From assembly GCF_014644415.1 (NCBI RefSeq), contig NZ_BMKQ01000001.1, forward strand, positions 2,679,217-2,743,216: a stretch of 64,000 nt of DNA. Reading direction: 5' to 3'. Below the pieces are notes generated by a model. That model was not told where the DNA came from and ran no database searches. It saw only the letters and a list, made by a program, of their open reading frames with translations. This document shows, piece after piece, positions 1 through 64,000 of the stretch; within the stretch, counting starts at the first letter, position 1, and each line of letters begins with the position of its first letter. The DNA is from Marmoricola endophyticus. GTDB taxonomy: Bacteria; Actinomycetota; Actinomycetes; Propionibacteriales; Nocardioidaceae. A program made the translations under genes and the position numbers.

Positions 1-997
<997 letters not shown>

Positions 998-1001
<4 letters not shown>

Positions 1002-3523
1002 CGGCTACCGCAGACACGCAGGCCGAGGTCGAGAAGAGCGACCTGGTCACCCTCACCATCGACGGCATCGAGGTCTCGGTGCCCGAGGGCACGCTGGTGA
1101 TCCGCGCCGCCGAGCAGGTCGGCGTGCAGATCCCGCGCTTCTGCGACCACCCGCTGCTGGACCCCGTCGGCGCGTGCCGCCAGTGCCTGGTCGACGTGCC
1201 CGACGCGGGCAACGGCCGCGGGATGCCCAAGCCGCAGGCCTCGTGCACGCTGACCGTCGCCCCCGGCATGGTGGTCAACACCCAGGCGACCTCCCCGGTC
1301 GCCGAGAAGGCGCAGCAGGGCGTGATGGAGCTGCTGCTGATCAACCACCCGCTGGACTGCCCCGTCTGCGACAAGGGCGGGGAGTGCCCGCTGCAGAACC
1401 AGGCGATGAGCAACGGCCGCGGCGAGACCCGGTTCGAGGTCGCCAAGCGGACCTACCCCAAGCCGATCAACATCTCCGCCCAGGTGCTGCTCGACCGCGA
1501 GCGGTGCGTGCTGTGTGCGCGCTGCACGCGGTTCTCCGAGCAGGTGGCCGGTGACCCGTTCATCGCCCTGATCGAGCGCGGGGCGCTGCAGCAGGTGGGG
1601 ATCTACGAGAACGAGCCGTTCGAGTCGTACTTCTCGGGCAACACGATCCAGATCTGCCCGGTGGGTGCGCTGACCTCCGCGTCGTACCGCTTCCGCTCGC
1701 GTCCCTTCGACCTCGTCTCCACCCCCGGTGTCGCCGAGCACGACGCGTGCGGCGCCGCGATCCGGGTCGACCACCGCCGCGGCAAGGTGATGCGCCGGCT
1801 GGCCGGCAACGACCCCGAGGTCAACGAGGAGTGGATCACCGACAAGGACCGCTTCGCCTTCCGTGCCGCTCGTCTCGAGGACCGCCTCGAGCACCCGATG
1901 GTCCGCGACGACGAGACGGGCAGCCTGCGCGTCGCGTCCTGGCCGGAGGCGCTGGCCGTGGCCGCCCGCGGCCTCGCGGCAGCCCGGGCGACCGGTGTCG
2001 GTGTGCTGCCCGGTGGCCGGCTGACCGTCGAGGACGCCTGGGCGTACTCCAAGTTCGCCCGCGTCGCGCTCAGCACCAACGACGTCGACTTCCGGGCCCG
2101 GGCGCACTCCGCGGAGGAGGCCGACTTCCTGGCCTCCGACGTGGTCGGCACCGAGGACGTGACGTACGCCGACCTCGACGCCGCCTCCGTGGTGGTCCTG
2201 GCCGGGCTGGAGCCCGAGGACGAGGCCGGCACGCTGTTCCTGCGGCTGCGCAAGGCGGCCCGCAAGAGCGGGACGTCGGTCTACGCGATCGCGCCGTACA
2301 CCACGCGCGGGCTGCGCAAGGTCCACGGCACGCTGCTGCCCACCGCTCCGGGTGCCGAGGCCGAGGCGCTGGCCGGCCTGTCCTGGGACGGTGTCGTCCC
2401 CGTCGACGAGCGGACCGTCGTCCTGGTCGGCGAGCGCCTGGCGAGCGTGCCGGGCGCGCTGTCCGTGGCCGCGAAGCTCGCCCGCTCGCACGGCGCCAAG
2501 CTGGCCTGGGTGCCGCGTCGCGCCGGCGACCGCGGCGCCGTCGAGTCCGGCCTGCTGCCGGGTCTGCTGCCCGGTGGCCGCCCGGTCACCGACGCGACCG
2601 CGCGGGTCGACCTCGCCGCGGCGTGGGGGGCGCAGAGCCTCCCGACCGAGCCGGGTCGCGACGTCGCCGGCATCCTCGGGGCGGCTGCGGCCGGGGCGCT
2701 CGGCGCCCTCGTCGTCGGCGGCGTCGAGGTGGCCGACCTGCCCGACCCGGTGGCCGCCCGAGAGGCGCTGGACGCCGTCGGGTTCCTGGTCTCCCTGGAG
2801 CTGCGCGCCTCGGAGGTGACCGAGCGGGCCGACGTCGTCCTGCCGGTCGCTCCGACGACCGACAAGGCCGGCTCGTACCTCAACTGGGAGGGGCGGCTGC
2901 GGCCCTTCGGGCGGATCATGCACGTGCCCGCCTCGCTTCCCGACCTGCGCGTGCTGGCCGGCATCGCCGAGGAGATGGGTGCTCCGCTGGGCTTCCGCAC
3001 TCCCGAGCAGGTGCAGGACGAGATCGCCTCGGTCGGCGCCTGGGACGGCGAGCGGCCCGCTTCGCCGAGCGTGGAGCCCGGTGGTCTCGACGTCCTCCCT
3101 CGCAGGGCTCGGTCGGGCTCGACCACCTCGGAGAGCTCGACCACGGAGGTGGTCGAGCAGCGAGCGCAAGCGAGCGCGTCGAGACCCGGTGAGCCGACCG
3201 GCGACGGCGGTCTGCTGCTGGCGTCCTGGAAGCAGCTCCTCGACGACGGCCGGATGCAGGATGGCGACGAGCACCTGCGCGCCACGGCCCGGCGACCTGT
3301 GGTTCTCGCCCCTGCCGGGCTGCTCGACGAGCTCGGCCTCGCTGCCGGCGACACCGCCGAGCTCTCCGGTCCGCTGGGCTCGCTGGTGCTGCCGGTCGAC
3401 GTCGCCGACCTGCCCGACGGTGTCGTCTGGGCCCCGGCCTCCGCGCCGGGCGCGAGCGTCCGCACCCTCGTCGGTCCTGCCGGCTCCGCAGTGACCCTCA
3501 GCCCGACCGGAGGTGTCGCATGA
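998..3523 (+). CDS. nuoG: NADH-quinone oxidoreductase subunit G
   Basis: The iron-sulfur subunit of complex I, 841 aa. The N-terminal 2Fe-2S ferredoxin domain shows CDHPLL..GACRQC and a later [18 protein letters not shown] and [15 protein letters not shown] carry the next clusters. A molybdopterin-oxidoreductase-like domain follows, as in other NuoG. Two oddities. Around residues 242-254 the place where the N7 CxxCxxxC motif would sit reads [10 protein letters not shown], so that cluster looks absent. Residues about 696-731 are encoded by a palindromic repeat found elsewhere in intergenic DNA, giving a Ser/Thr/Arg-rich in-frame insertion. ATG 998 overlaps nuoF by 4 bases, and the 3' end overlaps nuoH by 4. 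Confidence 0.96.
3083..3186. repeat. Palindromic GGTCTCGACG element inserted in frame inside nuoG
   Basis: The ends form the inverted repeat GGTCTCGACG (3083-3092) and CGTCGAGACC (3177-3186). The interior matches intergenic copies near 12.9-13.1 kb and 41.2-41.3 kb, sharing GGGCTCGACCACC, GGTGGTCGAGCAGCGAGCGC and GCGAGCGCGTCGAGACC. It keeps the nuoG frame open and adds roughly 35 residues. Confidence 0.8.
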
Positions 3524-4836
3524 CCGCCCTCACCCCGCTCGTGGACGACCCGGGGCTGTCCGCCTTCGGCAGCGACCCGGTCTGGATCGTCATCGTCAAG
3601 GCGGTGCTGATCTTCGTCTTCCTCGTGCTGCTGACGCTGTTCAACATCTGGTGGGAGCGCCGCGTGGTGGCGCGGATGCAGCACCGGATCGGCCCCAACC
3701 GCAACGGTCCCTTCGGCCTTCTGCAGAGCCTGGCCGACGGGGTGAAGCTGGCGCTGAAGGAGGACATCGTCCCCAAGGCCGCCGACAAGCTGATCTTCGT
3801 CGTCGCACCGGTCCTCTCGGTGGTGCCGGCGTTCCTGGCCTTCGCGGTGATCCCGTTCGGCCCGGAGGTGAACCTGTTCGGCGTGCAGACGCCGCTGCAG
3901 CTGACCGACATGCCGGTCGCGGTGCTCTTCGTGCTCGCCATCGCCTCGATCGAGATCTACGGCATCGTGCTCGCCGGGTGGTCGTCCGGCTCGACGTACT
4001 CCCTGCTCGGCGGTCTGCGCTCCAGCGCGCAGATGATCTCGTACGAGGTGGCGATGGGGCTCGCACTGGTCGCGGTGTTCCTGTACGCCGGCTCGATGTC
4101 GACCAGCGAGATCGTCGACGCCCAGCAGGGCGGCTGGTTCTGCTTCCTGCTGCTGCCCAGCTTCCTGATCTACGTGATCGCGATGGTGGGGGAGACCAAC
4201 CGCGCCCCGTTCGACCTGCCCGAGGCCGAGGGCGAGCTGGTCGGCGGCTTCCACACCGAGTACTCCTCGCTGAAGTTCGCGCTGTTCTTCCTCGCCGAGT
4301 ACATCAACATGGGCACCGTCTCGGCGCTGGCGACGACGCTGTTCCTCGGCGGCTGGCGCGCTCCGTGGCCGATCGGCTACTGGGACGGCGCGAACGACGG
4401 CTACTTCCCGGTGCTGTGGTTCTTCCTCAAGGTGATGTTCTTCATCTTCCTCTTCATCTGGCTGCGCGGGACGCTGCCGCGGCTGCGCTACGACCAGTTC
4501 ATGCACTTCGGCTGGAAGCGGCTGATCCCGATCGCGCTGGCCTGGACGCTGCTGGTGGCCGCGATCCGCGCCATCGACCGGACCTACGGCTTCGACCGCA
4601 ACTGGTTGATCGGGGTGGCGATCGTGCTCGCGATCGCGCTGGTGGTCACCTTCCTCATTCCCGAGAAGACGCCCGAGCCCGAGCCGGAACCGGAGGACTT
4701 CGACCCCTTCGCGGGCGGCTACCCCGTGCCCCCGGCGCTCGAGGGCTTCGGTACGCGGGGCCCCGGCGGACCTCGTGCCGCCGGCGGGTCGACCCCCGAC
4801 AGCCTCACCACCGCACGTCGCGACAAGGAGCAGTGA
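3520..4836 (+). CDS. nuoH: NADH-quinone oxidoreductase subunit H
   Basis: Membrane subunit of complex I at the junction with the peripheral arm, forming part of the quinone chamber and first proton path. It has 438 aa with about eight to nine hydrophobic segments; conserved features are [21 protein letters not shown] near the N-terminus and [19 protein letters not shown] in the middle. The last 50 or so residues form a hydrophilic Pro/Glu-rich tail ([16 protein letters not shown]) beyond the usual end of the family, a common actinobacterial extension. ATG at 3520 overlaps nuoG by 4 bases, and the stop overlaps the nuoI ATG by 1. Confidence 0.97.
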
Positions 4837-5384
4837 TGGGCCTCAAGGAGACCTACTGGGACCCGGTGGCCGGGTTCGGCGTCACCTTCCGGACGATGTT
4901 CCGCAAGGTCGTCACCGAGCAGTACCCGGAGCAGAAGGAGCCGACCGCTCCCCGCTTCCACGGCCGGCACCAGCTCAACCGCTGGCCGGACGGTCTCGAG
5001 AAGTGCGTCGGCTGCGAGCTGTGCGCCTGGGCCTGCCCCGCGGACGCGATCTACGTCGAGGGAGCCTCGAACGTCGACACGGAGGACGGCTCCGGGCGCT
5101 TCTCGCCCGGTGAGCGCTACGGCCGCGTCTACCAGATCAACTACCTGCGCTGCATCCTGTGCGGCCTGTGCATCGAGGCCTGCCCGACCCGGGCGCTGAC
5201 GATGACCAACGAGTACGAGCTGGCCGACGCGACCCGCGAGGACCTGATCTACGAGAAGTCCGACCTGATCGCCCCGCTGCTGCCCGGCATGGAGGCCCCG
5301 CCGCACGCGATGCTGCTCGGCGACGACGAGGGCGACTACTACCGCGGCGCCACCGGGGCCCCGAAGCAGGAGGTCGGCGAGTGA
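4836..5384 (+). CDS. nuoI: NADH-quinone oxidoreductase subunit I
   Basis: The 8-iron ferredoxin subunit of complex I, 182 aa, carrying clusters N6a and N6b that relay electrons toward N2. Two CxxCxxCxxxCP motifs are visible: [16 protein letters not shown] and [16 protein letters not shown]. The start ATG at 4836 shares a base with the nuoH stop (TGATG), and the stop overlaps the nuoJ GTG by four bases, so both neighbours are translationally coupled. Length and motif spacing are standard. Confidence 0.97.
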
Positions 5385-6403
5385 TCGCCTTCTGGATCCT
5401 CGCGCCGGTCATGGTGGTCTGCGCGCTGGGCATCCTCGTGGTCCGCAAGGCGGTGCACTGCGCGCTGCTGCTGGCGGTCGTGATGATCTCGCTGGCGGTG
5501 CTGTACGCCGTCCAGGACGCGCCGTTCCTGTTCGCGGTGCAGATCATCGTCTACACCGGCGCGATCCTCATGCTGTTCCTGTTCGTGCTGATGCTCGTCG
5601 GGGTCGACGCCTCGGACTCGCTCGTCGAGACGATCCGCGGCCAGCGCGCGGTCGCCGCGGCGATGGGGCTGGCGTTCCTCGTGCTGCTCACCCTCGGCGT
5701 CGCCCAGGTCTCGGTCGGCGTCGACCAGGGCCTGGAGCAGGCCAACGAGGGTGGCAACGTCCCCGCCATCGCCCGCGTGCTGTTCACGCGCTACGTCCTG
5801 GCCTTCGAGGTGACCTCCGCGCTGCTGATCACCGCCGCGCTCGGCGCCATGGTGCTCGCGCACCGCGAGCGCCTGACCCCGAAGCCCAACCAGGCTGACT
5901 GGGCGGCGCAGCGGATGCGCGACTTCGCGGAGCGGGGCACGCACCTCGGGCCGCTGCCGCCTCCGGGCACGTTCGCCCGGCACAACGCGGTGGACACCCC
6001 GGCGCTGCTGCCGGACGGGTCGACCGCTCCCGGCTCGGTGCCCCGCGCGCTGGCCGCGCGCGGCACCGTACGCACCGCTCCCGCGCACGAGATCGACGTG
6101 ATCAGCCACGAGATCGGCGCGGACGCCCCCGTCGGACCGATGGGTGGCCTGCCCGCCCCGCCGGCCGAGGGCCCGGTGCAGTCCGACGAGTGGCCCGGCT
6201 CGGTCCGGCCGCTCCCCGACGGCAGCGAGCCGGAGGGGCACCCGGTCAAGGGCAACAAGGTCTCCGGGCTCTTCCACGAGCCCGGCGGGCGCTGGTACGC
6301 CCAGACCCGCGCGGAGGTCTGGTTCGACTCCGCCGATTCCGCCGAGGCGGCCGGATTCACCCGCGCCGGCTCCCGGTCCGGCACGACGACGAAGGAGGAC
6401 TGA
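5381..6403 (+). CDS. nuoJ: NADH-quinone oxidoreductase subunit J with long C-terminal extension
   Basis: Membrane subunit of complex I, 340 aa from GTG 5381 (TGA of nuoI overlaps). About the first 165 residues are the NuoJ domain of five membrane helices, with the conserved [30 protein letters not shown] stretch around residues 33-60. The remainder is soluble and unusually long. It is Pro/Ala-rich and ends in a compact motif of the form [22 protein letters not shown] (bases about 6250-6340), resembling a short 'YHxP...Y..T.AEVWF' tail module I recall from other actinobacterial proteins. Its role in complex I is unknown. Confidence 0.94.
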
Positions 6404-6404
6404 G

Positions 6405-6704
6405 GTGGACACCACCCCGTTCATCGTGCTGTCGGCGATCCTGTTCAGCATCGGCGCCGTCGGCGTGCTCGTACGACGCAACGCCATCGTGATCTTCATG
6501 TGCGTCGAGCTGATGCTCAATGCCGGCAACCTCGCGCTGATCACCTTCGCGCGGGCCAACGGCGACCTCGACGGCCAGATCGCCGCCTTCTTCGTGATGG
6601 TCGTCGCCGCTGCCGAGGTGGTGGTCGGCCTGGCCATCATCATGACCATCTTCCGCACCCGTCGCTCGGCCTCGGTCGACGACGCGAGCCTGCTGAAGTA
6701 CTGA
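6405..6704 (+). CDS. nuoK: NADH-quinone oxidoreductase subunit K
   Basis: Small three-helix membrane subunit of complex I, 99 aa from GTG 6405, one base after the nuoJ stop. GTG is chosen because it gives the standard family length and a GAAGGAGGACTGAG ribosome-binding stretch precedes it. The conserved [11 protein letters not shown] segment carries the membrane glutamate used in proton transfer, and a second glutamate sits in [11 protein letters not shown]. Nothing unusual. Confidence 0.96.
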
Positions 6705-6719
6705 CGGGACGCCACTGTG

Positions 6720-8669
6720 ATGACTGCTGCTCTGACGTCTGCCCTCACGAGCGTCGTCCCGACCGAGGTGCCCGTGGTCGACCCCTCGTCCGCCGACGGG
6801 GTCCTCGGGCTCCTCTGGCTGGTGATCGCGCTGCCCGTGCTGGGCGCGCTCGTCCTGCTCGTCGGGGGCCGCCGTACGAACGCCTGGGGACCGGGCCTGG
6901 CCACCGGGCTGGTCTTCGGATCCTTCGGCCTCGGCGTCGCGATGTTCGTGGAGATCCTCAGCCGGTCCGAGGACGACCGGCAGGTCGGGCAGCACCTGTG
7001 GACCTGGATCAGTGCCGGGCAGTGGCAGGTCGGCGCGGACCTGCTCTACGACCCGCTCTCGGCCCTGTTCGTCCTGCTGATCACCGGTGTCGGCGGGCTG
7101 ATCCACGTCTACTCGCTGGGCTACATGGAGCACGACGCGCGCAAGCGGCGGTTCTTCGGCTACCTCAACCTCTTCGTCGCCGCGATGCTGGTGCTGGTCC
7201 TCGCCGCCGACTACGTCGGCACGTTCCTGGGCTGGGAGGGCGTCGGCCTCGCCTCGTACCTGCTGATCGGCTTCTGGCAGCACAAGCCGTCCGCAGCCGC
7301 GGCGGCCAAGAAGGCCTTCGTCATCAACCGGGTCGGCGACTTCGGCATGGCGCTCGGGGTCGGCCTGATCTTCGCGACCTTCGGCACGACCAGCTTCGCC
7401 GGCGTCTCCGAGGCGGCCGGACGGGCCTCCGACGGAGCACTGATCGCGATCGGGTTCCTGCTGCTGCTCGCCGCCTGCGGCAAGTCGGCGCAGTTCCCGC
7501 TGCAGGCCTGGCTGCTGGACGCGATGGAGGGTCCGACGCCGGTCTCCGCGCTGATCCACGCCGCGACGATGGTCACGGCGGGCGTCTACCTGATCGTCCG
7601 CTCGAACTTCATCTTCGAGCTCGCGCCCGCCGCCCGCACCGGGGTGATCGTCATCGGCTGCATCACGCTGCTGTACGGCGCCGTGATCGGCTGTGCGAAG
7701 GACGACATCAAGAAGGTGCTGGCCGGGTCCACGATGAGCCAGATCGGCTACATGGTGCTGGCCTCCGGGCTCGGGGTCGCGGGCTACGCGTTCGCGATCT
7801 TCCACCTGCTCACCCACGGCTTCTTCAAGGCCAACATGTTCCTCGGGGCCGGGTCGACGATGCACGGCACCGACGACGACGTGGACATGCGCCACTACGG
7901 CCTGCTGCGCAAGGCGATGCCGGTGACGTTCCTGACCTTCGCGATGGGCTACCTCGCGATCATCGGGTTCCCCGGCTTCTCCGGCTTCTGGTCGAAGGAC
8001 AAGATCATCGAGACCGCGTTCGCGCAGAACCCGGTCGCCGGTGCCTGCGCGCTGGTCGGGGCGGGGGTCACCGGCTTCTACATGACCCGGCTGATGCTGA
8101 TGACGTTCTTCGGCAAGGAGCGCTGGGAGCCCGACGTCCACCCGCACGAGTCGCCGAGGACGATGACGGTCCCGCTGGTCGTCCTGGCCGCGCTGTCGGT
8201 CCTCGGCGGGGTGCTGCTGCTCGGCGACTGGATCGTCGACTTCCTCGCCCCCGTGGTCGGGGAGCACGAGGAGGAGCACCTCGCGATCTCGCCGCTGGCC
8301 TTCTCCGCGATCGCCGTCGTCGTCGTCGCGGTCGGGGTGGTCGTCGCCTGGTTGACCGTGGGCCGGCGCGACGTACCCCGTGAGGCTCCGCAGGACGTCT
8401 CCTTCGTGACCCGGGCGGCGCGCAACGAGCTCTACGGCAACGAGGTCAACGACGCCTTGGTGGTGACGCCGACGATGCGGACCATCACGGCGCTCGACGC
8501 CGCCGACGGACGTGCCGTGGACGGGGCCGCGGAGGGGGTCGCCCGCTCGGTCGGCGGACTCTCGGCGGTGTCCCGACGATTGCAGAACGGGTACGTCCGC
8601 TCCTACGCCGTCGCCCTGCTCGCCGGTGCCGCCCTCGTGGTGGCCGCCCTCCTGGTGGTGAACCTCTGA
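6720..8669 (+). CDS. nuoL: NADH-quinone oxidoreductase subunit L
   Basis: The most distal antiporter-like proton pump subunit of complex I, 649 aa. It is highly hydrophobic and includes the family stretches [40 protein letters not shown] (proton antiporter motif), and [19 protein letters not shown]. The start is either GTG 6717 or the adjacent ATG 6720; I prefer ATG. The end shares one base with the nuoM start. A long lateral helix region follows the last antiporter helices, as expected for NuoL. Confidence 0.96.
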
Positions 8670-10207
8670 TGCTCACGGCTCTCCTGCTGGTCCCGCTCGT
8701 CGGCGGGCTCGTGGTCGCCTTCGCACCGACCAGGCGCAACCCGCTGCTGACCAAGCAGCTCGCGCTGGTGGTCTCGCTGGCGGTGCTCGTGCTCGCCGTG
8801 GTCATCGCCGTCGGGTACGACCCCGGCGGCGGCATGCAGTACGTCGAGGAGATCAGCTGGATCAGCGCCTTCGGCACCCACTACGCGCTCGGCGTCGACG
8901 GCCTCGGTCTCGCGCTGGTCCTGCTCACCGCCGTGCTGACGCCGATCGTCATCCTCGCGGCGTGGAACGACGGAGACGAGGGACGGTGGGGCACGGGGAC
9001 GTACTTCGGGTTCCTCCTCGGCCTGGAGGCGCTCTCGCTGGGCGTCTTCGCGGCCACCGACGTCTTCCTCTTCTACGTGCTCTTCGAGGCGACGCTGATC
9101 CCGACGTACTTCCTCATCGGCGGCTGGGGCGGTCCCGACCGCGCCCGCGCCGCGGCCAAGCTGCTGATCTACAACCTGCTCGGTGGGCTGGTCATGCTGG
9201 TCGCGGTGATCGGGCTCTACGTCGAGTCCGCCAAGGCGGGGACGCCGTCGTACCTGCTCAGCGACCTGAGCAACCTGGACCTCTCCACGGGCGTCGAGCG
9301 CTGGCTGTTCGTCGGGTTCTTCATCGCCTTCGCGATCAAGGCGCCGATGTTCCCCGTGCACACGTGGCTGCCCGACGCGACCCAGCAGGGCACGCCCGGC
9401 GTCTCGGTGATGCTGGTGAGCATCCTCGACAAGATCGGCACCTTCGGGATGCTGCGCTACTGCCTCGGGATCTTCCCGGACGCCTCGCAGTGGGCGACGC
9501 CGGTGGTGATCGTGCTGGCCCTGATCAGCATCCTGTACGGCGCGCTGGTCGCGATCGGCCAGGACGACATGATGCGCCTGATCGGGCTGACCTCGGTCTC
9601 CCACTTCGGGTTCATCGTCATCGGGATCTTCGTCTTCAACAGCCAGGGACAGTCCGGCTCGACGCTCTACATGGTCAACCACGGGATCTCCACGGCCGCG
9701 CTGTTCCTCGTCGCCGGCTTCCTCGTGAAGCGGCGCCGCTCCCAGCTGATCAGCGACTACGGCGGGGTGGAGAAGGTCGCACCGGTGCTCGCCGGGTTCC
9801 TGCTGCTCTCCGGCCTCTCGGTGCTCTCGCTGCCCGGCATGGCGACCTTCGTCTCCGAGCTGCTCGTGCTGGTCGGGGCCTGGGTGGAGCACCCCTGGAT
9901 CGCGATCGTGGCGGTGCCGGGCATCGTGCTGGCCGCCGTCTACGTGCTGCGGATGTACCAGCGCACCATGACCGGGCCCGTCGCCCCGGGCGTCGAGGTC
10001 GTGACCGACCTCCGGCCGCGCGAGGTCGTCGCCGCGGTGCCGCTGATCGTGCTGCTCGTCGTGCTGGGCTTCTACCCCAAGCCGCTGCTCGACGTGATCG
10101 ACCCGTACGTCCAGGACACGTTGAGCCACGTCGGCAAGGCCGACCCCGCCCCGGCCGTCGGCTCGGCCCCGGAATCGCGCGCAGACTCGGCAGGGAGTGA
10201 CCAGTGA
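8669..10207 (+). CDS. nuoM: NADH-quinone oxidoreductase subunit M
   Basis: Antiporter-like proton pump subunit of complex I, 512 aa and about 14 hydrophobic segments. Diagnostic stretches are GVDGLGLALVLLT, FYVLFEATLIPTYFLIGGWG (with the membrane glutamate), KAPMFPVHTWLPDATQQGTPGVSVML and SHFGFIVIGIF. ATG 8669 shares one base with the nuoL stop, and the final GTGA overlaps nuoN. The last 25 residues form a short hydrophilic Asp/Ser/Pro tail. Confidence 0.97.
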   Translation: MLTALLLVPLVGGLVVAFAPTRRNPLLTKQLALVVSLAVLVLAVVIAVGYDPGGGMQYVEEISWISAFGTHYALGVDGLGLALVLLTAVLTPIVILAAWNDGDEGRWGTGTYFGFLLGLEALSLGVFAATDVFLFYVLFEATLIPTYFLIGGWGGPDRARAAAKLLIYNLLGGLVMLVAVIGLYVESAKAGTPSYLLSDLSNLDLSTGVERWLFVGFFIAFAIKAPMFPVHTWLPDATQQGTPGVSVMLVSILDKIGTFGMLRYCLGIFPDASQWATPVVIVLALISILYGALVAIGQDDMMRLIGLTSVSHFGFIVIGIFVFNSQGQSGSTLYMVNHGISTAALFLVAGFLVKRRRSQLISDYGGVEKVAPVLAGFLLLSGLSVLSLPGMATFVSELLVLVGAWVEHPWIAIVAVPGIVLAAVYVLRMYQRTMTGPVAPGVEVVTDLRPREVVAAVPLIVLLVVLGFYPKPLLDVIDPYVQDTLSHVGKADPAPAVGSAPESRADSAGSDQ

Positions 10208-11799
10208 CCAGCTTCGACGCCCCGAAGATCGAGTACTTCCTGCTCGCTCCCGTCCTCATCGTCCTCGGCGCCGCCGTGGTCGGCGTCCTGCTCGAGGCCG
10301 CGCTGCCGCGCGGTCGCCGCTACCTCTGGCAGGCCCTCGTGGCCGGCGTCGGGCTGATCGCCGCGCTGGTGCAGCTGGTCCTCGTCTGCCGACGTCTCGA
10401 CCTGTTCGGCGGCGGTGACGCCGGCAAGGGTCGTCTGGTCGCCGAGCAGTCGCTCGCCCTGGACGGGCCGACGGTGGTGATCTGGGCGCTGGTGCTGGTC
10501 TTCGCCCTCCTCGGCGTGCTGCTGTTCGCCGAGCGGCACCTGGAGGGCGGCGTGCTGTCCTTCGCGGGGCAGGCCGCGGCGCTGCCCGGCACCGAGGCCG
10601 AGCGCGAGGCCTCCAGCAAGGGTCTGGAGCACACCGAGGTCTTCCCGCTGCTGATGTTCGCGGTCGCGGGCATGCTGATCTTCCCCGCCGCCAACGACCT
10701 CGTGACGATGTTCGTCGGCCTCGAGGTGCTCTCGCTCCCGCTGTACCTGCTGTGCGGCCTGGCCCGGCGCCGACGGCTGCTGAGCCAGGAGGCGGCGATG
10801 AAGTACTTCCTCCTCGGCGCCTTCTCCTCCGGCTTCTTCGTCTACGGCCTCGCACTGGTCTACGGGTACGCCGGCTCGATGCGCTTCGCGGAGATCTCCG
10901 CGGCCGTGTCCGGGCGGACGACCGGCACCGGGCTGCTGCTCGGCGGCATCGGCCTGATGTCGGTCGGTCTGCTGTTCAAGGTCGGCGCGGCCCCGTTCCA
11001 CTCCTGGACGCCCGACGTCTACCAGGGAGCTCCGACCGCGGTCACCGGCTTCATGGCCGCGGCGACCAAGGTGGCCGCCTTCGGCGCTCTGCTGCGGCTG
11101 TTCTACGTCGCCTTCGGTGGTGCCCGCTGGGACTGGGTGCCGGTCTTCGCCGGCATCGCGGTGCTCACGATGGTCATCGGCTCGGTGGTCGCGGTGACCC
11201 AGAACGACGTGAAGCGGCTGCTGGCGTACTCCTCTGTCGCCCACGCCGGGTTCCTGCTCGTCGGCGTGCTGGGGATCCGCTCGATCGGGGCGCTGCAGAA
11301 CGGCGAGCTCGGCGCGGTCCAGGCCGTGCTGTTCTACCTGGTCACCTACGGCTTCACCACGATGGCCGCCTTCGCGATCGTCACGCTGGTGCGCGACAGC
11401 GGCGGCGAGGTCTCCAACCTCGAGCGCTGGGCCGGCCTGGGGCAGAAGTCGCCGCTGGTGGCCGGGGTGTTCGCGTTCCTGCTGCTGGCGCTGGCCGGCA
11501 TCCCGCTGACCAGCGGCTTCACCGGCAAGTGGGCGGTCTTCACGGCCGCGGTGAGTGCAGGCTGGTGGCCGGTCGTGGTGGTCGCGGTGCTGCTCTCGGC
11601 GGTGGCGGCGTACTTCTACGTACGCGTCATCCGGCTGATGTTCTTCACCGCCCCGCTGCCCGACGGCCCGAGCGTCGCGGTGCCGTCGGTGCTGACGATG
11701 GTGGTGATCGCCGTCGGGACGCTGGCGACGCTGCTCCTCGGTCTGGTCCCCGGCTACCTCCTGGACCGGATCGGGGACCTGTCGCTGTTCGTCCGGTGA
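10204..11799 (+). CDS. nuoN: NADH-quinone oxidoreductase subunit N
   Basis: Antiporter-like subunit of complex I that sits between NuoM and NuoK in the membrane arm; 531 aa from GTG 10204, overlapping nuoM by four bases. Recognisable stretches include MFVGLEVLSLPLYLLCG, KVGAAPFHSWTPDVYQGAPTAVTGFMA and LLAYSSVAHAGFLLVG. It ends the nuo operon; 67 bases separate it from the polyprenyl synthase, and no obvious terminator lies between them. Confidence 0.97.
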   Translation: MTSFDAPKIEYFLLAPVLIVLGAAVVGVLLEAALPRGRRYLWQALVAGVGLIAALVQLVLVCRRLDLFGGGDAGKGRLVAEQSLALDGPTVVIWALVLVFALLGVLLFAERHLEGGVLSFAGQAAALPGTEAEREASSKGLEHTEVFPLLMFAVAGMLIFPAANDLVTMFVGLEVLSLPLYLLCGLARRRRLLSQEAAMKYFLLGAFSSGFFVYGLALVYGYAGSMRFAEISAAVSGRTTGTGLLLGGIGLMSVGLLFKVGAAPFHSWTPDVYQGAPTAVTGFMAAATKVAAFGALLRLFYVAFGGARWDWVPVFAGIAVLTMVIGSVVAVTQNDVKRLLAYSSVAHAGFLLVGVLGIRSIGALQNGELGAVQAVLFYLVTYGFTTMAAFAIVTLVRDSGGEVSNLERWAGLGQKSPLVAGVFAFLLLALAGIPLTSGFTGKWAVFTAAVSAGWWPVVVVAVLLSAVAAYFYVRVIRLMFFTAPLPDGPSVAVPSVLTMVVIAVGTLATLLLGLVPGYLLDRIGDLSLFVR

Positions 11800-11866
11800 C
11801 CGGTGGGCGTCAGGCTCCGGCTAGGCTCGGTGGAACCAGTCGGTCCCAGCAGAAGGCAGTGCACGC

Positions 11867-12877
11867 GTGAGTGACACCCTCGCCCTGCCCGTCGTCGACA
11901 CGGCGATGGAGCAGCGGCTGCGTGAGCGCATGGACGAGGTCGAGAGCGCGCTGCTCGAGCACACCGTCAGCGAGGCGCCGTTCGTCACCGAGGCCGCCCG
12001 CCACCTGCTGACCGCCGGTGGCAAGCGGATCCGCCCGCTGCTGGTGCTGCTGGCCGGCGAGGCCGGTCCCGTGCGCGGGGCCGACCTGCCCGACGTCGTA
12101 CGACGCCAGCTGCGCACGGCCGCGTGCGTCGTCGAGCTGACCCACCTCGCCTCGCTCTACCACGACGACGTGATGGACGAGGCCGAGCTGCGGCGGGGCG
12201 CCGAGTCGGCCAACCACCGCTGGGACAACCTCGTCGCCATCCTCACCGGAGACTTCCTGTTCGCCCGGTCCTCCGAGCTGACGGCCGAGCTCGGCCCGGA
12301 CGCCGTGCGCGTGCAGGCCCAGACCTTCGCGCAGCTGGTCGAGGGGCAGATCCTGGAGACGCTTGGCCCCGGCCCCGACGAGGACCCGTTGGAGCACTAC
12401 CTGCGCGTCGTGGCCGGCAAGACGGGGTCGTTGATCTCCGCCTCGGCGTGGTACGGCGCCCACTTCGCGGGCGCGGAGCCCGAGGTGGCCGAGGCCCTGA
12501 CGTCGTACGCCGAGAAGGTGGGCGTGGCCTTCCAGCTCTCCGACGACATCCTCGACATCGCCTCCGACGCCTCCGGCAAGACCCCTGGCACCGACCTGCG
12601 CGAGGGCGTGCCGACGCTGCCGACGCTGTTCGCGTCCCGCTCGACCGACCCGGCCGACGACCGGCTGAAGGCGCTCCTGGCCGGACCGATCACCGGCGAC
12701 GCCGAGGTCGCCGAGGCGCTCGGGCTGCTGCGCGCGCACCCCGCTCTGGGTCAGGCCCGCGCCTACGTCGCCGCGCTCGTCGCCGAGGCCAAGGCGCTGC
12801 TCGAGGTGCTTCCCGACGGTGCGGTACGCATCGCCCTCGACGACTTCGCCGACCTGATCGGCGACCGGTCCGCCTGA
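11867..12877 (+). CDS. Long-chain polyprenyl diphosphate synthase
   Basis: A trans-isoprenyl diphosphate synthase of 336 aa that condenses isopentenyl diphosphate onto allylic primers. The first aspartate-rich motif is YHDDVMDEAELRRG (about residues 99-112), the second LSDDILDIASD (about 224-234), and GGKRIRPLLVLL is the substrate-binding GKxxR region. Placement directly after nuo suggests that it makes the menaquinone side chain (hepta- to nonaprenyl), as in other actinobacteria; chain length cannot be read from the sequence alone. The GTG start at 11867 lies downstream of AGAAGG. A possible -10 (TAGGCT, 11822-11827) would let it be transcribed separately from nuo. Confidence 0.92.
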   Translation: MSDTLALPVVDTAMEQRLRERMDEVESALLEHTVSEAPFVTEAARHLLTAGGKRIRPLLVLLAGEAGPVRGADLPDVVRRQLRTAACVVELTHLASLYHDDVMDEAELRRGAESANHRWDNLVAILTGDFLFARSSELTAELGPDAVRVQAQTFAQLVEGQILETLGPGPDEDPLEHYLRVVAGKTGSLISASAWYGAHFAGAEPEVAEALTSYAEKVGVAFQLSDDILDIASDASGKTPGTDLREGVPTLPTLFASRSTDPADDRLKALLAGPITGDAEVAEALGLLRAHPALGQARAYVAALVAEAKALLEVLPDGAVRIALDDFADLIGDRSA

Positions 12878-12879
12878 CG

Positions 12880-13111
12880 GGTGGTCTCGACGTCCTCGCT
12901 CGCTGCGCTCGCATCGGGCTCGACCACCCGGCGAAGCGGGCGTGGTCAGTGGTGGTGGTCTCGACGTCCTCGCCTTCGACAGGCTCGGTGCGTCGCCCTT
13001 CGACAGGCTGAGGACATCGCCCGTCGACGGTTCCCACACGTGTGGGTGGTTGGGCAGCGAGCGCCTCGGGGTGGTTGAGCAGCGAGCGCCAGCGAGCGCG
13101 TCGAAACCACC
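12880..13111. repeat. Compound palindromic repeat block after the polyprenyl synthase
   Basis: The block opens with GGTGGTCTCGACGTCCTCGC three bases after the stop codon and closes with GAGCGCGTCGAAACCACC, its inverted partner. Inside are a second GGTGGTCTCGACGTCCTCG, two CCTTCGACAGGCT units, the self-complementary CCACACGTGTGG, and GAGCAGCGAGCGCCAGCGAGCGC. It looks like several nested copies of the element also found in nuoG and at 38.6 and 41.2 kb. No gene is supported here. Confidence 0.8.
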
Positions 13112-13121
13112 CGGCCTGACG

Positions 13122-13333
13122 GGTGGTCTCGACGTCCTCGCTCGCTGCGCTCGCATCGGGCTCGACCACCCGGGGCTCGCATCGGGCTCGACCACCCGGG
13201 GCTCGGTCGGGCTCGACCACCCGGGGCTCGCATCGGGCTCGACCACCCGGGGCTCGGTCGGGCTCGACCGCCCGGGGCTCGGTCGGGCTCGACCGCCCGG
13301 GGCTCGCATCGGGCTCGACCACCGGGTGCTCGG
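13122..13333. repeat. Repeat element expanded into a 25-26 bp tandem array
   Basis: It starts as another GGTGGTCTCGACGTCCTCGC copy, but its GGGCTCGACCACCCGGGG portion is then repeated about seven times in tandem from 13149. Two unit types alternate, one beginning CTCGCATCGGG (26 bp) and one CTCGGTCGGG (25 bp). This looks like slippage growth of one part of the palindromic element. Bases 12878-13401 otherwise hold only a short promoter stretch (TACTAATCT near 13358) for the next gene. Confidence 0.85.
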
Positions 13334-13401
13334 TGACGCCTCCGATCCGGGGCGATCCGTACTAATCTGCCCCGGACGTCACCGACGAGAGGACCCGAAC
13401 G

Positions 13402-13797
13402 ATGTCCGACCAGGGCACCCCACCGCCGCAGGACCCGGGCCCGCCGTCCGGCTACGGCGCACCGCCCCCGCCACCGCCCGGGCACGGCTGGGGCGGCTAC
13501 CCCGCGCAGCCGGCGGGACCCCAGCCCGAGAACTACCTGGTCTGGTCGATCCTCACGACCGTCTTCTGCTGCCTGCCGCTGGGCATCGTCTCGATCGTCT
13601 TCGCGGCGCAGGTGTCCTCGAAGTGGCAGATGGGCGACCTCGCCGGGGCGCAGGAGTCCTCGCGCAAGGCGAAGCAGTTCGCGATCTGGGCCGCGATCAT
13701 CGGCGCGATCGTGATCGTGATCGGCATCGCGCTCTACGCCGTCCTCATCGCCGTCGCCGTGAACAGCGGTGACTTCGACACCTACGACAGCTACTGA
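13402..13797 (+). CDS. CD225/dispanin-type small membrane protein
   Basis: 131 aa with a proline/glycine-rich cytoplasmic N-terminus (about residues 1-45), then two membrane segments separated by a short polar loop. The core reads NYLVWSILTTVFCCLPLGIVSIVFA, loop SSKWQMGDLAGAQESSRKAK, then a second helix; this cysteine-containing first helix and the AG...S.KAK loop are typical of the CD225 family. The bacterial function is not established. RBS GAGAGGA precedes ATG 13402. The stop shares a base with the next ORF, a DUF2752 protein, so both are probably made together in the membrane. Confidence 0.88.
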   Translation: MSDQGTPPPQDPGPPSGYGAPPPPPPGHGWGGYPAQPAGPQPENYLVWSILTTVFCCLPLGIVSIVFAAQVSSKWQMGDLAGAQESSRKAKQFAIWAAIIGAIVIVIGIALYAVLIAVAVNSGDFDTYDSY

Positions 13798-14240
13798 TGA
13801 GCCTGCTCCAGCGGGCGGACCCGGCGATCTCCTCGAGGTCGCCGGGTCGCCGCTGGCTCCCCTTCGTGGGCACGACCCTCGCCGCGGCCGCCGCCGTCGG
13901 CACGGTGGCGACGCTCGACCCGAACCGGCCGGGCCACTACCCGACGTGTCCGTTCCTCTTCGTCACCGGCCTGTGGTGCCCCGGCTGCGGCACCATGCGC
14001 GCCGTCCACGACCTGGCCCACCTCGACCTCGCGGGTGCGCTGGCGCGCAACCCGCTCACGGTCGTGCTGGTCCCGGTGCTGGTCTACGCGTGGGTCGCCT
14101 GGGGAGCACGCCTGGCGGGCCGGGACCTGCCGCGGGTCAGCCGCGTACCGGCCGCCGTGATCTGGGGCTTCCTGGTCGTCGTGGTGACGTACGCCGTGCT
14201 GCGCAACGTCCCGGGCTGGACCTGGCTCTCACCGGCCTGA
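13797..14240 (+). CDS. DUF2752 membrane protein
   Basis: 147 aa with a cationic N-terminus and three likely membrane helices. The family signature is TCPFLFVTGLWCPGCGTMRAVHDLAHLD: CPxxxxTGxxCPGCGxxRA around residues 50-67. The function of DUF2752 is unknown; the paired cysteines could bind a metal or form disulfides, which is inference only. ATG 13797 overlaps the CD225 gene stop by one base, a pairing seen in other actinobacteria from my memory. It converges on the TetR gene with a 20-base gap. Confidence 0.88.
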   Translation: MSLLQRADPAISSRSPGRRWLPFVGTTLAAAAAVGTVATLDPNRPGHYPTCPFLFVTGLWCPGCGTMRAVHDLAHLDLAGALARNPLTVVLVPVLVYAWVAWGARLAGRDLPRVSRVPAAVIWGFLVVVVTYAVLRNVPGWTWLSPA

Positions 14241-14260
14241 CCCGACCGCCACGGGCCCGC

Positions 14261-14830
14261 TCAGTCGAGCGCGGCGCTCGCGGACCTCAGCTCCTCCAGC
14301 GCCGAGACGACGTACGGCGCGAGCTCGTCGCTCTCGGTGTCCGCCCACGCGGCGTACCCACGCTTGAACGCCAGGACCCCCAGCTCGGCCGCCAGGTGCG
14401 CGACGAGGTCCGTGTGGCCTCGGGCGCGCAGGGCGTCGGTCATCGCGGCGGCCAGGCCGACGCTCTTCAGCGCGTCCCGCTCCTGCAGCGCCTCGCTGGC
14501 GGCGACCGCGGCCCGGATGCGAGGCCCGAGGTCCCGGTTGGTCGGGCCCATCATCGTCGAGGCGCGCTCGAGACCCGCCTGTACGCAGGCCAGTGCGCCC
14601 GACCCCTCGGGCGCCTCGCGGATGCCGTCGGCGAGCAGCTCGCTCAGGGCGTCCTGGCCGGCGACGAGCAGCTCGCGCTTGTCCGGGAAGTGGCGGAAGA
14701 AGGTGCTCTTGGTGACCCCCGCCCGCTCGGCGATCTCGGTGACGGTCGTGGCGTCGTAGCCCTGCTCGGTGAACAGGTCGACCGCGGCCACGACGAGCCG
14801 GTCGCGTGCCCCGGGTTCCCAGCGAGCCAT
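14261..14830 (-). CDS. TetR-family transcriptional regulator
   Basis: 189 aa repressor. The N-terminal helix-turn-helix (residues about 8-55) reads LFTEQGYDATTVTEIAERAGVTKSTFFRHFPDKREL, a classic TetR domain; the C-terminal ligand domain is not assignable. It is divergent from the NAD-dependent epimerase gene at 14912, and two 20-bp GACGGGAC-N4-GTCCCATC boxes lie between them, so it probably represses both. A TAGGAT hexamer six bases before ATG 14830 suggests a leaderless transcript. Confidence 0.93.
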   Translation of the reverse strand: MARWEPGARDRLVVAAVDLFTEQGYDATTVTEIAERAGVTKSTFFRHFPDKRELLVAGQDALSELLADGIREAPEGSGALACVQAGLERASTMMGPTNRDLGPRIRAAVAASEALQERDALKSVGLAAAMTDALRARGHTDLVAHLAAELGVLAFKRGYAAWADTESDELAPYVVSALEELRSASAALD

Positions 14831-14836
14831 GGGCCG

Positions 14837-14842
14837 ATCCTA
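14837..14842 (-). promoter_or_regulatory. Leaderless -10 hexamer of the TetR gene
   Basis: On the minus strand TAGGAT is followed by six bases and then the ATG, the geometry of an actinobacterial leaderless promoter. No ribosome-binding site is seen between. Confidence 0.5.
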
Positions 14843-14844
14843 GC

Positions 14845-14897
14845 GACGGGACCTTTGTCCCATCGCCGTGCTACGTTGACGGGACAAGAGTCCCATC
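14845..14897. promoter_or_regulatory. Paired operator boxes for the TetR repressor
   Basis: GACGGGAC-CTTT-GTCCCATC (14845-14864) and GACGGGAC-AAGA-GTCCCATC (14878-14897) are identical outside the four central bases, each has a GGGAC/GTCCC palindromic core, and their centres are 33 bp (about three helix turns) apart. They fill the gap between divergent TetR and epimerase genes. Confidence 0.75.
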
Positions 14898-14911
14898 ACT
14901 GTGGAGGAACC

Positions 14912-15799
14912 ATGGACGTCTTCGTCACCGGTGGCACCGGCCTGATCGGCACCGCCGTCGTCGCCGAGCTGCGCGCGCACGGCCACCGCGTCAGTGCACT
15001 CGCCCGCTCGGACGCATCGGCGCGCGCTCTCGAGGGCGCCGGCGCGAGTGTCGTCCGCGGTGCGCTGGGCGACGCCGAGGTCGTGCGAGGCGCGGCGGCG
15101 GCCGCTGAGGGTGTGGTGCACCTCGCCTTCAACCACGACTTCGGCACGCAGGCCGCGGTGGACGCCGCGGCCGCCGACGAGGCGACCGCCCTGCACGCGA
15201 TGGGCGAGGCGCTGCTCGGCAGCGGCCGGCCGTTCGTCGTCGCCTCGGGCACGCCGTGGATCGCCGGGCGGGCCTCGACCGAGGACGACCCCACCCCGGT
15301 CGACGGCGCGGTCGCGGCGAGGGGGCGTGCGGTGCAGACGGTGCTGGCGCTGGCCGACCGGGGCGTCCGGTCGGCCGCCGTCCGCCTGCCGCGCACGGTG
15401 CACCGCGACGGCCGGGGTGGCTTCGCCGGCGTGCTGACCGAGGCCGCCCGACGCTCGGGCGTCGCCGGCTACCCGGGCGACGGGACCCAGCGCTGGCCCG
15501 CCGTCCACGCGCTCGACGCCGCGGCGCTGTTCCGGCTGGTGCTCGAGCAGGCGCCCGCCGGCACCGCCTGGCACGCGGTCGGCGAGGAGGCAGTCGCCGT
15601 GCGGGACACGATGGAGGTGGTCGGTCGCCGGCTCGGCCTCCCGGTCCGCTCGGTGCCGGAGGAGACCTTCGGCCCGCTCGGCCCGGTGTTCGCGATGGAC
15701 CAGCCCTCGACCAGCGTGCGTACCCGGCAGGTCCTGGGCTGGGAGCCGACCCACGAGGGGCTGCTCGCCGACCTCGAGCGGGTACGGCCGGAGGGCTGA
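14912..15799 (+). CDS. NAD(P)-dependent epimerase/dehydratase family protein
   Basis: 295 aa extended short-chain dehydrogenase/reductase. The N-terminus MDVFVTGGTGLIGTAVVAELRAHG is a Rossmann dinucleotide site (GxxGxxG); the rest matches atypical NAD(P)-binding SDRs, and the canonical YxxxK pair is not obvious. The substrate is unknown. ATG 14912 follows RBS GGAGG. It is divergent from a TetR gene with operator boxes between. A paralogue of identical length, also beside a TetR gene, lies at 48008-48895, so this looks like a duplicated regulator/enzyme module. Confidence 0.88.
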   Translation: MDVFVTGGTGLIGTAVVAELRAHGHRVSALARSDASARALEGAGASVVRGALGDAEVVRGAAAAAEGVVHLAFNHDFGTQAAVDAAAADEATALHAMGEALLGSGRPFVVASGTPWIAGRASTEDDPTPVDGAVAARGRAVQTVLALADRGVRSAAVRLPRTVHRDGRGGFAGVLTEAARRSGVAGYPGDGTQRWPAVHALDAAALFRLVLEQAPAGTAWHAVGEEAVAVRDTMEVVGRRLGLPVRSVPEETFGPLGPVFAMDQPSTSVRTRQVLGWEPTHEGLLADLERVRPEG

Positions 15800-15858
15800 G
15801 CGGCCACCGAGGGGCAGCTGGGACGACGCAGGCTCGTCCGACTCGAAGCCGACGAATG

Positions 15859-15875
15859 TGATCGAATCTGATCGA
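15859..15875 (+). promoter_or_regulatory. DeoR operator (autoregulatory copy)
   Basis: TGATCGA-ATC-TGATCGA, two direct half-sites with a 10-bp period. It lies just upstream of the DeoR -10 hexamer (TACGTT, 15884-15889). The same arrangement occurs before the sugar transporter and the GH2 glycosidase. Confidence 0.65.
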
Positions 15876-15883
15876 ACTCGCGC

Positions 15884-15889
15884 TACGTT
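15884..15889 (+). promoter_or_regulatory. Leaderless -10 hexamer of the DeoR gene
   Basis: TACGTT stands six bases before ATG 15896 with no ribosome-binding site between, consistent with leaderless transcription directly under the operator. Confidence 0.5.
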
Positions 15890-15895
15890 GCTCCC

Positions 15896-16696
15896 ATGTT
15901 CGCCGCCGAGCGCCAGCGCCTGATCACCGACATCGTCCACCGCGACGGCGCGGTGACGATCCACGACCTGGCAGCCGCGGTCGACGCCTCCGAGGTCACG
16001 GTGCGGCGGGACCTGCGGACCCTGGAGGAGGCGGGCCTGGTCCAGCGCCACCACGGTGGCGCGATGCCGGTCGCGCCGACCTCCGCCGAGCCGACGTACG
16101 CCGAGAAGCGGCACACGGCCAGCCGCGAGAAGGCCGCGATCGCCCAGGCCGCCGCTCGCTTCGTCCGCGACGGCGACGCGGTCGTGGTCGGCGCGGGAAC
16201 CACGACGATGGCGCTGGCGGCGGAGCTGCTGGACCGCTCCGAGCTGACGGTGATGACCAACTCCCTGCTGGTGGCGCAGGTCTTCGCGGACTCGCCGCGG
16301 ATCGAGGTGCTGCTCACCGGAGGGATGCTGCGCGGCTCCATCCTCGCGATGGTCGGCGACGTGGCCGAGACCGCGCTCGCAGGGATCAAGGCCGATGTGA
16401 CCTTCCTGTCCGGCAACGGGCTCTCAGCCGAGAACGGCCTGTCCACCCCGCACCCGATGGTCGCCAGCATCGACCGGACCATGGCGGCGGCGGGACGGGA
16501 GGTGGTGGTCGTCGCCGACCACACCAAGTTCGAGCGCGACTCGGTCGTGCAGACGGTCGGTACGACGCAGATCAGTCACCTGGTCACCGACGCCGCGGCT
16601 CCGGCGGACGAGCTCGACCGGCTGCGAGCGGCCGGCGTGGACGTCACGATCGCCGAGCAGGCGATCGTCGGCGACTCACCCCGTGGCGTTCGTTGA
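15896..16696 (+). CDS. DeoR/GlpR-family sugar regulator
   Basis: 266 aa. The N-terminal HTH (about residues 1-57) includes LITDIVHRDGAVTIHDLAAAVDASEVTVRRDLRTLEEAGLV, the DeoR signature, followed by HHGGA. The C-terminal sensor domain has the phosphosugar-binding type motifs VVGAGTTTMALA, TNSLLVA and LTGGMLRG. Such proteins are usually repressors relieved by a sugar phosphate. It is immediately upstream of, and co-directional with, a sugar ABC transporter. Its probable binding site occurs upstream of itself, of the transporter and of the GH2 glycosidase at 38.4 kb. Confidence 0.93.
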   Translation: MFAAERQRLITDIVHRDGAVTIHDLAAAVDASEVTVRRDLRTLEEAGLVQRHHGGAMPVAPTSAEPTYAEKRHTASREKAAIAQAAARFVRDGDAVVVGAGTTTMALAAELLDRSELTVMTNSLLVAQVFADSPRIEVLLTGGMLRGSILAMVGDVAETALAGIKADVTFLSGNGLSAENGLSTPHPMVASIDRTMAAAGREVVVVADHTKFERDSVVQTVGTTQISHLVTDAAAPADELDRLRAAGVDVTIAEQAIVGDSPRGVR

Positions 16697-16720
16697 CACT
16701 TTCTGATCGGTTGTGATTGA
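16693..16720 (+). promoter_or_regulatory. Promoter/operator of the sugar ABC transporter
   Basis: TTGACA (16693-16698) forms a consensus -35. The block TTGACACTTTCTGATCGG is 17/18 identical to the GH2 promoter on the other strand (38501-38518). TGATCGG-TTG-TGATTGA (16704-16720) repeats the two-half-site DeoR operator. A repressor bound here would cover the -35 to -10 spacer. Confidence 0.65.
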
Positions 16721-16768
16721 TTTTCGCGTGACGCCCACCACACTGGTGGCCGTACTCCGAGAAAGCGA

Positions 16769-17863
16769 ATGCCCATGTCTGCTCGCGCCCCCCGTCTCCG
16801 TCTCCTGCTCTCCGGCCTGGCGATCCTCGCGCTGACCGGCACCGCCGCGGCCTGCGGCAAGGCCGAGGACACCGGCGGCGGCTCGAGCGACTCCTCCGCG
16901 GCTCAGCAGGTCGTCGAGCCCGCCGACCAGAACGGCGCGCAGTGCGACCTCACGCAGTACGGCGGAGGGGTGAAGAAGCTCGACCTGAAGGACGCGACGG
17001 TCGGCTTCTCCCAGTCGGAGAAGGAGGACAACCCGTTCCGGATCGCTGAGACGAAGTCGATCGGCGACGCCGCGAAGAAGGCGGGCGTGAAGAAGTACAT
17101 CCACACCAACGCGCAGACCCAGCTGTCCAAGCAGATCTCCGACATCCAGGACATGCTCGCGCAGGGCGTCGACGCCCTGATCGTGGCGCCGCTGAACTCC
17201 GACGGGCTCGAGCCCGCGCTCAACGCCGCGAAGGCCAAGGGCGTCCCGGTGCTCACCGTCGACCGGAAGCTGACCTCGGGGGCGTGCGACACGTACGTCT
17301 CCTTCCTCGGCTCGAACTTCACCGAGCAGGGCCAGCGGGCCGCCGACCAGCTGATCAAGGGCACGGGCGGCAAGGCGAAGGTCGCGATCCTGCTCGGCGC
17401 CTCCGGCAACAACGTGACGACCGAGCGCACCAAGGGGTTCGTCGACGAGATCAAGGCCAAGGGGTCCGGGATCGACATCGTCGCCCAGCAGACCGGGGAG
17501 TTCGCCCGTGACAAGGGCCAGCAGGTCACCGAGCAGCTGCTGCAGTCGAACCCCGACATCACCGCGATCTACGCCGAGAACGACGAGATGGGCCTCGGCG
17601 CCCTGGCCGCGATCCAGGGCAGCGGCAAGCAGGCCGGCAAGGACGTGCAGATCTACTCCGTCGACGGCACCCGCAACGCGGTCCAGGAGATCGTGAACGG
17701 CGACTACAACGGCGTCGTGGAGTCCAACCCGCGCTTCGGGCCGCTGGCCTTCCAGACCCTCGAGCAGTTCCTGTCCGGCGAGAAGGTCTACGAGAACATC
17801 GTCATCAAGGACACCGAGTACGACCCCGACAACGCCGAGGACGGGCTGAGCTCCGCCTTCTGA
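16769..17863 (+). CDS. Sugar ABC transporter substrate-binding lipoprotein, YtfQ-like
   Basis: 364 aa with a lipoprotein signal (cationic n-region, hydrophobic core, lipobox TAAAC with Cys29) and a type I periplasmic-binding fold. Best remembered match is YtfQ, the galactofuranose-binding protein: VGFSQSEKEDNPFRIAETKS, QGVDALIVAPLNSDGLEPAL, VPVLTVDR and YAENDEMGLGA all align. I infer a furanose or other hexose ligand; the residues do not settle it. The start ATG 16769 gives the proper signal peptide and has AGAAAG upstream. First gene of the transporter operon, after the DeoR gene. Confidence 0.9.
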   Translation: MPMSARAPRLRLLLSGLAILALTGTAAACGKAEDTGGGSSDSSAAQQVVEPADQNGAQCDLTQYGGGVKKLDLKDATVGFSQSEKEDNPFRIAETKSIGDAAKKAGVKKYIHTNAQTQLSKQISDIQDMLAQGVDALIVAPLNSDGLEPALNAAKAKGVPVLTVDRKLTSGACDTYVSFLGSNFTEQGQRAADQLIKGTGGKAKVAILLGASGNNVTTERTKGFVDEIKAKGSGIDIVAQQTGEFARDKGQQVTEQLLQSNPDITAIYAENDEMGLGALAAIQGSGKQAGKDVQIYSVDGTRNAVQEIVNGDYNGVVESNPRFGPLAFQTLEQFLSGEKVYENIVIKDTEYDPDNAEDGLSSAF

Positions 17864-17888
17864 GTCGCGACGCCCCCGAGGAGTGTCG

Positions 17889-19463
17889 ATGACAGACGAC
17901 GTGCGTCCCCCGGTGCTCCAGGCCCAGGGGATCACCAAGGTGTTCGGTGGCGTGCGCGCCCTGTCCGGGGTGGACTTCGCCCTCGGCGAGGGGGAGGCGC
18001 ACGCCCTGGTGGGGGAGAACGGCGCCGGCAAGTCGACGCTGATCAAGGTGCTCACCGGCGTGCACCGTCCCGACGAGGGGCAGGTGCTGCTCGGTGGCGA
18101 GCCGCGCAGCTTCGGCCGACCGCTGGACGCGCAGCAGGCGGGGATCTCCACGATCTACCAGGAGGTCAACCTGATCCCGCTGATGTCGGCGGCGCAGAAC
18201 GTCTACCTCGGACGTGAGCCGCGGACCTCGTTCGGCCTGGTCGACACGCGCGCCATGGAGCGGGACGCGCGCGAGCTCCTGGACTCGTACGGCATCGACG
18301 TGGACGTACGCCGTCCGCTGCGCACGCTCGGTCTCGGTGCCCAGCAGATGGTCGCTCTCGCCCGTGCGGTCAGCATCGACGCCCGCGTGGTGATCATGGA
18401 CGAGCCGACCTCCTCGCTGGAGCCGCGCGAGGTGCGCACGCTGTTCGAGGTGATCGCCCGGCTGCGCGAGCAGGGCATCGCGATCGTCTACGTCAGCCAC
18501 CGGATGGACGAGCTGTACGAGGTGTGCGAGAAGGTCACCGTGCTCCGCGACGGCCGGCTCGTGCACACCGGCGACCTCGCCGACCTGCCGCGCCTGGAGC
18601 TCGTGGCGATGATGCTCGGTCGTACGACCTCGGAGATGTCCGGGTCGGGGGTGACCGAGTTCGGCGAGGAGGCGCACACCCAGGCCGCCGAGCCGGTGCT
18701 CGTCGCCGAGCACCTGACCCGCAAGCACGAGATCGAGGACGTCGCCCTGTCCGTACGCCCCGGTGAGGTGCTCGGCCTCGGTGGCCTGCTCGGCGCCGGA
18801 CGCAGCGAGACCCTCAAGGCGGTGGCCGGCGCGATGCCGCTGGACCGCGGGCAGGTCAGCCTCGACGGGAAGCGGGTCCGCAGCGGGTCGGTGCCGGCCG
18901 CGATCCGGGCCGGCGTCGTCCTGCTCCCCGAGGACCGCAAGGCCGAGGGGATCATCCCGAACCTGTCTGTCCGCGAGAACATCGTGCTCGCCGCGCTGCC
19001 CCGGCTGTCCCGCTTCGGGTTCACCTCGCGGCGCAAGCAGGACGCGGTCGTCCGCACGATGATGGAGCGGCTGCACATCAAGGCCTCGAGCCCCGAGCAG
19101 CCGGTGGCCGAGCTGTCCGGGGGCAACCAGCAGAAGGTGATGATCGCCCGCTGGCTCGCGATGAGCCCCCGGGTGCTGCTGCTCGACGAGCCGACCCGGG
19201 GGATCGACGTCGGCGCCAAGGCCGAGGTGCAGGCGCTGATCGACGAGCTCGCCCGCGAGGGCCTGGGCATCGTCCTGGTCTCCTCCGAGCTGGAGGAGGT
19301 CATCGAGGGCGCCGACCGGATGGTCGTGCTCAAGGACGGCGCCGTCGTCGCGGAGCTGAACGGCGAGGAGATCACCGAGGAGCGGCTGATGGCGGCCCTG
19401 TCGACCGAGACCGCACTGCCGGCGGACCCCGGCGCACCCCCCGAGGAGGCGAGCCGTGGCTGA
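17889..19463 (+). CDS. Sugar ABC transporter ATP-binding protein, two-domain RbsA/YtfR type
   Basis: 524 aa with two tandem ATPase domains, as in ribose/galactose-class importers. Domain 1 has Walker A GENGAGKST, a degenerate signature LGAQQM and Walker B VVIMDEPTSSL. Domain 2 has a divergent P-loop GLLGAGRSET, signature LSGGNQQK and Walker B VLLLDEPTRGIDVG. It energises import of the sugar bound by the upstream lipoprotein. RBS GAGGAG lies about six bases before ATG 17889; an in-frame GTG at 17883 falls inside the RBS and is less likely. The end overlaps the first permease by 8 bases. Confidence 0.95.
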   Translation: MTDDVRPPVLQAQGITKVFGGVRALSGVDFALGEGEAHALVGENGAGKSTLIKVLTGVHRPDEGQVLLGGEPRSFGRPLDAQQAGISTIYQEVNLIPLMSAAQNVYLGREPRTSFGLVDTRAMERDARELLDSYGIDVDVRRPLRTLGLGAQQMVALARAVSIDARVVIMDEPTSSLEPREVRTLFEVIARLREQGIAIVYVSHRMDELYEVCEKVTVLRDGRLVHTGDLADLPRLELVAMMLGRTTSEMSGSGVTEFGEEAHTQAAEPVLVAEHLTRKHEIEDVALSVRPGEVLGLGGLLGAGRSETLKAVAGAMPLDRGQVSLDGKRVRSGSVPAAIRAGVVLLPEDRKAEGIIPNLSVRENIVLAALPRLSRFGFTSRRKQDAVVRTMMERLHIKASSPEQPVAELSGGNQQKVMIARWLAMSPRVLLLDEPTRGIDVGAKAEVQALIDELAREGLGIVLVSSELEEVIEGADRMVVLKDGAVVAELNGEEITEERLMAALSTETALPADPGAPPEEASRG

Positions 19464-20424
19464 GGCCACCGTGACCAGTGCCCCCACCCGTTCGACCTCG
19501 GTGAGCGGCTGGCTGCGCGTCTACGGCGTGTACGCCGCCCTGGTCGTCGTCCTGGTGATCAACCTGCTCTTCACCGACAACTTCTTCGCCGTCGACAACT
19601 TCCGCATCCAGCTGGTGCAGGTCGTCCCGGTGCTCGTGGTCGCCCTGGGCATGGCCCTGGTGATCGGTACCGAGGGCATCGACCTCTCCGTCGGTGCGGT
19701 GATGGCGCTGGCGGCCGCGGTCATCCCGCTGTGGCTGGGTTACGGCGTCGTCCCGGCGGTGCTCGTCGCGCTCGTCGCCGGTCTCGTGGTGGGCCTGGTC
19801 AACGGCGGGGTGATCGCGTTCATCGGCGTGCAGCCGATCGTGGCGACCCTCGCGCTGATGGTCGGTGGCCGCGGCATCGCGCTGGTGATCTCCGGCGAGC
19901 AGCTGAAGTCGATCCAGAACCAGGACCTCCGCAGCCTCGGCACCGCGGAGGTCGCGGGGATCCCGCTGATCGTCGTGATCGCCGCGGTGCTCGCGGTGCT
20001 GGTCTGGCTGCTGGTCTCCTCGACCACGTACGGGCGCCAGCTGGTGGCGGTGGGCGGCAACCGCCGCGCCGCGGAGCTGTCCGGCCTGCCGGTCAAGCGG
20101 GTGCTGATCACGGCGTACGTCCTCTGCGCGCTGCTGGCCTCGATCGCCGGCGTGATCGGGGTGGCCCGCGCCGGGGCCAGCGTCCCCTCGACGCTGGGCA
20201 ACCTGATCGAGCTGTCCGCGATCACCGCGGTCGTCGTCGGCGGCACCCCGCTCTCGGGCGGGCAGGTCCGCGTCTGGGGCACCGTCGCCGGCGCGCTGCT
20301 GCTGCAGCTGATCGACGCGACGCTGATCAAGCACGACGTGCCCGACTCCTACTCACAGATCGTGCAGGCGGTGATCATCGTGATCGCGGTGTTCGTGCAA
20401 CGCGGCAAGGGGGTGCGCTCGTGA
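19456..20424 (+). CDS. Sugar ABC transporter permease 1 (YtfT-like)
   Basis: 322 aa inner-membrane permease of the ribose/galactofuranose class, about eight to ten helices. GTEGIDLSVGAVMALAA and GGTPLSGGQVRVWGT are the hallmark BPD_transp_2 motifs, and GGNRRAAELSGLPVKRVL is the cytoplasmic coupling region that meets the ATPase. GTG 19456 overlaps the ATPase gene by eight bases. It probably forms a heterodimer with the next permease. Confidence 0.94.
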   Translation: MAEATVTSAPTRSTSVSGWLRVYGVYAALVVVLVINLLFTDNFFAVDNFRIQLVQVVPVLVVALGMALVIGTEGIDLSVGAVMALAAAVIPLWLGYGVVPAVLVALVAGLVVGLVNGGVIAFIGVQPIVATLALMVGGRGIALVISGEQLKSIQNQDLRSLGTAEVAGIPLIVVIAAVLAVLVWLLVSSTTYGRQLVAVGGNRRAAELSGLPVKRVLITAYVLCALLASIAGVIGVARAGASVPSTLGNLIELSAITAVVVGGTPLSGGQVRVWGTVAGALLLQLIDATLIKHDVPDSYSQIVQAVIIVIAVFVQRGKGVRS

Positions 20425-21428
20425 GCGCGCCGACCACGGCGTCGACCGTCGATGCCGGGGCCGCCGCCCCGACCAGGCGTCGCGGGGAGGCGGTCGCCGA
20501 GCTGTTCTCCCAGCACGGCGCGGTCGCCGTCCTCGTGCTGCTGCTGGTCGTCGGGTCGCTGGCCTTCGACACCTTCGGCACGGTCGACAACCTCTCCAAC
20601 GTCGCGGTGCAGGGCTCCTTCCTCGCAATCGTCGCGCTCGGGGTCACCTTCGTCATCCTCACCGGCGGCATCGACCTCTCCGTGGGGTCGGTCTTCGCGC
20701 TCGGCGGCGTGCTCGCGGCGTACGGTTCCGGCGGCGGGTGGCTCACCGCGATCCTGCTGCCGGTCGCGGTCGGTGCGCTGATCGGCCTGGTCCAGGGCGG
20801 GCTGGTGGCCTACGCCGGGATGGCGCCGTTCATCGTCACCCTCGCCGGGCTGCTCGGTGCCCGCGGGCTGGTCTTCGCGATCACCGACGAGGGAAACACG
20901 ACGCCGAAGGTGAAGTCCGAGGCGTTCGTGTCGCTGGGTCAGGGACACGTCTGGGAGGCGACCTGGCCGGTCGTCATCATGCTGGCGCTGTTCGCCGTCG
21001 GCTGGGTGGTGCGCCAGCGCAGCCGGGCGGGCCAGGTGGTGGTGGCCACCGGAGGCGGCGAGGACGCCTCGCGGCTGATGGGCCTGCCCGTCGCGCGGGT
21101 GAAGCTCGGGGTGTACGTCGCATCCGGCATGCTCGCCGCGTTCGCCGGCGCCCTCAACGCCGCTCGGTCCTCCTCGGGGGTCACCACGGTCGGGGTCGGC
21201 ATGGAGCTGGAGGCGATCTCCGCGGTCGTCATCGGCGGCACGCTGCTCTCCGGCGGGCGGGGCAACGTCACGGGGACCCTCGCCGGCGTCTACCTGCTGG
21301 GTGTCATCCAGAACCTGATCAACCAGGTCGGCAGTCTCACCAGCTCGATCCAGTCCGTGGTGAGCGGCGGGTTCCTGCTGGTGGTCGTGATCCTGCAGAC
21401 GCTGCTGAGCCCGAGCCGCAAGACCTAG
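20421..21428 (+). CDS. Sugar ABC transporter permease 2 (YjfF-like)
   Basis: 335 aa from GTG 20421 (GTGA overlap with permease 1). Same family: LTGGIDLSVGSVFALGG, GGGEDASRLMGLPVARVK and IGGTLLSGGRGNVTGT. Having two non-identical permeases after a single binding protein and fused ATPase is the YtfQ-YtfR-YtfT-YjfF layout, which supports the galactofuranose-type assignment over plain ribose systems that have one permease. It is the last gene of the operon and faces the minus-strand gene at 21483. Confidence 0.93.
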   Translation: MSAPTTASTVDAGAAAPTRRRGEAVAELFSQHGAVAVLVLLLVVGSLAFDTFGTVDNLSNVAVQGSFLAIVALGVTFVILTGGIDLSVGSVFALGGVLAAYGSGGGWLTAILLPVAVGALIGLVQGGLVAYAGMAPFIVTLAGLLGARGLVFAITDEGNTTPKVKSEAFVSLGQGHVWEATWPVVIMLALFAVGWVVRQRSRAGQVVVATGGGEDASRLMGLPVARVKLGVYVASGMLAAFAGALNAARSSSGVTTVGVGMELEAISAVVIGGTLLSGGRGNVTGTLAGVYLLGVIQNLINQVGSLTSSIQSVVSGGFLLVVVILQTLLSPSRKT

Positions 21429-21461
21429 CTGTCCTCAGTGAGGGCCGTCGGTCCACGCCAC

Positions 21462-21481
21462 CGTGCCGTGCCGTCGGCACG
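21462..21481. terminator. Hairpin between convergent genes
   Basis: CGTGCCG (21462-21468), a six-base loop, and CGGCACG (21475-21481) form a perfect 7-bp stem between the permease stop and the stop of the minus-strand unknown gene. No U-tract, as usual in this GC range. Confidence 0.5.
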
Positions 21482-21482
21482 C

Positions 21483-21857
21483 TCAGCGCCAGCGGAGTCC
21501 CTCGAGGAAGCGTCGGTAGAGCCCGCCCTTGACCGGCAGTGCCGGCTCGGGTGGCGGGGTCGTGCTCGTCCGCGTCGCGATCGGCGCGTCGTAGTCCGTG
21601 CTGCGGATCGCATCGACGACCTCGTCCTCGTCGAAGTCCGCCGAGCCGGGGATCTCGGGGACGTAGCCGACGAGCATCCCGTCGCGCATGACGTTGGCCT
21701 CCAGCGACGCGGTGCCGTCGGCGTCCCAGATCGCCTCGCGCTTGCCGGGGAGCTTCACGGTGACGCCGAACTGGCGTACGCCCACCCGGGCGAGATCGGC
21801 GTCCGTGCCGAGCTCGCGGAGCCGGTCGACGACGCGTCGGGCCTTCATCTCCTCCAT
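21483..21857 (-). CDS. Hypothetical protein, 124 aa
   Basis: I do not recognise this family. The protein is soluble, mixed charge, with no membrane segment. Notable stretches are VRQFGVTVKLPGKREAIWDADG and a C-terminal Pro/Thr linker leading to GGLYRRFLEGLRWR. Coding is supported by a clean actinobacterial codon pattern and by TAGGCT six bases before ATG 21857, a leaderless -10 geometry. An alternative ATG three codons later has GGAG before it. It sits between the sugar transporter and a LysR gene and shows no functional link to either. Confidence 0.7.
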   Translation of the reverse strand: MEEMKARRVVDRLRELGTDADLARVGVRQFGVTVKLPGKREAIWDADGTASLEANVMRDGMLVGYVPEIPGSADFDEDEVVDAIRSTDYDAPIATRTSTTPPPEPALPVKGGLYRRFLEGLRWR

Positions 21858-21863
21858 CCGACG

Positions 21864-21869
21864 AGCCTA
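21864..21869 (-). promoter_or_regulatory. Leaderless -10 hexamer of the 124-aa gene
   Basis: TAGGCT on the minus strand, then six bases, then ATG 21857. Confidence 0.45.
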
Positions 21870-21937
21870 GGCAGGCCACCCACGGGCATCAGGTCGAGGA
21901 GCCCGGCCGATGACCGGTGTCCCTCGCGCGCGCCGGC

Positions 21938-22876
21938 TCAGGACGTCCGTGCCTCGAGGGGGCTGCCGTAGCCCTTCCAGCCGGCGAAGTCGGCGAAGGC
22001 CTCTGCGTTGCGTCGCCACGCAGCGACATCGTTCGGGCTGCGGTGCTCACGCGGCCACATCATCATCACCGGCACGGTGGCCACCTCGTCGACGAGGTCG
22101 ACGAGCACCAGCCCGTCCGGGCGAAGGAACCGGCAGGACTCCGGGCGGATCGCCAGGACGTCGCCGCTGAGACGGGTGAGGATCCGCTGTCCCGGGATGG
22201 GGTTGTGCACGATCCGGGGCGTGCACCCCCCCGCGCGGCAGATGCTGAGCAGCAGGTCGTGGTAGAGCGGGGCGAGCTCGCGCGGCCAGAACATGATCTG
22301 CTCGCCGTCCAGGTCGGCGAGCCTGAGCGAGGTCCGCCCAGCGAGCGGGTGGTCCTCGCCGAGCGTGGCGACCAACCCCTCGTGGCGCAGGACGATCGCT
22401 TCCATGTCGTCTGGAGGGTCGAAGACCCGGCCGATGGCGACGTCGAACGCCCGTGTCCTCAGACCCGCGACGACGTCCCGACCCCACGTCTCGCGCGCGA
22501 GCACCTCGACGTCGGGGTTGTGGTGGCGGAAGCGCGAGACGAGGCCGGGCACCACGTCGTACCCGGTGCTGACGGTGTACGCCACGCGGAGCTCGTCCGT
22601 GCGACCCGACGACAGCGCGGACGCGCGCGAGGCGAAGTTCTCCTGCGCGGAAACCAGGGCCATCGCCGTCGGGACCAGCTCGCGGCCCTGGAAGGTGAGC
22701 TCGACCCGCCTGGTGGTGCGGTCGAACAGGCGCATGCCCACCTTCTCCTCCAGCCGCGCGATGCGTTGGCTCAACGCCGGCTGGGCGATGAACAGGCGCT
22801 CAGCCGCTCGGCGGAAGTTCAGCTCGTCGGCGAGTACGAGGAAGGTCCGCACCAGCGGGAGCTCGACGTCCTGCAT
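21938..22876 (-). CDS. LysR-family transcriptional regulator
   Basis: 312 aa. The N-terminal winged HTH reads LVRTFLVLADELNFRRAAERLFIAQPALSQRIARLEEKVGMRLFDRTTRRVELT, a textbook LysR domain; the C-terminal two-lobed effector domain follows from about residue 95. It is divergent from the ABC transporter/catabolic operon starting at 23001, the usual place for the pathway activator, so its co-inducer is probably the imported compound or an intermediate. TAGCCT six bases before ATG 22876 suggests leaderless expression. Its C-terminal WPREHRSPND motif is not diagnostic for a ligand. Confidence 0.93.
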   Translation of the reverse strand: MQDVELPLVRTFLVLADELNFRRAAERLFIAQPALSQRIARLEEKVGMRLFDRTTRRVELTFQGRELVPTAMALVSAQENFASRASALSSGRTDELRVAYTVSTGYDVVPGLVSRFRHHNPDVEVLARETWGRDVVAGLRTRAFDVAIGRVFDPPDDMEAIVLRHEGLVATLGEDHPLAGRTSLRLADLDGEQIMFWPRELAPLYHDLLLSICRAGGCTPRIVHNPIPGQRILTRLSGDVLAIRPESCRFLRPDGLVLVDLVDEVATVPVMMMWPREHRSPNDVAAWRRNAEAFADFAGWKGYGSPLEARTS

Positions 22877-22882
22877 GGCGCC

Positions 22883-22888
22883 AGGCTA
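22883..22888 (-). promoter_or_regulatory. Leaderless -10 hexamer of the LysR gene
   Basis: TAGCCT on the minus strand six bases before ATG 22876. The 124-base gap to 23001 also holds an AT-rich stretch (TTATCAATGAA, 22908-22918) that could be part of a LysR site for the divergent operon; that is speculative. Confidence 0.4.
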
Positions 22889-23000
22889 CCCACTGATCGC
22901 GACTGCTTATCAATGAACCGCTTTTTGCGTCTTGGACATGCCGCTGACGCAATGAGACCGTCGTCACGTCGCCCAACGACGAGGTGAGGAGGTCGACGAC

Positions 23001-23843
23001 GTGCCCGAGCTGACTGCGAACGACGTGGCGCCGGTGGAGGGAGCACAGGTCCCGCCCTCCGAGCCGAGGTCCGGCGACGAGGTCATCGCGATGACCGGGA
23101 TCCAGCACACCTACCTGGCCGGCAACGGTGAGGAGATCCCGGCGGTCGGCGATGCGACCCTGCGCGTCGGCGCGGGCGAGTTCGTCTCCATCATCGGTCC
23201 GTCCGGCTGCGGCAAGAGCACGCTGCTGAAGATCATCGCCGGACTGGTCCACCCGAGCGCGGGAGACATCCGCGTGCAGGGTCACTCCCCTGCGGATGTC
23301 GCACCCGAGTACGGGCTGGTGTTCCAGGCGCCCAACCTCCTGCCGTGGCGCAACGTGGCCGCCAACGTCGGCCTACCGCTGGAGATCAACGGTGTCGGTC
23401 GACGAGACCGCGAGCGGCGGGTCGAGGAGCTGCTCGAGCTGGTCGGGCTGCAGGGCTTCGGGCGCAAGTCGCCGCGCGAGCTCTCAGGCGGGATGCAGCA
23501 GCGCGTCGCCATCGCTCGCGCGCTGACGACCGACCCTCCCCTGCTGCTGATGGACGAGCCCTTCGGCGCACTCGACGCGATGACCCGCGAGCAGATGAAC
23601 ATCGAGCTCCAGGCCGTCAACGCGGAGCTGGGCACAGCCGTCGTCATGGTCACCCACTCCATCGACGAGGCCGTCTTCCTCAGCGACCGCGTGGTCGTGA
23701 TGAGCGCCCGTCCCAGCCGGGTGGCGGCCGACCTCCCCATCGATCTTCCGCGTCCTAGGGGGCAGGAGACGTTCGGCTCGGCAGAGCTGGGTCGCCACGC
23801 CAACCAGGTCCGGGCCGTCATGAACCAGGCAGGTGGTCACTGA
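23001..23843 (+). CDS. ABC transporter ATP-binding protein, SsuB/TauB type
   Basis: 280 aa ATPase. Walker A GPSGCGKST, Q-loop LVFQAPNLLPW, signature LSGGMQQR, Walker [13 protein letters not shown] and H-loop MVTHSIDEAVF are intact. The LPW motif after the Q-loop glutamine is characteristic of nitrate/sulfonate/taurine/aromatic-acid importers. It opens an 11-gene operon with permease, binding protein and catabolic enzymes, so the cargo is likely the pathway substrate. GTG 23001 follows GAGGAGG at 22983; an in-frame ATG 30 codons later would truncate only a non-conserved leader. Confidence 0.92.
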   Translation: MPELTANDVAPVEGAQVPPSEPRSGDEVIAMTGIQHTYLAGNGEEIPAVGDATLRVGAGEFVSIIGPSGCGKSTLLKIIAGLVHPSAGDIRVQGHSPADVAPEYGLVFQAPNLLPWRNVAANVGLPLEINGVGRRDRERRVEELLELVGLQGFGRKSPRELSGGMQQRVAIARALTTDPPLLLMDEPFGALDAMTREQMNIELQAVNAELGTAVVMVTHSIDEAVFLSDRVVVMSARPSRVAADLPIDLPRPRGQETFGSAELGRHANQVRAVMNQAGGH

Positions 23844-24706
23844 TGAGCCAGACGACCCAGCAGCTCGACGACCGACGTGCCGAGGGGTCCTCCAGGCACG
23901 TCGGCGACGGGAGGACACCCGTGCAGGTGCGTCGCCGCGCCGCCGTCCGCCGCCGCGTGACCGTGTGGGGCCTCGGAGTGCTCATCCCCGTCGTCATCGT
24001 CGCCGTGTGGCAGCTGCTCTCGCAGCTCGTCGGTGCCTATCTGCTGCCCGAGCCCCTCGACGTCGCCCGCAAGATCGTCGACGACGCGAGCTCCGGAGCG
24101 TTCTGGGGTGATGTCTGGGTGACCCTCGTGGAGGTGCTCCTCGGCTTCGTCCTGGCCTCGCTCGCCGGGGCGGCGGCGGCGGTCTTCGTCGCCAGCGTCC
24201 CGCTGCTCGAGCGGCTGTTGATGCCCTACATCGTCGGCTTCCAGACCTTGCCGAAGATCGCCCTCGCGCCCCTGATCACGATCTGGGTCGGCTATGGCAT
24301 CAACTCCAAGGTCGTCATCACTGCCCTGGTGGCCGTCTTCCCGGTCTTCGTCAACGTGCTCACCGGCTTCCGCAGCATCGATCGCGACGCCCTGCTGCTG
24401 ATGCGCTCGTTGCGCGCCAGCCGGACCCAGACCTTCCTCAAGCTCAAGCTGCCCGCGATCCTCCCGTACCTGGTCGCGGGGCTGAACATCGCCATCGTCT
24501 TCGCCATCATCGGCGCGATCGTCGGTGAGTTCATCGGGTCCAGCAACGGGCTCGGCAGCGTGATCCTGACCCGTCAGGCGAGCATCGACGTCGCCGGTGT
24601 GTTCTCGGTCCTGTTCTACCTCTCACTGATCGGCCTCGCTCTGAGCTATCTGCTCGAGGGCGTCACCAGACCCTTCCTGGCGTGGTCCGAGAACCGCGAC
24701 AGCTAG
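23843..24706 (+). CDS. ABC transporter permease, SsuC/TauC type
   Basis: 287 aa inner-membrane protein with a cationic N-terminus of about 38 residues and some six helices. The EAA loop appears as LMRSLRASRTQTFLKLKLPAILPY. FQTLPKIALAPLITIWVGYG is a strong marker of the sulfonate/aromatic family. ATG 23843 shares one base with the ATPase stop. A single permease gene implies a homodimer. Confidence 0.93.
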   Translation: MSQTTQQLDDRRAEGSSRHVGDGRTPVQVRRRAAVRRRVTVWGLGVLIPVVIVAVWQLLSQLVGAYLLPEPLDVARKIVDDASSGAFWGDVWVTLVEVLLGFVLASLAGAAAAVFVASVPLLERLLMPYIVGFQTLPKIALAPLITIWVGYGINSKVVITALVAVFPVFVNVLTGFRSIDRDALLLMRSLRASRTQTFLKLKLPAILPYLVAGLNIAIVFAIIGAIVGEFIGSSNGLGSVILTRQASIDVAGVFSVLFYLSLIGLALSYLLEGVTRPFLAWSENRDS

Positions 24707-24737
24707 AGGCCCGTCCCCACCCATCCAAGGAGAATTG

Positions 24738-25742
24738 ATGCGCAAGCGCGCCCTGATCGCCCTCGTGGCGCTCGTGTGCCTGGTCGCCACCGGTTGCGGT
24801 GCGGGCGGGTCCGAGGCCGGCACCCTCGTCGTCCAGAGCGGGAACCCCGCCGCCAACCTCAGCAACATCGACCTCTACGTGGCACAGAAGGAGGGGTTCT
24901 TCGACGACGAGGGTCTCGACGTCTCGGTGCGCTACTCCAACGGCGCCACCCTCGCCGCGCAGCTCGTGGCGAGCGGCAAGGCCGACGTCGCCAGCATCAC
25001 CTTCGAGCCGATCGTCGACGCCTACTCCAAGGGCGTGAAGGGGTCGTTCTTCTGGGCCAAGTACAAGCAGGGCATCTACTCGGTCCAGGTGCCCGAGAAC
25101 AGCCCGATTCGCAGCTTCGCCGACCTGAAGGGCAAGACCGTCGGCGTGGCCAGCCTGACCAGCTCGGCGATCCCGTTCACCAAGATCAATCTCCGGCGAG
25201 CCGGTGTCCCCACCGACTCAGTGACGTTCCAGCCGACCGGGCTCGGAGGCCCGGCGAAGACCGCCGTCCAGAGCGGCGACGTGCAGGCACTCGCGCTGTG
25301 GAGCGACCCGTACTCCACGCTGGCCCAGGACGGACTGAGGTTGCGCACCGTCGAGCAGGGTGGCGTCGGTCGTCCCGGCGGAGGCGGCTACTTCGCCTCC
25401 GACAAGGTGCTCGACGGCGACAAGCGCAGCGACCTGGAGAAGTACGCCAAGGCGCTCGCCAAGGCCGACGCGTTCATCGCGAAGAACCCGCAGAAGGCCA
25501 TCGAGGACTACTGGGCGGTCAACCCCTCCGCCAAGTCGGTCGGGATGCAGTCCACGCTCACGTCGCTGAAGGCCGTTCTCGGTGACTTCGTGACCAGCCC
25601 CCCGTACGGCGTCTTCGACCCCGACGAGGTCGAGTCCTACGTCAAGCAGTACGCCGACGTCCAGGGCGTGGACGACCCGCCGTCGGTCGACCAGCTGATC
25701 ACCAACGACGTCGCCGAGCAGGCCGACCGGAGCGTCCGGTGA
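24738..25742 (+). CDS. ABC transporter substrate-binding lipoprotein, NMT1/SsuA-like
   Basis: 334 aa. The signal sequence ends in lipobox VATGC (Cys20), so the protein is anchored outside the membrane. The NMT1/THI5-like fold is shown by NIDLYVAQKEGFFDDEGLDV, GKADVASITFEPIVDAYSKG and FADLKGKTVGVASLTS. Relatives bind thiamin precursors, sulfonates, aromatic acids or riboflavin, so the ligand is open. ATG 24738 is preceded by AAGGAGA. Its GTGA end overlaps the RidA-family gene, which ties transport to the enzymes downstream. Confidence 0.92.
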   Translation: MRKRALIALVALVCLVATGCGAGGSEAGTLVVQSGNPAANLSNIDLYVAQKEGFFDDEGLDVSVRYSNGATLAAQLVASGKADVASITFEPIVDAYSKGVKGSFFWAKYKQGIYSVQVPENSPIRSFADLKGKTVGVASLTSSAIPFTKINLRRAGVPTDSVTFQPTGLGGPAKTAVQSGDVQALALWSDPYSTLAQDGLRLRTVEQGGVGRPGGGGYFASDKVLDGDKRSDLEKYAKALAKADAFIAKNPQKAIEDYWAVNPSAKSVGMQSTLTSLKAVLGDFVTSPPYGVFDPDEVESYVKQYADVQGVDDPPSVDQLITNDVAEQADRSVR

Positions 25743-26170
25743 ACGCGCGGCCGGTGACCGCGTCCGACGAGGCGCGTCGCCGCAGCTACTACACCGAGGG
25801 ATTCGCCCACCAGAACCCGATCCCTGCAGCCTGCCGCGTCGGATCGCTGCTCATGACCGGCAACATCCACGGCGCGGATCCCACCTCCGGGGAGATGCCG
25901 GCAGACGTGCGGGAGCAGACGCGCAACATGTTCGGCCACCTGCGCACCACCCTCGCGGCGGCGGGCGGCTCTACCCACGACGTGGTGAAGCTGACCGTCC
26001 GGCTGCGCGATCACCAGGACCGGTCGGCGCTCAACGAGGAGTGGCTGGCCACCTTCCCCGACCCGGACTCCCGCCCGGCCAGGGAGACCCTGCCGGGCAC
26101 CACCCGCGCCGACATCCTCGTGCAGTGCAACGCCGTGGCGGTGCTGGACGACGGATCGCCGGCCCACTGA
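25739..26170 (+). CDS. RidA-family protein
   Basis: 143 aa, one chorismate-mutase-like YjgF/RidA domain that normally trimerises. Family features: VGSLLMTGNIHGADPTSGE, QTRNMFGHLRTTLAAAGGSTHDVVKLTV and a C-terminal ILVQCNAVAVL strand. In classical RidA an arginine in that strand is needed for imine deamination; here the equivalent position appears to be hydrophobic, so the protein is probably one of the divergent Rid groups, some of which act in catabolic pathways. GTG 25739 overlaps the binding-protein stop. Confidence 0.88.
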   Translation: MNARPVTASDEARRRSYYTEGFAHQNPIPAACRVGSLLMTGNIHGADPTSGEMPADVREQTRNMFGHLRTTLAAAGGSTHDVVKLTVRLRDHQDRSALNEEWLATFPDPDSRPARETLPGTTRADILVQCNAVAVLDDGSPAH

Positions 26171-26203
26171 CCGACCGACCCGAACGACCACTCCGGAGGA
26201 CCC

Positions 26204-27064
26204 ATGAAGGACTACTCGCACTTCGATCCCGACACCGTCGCGCCGCAGATCCCGCTGCCCGCCGGCGCCTGTGACAGCCAGATCCACGTGTTCGGCGACC
26301 CGGAGGCCTATCCGTACTCGCCGAGGGCGGCGTACCTCGCACCCGACGCGACCATCGAGGCGGCACTGAAGATGCACTCCGTCCTCGGCATCGAGAAGGG
26401 CATCGTCGTGCAGTCGACGGCGTACGGCACCGACCACCGTGCCCTGCTCGACGCGCTCGCCGTCGCCGGGCCCGGCTACCGCGGCTGCGGCGTGGTCGAC
26501 GACGACACCACCGACGAGGAGTTGGCACGGCTGCACGAGGGGGGTGTCCGCGGCGCGCGGTTCAACTTCCACGGCACCCTCGGCCACGCGCCCTCCGCCG
26601 ATCTCGTGCGTCGCACCATCGCCCGGGTCGCCGAGCTGGGGTGGTACGTCAAGTTCCACGTCAACGGCCTCCCGCTGGCCGAGCTGGATGTGCTCGACGA
26701 CGTCACCGGCCCGGCCGTGATCGACCACTTCGGCCCGCTGGACTACTCCCAGGGCCTCCAGGACGCCAACTTCGGTCGCGTCCGGGAGCTGCTGGGACGC
26801 GGCAACTGGTACGTGATGGTCTCGAACGGGGATCGGCGCTCCCAGCTCGGCAGCCCCTACGACGACGCGGCCGCGTACGCCCGGGGATACATCGCCACGG
26901 CGCCGGAGCGGGTGCTGTGGGGCACCGACTGGCCGCACCCGCTGCACACCGGCGTGGTTCCCAACGACGGGCACCTCGTCGACCTGCTCCACCGCTACGC
27001 ACCCGACGAGGCCGAACTGCGGCGGGTCCTGCTGGACAACCCGGCCGAGCTGTTCGGCGTCTGA
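26204..27064 (+). CDS. COG3618-type amidohydrolase (lactonase-like)
   Basis: 286 aa TIM-barrel hydrolase of the amidohydrolase superfamily, closest in memory to 2-pyrone-4,6-dicarboxylate lactonase and D-galactarolactone isomerase. Strand 1 reads ACDSQIHVFG (Gln in place of the first His of HxH, as also in D-galactarolactone isomerase); later KFHVNG, IDHFGPLDY and VLWGTDWPHP supply the remaining active-site region, with Asp in TDWPH. It likely opens or isomerises a lactone of a dicarboxylate. The gene has its own RBS (GGAGGA) 33 bases after the RidA gene. Confidence 0.87.
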   Translation: MKDYSHFDPDTVAPQIPLPAGACDSQIHVFGDPEAYPYSPRAAYLAPDATIEAALKMHSVLGIEKGIVVQSTAYGTDHRALLDALAVAGPGYRGCGVVDDDTTDEELARLHEGGVRGARFNFHGTLGHAPSADLVRRTIARVAELGWYVKFHVNGLPLAELDVLDDVTGPAVIDHFGPLDYSQGLQDANFGRVRELLGRGNWYVMVSNGDRRSQLGSPYDDAAAYARGYIATAPERVLWGTDWPHPLHTGVVPNDGHLVDLLHRYAPDEAELRRVLLDNPAELFGV

Positions 27065-27113
27065 CGCCGAGCCTTCCGTCTCCTACATCCCGCACCCTCA
27101 GAGAGGTCCAGTC

Positions 27114-28010
27114 ATGACAGTGCAGCTTCGCGGGTCCATCGCCCCGCTCGTCACCCCCTTCCGCGAGGACGACACGGTCGACCACGACGTCGTCTCGACC
27201 ATGGTCGAGCGGCAGATCGCCGCCGGTGCGCACGGCATCTCCGTCGCCGGCACCACCGGTGAACCGATCGCGCTGAGCCTGCGCGAGCGGATGGACCTGG
27301 TGGCGCACACCGCGCAGTCGGTCGCCGGTCGGGTCCCGTTCGTCCCGGCGACAGGGTCCCACCAGCTCGGCGAGACCCTGGAGCTGACCAAGCAGGCGCA
27401 GCAGGTGGGCGCCGACGCGGCGATGGTCATCCTGCCCTACTACAGCAAGCCCACCCAGGAGGGCCTGTTCCGCTGGTTCGCCGCCGTCGCGGAGAGCACC
27501 GACCTGCCGCTGCTGGTCTACAACATCCCGTCCCGGACGTCGGTCGACATCACCCCCGAGACCGTTGCCCGGCTCCGTGCTGCGTACCCCCACATCGTCG
27601 GGATGAAGGAGGCGAACAAGGACTTCGAGCACGCCAACCGGGTGCTCGACGCCTGCGGTCGAGACTTCCTGGTGTTCTCCGGTCTGGAGATGCTGTGCCT
27701 GCCGTTGCTGGCCATCGGTGGTGCCGGGCACATCAGCGTGACCGCCAACATCTTCCCGGCGGAGCTGGTGGCGCTCTACGAGCTCACCACCGAGAACCGG
27801 TGGGACGAGGCCCGTGACCTGCACTTCCGGTTGATGGCGCTCAACGACGCGATCCTCACCGAGACGAACCCGACGGCCGTCAAGTGGGTGCTCTCCCGCA
27901 TGGGTCTGGTCCACAACCGGGTTCGCGAGCCGCTGCAGCCGCTTTCGGACCGCGGCCAGACGCTGGTCCGCTCGGCGATGGAGTCCCTCGACCTCGGTGT
28001 CGCGCTGTGA
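27114..28010 (+). CDS. Dihydrodipicolinate synthase/N-acetylneuraminate lyase family enzyme
   Basis: 298 aa TIM-barrel aldolase/dehydratase of the DapA superfamily. VAGTTGEPIALS is the substrate-binding loop, YNIPSRTSVDI contains the catalytic tyrosine, and GMKEANKDF the Schiff-base lysine. Context (transporter, lactonase-like protein, RraA-like aldolase, aldehyde dehydrogenase) argues against lysine biosynthesis and for a catabolic member such as a keto-deoxy-sugar-acid dehydratase or pyruvate aldolase. Own RBS GAGAGG about seven bases before ATG 27114. Stop overlaps the next GTG. Confidence 0.9.
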   Translation: MTVQLRGSIAPLVTPFREDDTVDHDVVSTMVERQIAAGAHGISVAGTTGEPIALSLRERMDLVAHTAQSVAGRVPFVPATGSHQLGETLELTKQAQQVGADAAMVILPYYSKPTQEGLFRWFAAVAESTDLPLLVYNIPSRTSVDITPETVARLRAAYPHIVGMKEANKDFEHANRVLDACGRDFLVFSGLEMLCLPLLAIGGAGHISVTANIFPAELVALYELTTENRWDEARDLHFRLMALNDAILTETNPTAVKWVLSRMGLVHNRVREPLQPLSDRGQTLVRSAMESLDLGVAL

Positions 28011-28723
28011 GCGAGGCGGTGGCGCAGGAGACTCTGGACCAGCTGGCGTCGGCCAGCACCGCCACGGTCGCCAGCCAGCTGCTCAAGCACGGCCTGGCGC
28101 ACCAGACCCTCGCCGGCCTGCGGCCGGTAGGCCAGACGTCCGGGTTCGCGGCCCCCGCCGCGACGCTGAGGTGCGTACCGTCGCGAGCGACGATCGACGG
28201 TCTGGTGCCGGGCACGCCGCCGACGCCCGGGCTGTCGATGTTCGACGTCGCCGAGCGGGTCCTGGCCGGTCACGTGCTGGTCGTCGACACCGCGGGCAGC
28301 ACCCGCGCCGCGACCGGTGGCGACATCCTGCTGCAGCGCATGCACGAGCGAGGGGTGGCCGGCGTCGTGACCGCAGGCTCGTTCCGCGACGCCTCCGGGG
28401 TCGGCGAGGTCCCGATGCCGACGTACGCCGCCGGCGCGACCGCCGACATCAGCCGCGCGGACGTGCGCACGCTCGAGCTCGACGTCCCGATCGGCTGTGC
28501 CGGCGTCGCCGTGTATCCCGGTGACGTGCTCGTCGGCGACCGCGACGGGGTGGTGGTCGTGCCGGCCGAGCTGGCCGCCGAGATCGCGCCGGCCGCGGCC
28601 GAGCAGGAGCGGCTCGAGGAGTACGTCCTGCGCCGGGTGCGCGACGGCGAGCCGTTGGCCGGGCTCTACCCGCCCGGCCCCGACACCGTCGCCGCCTTCC
28701 GTGAACAGGAGGTGGACCGATGA
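28007..28723 (+). CDS. RraA-like aldolase-family protein
   Basis: 238 aa protein of the RraA/HMG-CHA aldolase family; characterised members split 4-hydroxy-4-methyl- or 4-carboxy-4-hydroxy-2-oxo acids to pyruvate with a divalent metal. Visible motifs are ATVASQLLKHG near the N-terminus, LVVDTAGSTRAATGGDILLQRMHERG and GVVTAGSFRDASGV. The Arg-Asp pair of the usual D-G-x-x-R-D motif is kept, but its first Asp is Ala here. The fold is clear, the activity inferred. GTGA and ATGA overlaps bind it to both neighbours. Confidence 0.84.
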   Translation: MSEAVAQETLDQLASASTATVASQLLKHGLAHQTLAGLRPVGQTSGFAAPAATLRCVPSRATIDGLVPGTPPTPGLSMFDVAERVLAGHVLVVDTAGSTRAATGGDILLQRMHERGVAGVVTAGSFRDASGVGEVPMPTYAAGATADISRADVRTLELDVPIGCAGVAVYPGDVLVGDRDGVVVVPAELAAEIAPAAAEQERLEEYVLRRVRDGEPLAGLYPPGPDTVAAFREQEVDR

Positions 28724-29364
28724 GCGCCGAGGGTGGGAACGAGGTCACCATCGCCGCCTCGGACCTCGACCCGGAGCAGACCTACCGGCTGCTCTCCGGA
28801 GTCGTGGTTCCGCGCCCGATCGCTTGGATCACTACCGTGGACGAGGCCGGCGTGGTCAACCTCGCGCCGTTCAGCTGCTACACCTTCGTCTCCACGGCGC
28901 CTCCCCTGATCGGGGTCAACGTCGGCCGCAAGGCGGGCACCCTGAAGGACACCGGCACCAACATCGAGCGCAGTGGCGAGTTCGTCGTCAACGTCCCCGC
29001 CGAGGAGCACTCGGAGCTGGTCCACCTCAGCGCCGTCGAGCACCCGCCGGCGACCAGTGAGGTCGACCTTCTCGGACTGGAGACCAGCACGAGCAGGCTC
29101 GTCACCCCACCGCGGCTCGCGCTCGCTCCGCTGGCGATGGAGTGCCGGTGGCAGCAGACGGTGCCCTTCGGCCGCACGGGCAGCCAGTTCATGGTCGGAG
29201 AGGTCGTCTGCTTCCACGTGCGTGAGGACCTGTGGGTCGACGGCAAGGTGGACACGCCCACGCTGCGCCCGCTCGCCCGCCTGGGCGGGCCGACGTACGC
29301 CACGATCGGCGAGCCCGTCACCCACCGCGGGATCGCACAGACGGCGAAGTCGGTGATCCCGTGA
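28720..29364 (+). CDS. Flavin reductase-like FMN-binding split-barrel protein
   Basis: 214 aa with the flavin reductase-like domain: VVVPRPIAWITTVDEAGVVNLAPFSCYTFVSTAPPLIGVN is typical of the flavoredoxin/DIM6-NtaB group, followed by GTNIERSGEFVVNVP. It could supply reduced FMN, but no flavin-dependent monooxygenase is encoded in the operon, so it may work with a partner elsewhere or act as a reductase on its own. Overlaps of 4 bases at both ends keep it within the coupled operon. Confidence 0.88.
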   Translation: MSAEGGNEVTIAASDLDPEQTYRLLSGVVVPRPIAWITTVDEAGVVNLAPFSCYTFVSTAPPLIGVNVGRKAGTLKDTGTNIERSGEFVVNVPAEEHSELVHLSAVEHPPATSEVDLLGLETSTSRLVTPPRLALAPLAMECRWQQTVPFGRTGSQFMVGEVVCFHVREDLWVDGKVDTPTLRPLARLGGPTYATIGEPVTHRGIAQTAKSVIP

Positions 29365-30875
29365 CGGCGGTCATCGCGTCGTACCTCCCTCGCACCGGCG
29401 AGGTGCACGACGAGGTCAAGGAGAGCTCGCCGCGACACGTCCGCGCCGCCCTGGCGCGCGCGGGTGCCGCGGCACCTGCCGTCGAGGCGGTCCCGCCCGC
29501 CGAGCGCGCGACCTGGCTCGACGCACTCGCGCAGGCGGTCGAGGCCGCGGCCACCGGGCTGGTCGAGCAGGCGGACCTCGAGACCGCGCTCGGGCACGAC
29601 CGGCTGAGTGGCGAGGTGCAGCGACTCGCCGCCCAGCTGCGGTTCTACGCGGAGGTCGCGGCGGGCGGTGAGTCGCTGGAGGTCACCCTGGATCGCGCGA
29701 CGGACACTCGGCCCGCGCTCGCGCGGTACCGGCGACCGCGCGGCGTCGTCGCCGTCTTCGCCGCGAGCAACTTCCCCTTCGCGTTCGGAATCTTGGGTCA
29801 CGACACCGCAAGCGCTCTGGCCTCCGGCTGCCCGGTCGTGATTAAGGCACACTCGGCGCACCCGGTGCTCGGCGACCTGCTCGCGGACCTGCTGGTCGAC
29901 ACCCTGCGCGAGTGCGGAGCGCCGGCCGGTGCAGCCTCGGTGGTCAGCGGCTTCGAGGCCGGCCTCAGCCTGGTCGGCGCGGACGAGGTCGCAGCAGTCG
30001 CCTTCACCGGGTCCACGTCCGGTGGCACCGCACTGCTGCGGGCGGCCGCGCAGCGCCCCGTCCCCGTTCCGGTCTACGCAGAGATGGGATCGGTGAACCC
30101 GGTGCTCGTCACGCCGTCGGCGGCGACCACGCGGATGGCCGAGATCGCACGCGGGTTCGTCGCGTCGTACACCGCGGGCTCGGGTCAGATGTGCACCAAG
30201 CCCGGGCTGCTGCTGGCACCCCGCGGTGCGGACGCCGCCCGACTGGTGACCGAGGCCTTCCGCGAGCTCGCGCCGCAGCCCGTGATGCTCACCAGCGGCA
30301 TCGCTGCCGACGTGGGGGAGCGCATGGCCGCGATGGAGTCCGCCGGAGCCACGGTGCTCGCCTCGAGCGGGTCGAGGGAGTCCGGCTGGTCCGCGCCCGC
30401 GGCGGTGCTCGCCGCCGGCCCGACGGCGTTGCGGAGGGGGTCGAGCGTCCTCGAGGAGTGCTTCGGCGCCGTGGCCGTCGTCGTGGAGCACGACCCGGAC
30501 GTCGACGCGGCCGAGGGACTGGCCTGGATCCTGCCCGAGCTGCCCGGAGCGCTCGCAGCGACGGTGCAGACGGCCGGCCGGCACGACCCCGACGCGGCAC
30601 GGTACGTCGACCTGCTCGCAGGCCGGGCGGGCCGACTGGTCGTCGACCAGTGGCCGCCTGGTGTGGCGACGACCTGGTCCCAGCACCACGGCGGCCCGTG
30701 GCCGGCGACCGCCGACCCGGCGTGGACCTCGGTCGGCGCCACCGCGCTCGACCGGTTCCTGGTCCCGGTGGTCTACCAGAACGCCACCGACGCTCTGCTC
30801 CCGCCGCCGCTGCGCTCGGACAACCCCTGGCGTCTGCCGCGCCGGGTCGACGGCCGTCCGGAGGAGCCGGCGTGA
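29361..30875 (+). CDS. Aldehyde dehydrogenase, 2-oxoglutarate-semialdehyde dehydrogenase-like
   Basis: 504 aa from GTG 29361. The sequence has ASNFPFAFGILGHDTASALASGCPVVIKAHSAHP, VAFTGSTSGG, the glutamate in AEMGSVNPV and the catalytic cysteine in GSGQMCTKPG. The SNFPFAF..G.DTASALA..CPVVVKAH pattern belongs to the alpha-ketoglutaric semialdehyde (2,5-dioxovalerate) dehydrogenase group rather than general ALDHs. It probably oxidises a C5 semialdehyde made by the upstream aldolase/dehydratase, yielding a dicarboxylate for CoA activation by the next gene. Glutarate semialdehyde is an alternative substrate, given the downstream genes. Confidence 0.9.
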   Translation: MTAVIASYLPRTGEVHDEVKESSPRHVRAALARAGAAAPAVEAVPPAERATWLDALAQAVEAAATGLVEQADLETALGHDRLSGEVQRLAAQLRFYAEVAAGGESLEVTLDRATDTRPALARYRRPRGVVAVFAASNFPFAFGILGHDTASALASGCPVVIKAHSAHPVLGDLLADLLVDTLRECGAPAGAASVVSGFEAGLSLVGADEVAAVAFTGSTSGGTALLRAAAQRPVPVPVYAEMGSVNPVLVTPSAATTRMAEIARGFVASYTAGSGQMCTKPGLLLAPRGADAARLVTEAFRELAPQPVMLTSGIAADVGERMAAMESAGATVLASSGSRESGWSAPAAVLAAGPTALRRGSSVLEECFGAVAVVVEHDPDVDAAEGLAWILPELPGALAATVQTAGRHDPDAARYVDLLAGRAGRLVVDQWPPGVATTWSQHHGGPWPATADPAWTSVGATALDRFLVPVVYQNATDALLPPPLRSDNPWRLPRRVDGRPEEPA

Positions 30876-32059
30876 GCCGACCGCTCGAGGGGATCCTGGT
30901 CGCCGACTTCAGCCGGGTGCTGGCAGGCCCGTTGGCCACGGTCACCCTCGCCGACCTCGGCGCCACCGTGGTCAAGGTCGAACGGCCGGGCAGCGGCGAC
31001 GACACCCGCCAGTGGGGCCCGCCGTGGACGGAGAGCTCGAGCTCGTACTTCGAGTCGGCCAACCGCGGCAAGCGCTCGGTGTGCCTCGACCTCGACGACG
31101 ACGACGACCTGGTGCTCGCGCGCGAGCTGGCGCTGCGCGCCGACGTGCTGGTGGAGAACTTCGCCTCCGGCACGATGCGTCGCCGTGGGCTCGACCAGGC
31201 GGCTCTCACCGAGATCAACCCGGGCCTGGTCTACGCATCGGTCTCGGGCTTCGGGTCCGCCGAGGGTGCCGGGCGCCCGGGGTACGACTTCTTGGTGCAG
31301 GCCGTCGGCGGGCTGATGAGCATCACCGGCCCGCCAGAGGAGCCGAGCAAGGTCGGCGTCGCCCTGGTCGACGTGCTCACCTCGAAGGATCTGGTGATCG
31401 GGGTCCTCGCTGCGTTACACGAGCGCGAGACCAGCGGACGTGGTCAGCTCGTGGAGGTCAATCTGCTCTCCAGCCTGCTCGGGTCGATGGCCAACCAGGC
31501 GTCCGGCTACCTCACCACCGGTCGGGATCCCTCCAGCATGGGCAACGCACACCCGTCCATCGCCCCGTACGAGACGCTGCGGGCAGCTGACGGTGCCCTC
31601 GCGATCGCCTGCGGCAACGACCGCCAGTTCGCCTCGCTGGCCGAAGCCCTCGGCGTGCCCGGGCTGGCCGAGGACCCGCGCTTCGCCACCAACCGCGACC
31701 GCGTGGCCCACCGTCCCGCGATGGTCGCCGCACTCGAGTCCGCGCTCGCGACGGACACTGTCGACCACTGGGTCGAGGCTGTCGGTCTTTCGCGCGTGCC
31801 CTGCGGGCGGGTCGGCAGCCTGGCCGACGGGTTCCGGCTGGCCGACGAACTCGGGCTGGACCCGGTCAGCGAGGTCGGCGACGGCGGCATCCCCCAGGTA
31901 CGCAGCCCGCTGTGGCTCGGTCGTACCCCGGTCGGTGAACCCACCCGGCCGCCCCGGCTGGGCGAGCACGACGACGAGGTGCGCCGCTGGCTGCAGGTCC
32001 CCCGATCCACCCCCGAGACGACCACCCCACACCCGAGAGTGACGGAGCACGACCGATGA
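30872..32059 (+). CDS. Family III (CaiB/BaiF) acyl-CoA transferase
   Basis: 395 aa. N-terminal LEGILVADFSRVLAGPLATVTLADLGATVVKVERPG and VENFASGTM are family III hallmarks, and the aspartate in RPGYDFLVQAVGG matches the catalytic Asp of formyl-CoA transferase. It moves CoA between carboxylic acids without ATP. Followed directly by a glutaryl-CoA dehydrogenase-like gene, it most likely makes glutaryl-CoA or a close analogue, with succinyl-CoA as a plausible donor. GTG 30872 overlaps the aldehyde dehydrogenase by 4 bases. Confidence 0.92.
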   Translation: MSRPLEGILVADFSRVLAGPLATVTLADLGATVVKVERPGSGDDTRQWGPPWTESSSSYFESANRGKRSVCLDLDDDDDLVLARELALRADVLVENFASGTMRRRGLDQAALTEINPGLVYASVSGFGSAEGAGRPGYDFLVQAVGGLMSITGPPEEPSKVGVALVDVLTSKDLVIGVLAALHERETSGRGQLVEVNLLSSLLGSMANQASGYLTTGRDPSSMGNAHPSIAPYETLRAADGALAIACGNDRQFASLAEALGVPGLAEDPRFATNRDRVAHRPAMVAALESALATDTVDHWVEAVGLSRVPCGRVGSLADGFRLADELGLDPVSEVGDGGIPQVRSPLWLGRTPVGEPTRPPRLGEHDDEVRRWLQVPRSTPETTTPHPRVTEHDR

Positions 32060-33246
32060 GCGCGAACGCCACGACGACCCCGTTGGACCCGATCGACCTG
32101 ATCGGCGTCGACGACCAGCTCACCGACCAGGAGAAGGACGTCCGCTCGGCGGTGCGCCGGCTGTGCGCGGCCAGCGTCGAGCCGTACGTCGCGGGCTGGT
32201 TCGAGCGCGGCCACATCGACGACGTGCGGGGCCTGGCCAAGGAGCTCGGCTCGCTCGGCCTGCTGGGCATGCACCTGGAGGGGTACGGCTGTGCCGGGAT
32301 GACCGCGACCGAGTATGGCCTGGCCTGCCTGGAGCTGGAGGCCGCCGACTCGGGGATCCGCTCGCTGGTCTCGGTCCAGGGGTCGCTGGCGATGTTCGCG
32401 ATCCACCACTGGGGCTCGGAGGAGCAGAAGACCGAGTGGCTGCCGCAGATGGCCTCCGGCGAGGCGATCGGCTGCTTCGGGCTCACCGAGCCCGACGTGG
32501 GGTCTGACCCGCAGTCGATGCAGACCCGTGCCTGGCGCGACGGCGACGACTGGGTCGTGCGCGGGCGCAAGATGTGGATCACGAACGGGTCGGTCGCCTC
32601 GGTCGCCGTCGTCTGGGCGCAGACCGAGGAGGGGGTGCGCGGCTTCGTCGTCCCGACCTCGACGCCGGGGTTCTCCGCGCCCGAGATCCACCACAAGCAG
32701 TCTCTGCGGGCCTCGGTGACCAGCGAGCTGGTGCTCGAGGACGTACGGCTGCCGGCCTCGGCACAGCTGCCGAAGGCCCACGGGCTCCGCGGCCCGCTGA
32801 GCTGCCTGAACGAGGCCCGCTACGGGATCGTGTGGGGCGCGATGGGCGCCGCGCGCTCCTCGCTGGAGGCGGCGCTGTCGTACGCCGGCGAGCGGGTGCA
32901 GTTCGGCCGGCCGATCTCCGGCTTCCAGCTGACCCAGCAGAAGCTGGTCGACATGGAGCTGGAGTACACCAAGGGGGTCCTCCTCGCACTGCACCTCGGC
33001 CGGCGCAAGGACGCCGGCACGCTCCGCCCGGAGCAGGTCAGCGCGGGCAAGCTGAACAACGTGCGTGAGGCGCTGGAGATCTGCCGTACGGCGCGGACGG
33101 TGATGGGGGCGAACGGGATCTCCCTGGAGTACCCGGTGATGCGCCACGCGAACAACCTCGAGGCCGTGCTCACCTACGAAGGCACCTCGGAGATGCACAC
33201 GCTGGTGCTCGGGCAGGCGATGACCGGTCAGGCGGCGTTCCGGTGA
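32056..33246 (+). CDS. Acyl-CoA dehydrogenase, glutaryl-CoA dehydrogenase-like
   Basis: 396 aa flavoprotein of the acyl-CoA dehydrogenase fold. The FAD/substrate loop GCFGLTEPDVGSDPQSMQTRA, WITNGSVASVAVVWAQT and the catalytic glutamate in LTYEGTSEMHTLVLGQAMTG resemble glutaryl-CoA dehydrogenase more than short-chain enzymes. It would convert glutaryl-CoA to crotonyl-CoA plus CO2. It stands between a CoA transferase and a 3-hydroxyacyl-CoA dehydrogenase, consistent with a glutarate-type lower pathway, although no enoyl-CoA hydratase or thiolase gene is present here. ATGA and GTGA overlaps at both ends. Confidence 0.93.
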   Translation: MSANATTTPLDPIDLIGVDDQLTDQEKDVRSAVRRLCAASVEPYVAGWFERGHIDDVRGLAKELGSLGLLGMHLEGYGCAGMTATEYGLACLELEAADSGIRSLVSVQGSLAMFAIHHWGSEEQKTEWLPQMASGEAIGCFGLTEPDVGSDPQSMQTRAWRDGDDWVVRGRKMWITNGSVASVAVVWAQTEEGVRGFVVPTSTPGFSAPEIHHKQSLRASVTSELVLEDVRLPASAQLPKAHGLRGPLSCLNEARYGIVWGAMGAARSSLEAALSYAGERVQFGRPISGFQLTQQKLVDMELEYTKGVLLALHLGRRKDAGTLRPEQVSAGKLNNVREALEICRTARTVMGANGISLEYPVMRHANNLEAVLTYEGTSEMHTLVLGQAMTGQAAFR

Positions 33247-34106
33247 CGCCGATCGAGCGGGTGGGCGTCGTCGGCTGCGGGCTGATGGGCGCCGGGATCG
33301 CGGAGGTCTCGGCCCGATCCGGGCTGGACGTGGTCGTGGTGGAGTCCGAGTCCGCGGCCGCGGCCCGCGGCCGCGAGCGGCTGGAGGCCTCACTGAAGCG
33401 CGCCGAGTCCAAGGGCAAGCTCGGGCAGGAGACGACCGAGGCGGTCCTCGCGCGGGTCACCGTGGACTGCGAGCTGGACGCGTTGGCGGACCGGGAGGTG
33501 GTCGTCGAGGCGATCGGGGAGGACGAGGCGGCCAAGGTCGAGCTGTTCCGCACGCTGGACCGGATCGTGTCGTCACCCAAGGCGATCCTGGCCTCCAACA
33601 CCTCCTCGATCCCGATCATGAAGCTGGGCGTCGCCACCTCACGGCCCGAGCAAGTCCTGGGCGTGCACTTCTTCAACCCGGTGCCGGTGTTGCCGCTGGT
33701 GGAGCTGGTGCCCTCGCTGCTCACCTCGTCGCAGACCACCGAGCGTGCTCGTGCTCTGGTCACCGACCAGCTCGGCAAGCAGGCGATCGACAGCCAGGAC
33801 CGGGCCGGCTTCGTGGTCAACGCGCTGCTGATCCCGTTCGTCCTCTCGGCGATCCGGATGTACGAGTCGGGCTTCGCCTCCGCCGGGGACATCGACCGCG
33901 GTCTGGTCCTCGGCGCCGCACACCCGCAGGGCCCGCTGGCCCTGGCCGACCTGATCGGACTGGACACCACCCAGGCGGTGGCGCTCTCGCTGTATGAGGA
34001 GTTCAAGGAGCCGCTCTACGCTCCTCCGCCGCTGCTGGCGCGGATGGTGGACGCCGGGCTGCTGGGCCGCAAGAGCGGCCACGGGTTCTTCACCTACGAG
34101 GGCTGA
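33243..34106 (+). CDS. 3-hydroxybutyryl-CoA dehydrogenase
   Basis: 287 aa NAD(P)-dependent dehydrogenase. The Rossmann site is VGVVGCGLMGAGIAEV, followed by SNTSSIPI, the catalytic histidine in GVHFFNPVPVLPLVELV and the C-terminal domain marker GFVVNALLIPF..AIRMYE. It oxidises 3-hydroxybutyryl-CoA (or a related acyl-CoA) to the 3-keto form, the expected step after crotonyl-CoA hydration. GTG 33243 overlaps the acyl-CoA dehydrogenase. It is the last gene of the operon; its stop lies in a hairpin shared with the converging regulator gene. Confidence 0.94.
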   Translation: MTPIERVGVVGCGLMGAGIAEVSARSGLDVVVVESESAAAARGRERLEASLKRAESKGKLGQETTEAVLARVTVDCELDALADREVVVEAIGEDEAAKVELFRTLDRIVSSPKAILASNTSSIPIMKLGVATSRPEQVLGVHFFNPVPVLPLVELVPSLLTSSQTTERARALVTDQLGKQAIDSQDRAGFVVNALLIPFVLSAIRMYESGFASAGDIDRGLVLGAAHPQGPLALADLIGLDTTQAVALSLYEEFKEPLYAPPPLLARMVDAGLLGRKSGHGFFTYEG

Positions 34107-34120
34107 CCCGGGCGGTCAGC
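34102..34120. terminator. Hairpin spanning two convergent stop codons
   Basis: GCTGACC (34102-34108), loop CGGGC, GGTCAGC (34114-34120): a perfect 7-bp stem. The stem itself contains the TGA of the plus-strand dehydrogenase and the TGA of the minus-strand XRE gene. Confidence 0.55.
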
Positions 34121-34955
34121 GCTCGGCGGCGAGCGGACCGGCCATGTGGAGCAGAGCGAGCGCGTCGGCCGAGGGTGATCCCGCGGGCGCGGTGTAGAGC
34201 ACGAGGTGCTGGTCGCTCTCCTCGAGCAGCAGGGAGTCGCAGTCGACGGTGACCGAGCCGACGGCGGGGTTCTCGAAGGTCTTGGTGAGCATCGCGGCGG
34301 GCTGGACGTCGTGACGTCGCCAGAGCCGCTCGAAGTCGGGGGCGGTGCGGAGGTCGTCGAGCAGGCTCACGACGTCGGGGTCGGTGGGGTAACGGGTCGC
34401 CGTGGCGCGCAGCTGCATCACCGCGTGGTGGCGGAACGCCGTCGCGTCGGAGACGCCGTACAGGTGGTCGGGCCCGGCCGGGTCGAGGAACGCCCGCCGG
34501 GCGAGGTTGCGCTGCGCCGGGACGAGCGAGCCGAAGTCCTCCATGAGCGCGGCGGCGAGCTCGTTCCAGGCGAGCACCTCGAAGTCCGCCGCGATCACGA
34601 AGCCCGCGGTCCGGGGGAGGCGCTCGAGCATCGTCAGCACGCTGGGGCGCACGTCGCGGCACACCAGTCGGCGACGCGTCGGCGCGGTCCCCGCGAGCAG
34701 GTGCAGGTGGTCGGACTCGGTGTCGGTCAGCAGCAGGGCCCCGGCGATGCCGGCCAGCACCTCGGCGGAGGGTCGCGGCGCGCGGGCCTGCTCGAGGCGG
34801 ACGTAGTACTCGGTCGAGATGTGCGCGAGCACGGCCACCTCCTCGCGCCGCAGACCGGGTGTACGACGGCGCGGGCCCGAGGCCAGTCCGACGTCCTCCG
34901 GGCGCAGCCGCTCGCGTCGGCTGCGCAGGAAGTCCGCGAGGTCGGCCTTGTCCAC
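34116..34955 (-). CDS. XRE-family regulator with MmyB-like ligand domain (copy 1)
   Basis: 279 aa from GTG 34955; another GTG at 34988 is possible, but 34955 aligns with the paralogue's MDRERLADFLRRRRE start. The N-terminal HTH reads LADFLRSRRERLRPEDVG..RRRTPGLRREEVAVLAHISTEYYVRLEQAR, then a PAS-like MmyB ligand domain with LAWNELAAALMEDF. Such proteins commonly control an adjacent divergent short-chain dehydrogenase gene, here at 35042. A second regulator/SDR pair of the same arrangement lies at 41380-43099. Confidence 0.9.
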   Translation of the reverse strand: MDKADLADFLRSRRERLRPEDVGLASGPRRRTPGLRREEVAVLAHISTEYYVRLEQARAPRPSAEVLAGIAGALLLTDTESDHLHLLAGTAPTRRRLVCRDVRPSVLTMLERLPRTAGFVIAADFEVLAWNELAAALMEDFGSLVPAQRNLARRAFLDPAGPDHLYGVSDATAFRHHAVMQLRATATRYPTDPDVVSLLDDLRTAPDFERLWRRHDVQPAAMLTKTFENPAVGSVTVDCDSLLLEESDQHLVLYTAPAGSPSADALALLHMAGPLAAER

Positions 34956-35041
34956 GACGACAGTGTGCCCCGAGGTGGGCGTCCGCACCCTGGTACAGCT
35001 TGTGCCTGCCTCACCGGTCCGCCGGGAGCCACGGTGGTGCC

Positions 35042-35821
35042 ATGACTCAGACCACGCACCTCCCCATCGGCCTGCTCACCGGCAAGATCGTGCTCGTCAC
35101 CGGCGCGAGCCGCGGCATCGGCGCCGCGGCCGCGCGGCTCTTCGCGGCGGAGGGCGCCCGTGTCGTGCTCGCCTCCCGCGGCACCGCGGCGCTCGGCGCC
35201 CTGGTCACCGAGATCCGCGACCAGGGCGGGACCGCCGACGCGGTCGCGCTTGACCTGGCCGACCGCGCCGGCGTTCGCGCGGCCGTGGCACGGGTCGGTG
35301 AGCTGCACGGACGGCTCGACGGCGCCTTCAACAACGGTGCGGCCATCCAGACGCCCGGTCCGCTGGACGAGACCAGCGATGAGGACGTCGAGCAGCAGTT
35401 CGAGGTGAACTTCCGCGCACACTGGGTCGCGATGAAGGCGGAGGCAGCGCTGATGCGTCAGGTCGGTGGCGGAGCCATCGTCAACACCTCCAGCATCGGC
35501 AGCCGGCGGGCGAACCCGGTGCTGCCGGCGTACGGGGCGATGAAGCGGGCGCTGAACAGCCTCACCGAGTCCGCTGCGGTCACCTGGGCGCGCGACGGGA
35601 TCCGCGTCAACGCGCTCACGCCGGGCGGGACGACGACGGAGATGATCGACGCGTGGGAGAGCGCCACGCCAGGCGTCGTGGAGCAGATCACCGCCTCCTC
35701 GCCGATGGGCCGGATGGCCGAGCCGGTCGAGGTGGCCCAGGCGGCGGCCTGGCTGCTCAGCGACCGGGCCTCGATGGTGACCGGCGCGATCGTGCCGGTC
35801 GACGGGGGCGCCGGGGCCTGA
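35042..35821 (+). CDS. Short-chain dehydrogenase/reductase
   Basis: 259 aa classical SDR. TGASRGIGAAAARLFAAEGA is the dinucleotide-binding motif, NNGAAI the NNAG equivalent, and NTSSIG...YGAMKRA carries the Ser/Tyr/Lys triad; the C-terminal PVDGGAGA is typical. NAD(P)-dependent oxidation or reduction of an unknown carbonyl or alcohol substrate. It is divergent from the XRE/MmyB-like regulator, which probably represses it. The transcript ends in a strong hairpin at 35839. Confidence 0.93.
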   Translation: MTQTTHLPIGLLTGKIVLVTGASRGIGAAAARLFAAEGARVVLASRGTAALGALVTEIRDQGGTADAVALDLADRAGVRAAVARVGELHGRLDGAFNNGAAIQTPGPLDETSDEDVEQQFEVNFRAHWVAMKAEAALMRQVGGGAIVNTSSIGSRRANPVLPAYGAMKRALNSLTESAAVTWARDGIRVNALTPGGTTTEMIDAWESATPGVVEQITASSPMGRMAEPVEVAQAAAWLLSDRASMVTGAIVPVDGGAGA

Positions 35822-35838
35822 TCGGCGGTGCCCGGAGC

Positions 35839-35881
35839 ACGTCGAGGCCCCGGCCGGCGTACCGGACCGGGGCCTCGACGT
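35839..35881. terminator. Strong bidirectional hairpin terminator
   Basis: ACGTCGAGGCCCCGG (35839-35853) and CCGGGGCCTCGACGT (35867-35881) are perfect 15-base inverted repeats around a 13-base loop, between the convergent SDR and GH2 stop codons. Confidence 0.75.
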
Positions 35882-35888
35882 GGTCGTG

Positions 35889-38423
35889 CTACTTGACCTG
35901 GCCCACCTCCGAGTCGGACAGGGCGCGGTCGAAGACCGTCACCTGGTCCACGGCGCCCTTGAGCCGGTCGACGGGGTTCCCGTCGTACTTCGCGCGGCCC
36001 ACGGCCAGCGGCCCGGTGGACTCGTCGCCCAGGCACTGGCCGAACGAGCCCTGCTTCTCGCCGTCGACGTAGAGCGTGTACGTCTGGGCGGCGGCGTCGC
36101 GGACCCCGACCAGGTGGTACCACTGGCCCGCCTTCGCCGTGGTGTCGGCGTAGGCCCGGCCGCTCTTTGTCGAGAAGGCGAACTTGTTCGCCCCGCCGTC
36201 GTACTGCAGGAAGAACGCCGAGGCCTGGTCACCGTCCTGGCTGACCGCGGTCTGGAAGCCGCCGCCGGTGGCGTCGAGCTTGACCCAGGCCGAGACCGAG
36301 AAGTTCTTCGTGGTGTCCACGACCGGCTTCGCCGACTCCGCGGCACCGGTGCCGTCGAAGGACAGCGCGTTGCCCTCGACGCCGGCGGTGCGGCCGACCC
36401 CGCCCGAGGTGGTCAGGTCGGCCGAGCCGACCCCGTCCGCCACGGTCGTCCCCGACGCCTCGTCCGCGGCGTAGGCGTGGGTGCCGCCCAGCCCCGGGGT
36501 GCCCGGCGGGTACGACGTCGGTGGCACGCCGAGGTTGCCGGACGCGGAGAGCGCCTCGTTGATCCGGCGCACCGGGTTGGCCCGCATCTTCAGCTGCTTG
36601 CGGTCGTAGGTGTAGAGCCCGTTGACCTCGTCCTCGACGTCGGTGATCTGGGTGTAGATCCCGCCCGAGAGGCCGCACTTCTCGCTGTACTCCAGCAGCT
36701 TGCGCTGGTTGGCGACGTAGAGGTCGGTGAGCTCCTCCTTGCTCTTGGCCATCTGGTACGCGCCCGGCTGTCCCGGCCACACGTGCCCGGGGACGACCAG
36801 TCCGAAGCCACCGTGCTCGCCGTCGATCGCGGCGCGGTCGGCGGTCGGGCTGGGGCTGGCCGGGCCGGTGTAGGTGTGCCAGTCGATGACGTCGCCCTTG
36901 CCGGAGTCGCCGTGGGAGTTGCAGCAGTTGACGCCGGAGTGCGCGTCGACCAGCCGGGTCGGGTCCATGGCCTTGACCATGTCGGCGACCTCGCCGGTGC
37001 CCTCGCTGCTCCACTCGCCCCAGCCCTCGTTGAACGGCACCCAGCCGATGATCGAGGTGTCGCCGCGGTGCTGGGCGATGATCTGGCGCAGCTCGGACTT
37101 GTAGGCGTCCTGCACGGCCCTGGGCGGCTCGCCGTCGTTGAGCGAGGGCATGTCCTGCCAGACCAGGAGTCCGAGCTTGTCGGCGTGGTAGTACCACCGG
37201 TCCGGCTCGACCTTGATGTGCTTGCGGACCGCGTTGAAGCCGAGCTTCTTGTGCGCCTGCAGGTCGAAGGCGAGCGCCTCGTCGGTCGGCGCGGTGTAGA
37301 TGCCGTCGGGCCAGTAGCCCTGGTCGAGGGTCGCGTTGAGGAACACCGGCTTGCCGTTGAGCACGATGTGCTGCTTGCCGTCGGCGCCCTTCTGGGTCGC
37401 GATGGTCCGCAGCCCGGCGTACGAGGAGACGGTGTCGGCGCGCTTGCCACGGTCCTTGAGGACCACCGTGAAGTCGTAGAGGTGTGGGTCGTCCGGGGTC
37501 CAGAGATGGGGATCGCGGATCTTCAGGCTGAGCGGGTAGTCGCCCGCGCCGGAGGCCTGGCCGACCTTCTTGCCGTCGTCGTACGCCGTGACGGTGACCT
37601 GCGGGTTCTTCGCGCCGGCGGTGTTCACGCGGACGTTGAAGCCCTGTCGGTTCTGCTGGGTCGTGGCGACGACCTGCTCGACGTGCGCGGTGCGCACCGG
37701 CTCCATCCAGACGGTCTGCCAGATGCCGGAGGCGGGGACGTACTCGATGCCGCCGGGCGAGTCGATGGCCCGCACCCGCTGCTTGCCGACCGGCTGCTGC
37801 TTGGGGTCGGTGTAGTCGGTGACGGCGACCACGAGCTCCTGCGGGCCGGACCTGGTGAGGGCGTCGGTGACGTCGGCGCTGAACGCCTCGTACCCGCCCT
37901 TGTGCGTGGCGACCTGCTGGCCGTTGACCCAGACGCGTGCCTGGTAGTCGACGGCGCCGAAGTGCAGCAGCAGCCGGTTGGCGGCGTTGGTCCGCCACGA
38001 CGCCGGCACCTCGAAAGTGCGGCGGTAGATCATGTGGTCCTCGTGGCGCTGGATGCCCGAGAGCGCGGACTCGATCGGGTACGGCACCAGCACGCGCTCG
38101 CCGAGGTCCTGGCCGAAGTCCGGGCGGGTCGCGGCCGAGGCCGCAGCGGCGAACTGCCACTCGCCGTTGAGGTTCTGCCACGCCGAGCGGGTCATCTGGG
38201 GGCGGGGGTACTCCGGGAGCGCGTTGTCGGCGGAGACGTCCTTGGTCCAGGGGGTGGTCAGCGGCGGTGTCTTCGGCGTCAGGTCGGCCTTGGCGGCGCG
38301 GTCGGGTGCGGCGCCGGTCGCCGGCGCCTGGGTGGCTCCGAGGCCGGCGGACAGGACGACGGCGACCGCGGCGGCGACCCCTGTCCACCTCCGGCGACCT
38401 CGGCGTGGTGCGGACAGATGCAT
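35889..38423 (-). CDS. Secreted glycoside hydrolase family 2 enzyme with C-terminal LamG domain
   Basis: 844 aa from ATG 38423, chosen for its RBS (GGGAGGAG) and because it begins a proper export signal (Arg-rich n-region, hydrophobic core, Ala-rich cleavage region). GH2 sugar-binding, immunoglobulin-like and TIM-barrel domains follow. The acid/base is Glu466 in VPFNEGWGEW, and the probable nucleophile Glu536 in DGEHGGFG. From about residue 645 a laminin-G/concanavalin-like domain (FSVSAWVKLD, AGQWYHLVGVRD, YTLYVDGEKQG) likely binds carbohydrate. Beta-galactosidase, beta-glucuronidase or beta-galactofuranosidase are possible. Its promoter shares the DeoR motif of the sugar transporter. Confidence 0.92.
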   Translation of the reverse strand: MHLSAPRRGRRRWTGVAAAVAVVLSAGLGATQAPATGAAPDRAAKADLTPKTPPLTTPWTKDVSADNALPEYPRPQMTRSAWQNLNGEWQFAAAASAATRPDFGQDLGERVLVPYPIESALSGIQRHEDHMIYRRTFEVPASWRTNAANRLLLHFGAVDYQARVWVNGQQVATHKGGYEAFSADVTDALTRSGPQELVVAVTDYTDPKQQPVGKQRVRAIDSPGGIEYVPASGIWQTVWMEPVRTAHVEQVVATTQQNRQGFNVRVNTAGAKNPQVTVTAYDDGKKVGQASGAGDYPLSLKIRDPHLWTPDDPHLYDFTVVLKDRGKRADTVSSYAGLRTIATQKGADGKQHIVLNGKPVFLNATLDQGYWPDGIYTAPTDEALAFDLQAHKKLGFNAVRKHIKVEPDRWYYHADKLGLLVWQDMPSLNDGEPPRAVQDAYKSELRQIIAQHRGDTSIIGWVPFNEGWGEWSSEGTGEVADMVKAMDPTRLVDAHSGVNCCNSHGDSGKGDVIDWHTYTGPASPSPTADRAAIDGEHGGFGLVVPGHVWPGQPGAYQMAKSKEELTDLYVANQRKLLEYSEKCGLSGGIYTQITDVEDEVNGLYTYDRKQLKMRANPVRRINEALSASGNLGVPPTSYPPGTPGLGGTHAYAADEASGTTVADGVGSADLTTSGGVGRTAGVEGNALSFDGTGAAESAKPVVDTTKNFSVSAWVKLDATGGGFQTAVSQDGDQASAFFLQYDGGANKFAFSTKSGRAYADTTAKAGQWYHLVGVRDAAAQTYTLYVDGEKQGSFGQCLGDESTGPLAVGRAKYDGNPVDRLKGAVDQVTVFDRALSDSEVGQVK

Positions 38424-38500
38424 GACGGCTCCTCCCGAGCGCCGGGACCCCGGCGGTGGTCTGCTGTGACGAGCGACACAGTGCTCTGATCCAAGCAACT

Positions 38501-38548
38501 CCGATCACAAAGTGTCAATGATCGCGGGCAAACGATCAGAACTGATCA
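38501..38548 (-). promoter_or_regulatory. GH2 glycosidase promoter with DeoR-type operators
   Basis: On the minus strand TTGACACTTTGTGATCGG (38518-38501) matches the sugar-transporter promoter in 17 of 18 positions and includes a consensus -35. Just upstream, 38532-38548 read on the minus strand gives TGATCAG-TTC-TGATCGT, the same two-half-site operator with 10-bp period. Confidence 0.65.
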
Positions 38549-38589
38549 GACCAGGCCGCCCGCCGGCGCGCGCGGCCGCCCTCGTCGGC

Positions 38590-38657
38590 GGTCGAGCCTG
38601 TCGAGACCTGGTGACGTGCGCGGGGTGTGAGGCCGGTGGTCGAGCCCGTCGAGACCC
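38590..38657. repeat. Two short copies of the GTCGAGACC palindromic element
   Basis: GGTCGAGCCTGTCGAGACC (38590-38608) and GGTGGTCGAGCCCGTCGAGACC (about 38636-38657) repeat the half-element seen at 3.1, 13 and 41.3 kb. They lie between the GH2 promoter and the epimerase stop, where I see no gene. Confidence 0.6.
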
Positions 38658-38688
38658 GGGGGCACGAGGGGAGCGGTTGCCGTACGCC

Positions 38689-39639
38689 TCAGCGCTCGTG
38701 CCCGTCGCGCAACCACGTGACGTAGTCGGCGGCCGACCGCTCCAGGTCCCACTCCGGCTCGAAGCCGGTGTCGGTGCGCAGGCGCTCGGTGTCCAGCCAG
38801 GTGCGCGGCGGCACCTCGGCGTCGGGCAGGTGGGCCTCGAAGGACGGCTCGATGCGGCGGAGCGCCTCGACGACCTCGGCGTTGGAGGTGGCGAATCCCG
38901 AGGCCACGTTGTAGGTCGTGTGCTGCAGCTCGTCGGCCAGCTGGAGCATGGCGAGCGCGCGGCCGGTGTCCTTGACGTAGGAGAAGTCGAGCGAGTCCTC
39001 GGCGTGCGGCGCGACCTCCATCTGGGAGAAGTCCGGCGCGACGCGGTGCGCGGCGGCGTACGCCAGCGACGGCGGGGCGAAGAACGGGTCGGGCTGGTGG
39101 CCGCCGGGACCCCAGTTGCCGTTGACGCGCGCGGTGACGACGTCGACCTCGGACGTTGCGGACAGGAAGCCGCCGAGCAGCTCCGCGGTCTTCTTGAAGG
39201 TGGGGATCGGGTGTGAGCGCCCGAGCGAGAGCGGCAGGTCCTCGGTGAGCGCGCCGCCCTGCGCGAGGCGGTCGCCGTACACGCCGATGGTGCTGGCGCT
39301 GACCACGCGTCGCACGCCCCACTCCTGCGCCGCCTGCACGACGTTGAGGAAGCCGTCGACCCCCGTCCGCACGCCGTCGACGGGCGGTACGTCGGTGCTG
39401 GGCCACGGCAGCGCGAGCGCGAGGTTCACGATGCCGGTGACGGGGTGCTCCCGACCGACCGTCAGGAGGGCGTCGAGGTCCGTGACGTCGACCTGCGCGA
39501 CGTGCACGGGGAGGTCTGTCAGCGAGTCGGGCACGACGGGGGAGCGGCGCTGCGCGAGCAGGCACTCCTCGCCTGCGTCGCACAGCGCGCGGACGGTGTG
39601 GGTGCCGATGAAGCCGGCGCCTCCGGTCACGAGAATCAT
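38689..39639 (-). CDS. NAD-dependent epimerase/dehydratase family protein
   Basis: 316 aa extended SDR. MILVTGGAGFIGTHTVRALCDAGE is the NAD-binding start; SASTIGVYGDRL gives the serine/tyrosine region of sugar-nucleotide epimerase-like enzymes, but the lysine is not at the classical YxxxK spacing. The substrate is unknown. RBS GAGGAGG precedes ATG 39639. It is divergent from a MarR gene across a near-perfect 27-bp palindrome, so expression is probably under that regulator. Confidence 0.9.
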   Translation of the reverse strand: MILVTGGAGFIGTHTVRALCDAGEECLLAQRRSPVVPDSLTDLPVHVAQVDVTDLDALLTVGREHPVTGIVNLALALPWPSTDVPPVDGVRTGVDGFLNVVQAAQEWGVRRVVSASTIGVYGDRLAQGGALTEDLPLSLGRSHPIPTFKKTAELLGGFLSATSEVDVVTARVNGNWGPGGHQPDPFFAPPSLAYAAAHRVAPDFSQMEVAPHAEDSLDFSYVKDTGRALAMLQLADELQHTTYNVASGFATSNAEVVEALRRIEPSFEAHLPDAEVPPRTWLDTERLRTDTGFEPEWDLERSAADYVTWLRDGHER

Positions 39640-39655
39640 GCAGTCCTCCTCATTG

Positions 39656-39682
39656 CTGATTGTCAGTATTACTGACGATCAG
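39656..39682. promoter_or_regulatory. MarR operator palindrome
   Basis: CTGATTGTCAGTA-T-TACTGACGATCAG is an inverted repeat of 13-base arms with one mismatch, placed between the divergent epimerase and MarR genes. The MarR gene's own -10 (TAGGAT, 39691-39696) lies next to it. Confidence 0.75.
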
Positions 39683-39690
39683 CGTAGGCA

Positions 39691-39696
39691 TAGGAT
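39691..39696 (+). promoter_or_regulatory. Leaderless -10 hexamer of the MarR gene
   Basis: TAGGAT six bases before GTG 39703, with no ribosome-binding site; this supports the GTG as the real start. Confidence 0.5.
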
Positions 39697-39702
39697 CCCG
39701 AC

Positions 39703-40143
39703 GTGTCCAGGGACAGCGACGACCCGCGCGACCTGCTCGCGTACCTGCTCAAGCACGCTCACCTGCGGCTGACCGGGCTCGTCGACGCCGGCCTCGCGCC
39801 GTACGACATCGACGGCAAGGACTTCGGTGTCCTGCGGGTCGTCGCCACCGGCGAGCCGAAGTCCCAGGCCGCCGTCGCGCAGATCCTCGCCATCGACCGC
39901 ACCACGATGGTCGCGCTCGTCGACGCCCTCGAGCGCAAGGGCGTCGTCACCCGCCGCCCCGACCCGGCCGACCGCCGGCGCAACGTCGTCGAGCTGACGG
40001 AGCAGGGGAGGACGACGTACGACAAGGCGGCCGAGGCGTACGCCGCCGCCGAGCAGGAGCTGCTGGCGCCGCTGGAGGAGGCGCGGGCCTCCGACCTCGC
40101 GCGGCTGCTTCGCGAGCTGGTGAGCGCAGAGCGCTCTGCCTGA
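39703..40143 (+). CDS. MarR-family transcriptional regulator
   Basis: 146 aa winged-helix regulator. QAAVAQILAIDRTTMVALVDALERKGVVTRRPDPADRRRNVVELTEQGR covers recognition helix and wing (DPxDRRxxxV). Family members are dimeric repressors that sense small phenolic or oxidising ligands. Divergent from the NAD epimerase with a 27-bp palindrome between, so it likely represses both directions. GTG 39703 is set by the leaderless promoter geometry. Confidence 0.92.
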   Translation: MSRDSDDPRDLLAYLLKHAHLRLTGLVDAGLAPYDIDGKDFGVLRVVATGEPKSQAAVAQILAIDRTTMVALVDALERKGVVTRRPDPADRRRNVVELTEQGRTTYDKAAEAYAAAEQELLAPLEEARASDLARLLRELVSAERSA

Positions 40144-40181
40144 CCTGTCCGCGGAACGCGCGTGACGTCGTCGCTCCGGCG

Positions 40182-40766
40182 CTACCGGTGCGCCTGCGGC
40201 CGGTACGTCACCTCCGTCGTGCGCCCGTCCAGCACCCGGTGCTCGACCAGCGCCAGGTCGAAGTCGCCGACCCCGGAGAACACCGGCTCGACCCCGGTCG
40301 CGCCGGCGATGACGGGGAAGACGGTCACCTGGACGAGGTCGACGAGCCCGGCGTCGAGCAGGGCACGGTTGAGCGAGAGGCTGCCGTGGGACCGGAGGGG
40401 GACGTCGGACTCGGCCTTGAGGCGGCGTACGGCCTCGACGGCGTCGTCGGAGGCCACCGTCGCGTCGGGCCAGTCCAGCGGCGCGGTGAGCGTGGAGGAG
40501 ACGACCGTGGCGGGCAGGGCACGCATCCGGCCGACCCAGGGGTCCTGGGCGTCGGGCATCTCCTCGGGCACGGCGAGGAAGCCGACGAATTGCCGGAAGG
40601 TGGTGGCGCCGAAGACCATGCGCTGCGGGTCGTCGTACAGCGACAGCCGGTGCGCGAGCAGCTCGGGTCCCTGCTTGCCCCAGTAGCCGCCCCAGTCGCC
40701 GGGCGGGTCGTACGAGGCGAAGCCGTCGAGGCTGGTGAACACGTCGAAGGTGTAGGTCGCGGTCAT
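40182..40766 (-). CDS. Dihydrofolate reductase/RibD C-terminal family protein
   Basis: 194 aa from ATG 40766. The N-terminus ATYTFDVFTSLDGFASY and MVFGATTFRQF are the NADPH-binding and substrate-loop signatures of the RibD C-terminal (DHFR-like) fold; LRSHGSLSLNRALLDAGLVDLVQVTVFPVI completes the domain. Stand-alone members reduce unidentified substrates and are common in actinobacteria. The reading frame stays open upstream, but no conserved sequence precedes this ATG. It faces the MarR gene across 38 bases. Confidence 0.88.
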   Translation of the reverse strand: MTATYTFDVFTSLDGFASYDPPGDWGGYWGKQGPELLAHRLSLYDDPQRMVFGATTFRQFVGFLAVPEEMPDAQDPWVGRMRALPATVVSSTLTAPLDWPDATVASDDAVEAVRRLKAESDVPLRSHGSLSLNRALLDAGLVDLVQVTVFPVIAGATGVEPVFSGVGDFDLALVEHRVLDGRTTEVTYRPQAHR

Positions 40767-40838
40767 GGCAGGACAGACTGACGAGGCGCCGGGACTCATC
40801 GGTGCGGCGCACCGGCCCACGACACAGGAGACATCTCG

Positions 40839-41162
40839 TTGATCCTCATCACCGTCAAGACCACGGTCACCCCGGGCAGCGCGGAGGCGTACCTCGCCGC
40901 GAACCGCCCGTTCCTCGAGGCGACCCGGCAGGAGCCTGGCAACCGCTGGTACGAGCAGTTCCGCAGCGTCGACGACCCGGACGTGATCCTCACGCTGGAG
41001 GCGTTCGACGACAAGGCGGCCGGCGAGGCGCACGTGGCGTCGGCGCACTTCCAGGCCTACCTCGAGCAGGATGCGACGCGGCCGCTGGTCGCCGAGACGC
41101 CTGACATCATCTACCTCGACGTCCCCGAGCAGGACGGCTGGGACAAGATGGCCGAGTTCTGA
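40839..41162 (+). CDS. Antibiotic biosynthesis monooxygenase-domain protein
   Basis: 107 aa ABM-fold protein (YgiN-like putative quinol monooxygenase). It begins ILITVKTTVTPGSAEAYLAANRPFLEATRQEPGNRWYEQFRS, shows ILTLEAFDDKAAGEAHVASAHF, and ends with a short acidic tail. Such small dimers bind quinones or other aromatic substrates. The start is TTG 40839, with GGAG eight bases upstream; no ATG or GTG fits. It is divergent from the RibD-like gene. Confidence 0.85.
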   Translation: MILITVKTTVTPGSAEAYLAANRPFLEATRQEPGNRWYEQFRSVDDPDVILTLEAFDDKAAGEAHVASAHFQAYLEQDATRPLVAETPDIIYLDVPEQDGWDKMAEF

Positions 41163-41179
41163 CGGCGAGGCGGTGTCCT

Positions 41180-41339
41180 GAGCAGCGACCGAGGCACGAG
41201 GGAGCGCGTCGAAGGGACGTCGAGACCATCAGCCGTAGCCGGAGGTCTCGACGCGCTCGCTGCTCGACCACCGACGGGCGGTCCAGCGTCTCGGGTGGTC
41301 GAGCCCGACGTGAGCGCAGCGAACGAGGACGTCGAGACT
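41180..41339. repeat. Cluster of GGTCTCGACG/GTCGAGACC palindromic elements
   Basis: Three pieces can be seen: GAGCAGCGACC...GACGTCGAGACC (41180-41226), GGTCTCGACGCGCTCGCTGCTCGACCACC (41243-41271) and GGTGGTCGAGCCCGACG...GACGTCGAGACT (41294-41339). Neighbouring copies are in opposite orientation. There is no gene in this 217-base gap. Confidence 0.7.
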
Positions 41340-41358
41340 CCCCGGCTGCAGGCCGGGG
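41340..41358. terminator. Short GC hairpin after the SDR gene
   Basis: CCCCGGC (41340-41346), loop TGCAG, GCCGGGG (41352-41358), 21 bases beyond the minus-strand SDR stop. Confidence 0.45.
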
Positions 41359-41379
41359 TCTGGTCGACCGCGTCGCTCC

Positions 41380-42135
41380 TCACAGCCCGCCGGAGGCCTC
41401 GATGCGCTGGCCGGTGATCCAGGTCCCGGAGGCGGTGGTCAGGCCGGCGATCGCCTGGCCGACGTCCTCGGGCGTCGCGACGCGACCCAGCGCGGTGCGC
41501 TCGGCCATCACTTTCAGCAGCTCGGGGTTGCTGCGCAGGTGGCCGCCGCCGAAGTCGGTCGGTACCGGGCCGACGGCGACGGTGTTCGCGGTGATGCCGC
41601 GCGCGCCGTACTCCACCGACTGGTAGCGGGTCAGCACCTCGACCGCGCCCTTCGCGGCGGCGTACGCCCCAGAGCGGGCGAGCGTCAGCCGGGTCAGGCC
41701 GCTGGAGATGTTGACGATGTGGGCGCCGTCGGCGAGCAGCGGCTCGAGCGCCTGGGTGAGGAAGAACGGCCCCTTCACGTGCACGGCGAAGACCTGGTCG
41801 AACTCCTCCTCCGTGGTCTCCTGCAGCATGCTGTAGAGCCCCGTGCCGGCGTTGTTGACCAGGATGTCCAGCCCGTCCGGGGCGACCTCGCGCACCTGCG
41901 AGGCGAAGTCGGCGAACGAGCCCAGGTCGGTGGTGTCGAGGTGCAGGGCGTGGGCGCGTGCGCCCGCGGCCTCCACCGCCGCGACGACCTCGGCGGCCTC
42001 GGCCTCACCCGAGCGGTAGGTGAGGAGGACGTCGACACCTGCGCCGGCGAGGGCGAGGACGGTGGCGCGGCCGAGGCCGCGGCTGCCGCCGGTGACGAGG
42101 GCGACGGGGGACTGGAGAGTGTCTGTGGTGGTCAT
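41380..42135 (-). CDS. Short-chain dehydrogenase/reductase (copy 2 module)
   Basis: 251 aa classical SDR. VTGGSRGLGRATVLALAGAGVDV binds the cofactor, VNNAG is intact, and NISSG...YAAAKGA gives the Ser-Tyr-Lys triad. The length and GQRIEASGGL end are standard. It is divergent from an XRE/MmyB-like regulator, like the SDR at 35042. The start ATG 42135 was chosen over longer frames because homology begins there. The substrate is unknown. Confidence 0.93.
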   Translation of the reverse strand: MTTTDTLQSPVALVTGGSRGLGRATVLALAGAGVDVLLTYRSGEAEAAEVVAAVEAAGARAHALHLDTTDLGSFADFASQVREVAPDGLDILVNNAGTGLYSMLQETTEEEFDQVFAVHVKGPFFLTQALEPLLADGAHIVNISSGLTRLTLARSGAYAAAKGAVEVLTRYQSVEYGARGITANTVAVGPVPTDFGGGHLRSNPELLKVMAERTALGRVATPEDVGQAIAGLTTASGTWITGQRIEASGGL

Positions 42136-42176
42136 GTCCGCCACGGTCGCCCGCGCCCAGCGGCCGCGAAAGAGAC

Positions 42177-42199
42177 CTGTCGAGCCCTGGGATCGACAG
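42177..42199. promoter_or_regulatory. Inverted repeat between SDR and XRE regulator
   Basis: CTGTCGA (42177-42183), nine bases, TCGACAG (42193-42199) form a perfect 7-bp inverted repeat in the 103-base divergent gap; a candidate regulator site. Confidence 0.5.
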
Positions 42200-42238
42200 T
42201 CCCTGGTGGGCCGCGGTGCCCCGGGCGAGGATGGGGGC

Positions 42239-43099
42239 ATGGACCGTGAGCGCCTCGCCGACTTCCTGCGCCGCCGCCGCGAGGCGCTGCAGCCCGAGGA
42301 CGTCGGGCTGGTCGCGGCCGCGCGCCGACGTACGCCGGGGCTGCGCCGCGAGGAGGTCGCGCTGCTGGCCAGCATGTCCAGCGACTACTACACCCGTCTC
42401 GAGCAGGCCCGCGGCCCGCAGCCCTCGCCGCAGATGCTGGGCGCCATCACTCGTGCGCTGCACCTGAGCCTGACCGAGCGCGACCACCTCTACCGGCTCG
42501 GCGGGCAGACGCCGCCCGCCAGTGACGTGCGCAGCGACCACGTCTCGCCCGGCGTACGACGAGTGCTGGACCGCATCGACACCCCCGCCATGGTGCTCAA
42601 CGACCTCGGCGAGGTGCTGGCCCAGAACGCTCAGGCGGTCGCTCTGCTCGGCGACGAGACCCGCTTCGCGGACGGCGACCTGGCCCGGTCCCGGGTGTAC
42701 CGCTGGTTCACCGACGCCACGGCCCGCCGGATCCACCCGCCGGAGGAGCACGAGGAGTACTCCCGCTCGTACACCGCGATGCTGCACCTCGCCGCCGGGC
42801 GCCACCCCGACGACCCTCGTACCCGGGCGATGGTCGACGGGCTGCGCGCGGCCTCACCCGAGTTCGCCGCGCTGTGGGCCGGCCACGACGTCACCTGGCG
42901 GCCCGGGCCGGAGCGCAAGACGTTCCTGCACCCCGAGGTCGGCGCGATGCAGCTGGACTGCGAGCAGCTCACCGCACCGCGCGACGGCCAGCTCCTCCTC
43001 GTCTACACCGCGACCCCCGGCACCGACTCCGCCGAGCGGCTGCGGCTGCTCGAGGTGGTCGGCCACCAGCGGTTCGCCGACCCGGTGCAGGCGGACTAG
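42239..43099 (+). CDS. XRE-family regulator with MmyB-like ligand domain (copy 2)
   Basis: 286 aa. The HTH region LADFLRRRREALQPEDVGLV..RRRTPGLRREEVALLASMSSDYYTRLEQARGPQPSPQML is nearly the same as in copy 1 (34116-34955), and the MmyB-like C-terminal domain is also shared (VLAQNAQAVALLGDE, ending LLEVVGHQRFADP). It probably controls the divergent SDR. Its TAG stop and the TAG of the converging hydrolase gene read from one CTAG palindrome (43096-43099), so the two genes overlap by exactly those four bases. Confidence 0.91.
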   Translation: MDRERLADFLRRRREALQPEDVGLVAAARRRTPGLRREEVALLASMSSDYYTRLEQARGPQPSPQMLGAITRALHLSLTERDHLYRLGGQTPPASDVRSDHVSPGVRRVLDRIDTPAMVLNDLGEVLAQNAQAVALLGDETRFADGDLARSRVYRWFTDATARRIHPPEEHEEYSRSYTAMLHLAAGRHPDDPRTRAMVDGLRAASPEFAALWAGHDVTWRPGPERKTFLHPEVGAMQLDCEQLTAPRDGQLLLVYTATPGTDSAERLRLLEVVGHQRFADPVQAD

Positions 43100-44010
43100 A
43101 CGGCACGGCGCGACCGACCTCGGCCGAGCGTTGGTGGCCGCGCCCAGGCCTCGAGGAGGGCGGCGACCCGTCGTGGACCTCCGCCGTTCCACGGGCCGTC
43201 GTGGCCGAGTCCGACGAGCTCGACGTGGCGGACGTCCGGCAGCAGCTCGGTGAGTCTCGTGGCCGCCTCGCGCAGGAACGGGGGGCTCGTGGTCCCGCTG
43301 ATCAACAGAACCGGCTTCCGCAAGGTCGAGTACCGGTCGAGGTTGGCACCGAGCTGGGCGACGTCGTGGAAGTCGTAGCGCACCCCCGGCAGCAGGTGGG
43401 CGAAGCTCGTACTGCCGTGCCGCAGCAGGTGGTCGGCGCGAACCACGATGCCCGCGAGCCTGTGGGCGATCGGTCGCGGAACACGCTCGAGCAGGCGCGG
43501 GGCCGTGCCGGCCACCAGCAGCGCGTCGAGCAGGGCAGCGCCGAGATCGCCGCGCTCGATCTCCTCGTCGATGCGACGCACACCGTGCTCGTCGACGCCG
43601 TGCGGGTAGAAGGGGGGCTCGTACACCGCGACCTGGTGGGCCCTGGTGAGGGTGAGCGCCGCTTCCAGGGTGATGATCGCCCCTGAGCTGAGGCCGAACA
43701 CCGTGCTGGCACCGGTCGCCTCGAGCACCGCGTCGACGTCCTCGACGTCGCGCGCCACGTCGTGGCCGTGGTCGTACGGACGCGGGCTGAGCCCTCGACC
43801 GCGGCGCTCGACCCGGAAGACGGTGTGGCTGCCCTCGAGCGCCTCGGCGAGTCGTCGGTAGGCCGAGACGTCGGCCATCGCGCCCTGCACCAGGACGACG
43901 CCGGGACCCGTGCCCTGCTCGAGGAACCCGATCCGCGTGCCGTCGGCGGAGTGCACGGAGCGGTGTACAGGCGCGGGTCGGCGGTGCCCACGGCCGGGCA
44001 CTGGGCTCAT
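43096..44010 (-). CDS. Alpha/beta hydrolase
   Basis: 304 aa. HSADGTRIGFLEQGTGPGVVLVQGAMAD gives the first strands and oxyanion region; FGLSSGAIITLEA is the nucleophile elbow (GLSSG, Ser), and GLGHDGPWNGG carries a likely catalytic histidine. It hydrolyses an ester, lactone or C-C bond of unknown type. ATG 44010 overlaps the stop of the upstream FAD monooxygenase (ATGA), so the two probably act on the same aromatic substrate, the hydrolase after the oxygenase. Confidence 0.88.
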   Translation of the reverse strand: MSPVPGRGHRRPAPVHRSVHSADGTRIGFLEQGTGPGVVLVQGAMADVSAYRRLAEALEGSHTVFRVERRGRGLSPRPYDHGHDVARDVEDVDAVLEATGASTVFGLSSGAIITLEAALTLTRAHQVAVYEPPFYPHGVDEHGVRRIDEEIERGDLGAALLDALLVAGTAPRLLERVPRPIAHRLAGIVVRADHLLRHGSTSFAHLLPGVRYDFHDVAQLGANLDRYSTLRKPVLLISGTTSPPFLREAATRLTELLPDVRHVELVGLGHDGPWNGGGPRRVAALLEAWARPPTLGRGRSRRAV

Positions 44011-45431
44011 GCCGACCACGGGCCGGCGTCCCGGGAGAGCAGCGCGTCGAGCACGTCCGTCAGGTGGTCCGGTTCCACCCGGGCCGCGACGTGGCCGTCG
44101 GGGCGCACGAGCCACAGCCCGGGGCCGTAGGAGGCCACCTCGTGGCAGGGAACGGGCGCCGCAGCCGGCACGCGGTCGCCGACGGCGACGAAGGTGTCGG
44201 GGCGCACCAGGTCCAGCGACGAGCGTCCGTCGGGCAGCCACACGTGCGGGAGCCGCGCACCGACGACGGGGGTCGGCGCGCGCGGGTCGACCACCTGCAG
44301 GTCGTCGCCCTCGCCGGACAGCGCGGGGGAGGCGCCTGCCGGGTAGCCCAGGCCCAGGTCCGCGACCAGCCCGGCCAGCTCCCGCTCCCCGTGGGCCAGC
44401 GCCACCGACGCGCGCAGCACCCGCTCGTCCACGGGGCGCCGCTCGATCTCGTAGCTGTCCAGCAGGTCCTCACCGGCCCGGCCGCCCAGCACCCAGGCGA
44501 GCTTCCAGGCCAGGTCGTGGGCGTCGCCCACCGCGAGGTTGCCGGCCATCCCGAGGGAGGGCGGCATCGAGTGCACCGCGTCGCCGAGCGCGAGGACCCG
44601 TCCGGCGCGGAACCGGTCCGCCAGGTGTCCGCTCGGGCGCCACGAGCCGTGGTCGAGCACCTCGACGTCCACCGGCGCGCCGACCGCCGCTGCGACGTCC
44701 GCCGGTACGTCGAGGAAGTCCTTGCCCTGCCGCTGCAGCTGCCAGCGGTCGAGGTCGCGGCGGAAGACGATCGTCCCGCCCGAGCCGCAGAGGAACGCCT
44801 TGCCCGGTCGGGTCGCCATCAGCTCCTCGAGCCGCCGGCTGCGGAAGAGCACCTGGAAGAACTCCTCGGCGTCCTCCGCGAACCGCTGCGAGCCGATCCC
44901 GAGGTCCTCGAGCAGGCCGGCTCGCGCGCCCTCCGCGAGCAGGACGTACGAGGCCAGCAGCGGCGGCCCGTCGCCGTCGTGGTGCACCTGCACCACCTCG
45001 CCCAGGTCGACCAGCCCGGTCACCTGGTGGCCCCAGCAGACCTCGGCGCCGTCGGTCTCGGCTCGGGCGCGCAGCAGGCCCTCCAGCACGTCCTGGTCGC
45101 ACTGCGCAGCACCGGTGGGGCTGAGCGCGGCGGTCTCGTCGACCACCGCTCGCTCCTCGTGGACCTCGAGCAGCGTGTCCACGGTCTGCAGGTCCCAGGA
45201 GCCCGGGGTGCCGAGCCGGAGTACCTCCTCGGCGAGACCGAGGCCGCGCATCAGCTCCATGGTGCGGGCGGAGAGCACCCACGCCCGGGGTCGCGGGGTC
45301 GGCGCGTCGCGTCGCTCCAGCACGGTCGCCCTGACCCCGGCGCGCCCGAGGAACGCGGCGGCGGCGCTGCCTCCGAGCCCGCCGCCGACCACGACGACCG
45401 GGTGCACGCGGGTGGGTTCGTTGCTGCGCAT
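44007..45431 (-). CDS. FAD-dependent aromatic-ring monooxygenase
   Basis: 474 aa class A flavoprotein monooxygenase (PF01494). PVVVVGGGLGGSAAAAFLGRAG binds FAD, and RVLALGDAVHSMPPSLGMAGNLAVGDAHDLAWKLAWVL is the GD motif. A C-terminal thioredoxin-like stretch is typical of PheA/MhpA-like phenol hydroxylases. Likely hydroxylates a phenolic or polyketide-like compound using NAD(P)H. RBS AAGGAG precedes ATG 45431. It is divergent from a MarR gene with repeated boxes between and is coupled to the alpha/beta hydrolase. Confidence 0.9.
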   Translation of the reverse strand: MRSNEPTRVHPVVVVGGGLGGSAAAAFLGRAGVRATVLERRDAPTPRPRAWVLSARTMELMRGLGLAEEVLRLGTPGSWDLQTVDTLLEVHEERAVVDETAALSPTGAAQCDQDVLEGLLRARAETDGAEVCWGHQVTGLVDLGEVVQVHHDGDGPPLLASYVLLAEGARAGLLEDLGIGSQRFAEDAEEFFQVLFRSRRLEELMATRPGKAFLCGSGGTIVFRRDLDRWQLQRQGKDFLDVPADVAAAVGAPVDVEVLDHGSWRPSGHLADRFRAGRVLALGDAVHSMPPSLGMAGNLAVGDAHDLAWKLAWVLGGRAGEDLLDSYEIERRPVDERVLRASVALAHGERELAGLVADLGLGYPAGASPALSGEGDDLQVVDPRAPTPVVGARLPHVWLPDGRSSLDLVRPDTFVAVGDRVPAAAPVPCHEVASYGPGLWLVRPDGHVAARVEPDHLTDVLDALLSRDAGPWSA

Positions 45432-45442
45432 CGCGGACTCCT

Positions 45443-45469
45443 TGATTGCTTGACGAAATGATTACTTGA
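45443..45469. promoter_or_regulatory. Direct repeats in the FAD monooxygenase/MarR divergent gap
   Basis: TGATTGCTTGA (45443-45453) and TGATTACTTGA (45459-45469) differ in one base and start 16 bp apart, in an unusually AT-rich stretch. Candidate MarR sites covering both promoters. Confidence 0.5.
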
Positions 45470-45527
45470 TAGTGAAGTTATTACGGCAAGGTGCTAACGT
45501 GCAACCCCGTCGTCGACAGGAGCAGTC

Positions 45528-45995
45528 GTGGACCAGCAGCAGCGCCGCGCCGAGGTCGTACGACGGGTCCGAGCACTCGCTGCGACCACGACCGAGCTCG
45601 GCCGGGCGTTCGCCCGCAGCCGGGGCATGCACACCACCGACGCGGCCGCCGTGGTCGAGATCCTCACGGCCGAGGGACGTGGTGAGCCGTTGACGCCGGC
45701 CCGGCTGGCCGAGCGTGTCTCGCTGACCACCGGCGCCACCTCCACGCTGCTCAACCGGCTCGAGCAGGCAGGACACGTCGTCCGCACGCGTGAGCACCGC
45801 GACCGCCGGGTGGTGACGCTGCGCTCCACCCCGGGCATCCACGAGGAGGCGGAGTCGTTCTACGCCCCGCTGGGCGTCGACCTCGACGCCGCCCTCGGGG
45901 AGTTCTCGGCCGCCGAGCTCGACGTGGCCGCCGCCGTCGTCGCCCGGCTGCAGGAGGCGATGGCCCACCACGTCGAGCCGGTGAAGCCGCGGTGA
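45528..45995 (+). CDS. MarR-family transcriptional regulator
   Basis: 155 aa. LTPARLAERVSLTTGATSTLLNRLEQAGHVVRTREHRDRRVVTLR gives recognition helix and wing with the DRR motif. GTG 45528 follows AGGAG. It is divergent from the FAD monooxygenase/hydrolase pair and followed, 25 bases later, by a second FAD monooxygenase gene, so it may regulate both as a response to aromatic or antibiotic-like ligands. Confidence 0.91.
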   Translation: MDQQQRRAEVVRRVRALAATTTELGRAFARSRGMHTTDAAAVVEILTAEGRGEPLTPARLAERVSLTTGATSTLLNRLEQAGHVVRTREHRDRRVVTLRSTPGIHEEAESFYAPLGVDLDAALGEFSAAELDVAAAVVARLQEAMAHHVEPVKPR

Positions 45996-46020
45996 AACCC
46001 GCCCCGTGCACGGTCGGGCC

Positions 46021-47175
46021 ATGACCTCAGGCACCGTCCTCGTCTCCGGTGCCAGCATCGCCGGGCCGGCGATCGCCCACTGGCTGCAGCGCTACGGCTT
46101 CGACGTCACCGTCGTCGAGAAGGCGCCGACGCTTCGACCCGGCGGCCAGGCCGTCGACTTCAAGGGCCCCGTCCACCGAGCGGTCCTGGAGCGCACGGGC
46201 ATCCTCGAGCAGGTCCGCGCCGCACAGACCGGCGGCGACGACGGCACGATCGTGGACGCGCACGGCCGCCGGCTCGCCGTCGTGCCGAAGGAGTTCAGCG
46301 CCGGCGAGCTCGAGATCGCCCGCGGCGACCTCGCCGCGATCCTGCACGACCTGACGAGACGGACCTGCGACTACGTCTTCGATGACTCGATCGCCTCGCT
46401 CACCGAGACGCCCGACGGCGTCGAGGTCACCTTCGAACGAGGCGAGGCACGTCGCTTCGACCTCGTGGTCGGTGCCGACGGCATCCACTCGAACGTCCGC
46501 CGGCTGGCCTTCGGCCCGGAGGACGGGTTGGTGCAGCACCGCGGCTACTACTACGCGCTGGCCGACGTCGAGGAGTCGCTCGGCGCCGACTTCGAGATGT
46601 ACGGCGAGCCCGGCCGGATGGCGGCGACGGGCGGGCCGAAGGCGCCGGCGTTCTTCGTCTTCGCCTCGCCGCCCCGACCCGAGGCCCGCGGTGACGTCAC
46701 GGCCCAGCAGGCCCTCCTGACGCAGGCGTACGCCGGCGCCGGCTGGAAGGTGCCGCAGCTGCTCGCCCAGCTGCCGGCAGCGCGCGAGTTCTACCTCGAC
46801 GCGATCTGCCGGGCCCGGGTCGACCGGTGGTCCTCGGGCCGGGTGGTGCTGCTCGGCGACGCGGCGTACGGCAACACCCTCGGTGGGTACGGCACCGGCC
46901 TCGCGCTGGTGGGTGCGTACGTCCTCGCCGGCGAGCTGCGCCGGGCCGGCGGTGACCACGCGGCGGCGTTCGACAGGTACGAGCAGGTGGTCCGCCGCTA
47001 CGCGAAGGGCTCGGGAGAGGTCAACGCCGGGCGACTGCTCGCCCCGCGCACCCGAGCGGGGATGCGAGCGCGCAACGCGATGTTCACGGTGGCCGCGCTC
47101 ACGACGCCGCTGCTCCGGCTGACCGAGCGCGGCGCCACCCGGATCGACCTCCCCGACTACGAGACGCCGGGCTGA
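46021..47175 (+). CDS. FAD-dependent monooxygenase, UbiH/TetX-like
   Basis: 384 aa single-component flavoprotein. VLVSGASIAGPAIAHWLQRYGFDVTVVEKAP binds FAD, LVVGADGIHSNVRRLAFG is the DG motif, and RVVLLGDAAYGNTLGGYGTGLALVGAYVLAGEL the GD motif. This subgroup includes tetracycline-inactivating and polyketide monooxygenases as well as many unknowns. ATG 46021 is chosen since conserved sequence starts there; a GTG five codons upstream is possible. Probably co-transcribed with the MarR gene. Confidence 0.9.
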   Translation: MTSGTVLVSGASIAGPAIAHWLQRYGFDVTVVEKAPTLRPGGQAVDFKGPVHRAVLERTGILEQVRAAQTGGDDGTIVDAHGRRLAVVPKEFSAGELEIARGDLAAILHDLTRRTCDYVFDDSIASLTETPDGVEVTFERGEARRFDLVVGADGIHSNVRRLAFGPEDGLVQHRGYYYALADVEESLGADFEMYGEPGRMAATGGPKAPAFFVFASPPRPEARGDVTAQQALLTQAYAGAGWKVPQLLAQLPAAREFYLDAICRARVDRWSSGRVVLLGDAAYGNTLGGYGTGLALVGAYVLAGELRRAGGDHAAAFDRYEQVVRRYAKGSGEVNAGRLLAPRTRAGMRARNAMFTVAALTTPLLRLTERGATRIDLPDYETPG

Positions 47176-47289
47176 GCGTCCTCGGGCCGAGCAAACGAGC
47201 TGCGTGCCTGTCGAGGCGGGCTGCGCATCCTGCGCTGTCGGGGACCTCCCGCGCCCACCGGGCGGTCGACCGCCGAGACCGGCGATCGC

Positions 47290-47910
47290 TCAGGGCGGCT
47301 GCTCACCGGACCGCAGGGTCTCGGTCGGGTCCTGCGCCGGTGAGCGAACGGCGCGCAGGAACGCATCGGCCCGCTCGCCGGCGCCGGCCCGCTCTCCGAC
47401 GTCGGTGAACGCATCGAGCACCTCCGGGCCGACGAGGAGCGACACGGCCTGTCGGGCAGGCACCTGCACGGTGTCTTGTCCCAGCGCGTCGACGATCGCG
47501 TGCGCGGAGTCGATCAACGGGTCGCTCGCGCGCATCAGGTCGGCCACGGCGGCGTCCTGCTGGGCGGCGGCGACGAGCGCCTTGTACGCCGCGCCCGCGT
47601 CGGAGCACGCGAGGAACACCTCGACCCGCTCGAGGTAGGCGACCACGTCCGCGCGGGCGTCGCCGGACGGCTCGCTCGCGAGCTCCTTGGCGGCGTCGTA
47701 CGTCGTCGCCTCGAAGAGCACCTCGGCCTTCGTGGCCCACCACCGGTAGACCGTCTGGCGACCGACCCCGGCGCGCTCGGCGATCGCCTTCATCGTGAGG
47801 TCGGCGTAGCCGATCTCGACCAGCAGGTCGTCCGCCGCGTGCAGCACCGCGGACCGCGCGCGCTCGCTGCGCGGTCGTCCCGCCTTGGTGGTCGTCGTCC
47901 GCTCCGGCAC
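47290..47910 (-). CDS. TetR-family transcriptional regulator (copy 2 module)
   Basis: 206 aa from GTG 47910. RSAVLHAADDLLVEIGYADLTMKAIAERAGVGRQTVYRWWATKAEVL is the TetR HTH, after the GRPRSERAR basic leader. The C-terminal domain resembles the TetR_C AefR-like type, ligand unknown. It is divergent from the epimerase gene at 48008; two copies of TCACTGYAACGAGACA occupy the gap. The start was set by the basic leader and by keeping the operator copy outside the gene. Confidence 0.9.
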   Translation of the reverse strand: MPERTTTTKAGRPRSERARSAVLHAADDLLVEIGYADLTMKAIAERAGVGRQTVYRWWATKAEVLFEATTYDAAKELASEPSGDARADVVAYLERVEVFLACSDAGAAYKALVAAAQQDAAVADLMRASDPLIDSAHAIVDALGQDTVQVPARQAVSLLVGPEVLDAFTDVGERAGAGERADAFLRAVRSPAQDPTETLRSGEQPP

Positions 47911-47914
47911 GCAG

Positions 47915-47990
47915 TCACTGTAACGAGACACCGCGTATTGCGATGCATGGTGACTCTTATTACGGTCACTGCAACGAGACATGGTGTCTC
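47915..47990. promoter_or_regulatory. Duplicated operator boxes of the second TetR module
   Basis: TCACTGTAACGAGACA (47915-47930) and TCACTGCAACGAGACA (47966-47981) differ in one base and lie 51 bp apart. The second continues into the palindrome GAGACA-TGG-TGTCTC (47976-47990). Confidence 0.65.
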
Positions 47991-48007
47991 GAATCGAAGG
48001 AGGGATC

Positions 48008-48895
48008 ATGAAGGTCTTCGTCACCGGAGCCAGCGGCTGGATCGGGTCGGCCGTCACCGAGGAGCTCCTCGGAGCCGGCCACGAGGTGCTCGGGCTGGTC
48101 CGCTCGGACGCGTCGGCCACGCGAGTGGAGGCGCTCGGCGCCCGCGCGCTGCGCGGCGACCTGGATGACCTCGACTCGCTGCGAGCAGGGGCCACCGAGG
48201 CCGACGCGGTCGTGCACCTGGCCAACAAGCACGACTGGTCGGACCCCGAGGAGTCCGACCGCGCCGAGCGGGCCGCCGTCGAGACGCTGCTCGCCGCGAT
48301 CGAGGGCACCCAGCGCCCCTTCGTCATCGCCAACGGGCTGTCCGGTCTAGTCGAGGGCCGAGCCGCCCTGGAGAGCGACCGCTCGCCGGCCGTCGGCCCG
48401 ACCAGCGACCGCGGCGGCTCGGAGAACCTCGTGCTGGAGACGGGCGGACGTGGCATCGCCGTTCGCTTCGCGCCCTCGGTGCACGGCGTCGGCGACTGGG
48501 GCTTCGTCGCCTTCCTCGCGGGGATCGCGCGGGAGAAGGGCGTCTCGGCGTACGTCGGCGACGGCGTCCACGCCTGGTCCGCCGTGCACCGCGCCGACGC
48601 GGCCCGGCTGATCCGGCTCGGCCTGGAGCAGGCGCCGGCCGGCACGCGGATGCACGCCGTGGCCGAGCAGGAGATCACGACCCGTGCGATCGCCGAGGCG
48701 CTCGGCGAGGCGCTCGACCTGCCCGTGCACTCGGTCCCCGCGGGCGAGGCGGGCGAGCACTTCGGCTTCATGGCCGAGTTCTTCGCCGCCTCCATGACCG
48801 GCTCCAGCGATGCGACCCGCGCGCTGCTCGGCTGGACGCCGAGCGGCCCGGGACTGCTGGACGACATCGCGGCAGGGGCGTACGCCGGTGACTGA
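48008..48895 (+). CDS. NAD(P)-dependent epimerase/dehydratase family protein (copy 2 module)
   Basis: 295 aa, the same length as its paralogue at 14912 and alike throughout: MKVFVTGASGWIGSAVTEELLGAGHEVLGLVRSDASATRVEALGA corresponds to MDVFVTGGTGLIG...ARSDASARALEGAGA. RBS AAGGAGGG precedes ATG 48008. It probably reduces or isomerises a small carbonyl compound. A GTG-initiated MFS transporter gene overlaps its end by eight bases, so enzyme and exporter are likely co-expressed under the TetR repressor. Confidence 0.9.
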   Translation: MKVFVTGASGWIGSAVTEELLGAGHEVLGLVRSDASATRVEALGARALRGDLDDLDSLRAGATEADAVVHLANKHDWSDPEESDRAERAAVETLLAAIEGTQRPFVIANGLSGLVEGRAALESDRSPAVGPTSDRGGSENLVLETGGRGIAVRFAPSVHGVGDWGFVAFLAGIAREKGVSAYVGDGVHAWSAVHRADAARLIRLGLEQAPAGTRMHAVAEQEITTRAIAEALGEALDLPVHSVPAGEAGEHFGFMAEFFAASMTGSSDATRALLGWTPSGPGLLDDIAAGAYAGD

Positions 48896-50441
48896 GCAGG
48901 TACTCGCCACCCGATCGCGGGCCGCGGGAGTCCCGCGCGGCGTGCTCGCGTGCGTGTGCGCGAGCACGCTGGTCGTCATGGGCCTGGTGGCCGCGGTCAA
49001 CGTCGCGGTGCCGGCCCTGGCAGCCGGTCCGCTGCACCCCTCGGCGTCGCAGCTGCTGTGGGTGGTCGACGGCCACGTCGTCGTCTTCGCCTGCCTGGTC
49101 ATCCCCGGCGGCGCGCTCGGGGACCGGCTGGGCCGCAAGGGCGTGCTCGTCGCCGGCCTGGTCGGCGTCGCCGTCGGGGCGGCGGTCACGGCGGCCGCGC
49201 CGAGCACCGGCGTGCTCCTCGGCGGCCGCATCCTCACCGGCGCGAGCGCGGCCCTCGTGCTGCCCAACTGCCTCGGCGTGCTCGTGCACGCCACCGAGGG
49301 GCCGGCCCGGCTGCGCGCGATCGCGCTGTGGGGTGCGGTCTCGGGCATGGGCGGCGTCGTCGGCAACACCGTCGGCGGCGCGCTGCTGCTGCCGGGGTCG
49401 TGGCGGTTGCTGTTCGTCGCGGTGGTGCCGATGGCGCTGGCGTGCGCGGCGTGGACGGCCCTGGTCGTCACCCGCACCGGCCGCAGCGACCGGCGGCTCG
49501 ACCCGGTCGGCACGCTGCTGATCGTCGTGGTGACCGTCGCGCTCCTCGGCGGCATCGTCGAAGGACCCGAGCGAGGCTGGACCAGCGCGCTCGTGGGGTC
49601 GCTGCTGGCCTCCGCGGCCGTCTCCCTGGTCGTCTGGGTGCTCGTCGAGCTGCGCGTGGAGCACCCCCTGATCGACCCGCGGCTGTTCCGCCTGGCCGGT
49701 GTCTCGGCGGCAGGGCTCGGTCTGGTGGTGCTGTTCTTCGGCAGCTTCGGGTTGTTCTTCCTCAACGCCTCGCTGCTGCAGTACGTCCACGACTTCTCCA
49801 CCCTCGGCACCGGCCTGGCGATCCTGCCGCTGGCGGTGCCGCTGCTCCTGCTCTCGCGGGTGATGCCGACGCTCCTGCCGCGGGTCGGCCTCGTCGCCGC
49901 GCTGAGCGTCTCGTTCGTCGCGGTCAGCGCCGGGCTGCTCGGCCTCGCAGCGACGGTCGAGTCGTCGTACGCCGTCTACGCGCTCTGGCTGGCCGTGGTC
50001 GGCATCGGCTTCGCGTTCGGGCTGCCGGCGCTGACCGTCGAGCTGAACACCTCGATGCCTGCGGGACAGGCCGGTGCTGCCGGTGGCCTGCAGTCGGCGC
50101 TGCGCGAGCTCGGCAGCGCCCTCGGGGTCGCAGTCGTCGGCTCGGTCCTCACCGCCTCGCTCGCCGACAGGCTCGGCGCCGTGGGCGGTGTGCCGCCGTC
50201 GGCGCGGACGGTGGCCGCTGCCCTGGACGCGGCGCCCACCCAGCGAGCCGAGGTGGTGCACGCCTTCGCCCGGTCCTGCGCGAGCGGGCTCTGGGTGGGG
50301 GCAGCGGTCACCGCGGCGAGCGGCGCACTCGTGGTCGCGACGATCCTGCGGTCAGGCCGGCGGTCGCAGCGGCACGGCGGTGACGACGGTGTTGCCGGCG
50401 TACGAGCGCCCGTTCCAGCCGGTGCAGGTGACCAGGCGTAG
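48888..50441 (+). CDS. MFS transporter, DHA2 drug-efflux type
   Basis: 517 aa with about 14 membrane helices, the EmrB/QacA layout. GGALGDRLGRKGVLVAG is the MFS motif A loop after helix 2, and GRILTGASAALVLPNCLGVLV lies in the helix 4 region. The proton-driven substrate is unknown, but DHA2 carriers usually export drugs or dyes. GTG 48888 overlaps the epimerase gene by 8 bases. The last 30 codons (soluble Arg/Gly/Asp-rich tail) overlap the 3' end of the convergent sortase gene by 90 bases. Confidence 0.92.
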   Translation: MTEQVLATRSRAAGVPRGVLACVCASTLVVMGLVAAVNVAVPALAAGPLHPSASQLLWVVDGHVVVFACLVIPGGALGDRLGRKGVLVAGLVGVAVGAAVTAAAPSTGVLLGGRILTGASAALVLPNCLGVLVHATEGPARLRAIALWGAVSGMGGVVGNTVGGALLLPGSWRLLFVAVVPMALACAAWTALVVTRTGRSDRRLDPVGTLLIVVVTVALLGGIVEGPERGWTSALVGSLLASAAVSLVVWVLVELRVEHPLIDPRLFRLAGVSAAGLGLVVLFFGSFGLFFLNASLLQYVHDFSTLGTGLAILPLAVPLLLLSRVMPTLLPRVGLVAALSVSFVAVSAGLLGLAATVESSYAVYALWLAVVGIGFAFGLPALTVELNTSMPAGQAGAAGGLQSALRELGSALGVAVVGSVLTASLADRLGAVGGVPPSARTVAAALDAAPTQRAEVVHAFARSCASGLWVGAAVTAASGALVVATILRSGRRSQRHGGDDGVAGVRAPVPAGAGDQA

Positions 50442-50993
50442 CTGGCCGGCGCCACGGCCCTGGCCGAACAGGTCGGTTGCCCGAGCGGCGAGCTGCGCCT
50501 TGCTGAGGTCCTCGACGGTGACCACGCGGTAGGCGATCCGCTCGGCGCCCGCCGACGGACGGCGGATGACGACCCGGTCGCCCGGCTGCAGCGTCGCGAG
50601 CCGGTCGAGCGCGCCACCGCCGGTGTGCACGGTGTGGCCGGCGACCAGCGTCTGGCCGGTGGCCGAGCCGGGCGCCGCGCTGCCGTCCCAGTAGCCGACC
50701 TCGCGCGGGTTGCGCGGCGGCGTCAGCGTCCTCGTCGCCGACATCGCCACCGAGACCAGCGGCGCCCGGACGCCCAGCGAGGGGAGCACCAGCACGTCGC
50801 CGGTGCGGTCGCCGACCAGGCGGGGCCGAGCGGTGCGCGTCGGCGAGGGGGTAGGCCGGCCCGGTGTCGGGTCCGCCTGCGCGGGCGCAGGGACGGAAGC
50901 CGGCGCCTCGTCACGTCGTACGACGACCGCGACGACGACGAGCGCCACGACGACCACGAGCGCCGCGACCAGGGCCAGCCGGCGCCGGCTCAC
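50352..50993 (-). CDS. Class E/F sortase
   Basis: 213 aa. One N-terminal membrane anchor (LALVAALVVVVALVVVAVVV) follows a short Arg-rich start, then a Pro-rich linker and the sortase barrel. Catalytic His is in LVAGHTVHTGG, the cysteine in LVTCTGWNGRS, and the arginine near the end in that loop. Sortases cut LPxTG-like signals and attach proteins to the wall. No substrate with a sorting signal is encoded nearby. GTG 50993 overlaps the RarD stop, and the 3' end overlaps the MFS gene by 90 bases. Confidence 0.9.
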   Translation of the reverse strand: MSRRRLALVAALVVVVALVVVAVVVRRDEAPASVPAPAQADPTPGRPTPSPTRTARPRLVGDRTGDVLVLPSLGVRAPLVSVAMSATRTLTPPRNPREVGYWDGSAAPGSATGQTLVAGHTVHTGGGALDRLATLQPGDRVVIRRPSAGAERIAYRVVTVEDLSKAQLAARATDLFGQGRGAGQLRLVTCTGWNGRSYAGNTVVTAVPLRPPA

Positions 50994-51958
50994 GCGACCG
51001 ACTCCGCCGAGAGAGCGAGCTGGCGCCGCCGGTGACGTCCGTGGCGCACGGCCTCGCCGGTGAAGATCGCCAGCGCCACCCAGACCAGCACGAAGCCCAG
51101 CCAGCGGCCCAGTGGCATGTCCTCTCCGAAGACGACGATACCGAGGACGAACTGGCAGATCGGGGTGACGTACTGCAGCAGGCCGAGCACCGTCATCGGC
51201 ACCCGGATCGCGGCAGCGCCGAAGCACAGCAGCGGGATCGCGGTGACGATGCCGGTGCTGGCGAACAGCAGCGCGTGCCCCGTCCCCTCCGAGGTGAAGT
51301 GGCCGTCGCCGGTGGCCTGCAGCCAGACGATGTAGCCGACCGCGATCGGGAACAGCAGCACCGTCTCGAAGGTCAGCGACTCGATCGCCTCGGCGCCCGC
51401 CTTCTTCTTCGCCAGTCCGTACGAGCCGAACGAGAAGGCCAGCAGCAGCGCGATCCACGGGAGCCGGCCGTACTCCACCGAGATCACCAGCACCGCCACC
51501 AGCGCGACGCCCATCGCCACCCACTGCGCGCGTCGCAGCCGCTCACCGAGGAGCAGCACGCCCATCAGCACGGTGACCAGCGGGTTGATGAAGTAGCCCA
51601 GCGACGTCTCCACGACGTGACCGTTGTTCACGCCCCAGATGAAGCCGCCCCAGTTGACCGCGATCACCACCGCGGCGACCGACAGCAGCGCGACTTTGCG
51701 GCGGTCGCGCAGGATCGCGCGCAGGTGCGTCGTACGACGCAGCGCGACCAGCAGCACCAGCATCGTGATCAGCGACCACGCGATCCGGTGGGCCAGCAGC
51801 TCGATCGCGCCGACCGGCTCCATCAGCGTCCAGTAGATCGGAAAGACGCCCCACAGGCCGTACGCCGCGGCGCCGAGCAGGAAGCCCGTACGACCCTCGT
51901 CGCGCAGTGTGCCCGGGCTCGTGCCCGAGGCCGCTCGCGGGGTGTCGGTCGCCGTCAC
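50990..51958 (-). CDS. rarD: RarD-type EamA transporter
   Basis: 322 aa with about ten helices, two EamA repeats. AAYGLWGVFPIYWTLMEPVGAIELLAHRIAWSL is diagnostic of RarD, and NWGGFIWGVNNGHVVETSLGYFINPLVTV follows. RarD was named from a chloramphenicol-sensitive phenotype; the cargo is unclear. The start is GTG 51958, since TAGGCT stands six bases before it; GTG 51964 directly abuts that hexamer. The -10 is half of a 10-bp palindrome shared with the divergent lactate monooxygenase-like gene. Confidence 0.92.
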   Translation of the reverse strand: MTATDTPRAASGTSPGTLRDEGRTGFLLGAAAYGLWGVFPIYWTLMEPVGAIELLAHRIAWSLITMLVLLVALRRTTHLRAILRDRRKVALLSVAAVVIAVNWGGFIWGVNNGHVVETSLGYFINPLVTVLMGVLLLGERLRRAQWVAMGVALVAVLVISVEYGRLPWIALLLAFSFGSYGLAKKKAGAEAIESLTFETVLLFPIAVGYIVWLQATGDGHFTSEGTGHALLFASTGIVTAIPLLCFGAAAIRVPMTVLGLLQYVTPICQFVLGIVVFGEDMPLGRWLGFVLVWVALAIFTGEAVRHGRHRRRQLALSAESVA

Positions 51959-51964
51959 CGGCAC

Positions 51965-51974
51965 AGCCTAGGCT
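51965..51974. promoter_or_regulatory. Palindromic AGCCTAGGCT serving as two back-to-back -10 elements
   Basis: The perfect palindrome reads TAGGCT on both strands. On the minus strand it is six bases before RarD GTG 51958, on the plus strand seven bases before ATG 51982. Both genes would be leaderless, and RNA polymerase could hold only one promoter at a time. Confidence 0.55.
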
Positions 51975-51981
51975 GCCGAGC

Positions 51982-53142
51982 ATGGCCAACTTCGGTGACC
52001 GGCAGAACGAGATCTACCTCGCCGGGCTCGGCGGGCAGGTCCCGGCCTACCCGATGTCGTACGACGAGCTCGAGCGGCGGGCGGAGCTGGCGATGTCGCC
52101 GGGGACCTGGTCGTACGTCGCCGGCGGTGCGGGCGACGAGCGCACCCAGCGGGCCAACCGCGAGGCGTTCGACCACTGGGGGCTCGTCCCGCGGATGCTG
52201 CGCGCGACCACGGAGCGCGACCAGTCGGTCGAGCTGTTCGGGCACCGGCTGCCGACGCCGCTGCTGATGTCGCCCATCGGCGTCATCGGGATCTGCACCC
52301 AGGACGGCCACGGCGACCTCGCGACCGCCCGCGCCGCGGCGGCCACCGGCGTCCCCATGATCGCCTCGACGCTCACCGAGGACCCGATGGAGGTCGTCGC
52401 CGCGGAGCAGGGGGAGACGCCGGGGTTCTTCCAGCTCTACTGCCCGACCGACCCCGAGGTCGCGCAGAGCCTGGTCGGCCGGGCGGAGGACGCGGGCTAC
52501 CGGGCCATCGTGGTCACGCTCGACACCTGGGTGACCGGCTGGCGCCCGCGCGACCTCTCCACCGCCAACTTCCCGCAGCTGCGCGGCCGCTGCCTGGCCA
52601 ACTACTTCTCCGACCCGGTCTTTCGCAGCCGGCTCGCGGCGCCGCCGGACGAGGACCCCGGCTCGGCGATCCTCGCGTGGGCGCAGATGTTCGGTCGGCC
52701 GCTCGGCTGGGACGACCTGGCCTGGCTGCGCTCGCTCACCGACCTCCCGGTCGTGCTCAAGGGGATCTGCCACCCCGACGACGCGCGCCGGGCGGTCGAC
52801 GAGGGCGTCGACGGGATCTACGTCTCCACCCACGGCGGGCGCCAGGCCAACGGCGGCATCGCCGCGATCGACTGCCTGCCGGCCGTGCGCGAGGCGGTGC
52901 CGGACACGACGGTCCTCCTGGACTCCGGCGTCCGCTCCGGCTCCGACGTCGTCAAGGCGCTGGCGCTGGGCGCGGACGCCGTCGGGGTGGGGCGCCCGTA
53001 CGCCTTCGGGGCGGCGCTCGGCGGCACCGACGGCATCGTCCACGTGCTGCGCAACATCCTCGCCGAGGCGGACCTGCTGATGGCGGTCGACGGCTACCCG
53101 ACGGTGCCCGATCTCGGCCCCGAGGCGATGCGCCGCCTGTGA
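51982..53142 (+). CDS. FMN-dependent alpha-hydroxy acid oxidase, lactate 2-monooxygenase-like
   Basis: 386 aa TIM-barrel flavoenzyme. The catalytic histidine and substrate arginine are in YVSTHGGRQANGGIAAID; the HGGRQANGG variant matches lactate 2-monooxygenase (HGGRQLDG in the dehydrogenases). LVPRMLRATTERDQSVELFG, LLMSPIGVIGI and VVLKGICHPDDARRAVDEG are further family landmarks. It would convert L-lactate plus O2 to acetate, CO2 and water, but a different hydroxy acid is possible. Start ATG 51982 is fixed by the leaderless -10. Confidence 0.9.
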   Translation: MANFGDRQNEIYLAGLGGQVPAYPMSYDELERRAELAMSPGTWSYVAGGAGDERTQRANREAFDHWGLVPRMLRATTERDQSVELFGHRLPTPLLMSPIGVIGICTQDGHGDLATARAAAATGVPMIASTLTEDPMEVVAAEQGETPGFFQLYCPTDPEVAQSLVGRAEDAGYRAIVVTLDTWVTGWRPRDLSTANFPQLRGRCLANYFSDPVFRSRLAAPPDEDPGSAILAWAQMFGRPLGWDDLAWLRSLTDLPVVLKGICHPDDARRAVDEGVDGIYVSTHGGRQANGGIAAIDCLPAVREAVPDTTVLLDSGVRSGSDVVKALALGADAVGVGRPYAFGAALGGTDGIVHVLRNILAEADLLMAVDGYPTVPDLGPEAMRRL

Positions 53143-53164
53143 GGGTGAGCCCCACCCGAGTGGG

Positions 53165-53170
53165 TACGGT
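53165..53170 (+). promoter_or_regulatory. Leaderless -10 hexamer of the succinate-semialdehyde dehydrogenase gene
   Basis: TACGGT lies seven bases before ATG 53178, with no ribosome-binding site between. Confidence 0.45.
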
Positions 53171-53177
53171 CGACGGC

Positions 53178-54557
53178 ATGAGTCTTTACACCACGACCAA
53201 CCCCGCCACCGGGGAGACGCTGAAGGAGTTCGACACCCTGGACGACGCGGGGGTGCAGGACGCCCTGGCCACGGCCCAGAAGGGCTTCGAGAGCTGGCGT
53301 GACAAGTCCGTCGAGGAGCGCGCCGACGTGCTGCGCGCCGTCGCGAAGGCGTACGACGAGCGCGCCGACGAGCTCGCCCGCCAGGTCGCCACCGAGATGG
53401 GCAAGCCGCTGAACCAGGCGACCGGCGAGCTGAAGCTGTGCTCGATGATCTACTCCTACTACGCCGAGCACGGGCCCGAGCTGCTCGCCGACCAGCCGCT
53501 CGACCGGATGGGCGCGGAGACCACGCTCGTACGCCGCTCCCCGGTCGGCGTCCTGCTCGGGATCATGCCGTGGAACTTCCCTCACTACCAGGTGGCTCGG
53601 TTCGCGGCGCCGAACCTGCTCGCCGGCAACACCATCCTGCTCAAGCACGCCCCGATCTGTGCCGGGTCGGCCGAGCTGATCGCCGACGTGCTGCACACCT
53701 CCGGCGTGCCGCAGGACGCGTACGTCAACGTGTTCCTCACCAACGAGCAGGCCTCCGACGTGATCGCCGACCCGCGCGTCCAGGGCGTCTCGCTCACCGG
53801 CAGCGAGCGTGCCGGCGCCGCCGTCGCCGAGATCGCGGGCAAGAACCTCAAGAAGGTCGTGCTCGAGCTCGGCGGTTCCGACCCGTTCATCGTGCTCGAC
53901 GACGCGGACGTCGACGGCGTCGTCAAGGCGGCGGCCATGGGCCGGATGATGAACTGCGGCCAGGCCTGCAACGCGCCGAAGCGGATGATCGTGGCCGACG
54001 CGATCTACGACGAGTTCGTGGAGAAGCTGACCGCGTCCGTGTCGGGGATGAGCACCGGCGACCCGCTCGAGGAGGGCACGCTGGTCGGCCCGCTGTCGTC
54101 CAAGAGCGCCGCCGACGGCCTGATGGAGCAGATCCAGAACGCCATCGACGAGGGGGCGACGGTCCGCGCCGGCGGCAAGGCGGTCGACGGCCCGGGCGCC
54201 TTCGTGGAGCCGACCGTGCTGACCGACATCACTCCGGACATGCGGGCCTTCTCCGAGGAGCTGTTCGGCCCGGTGGCCGTGGTCTACAAGGCCGGGTCGG
54301 TCGACGAGGCGGTCGAGCTGGCCAACACGTCCTCGTACGGCCTCAGCGGCTCGGTGTGGTCCTCCGACGCCGACGCCGCGCAGTCGGTGGCCGAGCGGCT
54401 CGACGTCGGGATGTCGTACGTCAACGAGCACGGCACCACGCTGCCGGGGCTGCCCTTCGGTGGCGTCAAGCGCTCCGGCTTCGGTCGCGAGCTCGGCCCC
54501 TGGGGGCTCGACGAGTTCGTCAACAAGAAGCTCGTCCGGGTGAGCGCCGCCAAGTAG
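53178..54557 (+). CDS. gabD: NAD(P)-dependent succinate-semialdehyde dehydrogenase
   Basis: 459 aa aldehyde dehydrogenase. GIMPWNFPHYQVARFAAPNLLAGNTILLKHA is the cofactor region, VVLELGGSDPF carries the catalytic glutamate, and MNCGQACNAPKRMIV the cysteine. ITPDMRAFSEELFGPV and VNEHGTTLPGLPFGGVKRSGFGRELG are typical of the short SSADH group. It would feed succinate semialdehyde (GABA catabolism or a TCA bypass) to succinate. KorAB nearby also touches 2-oxoglutarate metabolism, though they are separate transcripts. Confidence 0.9.
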   Translation: MSLYTTTNPATGETLKEFDTLDDAGVQDALATAQKGFESWRDKSVEERADVLRAVAKAYDERADELARQVATEMGKPLNQATGELKLCSMIYSYYAEHGPELLADQPLDRMGAETTLVRRSPVGVLLGIMPWNFPHYQVARFAAPNLLAGNTILLKHAPICAGSAELIADVLHTSGVPQDAYVNVFLTNEQASDVIADPRVQGVSLTGSERAGAAVAEIAGKNLKKVVLELGGSDPFIVLDDADVDGVVKAAAMGRMMNCGQACNAPKRMIVADAIYDEFVEKLTASVSGMSTGDPLEEGTLVGPLSSKSAADGLMEQIQNAIDEGATVRAGGKAVDGPGAFVEPTVLTDITPDMRAFSEELFGPVAVVYKAGSVDEAVELANTSSYGLSGSVWSSDADAAQSVAERLDVGMSYVNEHGTTLPGLPFGGVKRSGFGRELGPWGLDEFVNKKLVRVSAAK

Positions 54558-54580
54558 CAGCAGCTGCGCGGCACCTACCC

Positions 54581-54696
54581 GTTGAGTGGTGCTTCCTACC
54601 GGGCCGAGTGGTGCTTCCTACCGGGCCCAGTGGTGCCTCCTACCGGCGGACCCCGGCAGGAGGCACCACTCATGCCAGCAGAAGGCACCACTCAAC
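54581..54696. repeat. 22-bp tandem repeats inside a large palindrome
   Basis: Three units of 22 bp, GAGTGGTGCTTCCTACCGGGCC (54584-54605 and 54606-54627 identical; 54628-54649 variant), are followed by two inverted units ending GGCACCACTC (54653-54673, 54675-54696). The outermost arms are GTTGAGTGGTGCTTCC and GAAGGCACCACTCAAC. The inner hairpin (54629-54646 with 54653-54670, 17 of 18 paired) may terminate the dehydrogenase transcript. The sequence is unrelated to the GTCGAGACC element. Confidence 0.8.
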
Positions 54697-54723
54697 GAGG
54701 CAGGTGCGGCGCGCAGCGGTGAG

Positions 54724-54729
54724 TAGGGT
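54724..54729 (+). promoter_or_regulatory. Leaderless -10 hexamer of the DUF1345 gene
   Basis: TAGGGT lies nine bases before ATG 54739, with no ribosome-binding site. Confidence 0.4.
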
Positions 54730-54738
54730 GGGCCGGCG

Positions 54739-55419
54739 ATGGCCTCCTCGCTGACCGAGTCGCTGCTCTCCGAGAGCCGGCGGACGGCGCTGAGCATCAG
54801 CGTCGGGGTGGTCGTCGGGCTGCTGCTGGCGCTGCTGGTCCCGCTGCGGCTCTCGGGGGTCGACGCGGGGGTGCTCTTCCTGCTGCCCTACCTCGTCGCG
54901 TACTTCGTGGCGACGGTGGTGGTCTTCATCGCCGCCCCCCACGAGCTGGTGCGTACGTGGGCCAGCCGCTCCGCTCGCGGCAGCTTCGTGCAGCGCTACG
55001 TGTTCGGTACGGCGCCCGGACCGGGGGTCTCGATCTCGCTGGCCGCGATCGCGCTGATCATCGCGATGCTGTGGCTGCCGGGCGTGCTCGGCAGCTCGCT
55101 GCCCGCCGGTGCGCGGGTGGGCGTCGCCGCCGCGCTCGTCGCGGTCGCGTGGGGCAGCGTGGTGGTCTCGTTCGCGGTCGCGTACGAGGCCGACCACCTG
55201 CTGCGCGACGGCAAGGGGCTCGACTTCCCCGGCGGGGAGCGGGCGGAGTGGTCGGACTACGTCTACTTCGCCATGGCGGTGATGACCACCTTCGGCACCA
55301 CCGACGTGACCGTCACCTCGCAGGAGATGCGCCGCACGGTGTCGGTCAACGGCGTGGTGGCCTTCGTCTTCAACACCGTGATCGTCGCCGCCCTCGTGAC
55401 TGCGCTGACGTCTCTCTAG
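54739..55419 (+). CDS. DUF1345 membrane protein
   Basis: 226 aa, about five to six helices. The signature is in the second half: [72 protein letters not shown], matching the DUF1345 pattern of a (Y/F)SD(Y/F)VYF...TSDV..TS..MRR motif before a last helix. The TTFGTTDV stretch looks superficially like a potassium-channel filter, but the family is not a proven channel. Function unknown. It faces an SDR gene four bases after its stop. Confidence 0.86.
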
Positions 55420-55423
55420 GCAC

Positions 55424-56110
55424 TCACCAGGGGACGGTCGCGCCGAACCGGTCGAGGTACTCCAGGCCGGGACGATCCCGCTTGGCCTCGATGAGGTCGG
55501 CGAGCAGCGGGGTCGTCTCCTCCAGCGAGTACGTCCCCTCCGACCCGCCGAGGTCCGTCCGCACCCAGCCCGGAGCCAGCAGCAGCAGCGGCCGCTCGGG
55601 GTGACGGGCGGCGTACGAGCGGAAGCTCATGTTCAGCGCCGCCTTGCTCGCCCGGTAGACCTCGCGCGAGCCGGCGGTGTTGTTCGTGATGCTGCCCTGG
55701 CCCGACGTCATCGCGCCGATCAGGCCGTCCGCGGCCACGACGTCGTCCAGCGTCTCGACGACCCGCATCGGGCTGAGCGTGTTGGTCACCAGCACCTCCA
55801 CGAACGCCTCCAGCGGGACCTCGCCGATCGGGGTGTCCTGGTGGCTGGTGGTGCCGGCGTTGACGAACAGCGCGTCGAGTGCGCGCCCGCCCAGCCGCCG
55901 GTGCAGTGCGTCGAGCTGCGCGGCGTCGTTGATGTCGAGGGTCTCGACCTCGACCCTGCCGGGGTGGGCGTCGGCGAGCGCGTGCAGCGGCGTACGCCGA
56001 CCGGGGTCGCGGACCGTGCCGACGACCGACCAGCCGCGCCCGACCAGCTCCGCGGCAAGGGCGTGACCGAGACCGCGAGAGGCCCCGACGACGAGGATGG
56101 TGCTGGGCAT
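55424..56110 (-). CDS. Short-chain dehydrogenase/reductase
   Basis: 228 aa. LVVGASRGLGHALAAELVGRGW binds the cofactor; the middle reads FVNAGTT, and YRASKAALNM supplies Tyr and Lys. An aromatic AP-G-WVRTDLGG segment near the C-terminus is typical of the CsgA/sniffer-like SDR subfamily. The substrate is unknown. RBS AAGGAG precedes ATG 56110. It is divergent from the quinone oxidoreductase at 56199, an arrangement suggesting shared redox-related control. Confidence 0.9.
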   Translation of the reverse strand: MPSTILVVGASRGLGHALAAELVGRGWSVVGTVRDPGRRTPLHALADAHPGRVEVETLDINDAAQLDALHRRLGGRALDALFVNAGTTSHQDTPIGEVPLEAFVEVLVTNTLSPMRVVETLDDVVAADGLIGAMTSGQGSITNNTAGSREVYRASKAALNMSFRSYAARHPERPLLLLAPGWVRTDLGGSEGTYSLEETTPLLADLIEAKRDRPGLEYLDRFGATVPW

Positions 56111-56198
56111 GAGCGGCTCCTTGACTCGGCTCGACCCTCGGGGAAGCCCTCGGCCCTGCGATCTGTTCCGCGTGCAGGACGCTGAGGAGGCGATCGCG

Positions 56199-57101
56199 AT
56201 GCGTGCAGTGCGCTACCACGAGTACGGACCGGCCGACGTGATGCGGATCGAGGAGGCGCCGGACCCGGTCCTCGCACCGGGTGCCGTGCTCGTCCGGGTC
56301 GAGGCGGTGAGCGTGAACCCGATCGACTGGAAGCTGCGCGCCGGGCTCGCTCGTGACGTCGTACCGCTCGACTTCCCGGTCGTCCCGGGTCGCGACGCCG
56401 CGGGTGTCGTCCAGGCCGTCGGCGAGGGCGTCACCGACGTCGCGGTCGGTGACCGGGTCTTCGGGCTGGGCGGCGTCCAGGACACGTACGCCGAGCTCGC
56501 GGTGCTGACGGCGTACGCCCCCGTGCCGGCGCAGTGGTCGGCGAACGAGGCGGCGTCGGCGGGACTGGCGCCGGCGACGGCCATGGGCGCACTCACCGCG
56601 CTCGGTGACATCGCGGGTCGCACGCTGCTCGTCGAGGGCGGCGCCGGTGCGGTGGGCGCCGCCGTGGTCGCGCTCGCCGTGGCGCGCGGCGCGCGGGTGG
56701 TCGGCACCGCCCGCGTCTCCGAGCACGCCGTCGTCGAGCAGCTCGGCGGCGTCCCCGTCGAGTACGGCGACGGCCTCGCCGACCGGGTGGCGTCCGTGGC
56801 GTCCGGGGGAGTGGACCTCGTCGTCGACACCGCCGCGTCGGGGTCGCTGGCCGAGCTGGTCCGGATCGCCGGCGGCCCGGAGCACGTCGTCACCGTCGCC
56901 GACCAGCAGCGCGCCGCCGGCCTGGGGGTCACCGAGGTCTGGGCGGAGAACCGCTCGGAGTGGCTGCGCGCCGCGGTGGACCTCGCGGACCGCTACACGC
57001 CGCGCGTCGCCCGGGAGCTGCCGTGGGCTGAGGCCGCCGAGGCGCACCGGATCGCCGAGCGCGGCTCGACCGGCGGCAAGATCGTGCTCACCGTGCGCTG
57101 A
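56199..57101 (+). CDS. Zinc-free medium-chain dehydrogenase, quinone oxidoreductase-like
   Basis: 300 aa MDR protein lacking the zinc-binding cysteines. VRVEAVSVNPIDWKLRAG, FPVVPGRDAAGVVQAVGEGV and the cofactor motif VEGGAGAVGAAVVALA are diagnostic of NADPH:quinone reductase-like enzymes. It likely reduces quinones or activated alkenes. RBS GAGGAGG is eight bases before ATG 56199; a longer frame from 56097 has no conserved sequence. A hairpin at 57097 separates it from korB. Confidence 0.9.
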   Translation: MRAVRYHEYGPADVMRIEEAPDPVLAPGAVLVRVEAVSVNPIDWKLRAGLARDVVPLDFPVVPGRDAAGVVQAVGEGVTDVAVGDRVFGLGGVQDTYAELAVLTAYAPVPAQWSANEAASAGLAPATAMGALTALGDIAGRTLLVEGGAGAVGAAVVALAVARGARVVGTARVSEHAVVEQLGGVPVEYGDGLADRVASVASGGVDLVVDTAASGSLAELVRIAGGPEHVVTVADQQRAAGLGVTEVWAENRSEWLRAAVDLADRYTPRVARELPWAEAAEAHRIAERGSTGGKIVLTVR

Positions 57102-57124
57102 GCCCCTACTCGCGCGGGGTCAGC
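57097..57124. terminator. Hairpin between convergent quinone reductase and korB genes
   Basis: GCTGA(G)CCCC (57097-57106) pairs with GGGGTCAGC (57116-57124), with one bulged G. The stem contains the plus-strand stop and ends just before the korB stop. Confidence 0.5.
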
Positions 57125-57125
57125 G

Positions 57126-58193
57126 TCAGACGACGGTCCACGTGTCGGGCCCGGAGATGAGGGCGGCCAGCGCCTCCTGCGGGTCGCCCTCGCCCTGCTC
57201 GGCGGTGACCAGCTGCTGTCGGGCGTCGTCGTCGTACGTCGCCCGCTCGACCTGGCGGAAGATGCCGATCGGTGACTGGTGGAGGACGCCGGCGTCGGTG
57301 AGCCGGGACAGGGCGAACGCGGTCGTCGGGTCGTCGGCGTGGGCGTCGTGGACCAGCACACCCGGGTCGTCGCCGGAGGTCACGCGGACACCGCCGGTCG
57401 TCTCGTCGCGGGCGATGCCCTTGGCGCCGTCGACGCCGAAGCGGATCAGCTCGCCGTGGACCAGCGGGATGATCGCGTCGGCCTTGGTGTCGGGGTTCTT
57501 GATCGCCTCGAACGCGTTGTCGTTGAAGATCGGGCAGTTCTGGTAGATCTCCACCAGCGACGTGCCGCGGTGCGCGGCGGCGGCCTCGAGCACCGAGGTG
57601 AGGTGCTTGCGGTCGGAGTCGACGGTCCGCGCGACGAAGGTGGCCTCGGCGCCCAGTGCGAGCGAGACCGGGTTGAACGGGTGGTCGACCGACCCGACCG
57701 GGGTGGACTTGGTGACCTTGCCGGGCTCGGAGGTGGGGGAGTACTGGCCCTTGGTGAGGCCGTAGATCCGGTTGTTGAACAACAGGATCGTCATGTTCAC
57801 GTTGCGGCGCATGGCGTGGATCAGGTGGTTGCCGCCGATGGAGAGCGCGTCGCCGTCGCCGGTGACGACCCACACCGAGAGGTCCTCGCGGGTGGTGGCG
57901 ATGCCGGTCGCGATCGCCGGCGCACGGCCGTGGATCGAGTGCATGCCGTACGTGTCGAGGTAGTACGGGAACCGCGACGAGCAGCCGATGCCGGAGACGA
58001 AGACGATGTTCTCTCGACGCAGCCCGAGATCGGGCAGGAAGCCCTGCACGGCCTTGAGGACGGCGTAGTCGCCGCAGCCGGGGCACCAGCGGACCTCCTG
58101 GTCGGAGGTGAAGTCCTTGCCGGTCAGGAGCTCGTCGTCGCCGCGGGTGGGGACGCCGGTCAGGCCGGGAAAGGGCAGGTCGGTGGCAGTCAT
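57126..58193 (-). CDS. korB: 2-oxoglutarate:ferredoxin oxidoreductase, beta subunit
   Basis: 355 aa thiamine-diphosphate-binding subunit. The Cys pair VRWCPGCGDYAVL ligates the 4Fe-4S cluster, VTGDGDALSIGGNHLIHAMRRN binds TPP, and FNNRIYGLTKGQYSPTSEPGKVTKSTPVGS is typical of actinobacterial KorB. With KorA it decarboxylates 2-oxoglutarate to succinyl-CoA, reducing ferredoxin; mycobacteria use it alongside or in place of the dehydrogenase. ATG 58193 overlaps the korA stop by four bases. Confidence 0.95.
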   Translation of the reverse strand: MTATDLPFPGLTGVPTRGDDELLTGKDFTSDQEVRWCPGCGDYAVLKAVQGFLPDLGLRRENIVFVSGIGCSSRFPYYLDTYGMHSIHGRAPAIATGIATTREDLSVWVVTGDGDALSIGGNHLIHAMRRNVNMTILLFNNRIYGLTKGQYSPTSEPGKVTKSTPVGSVDHPFNPVSLALGAEATFVARTVDSDRKHLTSVLEAAAAHRGTSLVEIYQNCPIFNDNAFEAIKNPDTKADAIIPLVHGELIRFGVDGAKGIARDETTGGVRVTSGDDPGVLVHDAHADDPTTAFALSRLTDAGVLHQSPIGIFRQVERATYDDDARQQLVTAEQGEGDPQEALAALISGPDTWTVV

Positions 58194-60100
58194 GAGGACA
58201 CCTCCTCCACGACCGGCTCAGCGCCGGTGGTGGTCGTGATCAGGTCCGTGATCGCCTCGGCGAGCTCGGCGGCCTTGAGCGGCAGCCCGCGGACGTGGTT
58301 GTAGCCGACGGCGTCGACGAGGTACTTCGCGCGCAGCAGCATGGACAGCTGGCCGAGGTTCATCTCGGGGACCAGGACGGCGTCGTAGCGCTTCAGGATG
58401 TCGCCGAGGTCGTTCGGGAACGGGTTCAGGTGGCGCAGGTGGACCTGCGCGACGTCGAGGCCGGTCCGACGTACCCGCCGTGCGGCGGCGCCGATCGGCC
58501 CGTACGTCGACCCCCAGCCGAGCACGAGCACCTTGGCCTCGCCGGACGGGTCGTCGACCTCGAGCGGGGGCAGCGACTCCGCGATCCGGTCGATCTTGGC
58601 CTGGCGGGTGCGGACCATGAAGTCGTGGTTGGCCGGGTCGTAGGCGATGTTGCCGTGGCCGTCACCCTTCTCCAGCCCGCCGATGCGGTGCTCGAGGCCG
58701 GGGGTGCCGGGCACCGCCCACGGGCGGGCGAGAGTGTCGGGGTCGCGGAGGTAGGGCCAGAAGTCGTCGACCTCGGCGCCGTCCTTGCCGGTGGTGGTGT
58801 GGTTCATGCCGGTCGCGAAGGCCGGGTCGATGACCGGCAGGTCGGCGATCTCCGGGACCCGCCACGGCTCGGAGCCGTTGGCCAGCATCCCGTCGGAGAG
58901 CAGCATCACCGGGGTGCGGTAGGTGACCGCGATCCGGGCCGCCTCGAGCGCGGCGTCGAAGCAGTCGCCGGGCGACTGCGGTGCGACGACGGGGACCGGC
59001 GACTCGCCGTTGCGGCCGAACATCGCCTGGAGCAGGTCGGCCTGCTCTGTCTTGGTGGGCAGACCCGTCGAGGGGCCGCCACGCTGGACGTCGATGACCA
59101 GCAGCGGCAGCTCGGTCATCACGCCGAGGCCGATGGTCTCCGACTTCAGCGCCACACCGGGCCCGGAGGTGGAGGTGACGCCCAGCGAGCCGGCGTAGGA
59201 GGCCCCCAGCGCGGCACCGATGCCGGCGATCTCGTCCTCGGCCTGGAAGGTGGTGACGCCGAACCGCTTGTGCTTGCTCAGCTCGTGGAGGATGTCCGAG
59301 GCCGGGGTGATCGGGTAGGTGCCCAGGAACACCGGCAGCCCGGACTGCACGCCCGCGGCGACCACTCCGTACGCCAGGGCGAGGTTGCCGGTGATGTTGC
59401 GGTACGTCCCCGCGGCCATCGGCGCCGGCTTGATCTCGTAGCGCACCGCGAAGGCCTCGGTGGTCTCCCCGAACGCCCAGCCAGCGTTGAACGCGGTGAC
59501 GTTGGCGTCGCGGATGGCCGGGTTCTTCGCGAACCGCTTCTCCAGGAACTCGATCGTGGTCTCGGTGGGACGGCCGTACATCCAGGTCAGCAGCCCCAGC
59601 GCGAACATGTTCTTCGCCCGGGCGGCATCCTTGCGCGAGAGCCCGAACTCCTTGACCGCCTCGACCGTCATCCCGGTCAGGTCCAGCGGGGTCAGCGCCC
59701 AGTCCGCCAGCGAGTCGTCCTCGAGCGGGTTCTCGGCGTACCCGGCCTTGGTCAGGTTGCGGCCGGTGAAGTCGTGGGAGTCCACGATCAGCGTGCTCCC
59801 CGCCCGCATGTCGGGGAGGTTCGCCTTCAGCCCCGCCGGGTTCATCGCCACCAGCACGTCCGGGGCGTCACCCGGGGTGAGGATGTCGTGGTCGGCGAAG
59901 TGGACCTGGAACGAGGACACCCCCGGCAGCGTGCCCTGCGGCGCGCGGATCTCGGCGGGGAAGTTCGGCAGCGTCGACAGGTCGTTGCCGAACGCCGCCG
60001 ACGAGCTGGTGAACCGGTCTCCGGTCAGCTGCATGCCGTCGCCGGAGTCGCCCGCGAACCGGATGATCACCCGGTCGAGCTGCTGGACCTGCTTGCTCAA
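58190..60100 (-). CDS. korA: 2-oxoglutarate:ferredoxin oxidoreductase, alpha subunit (gamma-alpha fusion)
   Basis: 636 aa. The N-terminal 190 or so residues form the gamma domain (RVIIRFAGDSGDGMQLTGDRF), fused to the alpha domain with FLGTYPITPASDILHELSKH and TSTSGPGVALKSETIGLGVMTELPLLVIDVQRGGPSTGLPTKTEQADLLQAM. This fused form is usual in actinobacteria. The start is TTG 60100 (TTGAGCAAG), with AGGAG six bases upstream; no other start fits the conserved N-terminus. It heads the korAB operon. Confidence 0.95.
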   Translation of the reverse strand: MSKQVQQLDRVIIRFAGDSGDGMQLTGDRFTSSSAAFGNDLSTLPNFPAEIRAPQGTLPGVSSFQVHFADHDILTPGDAPDVLVAMNPAGLKANLPDMRAGSTLIVDSHDFTGRNLTKAGYAENPLEDDSLADWALTPLDLTGMTVEAVKEFGLSRKDAARAKNMFALGLLTWMYGRPTETTIEFLEKRFAKNPAIRDANVTAFNAGWAFGETTEAFAVRYEIKPAPMAAGTYRNITGNLALAYGVVAAGVQSGLPVFLGTYPITPASDILHELSKHKRFGVTTFQAEDEIAGIGAALGASYAGSLGVTSTSGPGVALKSETIGLGVMTELPLLVIDVQRGGPSTGLPTKTEQADLLQAMFGRNGESPVPVVAPQSPGDCFDAALEAARIAVTYRTPVMLLSDGMLANGSEPWRVPEIADLPVIDPAFATGMNHTTTGKDGAEVDDFWPYLRDPDTLARPWAVPGTPGLEHRIGGLEKGDGHGNIAYDPANHDFMVRTRQAKIDRIAESLPPLEVDDPSGEAKVLVLGWGSTYGPIGAAARRVRRTGLDVAQVHLRHLNPFPNDLGDILKRYDAVLVPEMNLGQLSMLLRAKYLVDAVGYNHVRGLPLKAAELAEAITDLITTTTGAEPVVEEVSS

Positions 60101-60328
60101 CGTTGCTCCTGCTGTGCGAGGGGCCGCCGGACGGGTCGGCCTGACTCGCGACGGCGAGTCGGCATTGTCCGCGGCGCGAGTGCCACCTTAGCCGCGAGAG
60201 GCCGCTCTCCCGAGGGTGTCTGCGCTGTGGACGGGCCGGGGCGGGGCGTTGTGAGCAACGACACGCCCGTACGTCGCTGCGCGCGTTCCGCTTGCTCGAC
60301 GGTGTCGATGCGCTCTACTGTCTCGCCA

Positions 60329-60354
60329 GATTCAATTATTTCAATAGACATTGA
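60329..60354 (+). promoter_or_regulatory. AT-rich island upstream of the sulfate transporter
   Basis: The stretch GATTCAATTATTTCAATAGA, ending ATTGAC, is strikingly AT-rich for this genome and contains the direct repeat TTCAAT-TAT-TTCAAT. It lies 58 bases before the binding-protein gene; a sulfur-responsive regulator site or promoter core is likely. The rest of 60101-60412 holds nothing else I can support. Confidence 0.45.
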
Positions 60355-60412
60355 CGGGGCGAGCTCGGGGCCGTCCTCGTCGGTGCAGTGACCGAGAAGA
60401 GAGCAGATCGCC

Positions 60413-61471
60413 ATGCCCAGCACCCGCCCCCTGTCCCGGCGTCTCGCCCCGACCCTGGTCGCCGCCGTCGCCGCGACCACCGCACTCGCACTGTCGGGCT
60501 GCGGCGCCACCGCCGGCGGCAGCAGCTCCGACGGCGCCAAGTCCGTCAGCATCGTCGGCTTCTCGGTGATGAAGACCGCCAACGCCAAGGTGATCGCGGA
60601 CTTCAAGAAGACGTCCGAGGGGAAGGGCGTCTCCTTCACCCAGTCCTACGGCGCGTCCGGCGACCAGGCCCGCGCCGTGGTCTCGGGGCTGAAGGCCGAC
60701 GAGGCGCACCTGTCGCTCGAGCCCGACGTCACCAAGCTGACCGACGCCGGCAAGGTGGCCGACGACTGGAAGACCGGCGCCGCCGCGGGTCCGGACAAGG
60801 GGATCCTGACCCAGTCCGTCGTCGTCATGGTGGTCCGCAAGGGCAACCCCAAGGGGATCAAGACCTGGGACGACCTGGTGAAGCCGGGCGTCAAGATCGT
60901 CACGCCGAACCCCGGCTCGTCCGGCTCGGCGAAGTGGAACATCCTCGCGGCGTACGGCCACATCCTCGCCCAGGGCGGCGGCGAGTCCGACGCCAACGCC
61001 TACCTCACCAAGCTCCTCGGCAACGTCGCCGCCCTGCCCGGCTCCGGCAAGGATGCGACGACCGCGTTCGAGGGCGGCACCGGGGACGTGCTGCTGTCGT
61101 ACGAGAACGAGGCGATCGAGGCGCGCCAGGCCGGTGCGGACTTCGACTACGTCGTGCCGCCGCAGACGCTGCTGATCCAGAACCCGGCCGTGCTGACCGA
61201 GGGCGCCGGCCAGGCGGCCAAGGACTTCCTCGCCTTCCAGCAGGGCAAGCAGGGTCAGACCGACTACGCCGAGCAGGGTTTCCGACCCCTGGACGACTCG
61301 ATCAAGGTCGACGTCAAGGGCGCGAATGACCCGAGCGACCCCTTCCCGGCCCCGACAAAGCTGCTGACCATCGACGACGACTTCGGCGGGTGGAGCAAGG
61401 CCAACAAGCTCTACTTCGACGACAACGACGGGATCGTCACCAAGGCCCTCGCGGCGTCGGGCAAGAGCTGA
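60413..61471 (+). CDS. Sulfate ABC transporter substrate-binding lipoprotein
   Basis: 352 aa. The signal ends in lipobox LALSGC (Cys30). The mature protein is a type II binding fold of the sulfate/thiosulfate group: FSQSYGASGDQARAV, LVKPGVKIVTPNPGSSGSAKWN and EGGTGDVLLSYENEA match Sbp/CysP. It captures sulfate (perhaps thiosulfate or molybdate) outside the membrane. It is followed directly by two permeases and an ATPase of the same class. ATG 60413 is preceded by a weak GAGAGAG. Expression is likely tied to sulfur starvation through the upstream AT-rich region. Confidence 0.93.
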   Translation: MPSTRPLSRRLAPTLVAAVAATTALALSGCGATAGGSSSDGAKSVSIVGFSVMKTANAKVIADFKKTSEGKGVSFTQSYGASGDQARAVVSGLKADEAHLSLEPDVTKLTDAGKVADDWKTGAAAGPDKGILTQSVVVMVVRKGNPKGIKTWDDLVKPGVKIVTPNPGSSGSAKWNILAAYGHILAQGGGESDANAYLTKLLGNVAALPGSGKDATTAFEGGTGDVLLSYENEAIEARQAGADFDYVVPPQTLLIQNPAVLTEGAGQAAKDFLAFQQGKQGQTDYAEQGFRPLDDSIKVDVKGANDPSDPFPAPTKLLTIDDDFGGWSKANKLYFDDNDGIVTKALAASGKS

Positions 61472-61475
61472 CCGC

Positions 61476-62321
61476 GTGACCAGCAGTCTCACCGCCCCGT
61501 CTCGCGCGCGCGTCCGAGGACGCGCGCGGGGGGCGCGGCGGCTCGGTGCCGGGGCGACCCTGGGCCTGGGCGTCTCCGTGCTGTGGTTCAGCCTCCTCGT
61601 GCTGATCCCGCTGGTGGCCGTGCTGGTTTCGGCGGCCGGTCTGGGGCCGAAGGAGTTCCTCGACGTCCTCACCAACGCGCAGACGGCGGCCGCGATCCGG
61701 CTCACGGTGGTGCAGTCGTTGCTGGTCACCGCGCTCAACGTGGTGATGGGGACGGCACTGGCCTGGGTGCTCGTGCGCGACCGCTTCCCCGGCAAGGTCG
61801 TGCTCGACATCGTCATCGACGTGCCCTTCGCGCTGCCCACGATCGTGGCCGGGCTGGTGCTGGTCTCGCTGTACGGGCCCCGCTCGCCGGTGGGCATCGA
61901 CGTCAACAACACCCGCTGGGCGGTCTTCCTCGCCCTCGCCTTGGTCACGCTGCCGTTCGTGGTCCGTACGGTGCAGCCGGTGCTCGAGACGCTGGACCAC
62001 GATGTCGAGGAGGCTGCCGCGTCGCTCGGTGCGTCGCGGCTGACCACGTTTCGCCGGGTGATCCTGCCCTCGCTGGTCCCGGCGATCGCCGCCGGTGCGG
62101 CGCTGGCCTTCGCCCGCGGGATCAGCGAGTACGGCTCCCTCGTCCTGCTCTCCGGCAACCTGCCCAATCGCACCGAGGTCGCCTCGGTGCGGGTCTTCAC
62201 CTACCTCGAGAACGGCCAGAAGGGGCAGGCCTCGGCGATCGCGGCCGTGCTCCTGGTCGTCTCGCTGGTCGTGATCGTGTCCCTGGACCTGATCCAGCGA
62301 CGGGTGGCGCGCCGTGGCTAG
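61476..62321 (+). CDS. cysT: Sulfate ABC transporter permease CysT
   Basis: 281 aa inner-membrane permease with about six helices after an Arg-rich N-terminus. SLLVLIPLVAVLVSA, VLDIVIDVPFALPTIVAGLVLVSLYG and the EAA loop EEAAASLGASRLTTFRRVILPSLVPAI are characteristic of CysT. GFARGISEYGSLV-type sequence occurs as AFARGISEYGSLVLLSGN. It pairs with CysW. GTG 61476 is four bases after the binding-protein stop; the end overlaps cysW by 8 bases. Confidence 0.94.
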   Translation: MTSSLTAPSRARVRGRARGARRLGAGATLGLGVSVLWFSLLVLIPLVAVLVSAAGLGPKEFLDVLTNAQTAAAIRLTVVQSLLVTALNVVMGTALAWVLVRDRFPGKVVLDIVIDVPFALPTIVAGLVLVSLYGPRSPVGIDVNNTRWAVFLALALVTLPFVVRTVQPVLETLDHDVEEAAASLGASRLTTFRRVILPSLVPAIAAGAALAFARGISEYGSLVLLSGNLPNRTEVASVRVFTYLENGQKGQASAIAAVLLVVSLVVIVSLDLIQRRVARRG

Positions 62322-63147
62322 GGCGCAGGCCCCGCTCACCCGCGACCCGGCGCCGGTGCGCTGGGGGCTGAGGGTCGTCGCGGTGGTGTACGTCGTCCTG
62401 CTGGTCGCGTGGCCGACGTACCTCGTCTTCGAGAACGCGCTCAAGCCCGGCCTCGGAGCGATGCTGGACGGACTGCGCGACCCCGACGTCGCGCACGCGA
62501 TCGACCTGACGGTGACGATCACGGTGTACGCCGTACTGATCAACCTGGCCTTCGGCCTGACCGTCTCGCTGCTGCTCGTCCGCTACGACTTCCCCGGTAA
62601 GCGGCTGCTCTCCGCGCTCCTGGACGTGCCGCTGTCGGTCTCGCCCGTCGTGGTCGGCCTCGCGCTGGTGCTGGTCTACAACGGCCAGGACGGCTGGTTC
62701 GGACCGACGCTGGAGAGGCTCGGCTACCAGGTGATCTTCTCGACCCCCGGCATCGTGATGGCCACCGTCTTCGTCGCGCTGCCGCTGGTGATCCGCGAGA
62801 TCGTGCCGGTGCTGGAGGAGATCGGCGACGAGCAGGAGCAGGCCGCCCGCAGTCTCGGCGCCAACGGGGTGCAGACCTTCTGGCGCGTCACCCTGCCGGG
62901 CATCAAGTGGGCGGTGGTGTACGGCGTCGTCCTCGCGCTGGCCCGTTCCATCGGCGAGTTCGGCGCCGTCAAGATCGTCTCGGGCAACGTCGTCGGCCAG
63001 TCGCAGACCGCGACGCTGGTCGTCGAGGAGACCTACCAGAACTTCCAGCAGCAGACGTCGTACGCCGTCTCGGCCCTCCTCGCCCTGGTGGCGATGGTGA
63101 GCCTGGTCGTCGTCGCCGTGCTGAGGCCCAAGGAGCACAAGTCATGA
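62314..63147 (+). CDS. cysW: Sulfate ABC transporter permease CysW
   Basis: 277 aa. [29 protein letters not shown] and the EAA loop [50 protein letters not shown] are CysW hallmarks. It forms the second half of the channel. GTG 62314 overlaps cysT by 8 bases. Its TGA overlaps the ATG of a 36-codon ORF that fills the gap to cysA. Confidence 0.95.
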
Positions 63148-63254
63148 ACACGCCAACGATCCCGCTCGCCCCGCTCGCGCTTCGTCGGGGACGCCGCACG
63201 AACACATCGACGAACCACTCGCTTCGCCCGCGCTTCGCCGGGGACCCCGCATGA
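63144..63254 (+). CDS. Small coupled ORF between cysW and cysA, 36 aa
   Basis: An ATG that overlaps the cysW stop (ATGA) opens a 36-codon frame whose TGA overlaps the cysA ATG (again ATGA). The predicted peptide starts [18 protein letters not shown] and is basic and Ser/Thr/Pro-rich, with no Cys and no recognised family. Internally CGCTTCGTCGGGGACGCCGC and CGCTTCGCCGGGGACCCCGC are near-identical direct repeats, so it may be repeat-derived DNA kept open for translational coupling. Whether the peptide has a function is unknown. Confidence 0.4.
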
Positions 63255-64000
63255 GCATCCACGTCGACGGCGTGAGCAAGCGCTTCGGGGACTTCGTCGC
63301 CCTCGACGACGTCAGTGTCGACCTGCCCACCGGCCAGCTCACGGCGCTGCTCGGGCCCAGCGGCGGGGGCAAGTCGACGCTGCTGCGCATCATCGCCGGC
63401 CTGGAGACCGCCGACACCGGCACCGTGACCATCGAGGGCCGCGAGGCCACGCACCTGCCCCCGCAGAAGCGCAACGTCGGCTTCGTCTTCCAGCACTACG
63501 CCGCCTTCAAGCACATGAGCGTGGCCAAGAACGTCGCCTTCGGCCTCGAGATCCGCCACCGCCCGAAGACCGAGGTGAAGAAGCGGGTCGCCGAGCTGCT
63601 CGAGCTGGTCCACCTCGACCAGTTCGCGCACCGGCTGCCCTCCCAGCTCTCCGGCGGGCAGCGGCAGCGGATGGCACTGGCCCGGGCGCTCGCCGTCGAG
63701 CCGTCGGTGCTGCTGCTCGACGAGCCCTTCGGCGCGCTCGACGCGAAGGTACGCAAGGAGCTGCGCGAGTGGCTGCGCCGGCTGCACGACGAGGTGCACG
63801 TGACCTCGGTGTTCGTCACCCACGACCAGGAGGAGGCCCTCGAGGTCGCCGACGAGATCGTGGTGATCAACGAGGGCCGGGTCGAGCAGGTCGGCACCCC
63901 CGACCAGCTGTACGACGCCCCGGCCACCGACTTCGTGATGGGCTTCCTCGGCCCGGTCACCCGGCTCGGCGGGGCCCAGGTGCGTCCGCACGACATCGAG
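63251..64000 (+). CDS. cysA: Sulfate ABC transporter ATP-binding protein CysA, 3'-truncated
   Basis: 250 codons lie in the window with no stop, so the gene continues beyond it. Walker [11 protein letters not shown]-loop [25 protein letters not shown], signature LSGGQRQR, Walker [31 protein letters not shown] and H-loop [18 protein letters not shown] identify CysA; HYAAFKHM is particularly sulfate-class. [12 protein letters not shown] begins the C-terminal regulatory region. Start ATG 63251 overlaps the stop of the small ORF before it. Confidence 0.95.

Follow-up and report, generated by a model that had tools for sequence, protein, structure and literature searches.

Genes and features of the locus

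The window (the whole stretch of 64,000 nucleotides of Marmoricola endophyticus DNA that was analysed) includes genes for a DeoR-family regulator, for a four-gene ABC sugar importer and, on the opposite strand, for a GH2 enzyme. The features are listed here, with the candidate operators ranked by the matrix described below.

15859..15875, forward: candidate DeoR operator at the promoter of deoR itself, TGATCGAATCTGATCGA, with a pair of TGATC half-sites (10-bp period; matrix rank 2)
15884..15889, forward: possible -10 hexamer TACGTT of deoR, 6 nt 5' of the ATG, as judged from its sequence
15896..16696, forward: DeoR-family regulator, 266 aa, HTH_DeoR and DeoRC sensor domain (Pfam)
16693..16698, forward: -35-like TTGACA of the importer operon, overlapping the deoR stop codon
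16704..16720, forward: candidate DeoR operator at the importer promoter, TGATCGGTTGTGATTGA, directly 3' of TTGACA (matrix rank 1)
16769..17863, forward: sugar-binding protein (SBP) of the CUT2 importer, Peripla_BP_4 185.5 bits, nearest to GafA/YtfQ
17883..19463, forward: twin-domain ABC ATPase, YtfR-like (best NCBIfam match YtfR, NF041861, 575 bits, cut-off 850)
19456..20424, forward: permease 1, RbsC/YtfT-like (BPD_transp_2 127.5 bits; RbsC 183.3 and YtfT, NF041862, 182.8 bits, both below cut-off, which is 535 for the latter)
20421..21428, forward: permease 2, YjfF-like (BPD_transp_2 131.3 bits; best NCBIfam match YjfF, NF008630, 212.9 bits, cut-off 363)
35889..38423, reverse: GH2 enzyme ending in a LamG domain, related to PDB 9J6M/9J6N (GH2_18) and predicted to be a secreted exo-beta-D-galactofuranosidase
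38501..38507, reverse: operator half-site TGATCGG, following the GH2 TTGACA with the same spacing as at the importer
38513..38518, reverse: -35-like TTGACA of the GH2 gene, so called from its sequence
38532..38548, reverse: candidate DeoR operator 5' of the GH2 promoter, TGATCAGTTCTGATCGT (matrix rank 3)

Both domains of the regulator score above their Pfam cut-offs (DeoRC 160.6 bits against 31.8, HTH_DeoR 56.1 bits against 21), and PADLOC gave only weak HTH matches for it and one low match for the GH2 protein. The deoR transcript is likely to be leaderless, and the candidate -10 hexamer has counterparts at an equal distance in three related genomes, TACGTT in G053, TAACGT in G336 and TAGCGT in G337.

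Candidate operators

The sequence-only reading placed a 17-bp motif, TGATCRRNNNTGATYGW, at the promoters of deoR, the importer and the GH2 gene, and these three places are indeed its only exact matches in the window, with a mean of 0.00 and a maximum of 0 matches in 100 shuffled windows. Frequent matches at random sites, which that reading had named as grounds for abandoning it, did not turn up when the full genome was scanned: its 3,657,555 bases (22 contigs) hold no exact match besides these three, and the backwards control gave 0, although the motif was derived from these same sites and the exact-match counts are thus partly circular. One match in all was seen in the remaining 23 genomes of the genus, which by rounded sizes total about 89 Mb, and from this about 0.04 would be predicted for this genome. 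With up to two mismatches there are 110 places in the genome, so weak matches mean little, and the four sites with one mismatch have matrix scores of just 10.8 to 13.3. The simpler pattern TGATC-N5-TGATY occurs seven times in the genome, at the three operators, at three places within one tandem repeat and at one low-scoring place.

A matrix independent of the three sites was made from seven sites that all lie outside the window, in G053, G336, G337 and Micromonospora. It ranks the importer, deoR and GH2 sites first to third in the window, at 25.9, 22.0 and 21.4, with the fourth match at 14.4. Among other loci, totalling 1.89 Mb, their respective scores are reached at 0, 1 and 2 places. One of the two places scoring at least as high as the GH2 site, L145:5513, is directly 5' of a related binding-protein gene.

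It had also been noted that 16693-16710 and 38518-38501 (minus strand) are identical at 17 of 18 bases. The identity of TTGACACTTTSTGATCGG is as described but it is not a separate motif, being the -35-like hexamer running into an operator half-site. A strict sigma-70 scan gave no promoter at the TTGACA of the importer or of the GH2 gene, so the -10 elements are only putative. TTGACA-N5-TGATC is found at five places in four whole genomes (this one, G053, G336 and G337), namely the four importer promoters and this GH2 promoter, with one occurrence in each of the other three genomes and always at the importer promoter. The uniqueness of the sites, their ranks with the independent matrix and the presence of TTGACA-N5-TGATC at both the importer and GH2 promoters make the proposed regulon well supported.

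Conservation in relatives

The operator is conserved at the same promoters in Micromonospora as well as across three genera of the family. G053, G336 and G337 have it at the same spot in the importer promoter, and TTGACA, TGATC, GTGA and TGATT are invariant in all four aligned importer promoters. The deoR promoter of G053 has TGATC-N5-TGATC at the same place, and in G336 and G337 one half-site has become TGTTC. The Micromonospora locus has TGATCGGATCTGATCGA, an exact match to the consensus, between a DeoR gene (59% identical) and a divergent GH2 gene.

The deoR, importer and GH2 genes are contiguous in G336 and G337, and importer and GH2 genes are together in G088, G108 and G259 with the gene for a less closely related DeoR. 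Beyond the close relatives the regulator differs, and is either a DeoR protein only 36-40% identical or a LacI-type protein. In a clustering comparison with 16 query proteins (x27997 and NDR14913, translated in the wrong frame, were left out), the SBP was found within 10 kb in 29 of 80 related GH2 loci and was absent from that 10 kb in 51, as against 0 of 80 for seven and 1 of 80 for one of eight other window reading frames used as a control. Among family genomes the SBP is present in 7 of 8 with the GH2 gene and in 11 of 333 without it (Fisher p 2.5e-9); 11 of the 18 family genomes with the SBP are thus without GH2 at the threshold used. The suggestion that extracellular cleavage by the GH2 enzyme is coupled to import draws support from the clustering and from this co-occurrence, and that of one regulon for deoR, importer and GH2 gene from the operators at orthologous promoters and the out-of-window matrix.

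The GH2 enzyme

The closest solved relative of the GH2 protein is a beta-D-galactofuranosidase, 9J6N (564 bits), with 293 of 571 aligned residues identical (51%, catalytic part); the subfamily of 9J6M is GH2_18 (PMC12243196). We take 9J6N to be ORF1110 of Streptomyces sp. JHA19, as suggested by the match of 17 of 18 residue letters. ORF1110 hydrolyses pNP-beta-D-Galf but did not act on any Araf substrate or on any of the nine pyranosides with which it was assayed. All nine Asp and Glu residues of ORF1110 critical for activity (alanine mutants with less than 35% activity; PMC4560423) are kept in the window enzyme, although 8 of the 9 other mutated residues are also conserved, making this less telling than it sounds. 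The two proteins share the GH2 catalytic part but differ at the C-terminal end, which is LamG in the window enzyme and AbfB in ORF1110, where it is dispensable for activity according to PMC4560423. The product of the GH2 gene is predicted to be a beta-D-galactofuranosidase, and its signal peptide was assessed only by visual inspection. An ordinary beta-galactosidase or beta-glucuronidase was considered and rejected, as the two nearest solved chains are both of the galactofuranosidase and the protein scores below the equivalog cut-offs for LacZ, GalA and glucuronidase.

The importer

The importer has the make-up of the Gaf and YtfQRT-YjfF systems of E. coli, Shewanella ANA-3 and M. smegmatis, with a binding protein, a twin ATPase and two different permeases. 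These systems include the best-scoring relatives of the SBP, the ATPase and permease 2, with permease 1 in a near tie with the ribose permease, but the scores are far below the NCBIfam equivalog cut-offs (179 of 510 bits for NF041827, others as listed above). The best solved relatives of the SBP are GafA of M. smegmatis, GafA of Shewanella and YtfQ, with 183.2, 152.6 and 147.5 bits for GafA/YtfQ and a modest margin over a ribose-type binder (141.5). Mapping by hand indicates that two residues of the furanose pocket, Arg (R91) and Asp (D165), are retained but that the pocket Trp is replaced by Phe90. Glu94, also mapped by hand, is at the position of a Phe in the arabinofuranose-only GafA of Shewanella which is thought to shut out Galf. 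The idea that the SBP has Asn in place of the Asp behind GafA selectivity was dropped, as the numbering of PMC10191376 identifies that Asp with the one in the DR motif, and this is conserved.

A proposed regulon for galactofuranose

We consider it likely that deoR, the CUT2 importer with its four genes (16769-21428) and the gene for the GH2 enzyme (35889-38423) constitute one local DeoR-controlled regulon for release and import of D-galactofuranose (Galf), which is probably the sugar concerned. The basis is the position and uniqueness of the sites, their conservation at orthologous promoters, the clustering in relatives, and the homology of the enzyme including its critical residues. When the sugar is lacking, DeoR would keep RNA polymerase off the three promoters by binding the tandem TGATC half-sites (10-bp period) that overlap or adjoin them. 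When glycans bearing Galf are present, such as fungal galactomannan or actinobacterial galactan, the GH2-LamG enzyme, if secreted and exo-acting as predicted, would free single beta-D-Galf residues from non-reducing ends, to be taken up by the importer, presumably in furanose form. The inducer may be a sugar or sugar phosphate derived from Galf, which would act on the DeoRC domain and lift repression of all three promoters, that of deoR included. As regards the putative intracellular route, the genome has a galactokinase, and galT was not found with the one model tried.

It is possible, but rather unlikely, that the regulon is real and serves L-arabinofuranose or mixed furanoses, with the GH2 enzyme freeing L-Araf from plant arabinans and the importer taking up L-arabinose. 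Links to L-arabinose genes are frequent among Gaf importers, some of which bind both sugars (PMC10191376), and there are alpha-L-arabinofuranosidases within the GH2_18/GH2_19 group (PMC12243196). However the nearest characterised enzyme is active on Galf and not Araf, and there is no araBAD-type enzyme among the 20 window proteins scanned and no match in the genome for araA (PF02610), the one arabinose route searched for. The survey of about 100 Gaf homologues found links to L-arabinose genes and no direct link to a D-galactose catabolic gene (PMC10191376), whereas the window importer is linked to a galactofuranosidase.

It is less probable again that DeoR controls only itself and the importer, and that the GH2 promoter came from the importer locus, by copying or relocation, and at present is under other control or none. 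A displaced gene with a copied promoter would fit the 18-base stretch in which the two promoters differ at a single base, and the position of the GH2 gene directly after the importer genes in G336 and G337, where the 170 bases 5' of GH2 have no TGATC tandem repeat. Nevertheless the GH2 promoter has a second full site (38532-38548) that differs in sequence and scores 21.4 with the out-of-window matrix, and in Micromonospora a site of this kind lies between deoR and GH2. We think it very improbable that the TGATC repeats arose by chance or from the base composition of AT-richer promoters, with no common protein bound: in 3 of 200 trials with column-permuted matrices at least two of the top three window matches fell within these promoters, indicating some effect of composition, and G006 has one strong site although neither deoR nor GH2 was matched there at the thresholds applied, but the sites are unique genome-wide and conserved at the same promoters over three genera and Micromonospora, and their 10-bp direct-repeat form is one described for DeoR-family operators (PMC3870299).

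Possible galactofuranose scavenging and related systems

Galf occurs in fungal galactomannan and mycobacterial arabinogalactan, on fungal and bacterial surfaces, and is to our knowledge absent from mammals. Taking the Galf regulon as the preferred reading, we lean towards the view that dedicated Galf scavenging is widespread in Actinomycetota, based on a secreted GH2_18 galactofuranosidase and its own branch of Gaf-like importers that takes up the furanose before conversion to the pyranose, with the local regulator swapped from lineage to lineage (DeoR paired with TGATC repeats in this genome and Micromonospora, LacI-type or different DeoR proteins in others). Each of the two parts, galactofuranosidase and furanose importer, is of a known kind, but the link between them appears to be undescribed: no regulon or importer is mentioned with ORF1110 in the available parts of its description, and among the matches listed in a literature search, with subscription journals mostly outside its scope, none dealt by title or start of abstract with a Galf or galactofuranosidase regulon. 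If correct, the proposal gives a physiological setting for both the galactofuranosidase and the Gaf-type importer, predicts a ligand for one branch of actinobacterial binding proteins and supplies a DeoR operator that can be tested.

With regard to regulators, the candidate operators fit the DeoR-family form, as far as form of sequence goes, in being direct repeats with a 10-11 bp period at the regulator's own and target promoters. The predicted operators of the DeoR-family RhaR are direct repeats of 10-11 bp, and RhaR of Chloroflexus and Rhizobium, likewise of DeoR type, governs a local regulon for sugar uptake (both from PMC3870299). There were no rhamnose genes among the window proteins scanned, and by comparison with the RhaR systems the half-site here is TGATC and the target genes are different.

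Candidate operator sites and promoters

The sequence-only reading proposed one DeoR regulon that joins a sugar ABC importer to a secreted GH2-LamG enzyme, and this is well supported by comparative genomics, through the sites and their uniqueness, conservation, gene clustering and the kinship of the enzyme. In this model DeoR would bind the shared sites, repress and respond to an inducer, and GH2 would be secreted and the ligand transported. To that interpretation we add the sugar, which we infer to be D-galactofuranose (D-Galf). The individual parts are of known kinds and their combination looks undescribed in the literature searched. The features are:

15859-15875, + strand, site at the deoR promoter
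15896-16696, + strand, deoR
16704-16720, + strand, site at the importer promoter
16769-21428, + strand, importer (sugar-binding protein SBP, ATPase, permeases 1 and 2)
35889-38423, - strand, GH2 gene
38532-38548, - strand, site at the GH2 promoter

The 17-bp motif TGATCRR-N3-TGATYGW is indeed exact at all three promoters and nowhere else in the window, and these are the sole exact matches in the 3.66-Mb genome; the 17/18 identity claimed between 16693-16710 and 38518-38501 is also correct. As the motif had been derived from these very sites, it was tested with outside data. A weight matrix built from seven sites of three family genomes (G053, G336 and G337) and a Micromonospora locus (L121), with none from the window, ranked the three sites 1-3 over the 64-kb window (25.9, 22.0 and 21.4; next 14.4). 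The scores of the importer, deoR and GH2 sites are reached at 0, 1 and 2 places respectively among 1.89 Mb of other loci; this background is not a clean null, as some of its 12 best places precede related genes (L145:5513 and L033:14313 directly before binding-protein genes, L127:9865 before GH2). As a caution, 3 of 200 column-permuted matrices also had at least two of their top three places within these promoters.

When the importer promoter of the window is aligned with those of G053, G336 and G337, four elements are invariant: TTGACA, a TGATC that follows after five bases, and further along GTGA and TGATT. TTGACA-N5-TGATC occurs at five places in those four whole genomes, the importer promoter of each and the GH2 promoter of the window. 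The second motif of the sequence-only reading consists of a -35-like hexamer and, at a constant spacing behind it, a putative operator half-site, which suggests that the candidate operator at the importer and GH2 promoters would act in repression by occlusion. The importer's TTGACA overlaps the stop codon of deoR, and the GH2 promoter has a full site upstream of TTGACA and a half-site downstream. The -10 boxes are unsettled, since a strict promoter scan gave no complete sigma-70 site. TACGTT lies 6 nt upstream of the deoR ATG, and at the same distance there is TACGTT in G053, TAACGT in G336 and TAGCGT in G337; the position of this -10-like hexamer would fit a leaderless transcript.

Some further repeats were seen. 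Those at L145:5513 and L033:14313 are of TGTTC type, ahead of related binding-protein genes in genomes without a close DeoR match, and are possibly the operator of a more distant DeoR type. The genome G006, in which neither this DeoR nor this GH2 reaches the thresholds used, has a strong direct repeat of TGATC at L040:9806-9833, overlapped on the opposite strand by a second site. Elsewhere in the own genome (G000:C2:255947-255981, L055) the 10-bp unit TGATCCCCCC is in four tandem copies. In the literature searched for already described DeoR operators of TGATC or tandem-repeat form, the sole lead was PMC3870299, whose half-sites are different.

Association in other genomes

Among 341 genomes of the family Nocardioidaceae, DeoR was matched in 6 (E <= 1e-60), GH2 in 8 (E <= 1e-120) and SBP in 18 (E <= 1e-75). 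SBP is in 7 of the 8 GH2 genomes vs 11 of the 333 without GH2 (Fisher p 2.5e-9; 4.1e-8 with the own genome left out), and in the eighth, G339, GH2 sits on a 5-kb contig. The order deoR-SBP-ATPase-permease-permease-GH2 is contiguous in G336 and G337. Importer and GH2 are together with a more distant DeoR (36-40%) in G088, G108 and G259, GH2 is on a separate 3.6-kb contig in G053, and G328 and G329 have deoR and importer with no GH2 on the examined stretch.

In the window, about 14.5 kb of other genes separate the importer end (21428) from the GH2 3' end (35889). Two relatives have GH2 directly after the importer, so the simplest reading is that GH2 was split off with its own promoter in this lineage. 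The frames scanned, a subset, include a LysR regulator, an Ssu/Tau-type importer, RidA-like, amidohydrolase, DHDPS-like and flavin reductase-like proteins, and aldehyde, acyl-CoA and hydroxyacyl-CoA dehydrogenases, and sugar genes are missing from this scanned set; 21438-35821 is a catabolic cluster of organic-acid or aromatic type.

For named genomes we used the best 80 of 584 GH2 relatives, with some genomes present twice. SBP (>150 bits, within 10 kb) is at 29 of these 80 loci, in Amycolatopsis, Actinoallomurus, Kibdelosporangium, Streptomyces, Micromonospora and others, and L069 additionally has the two permeases alone; the other 51 show no SBP within the at most 10 kb covered, and contig ends truncate some of the loci. 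As controls, eight other stop-free reading frames of the window (39679-40812 is of unverified status and another just 143 aa) gave at equal score 0/80 for seven and 1/80 for one, an ATPase.

Gene content was examined at seven of these loci. In Micromonospora (L121) a DeoR 59% identical is divergent to GH2, its start set by homology with the first in-frame start codon further upstream, and the intergenic stretch contains TGATCGGATCTGATCGA, an exact match to the 17-bp consensus. No regulator was identified among the genes at L079. At the other five, one each of Amycolatopsis and Kibdelosporangium and three of Streptomyces, the place of DeoR beside the importer is taken by a LacI-type gene:

L061:4221-5219, LacI-type regulator
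L066:4245-5240, LacI-type regulator
L076:19118-20194, LacI-type regulator
L091:1717-2772, LacI-type regulator
L104:17807-18838, LacI-type regulator

With DeoR at some loci and LacI types at others, the regulator appears to have been exchanged between lineages.

The GH2 enzyme

Residues 691-840 of the GH2 protein form a LamG domain, and the N-terminus resembles a signal peptide when judged by eye. Among solved structures the protein is closest to the beta-D-galactofuranosidase 9J6N/9J6M (564 and 562 bits; next 7SF2, 443), with 51.3% identity to 9J6N in the aligned part (293/571). PMC12243196 assigns 9J6M to subfamily GH2_18, with Fujio et al. 2024 as its citation for the Streptomyces sp. JHA19 enzyme. 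Streptomyces ORF1110 is described in PMC4560423 as active on pNP-beta-D-Galf and on 0 of 9 pyranosides, inactive on an arabinofuranose substrate, and freeing galactose from Aspergillus galactomannan. The mutated residues of ORF1110 given there agree with 9J6N in 17 of 18 letters at offset 23, and we therefore infer that the two are probably the same protein. All nine residues with mutant activity below 35% are kept in the window GH2, as are 8 of the remaining 9.

Other relatives include a same-genus GH2 at L039:9049-10806 (G001; 42% identical, one TGA stop in the match) and two adjacent relatives of the predicted galactofuranosidase in Streptomyces hydrogenans (L091:7145-15666; 54% and 48%). 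A GH43 enzyme of Streptomyces (L076:12425-13930), possibly a second furanosidase, separates GH2 from the importer at its locus.

Regulator, importer and sugar

Both an HTH_DeoR and a DeoRC domain are present in the regulator. A single binding protein, a twin ATPase and two distinct permeases make up the importer, a CUT2 set with best models YtfQ, YtfR and YjfF and a near tie of RbsC and YtfT for permease 1; none of its proteins reaches the equivalog cut-offs of these models. The closest solved chains to SBP are GafA of M. smegmatis (183.2 bits), GafA of Shewanella (152.6), YtfQ (147.5) and a ribose-type binder (141.5), a gap small enough that sequence alone is a weak guide to ligand. By hand mapping from our alignments and the residue numbers in PMC10191376, R91/D165 of SBP correspond to Arg38/Asp111 of YtfQ, the pocket Trp is F90, and Phe40 of Shewanella GafA, held there to exclude D-Galf, is E94. 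The pocket would allow D-Galf as ligand without proving it.

A galactokinase gene is present in the own genome. There was no match for araA, which alone of the arabinose routes was searched, and galT was not found with TIGR00209, a model that matched 5 of 14 control genomes and may not cover actinobacterial GalT. An aldose 1-epimerase gene adjoins the importer or its regulator in 3 of 9 relatives' importer loci without GH2 on the stretch, and would fit a sugar needing change of ring or anomeric form:

L139:11035-11949, aldose 1-epimerase
L143:10902-11822, aldose 1-epimerase
L037:6995-7909, aldose 1-epimerase
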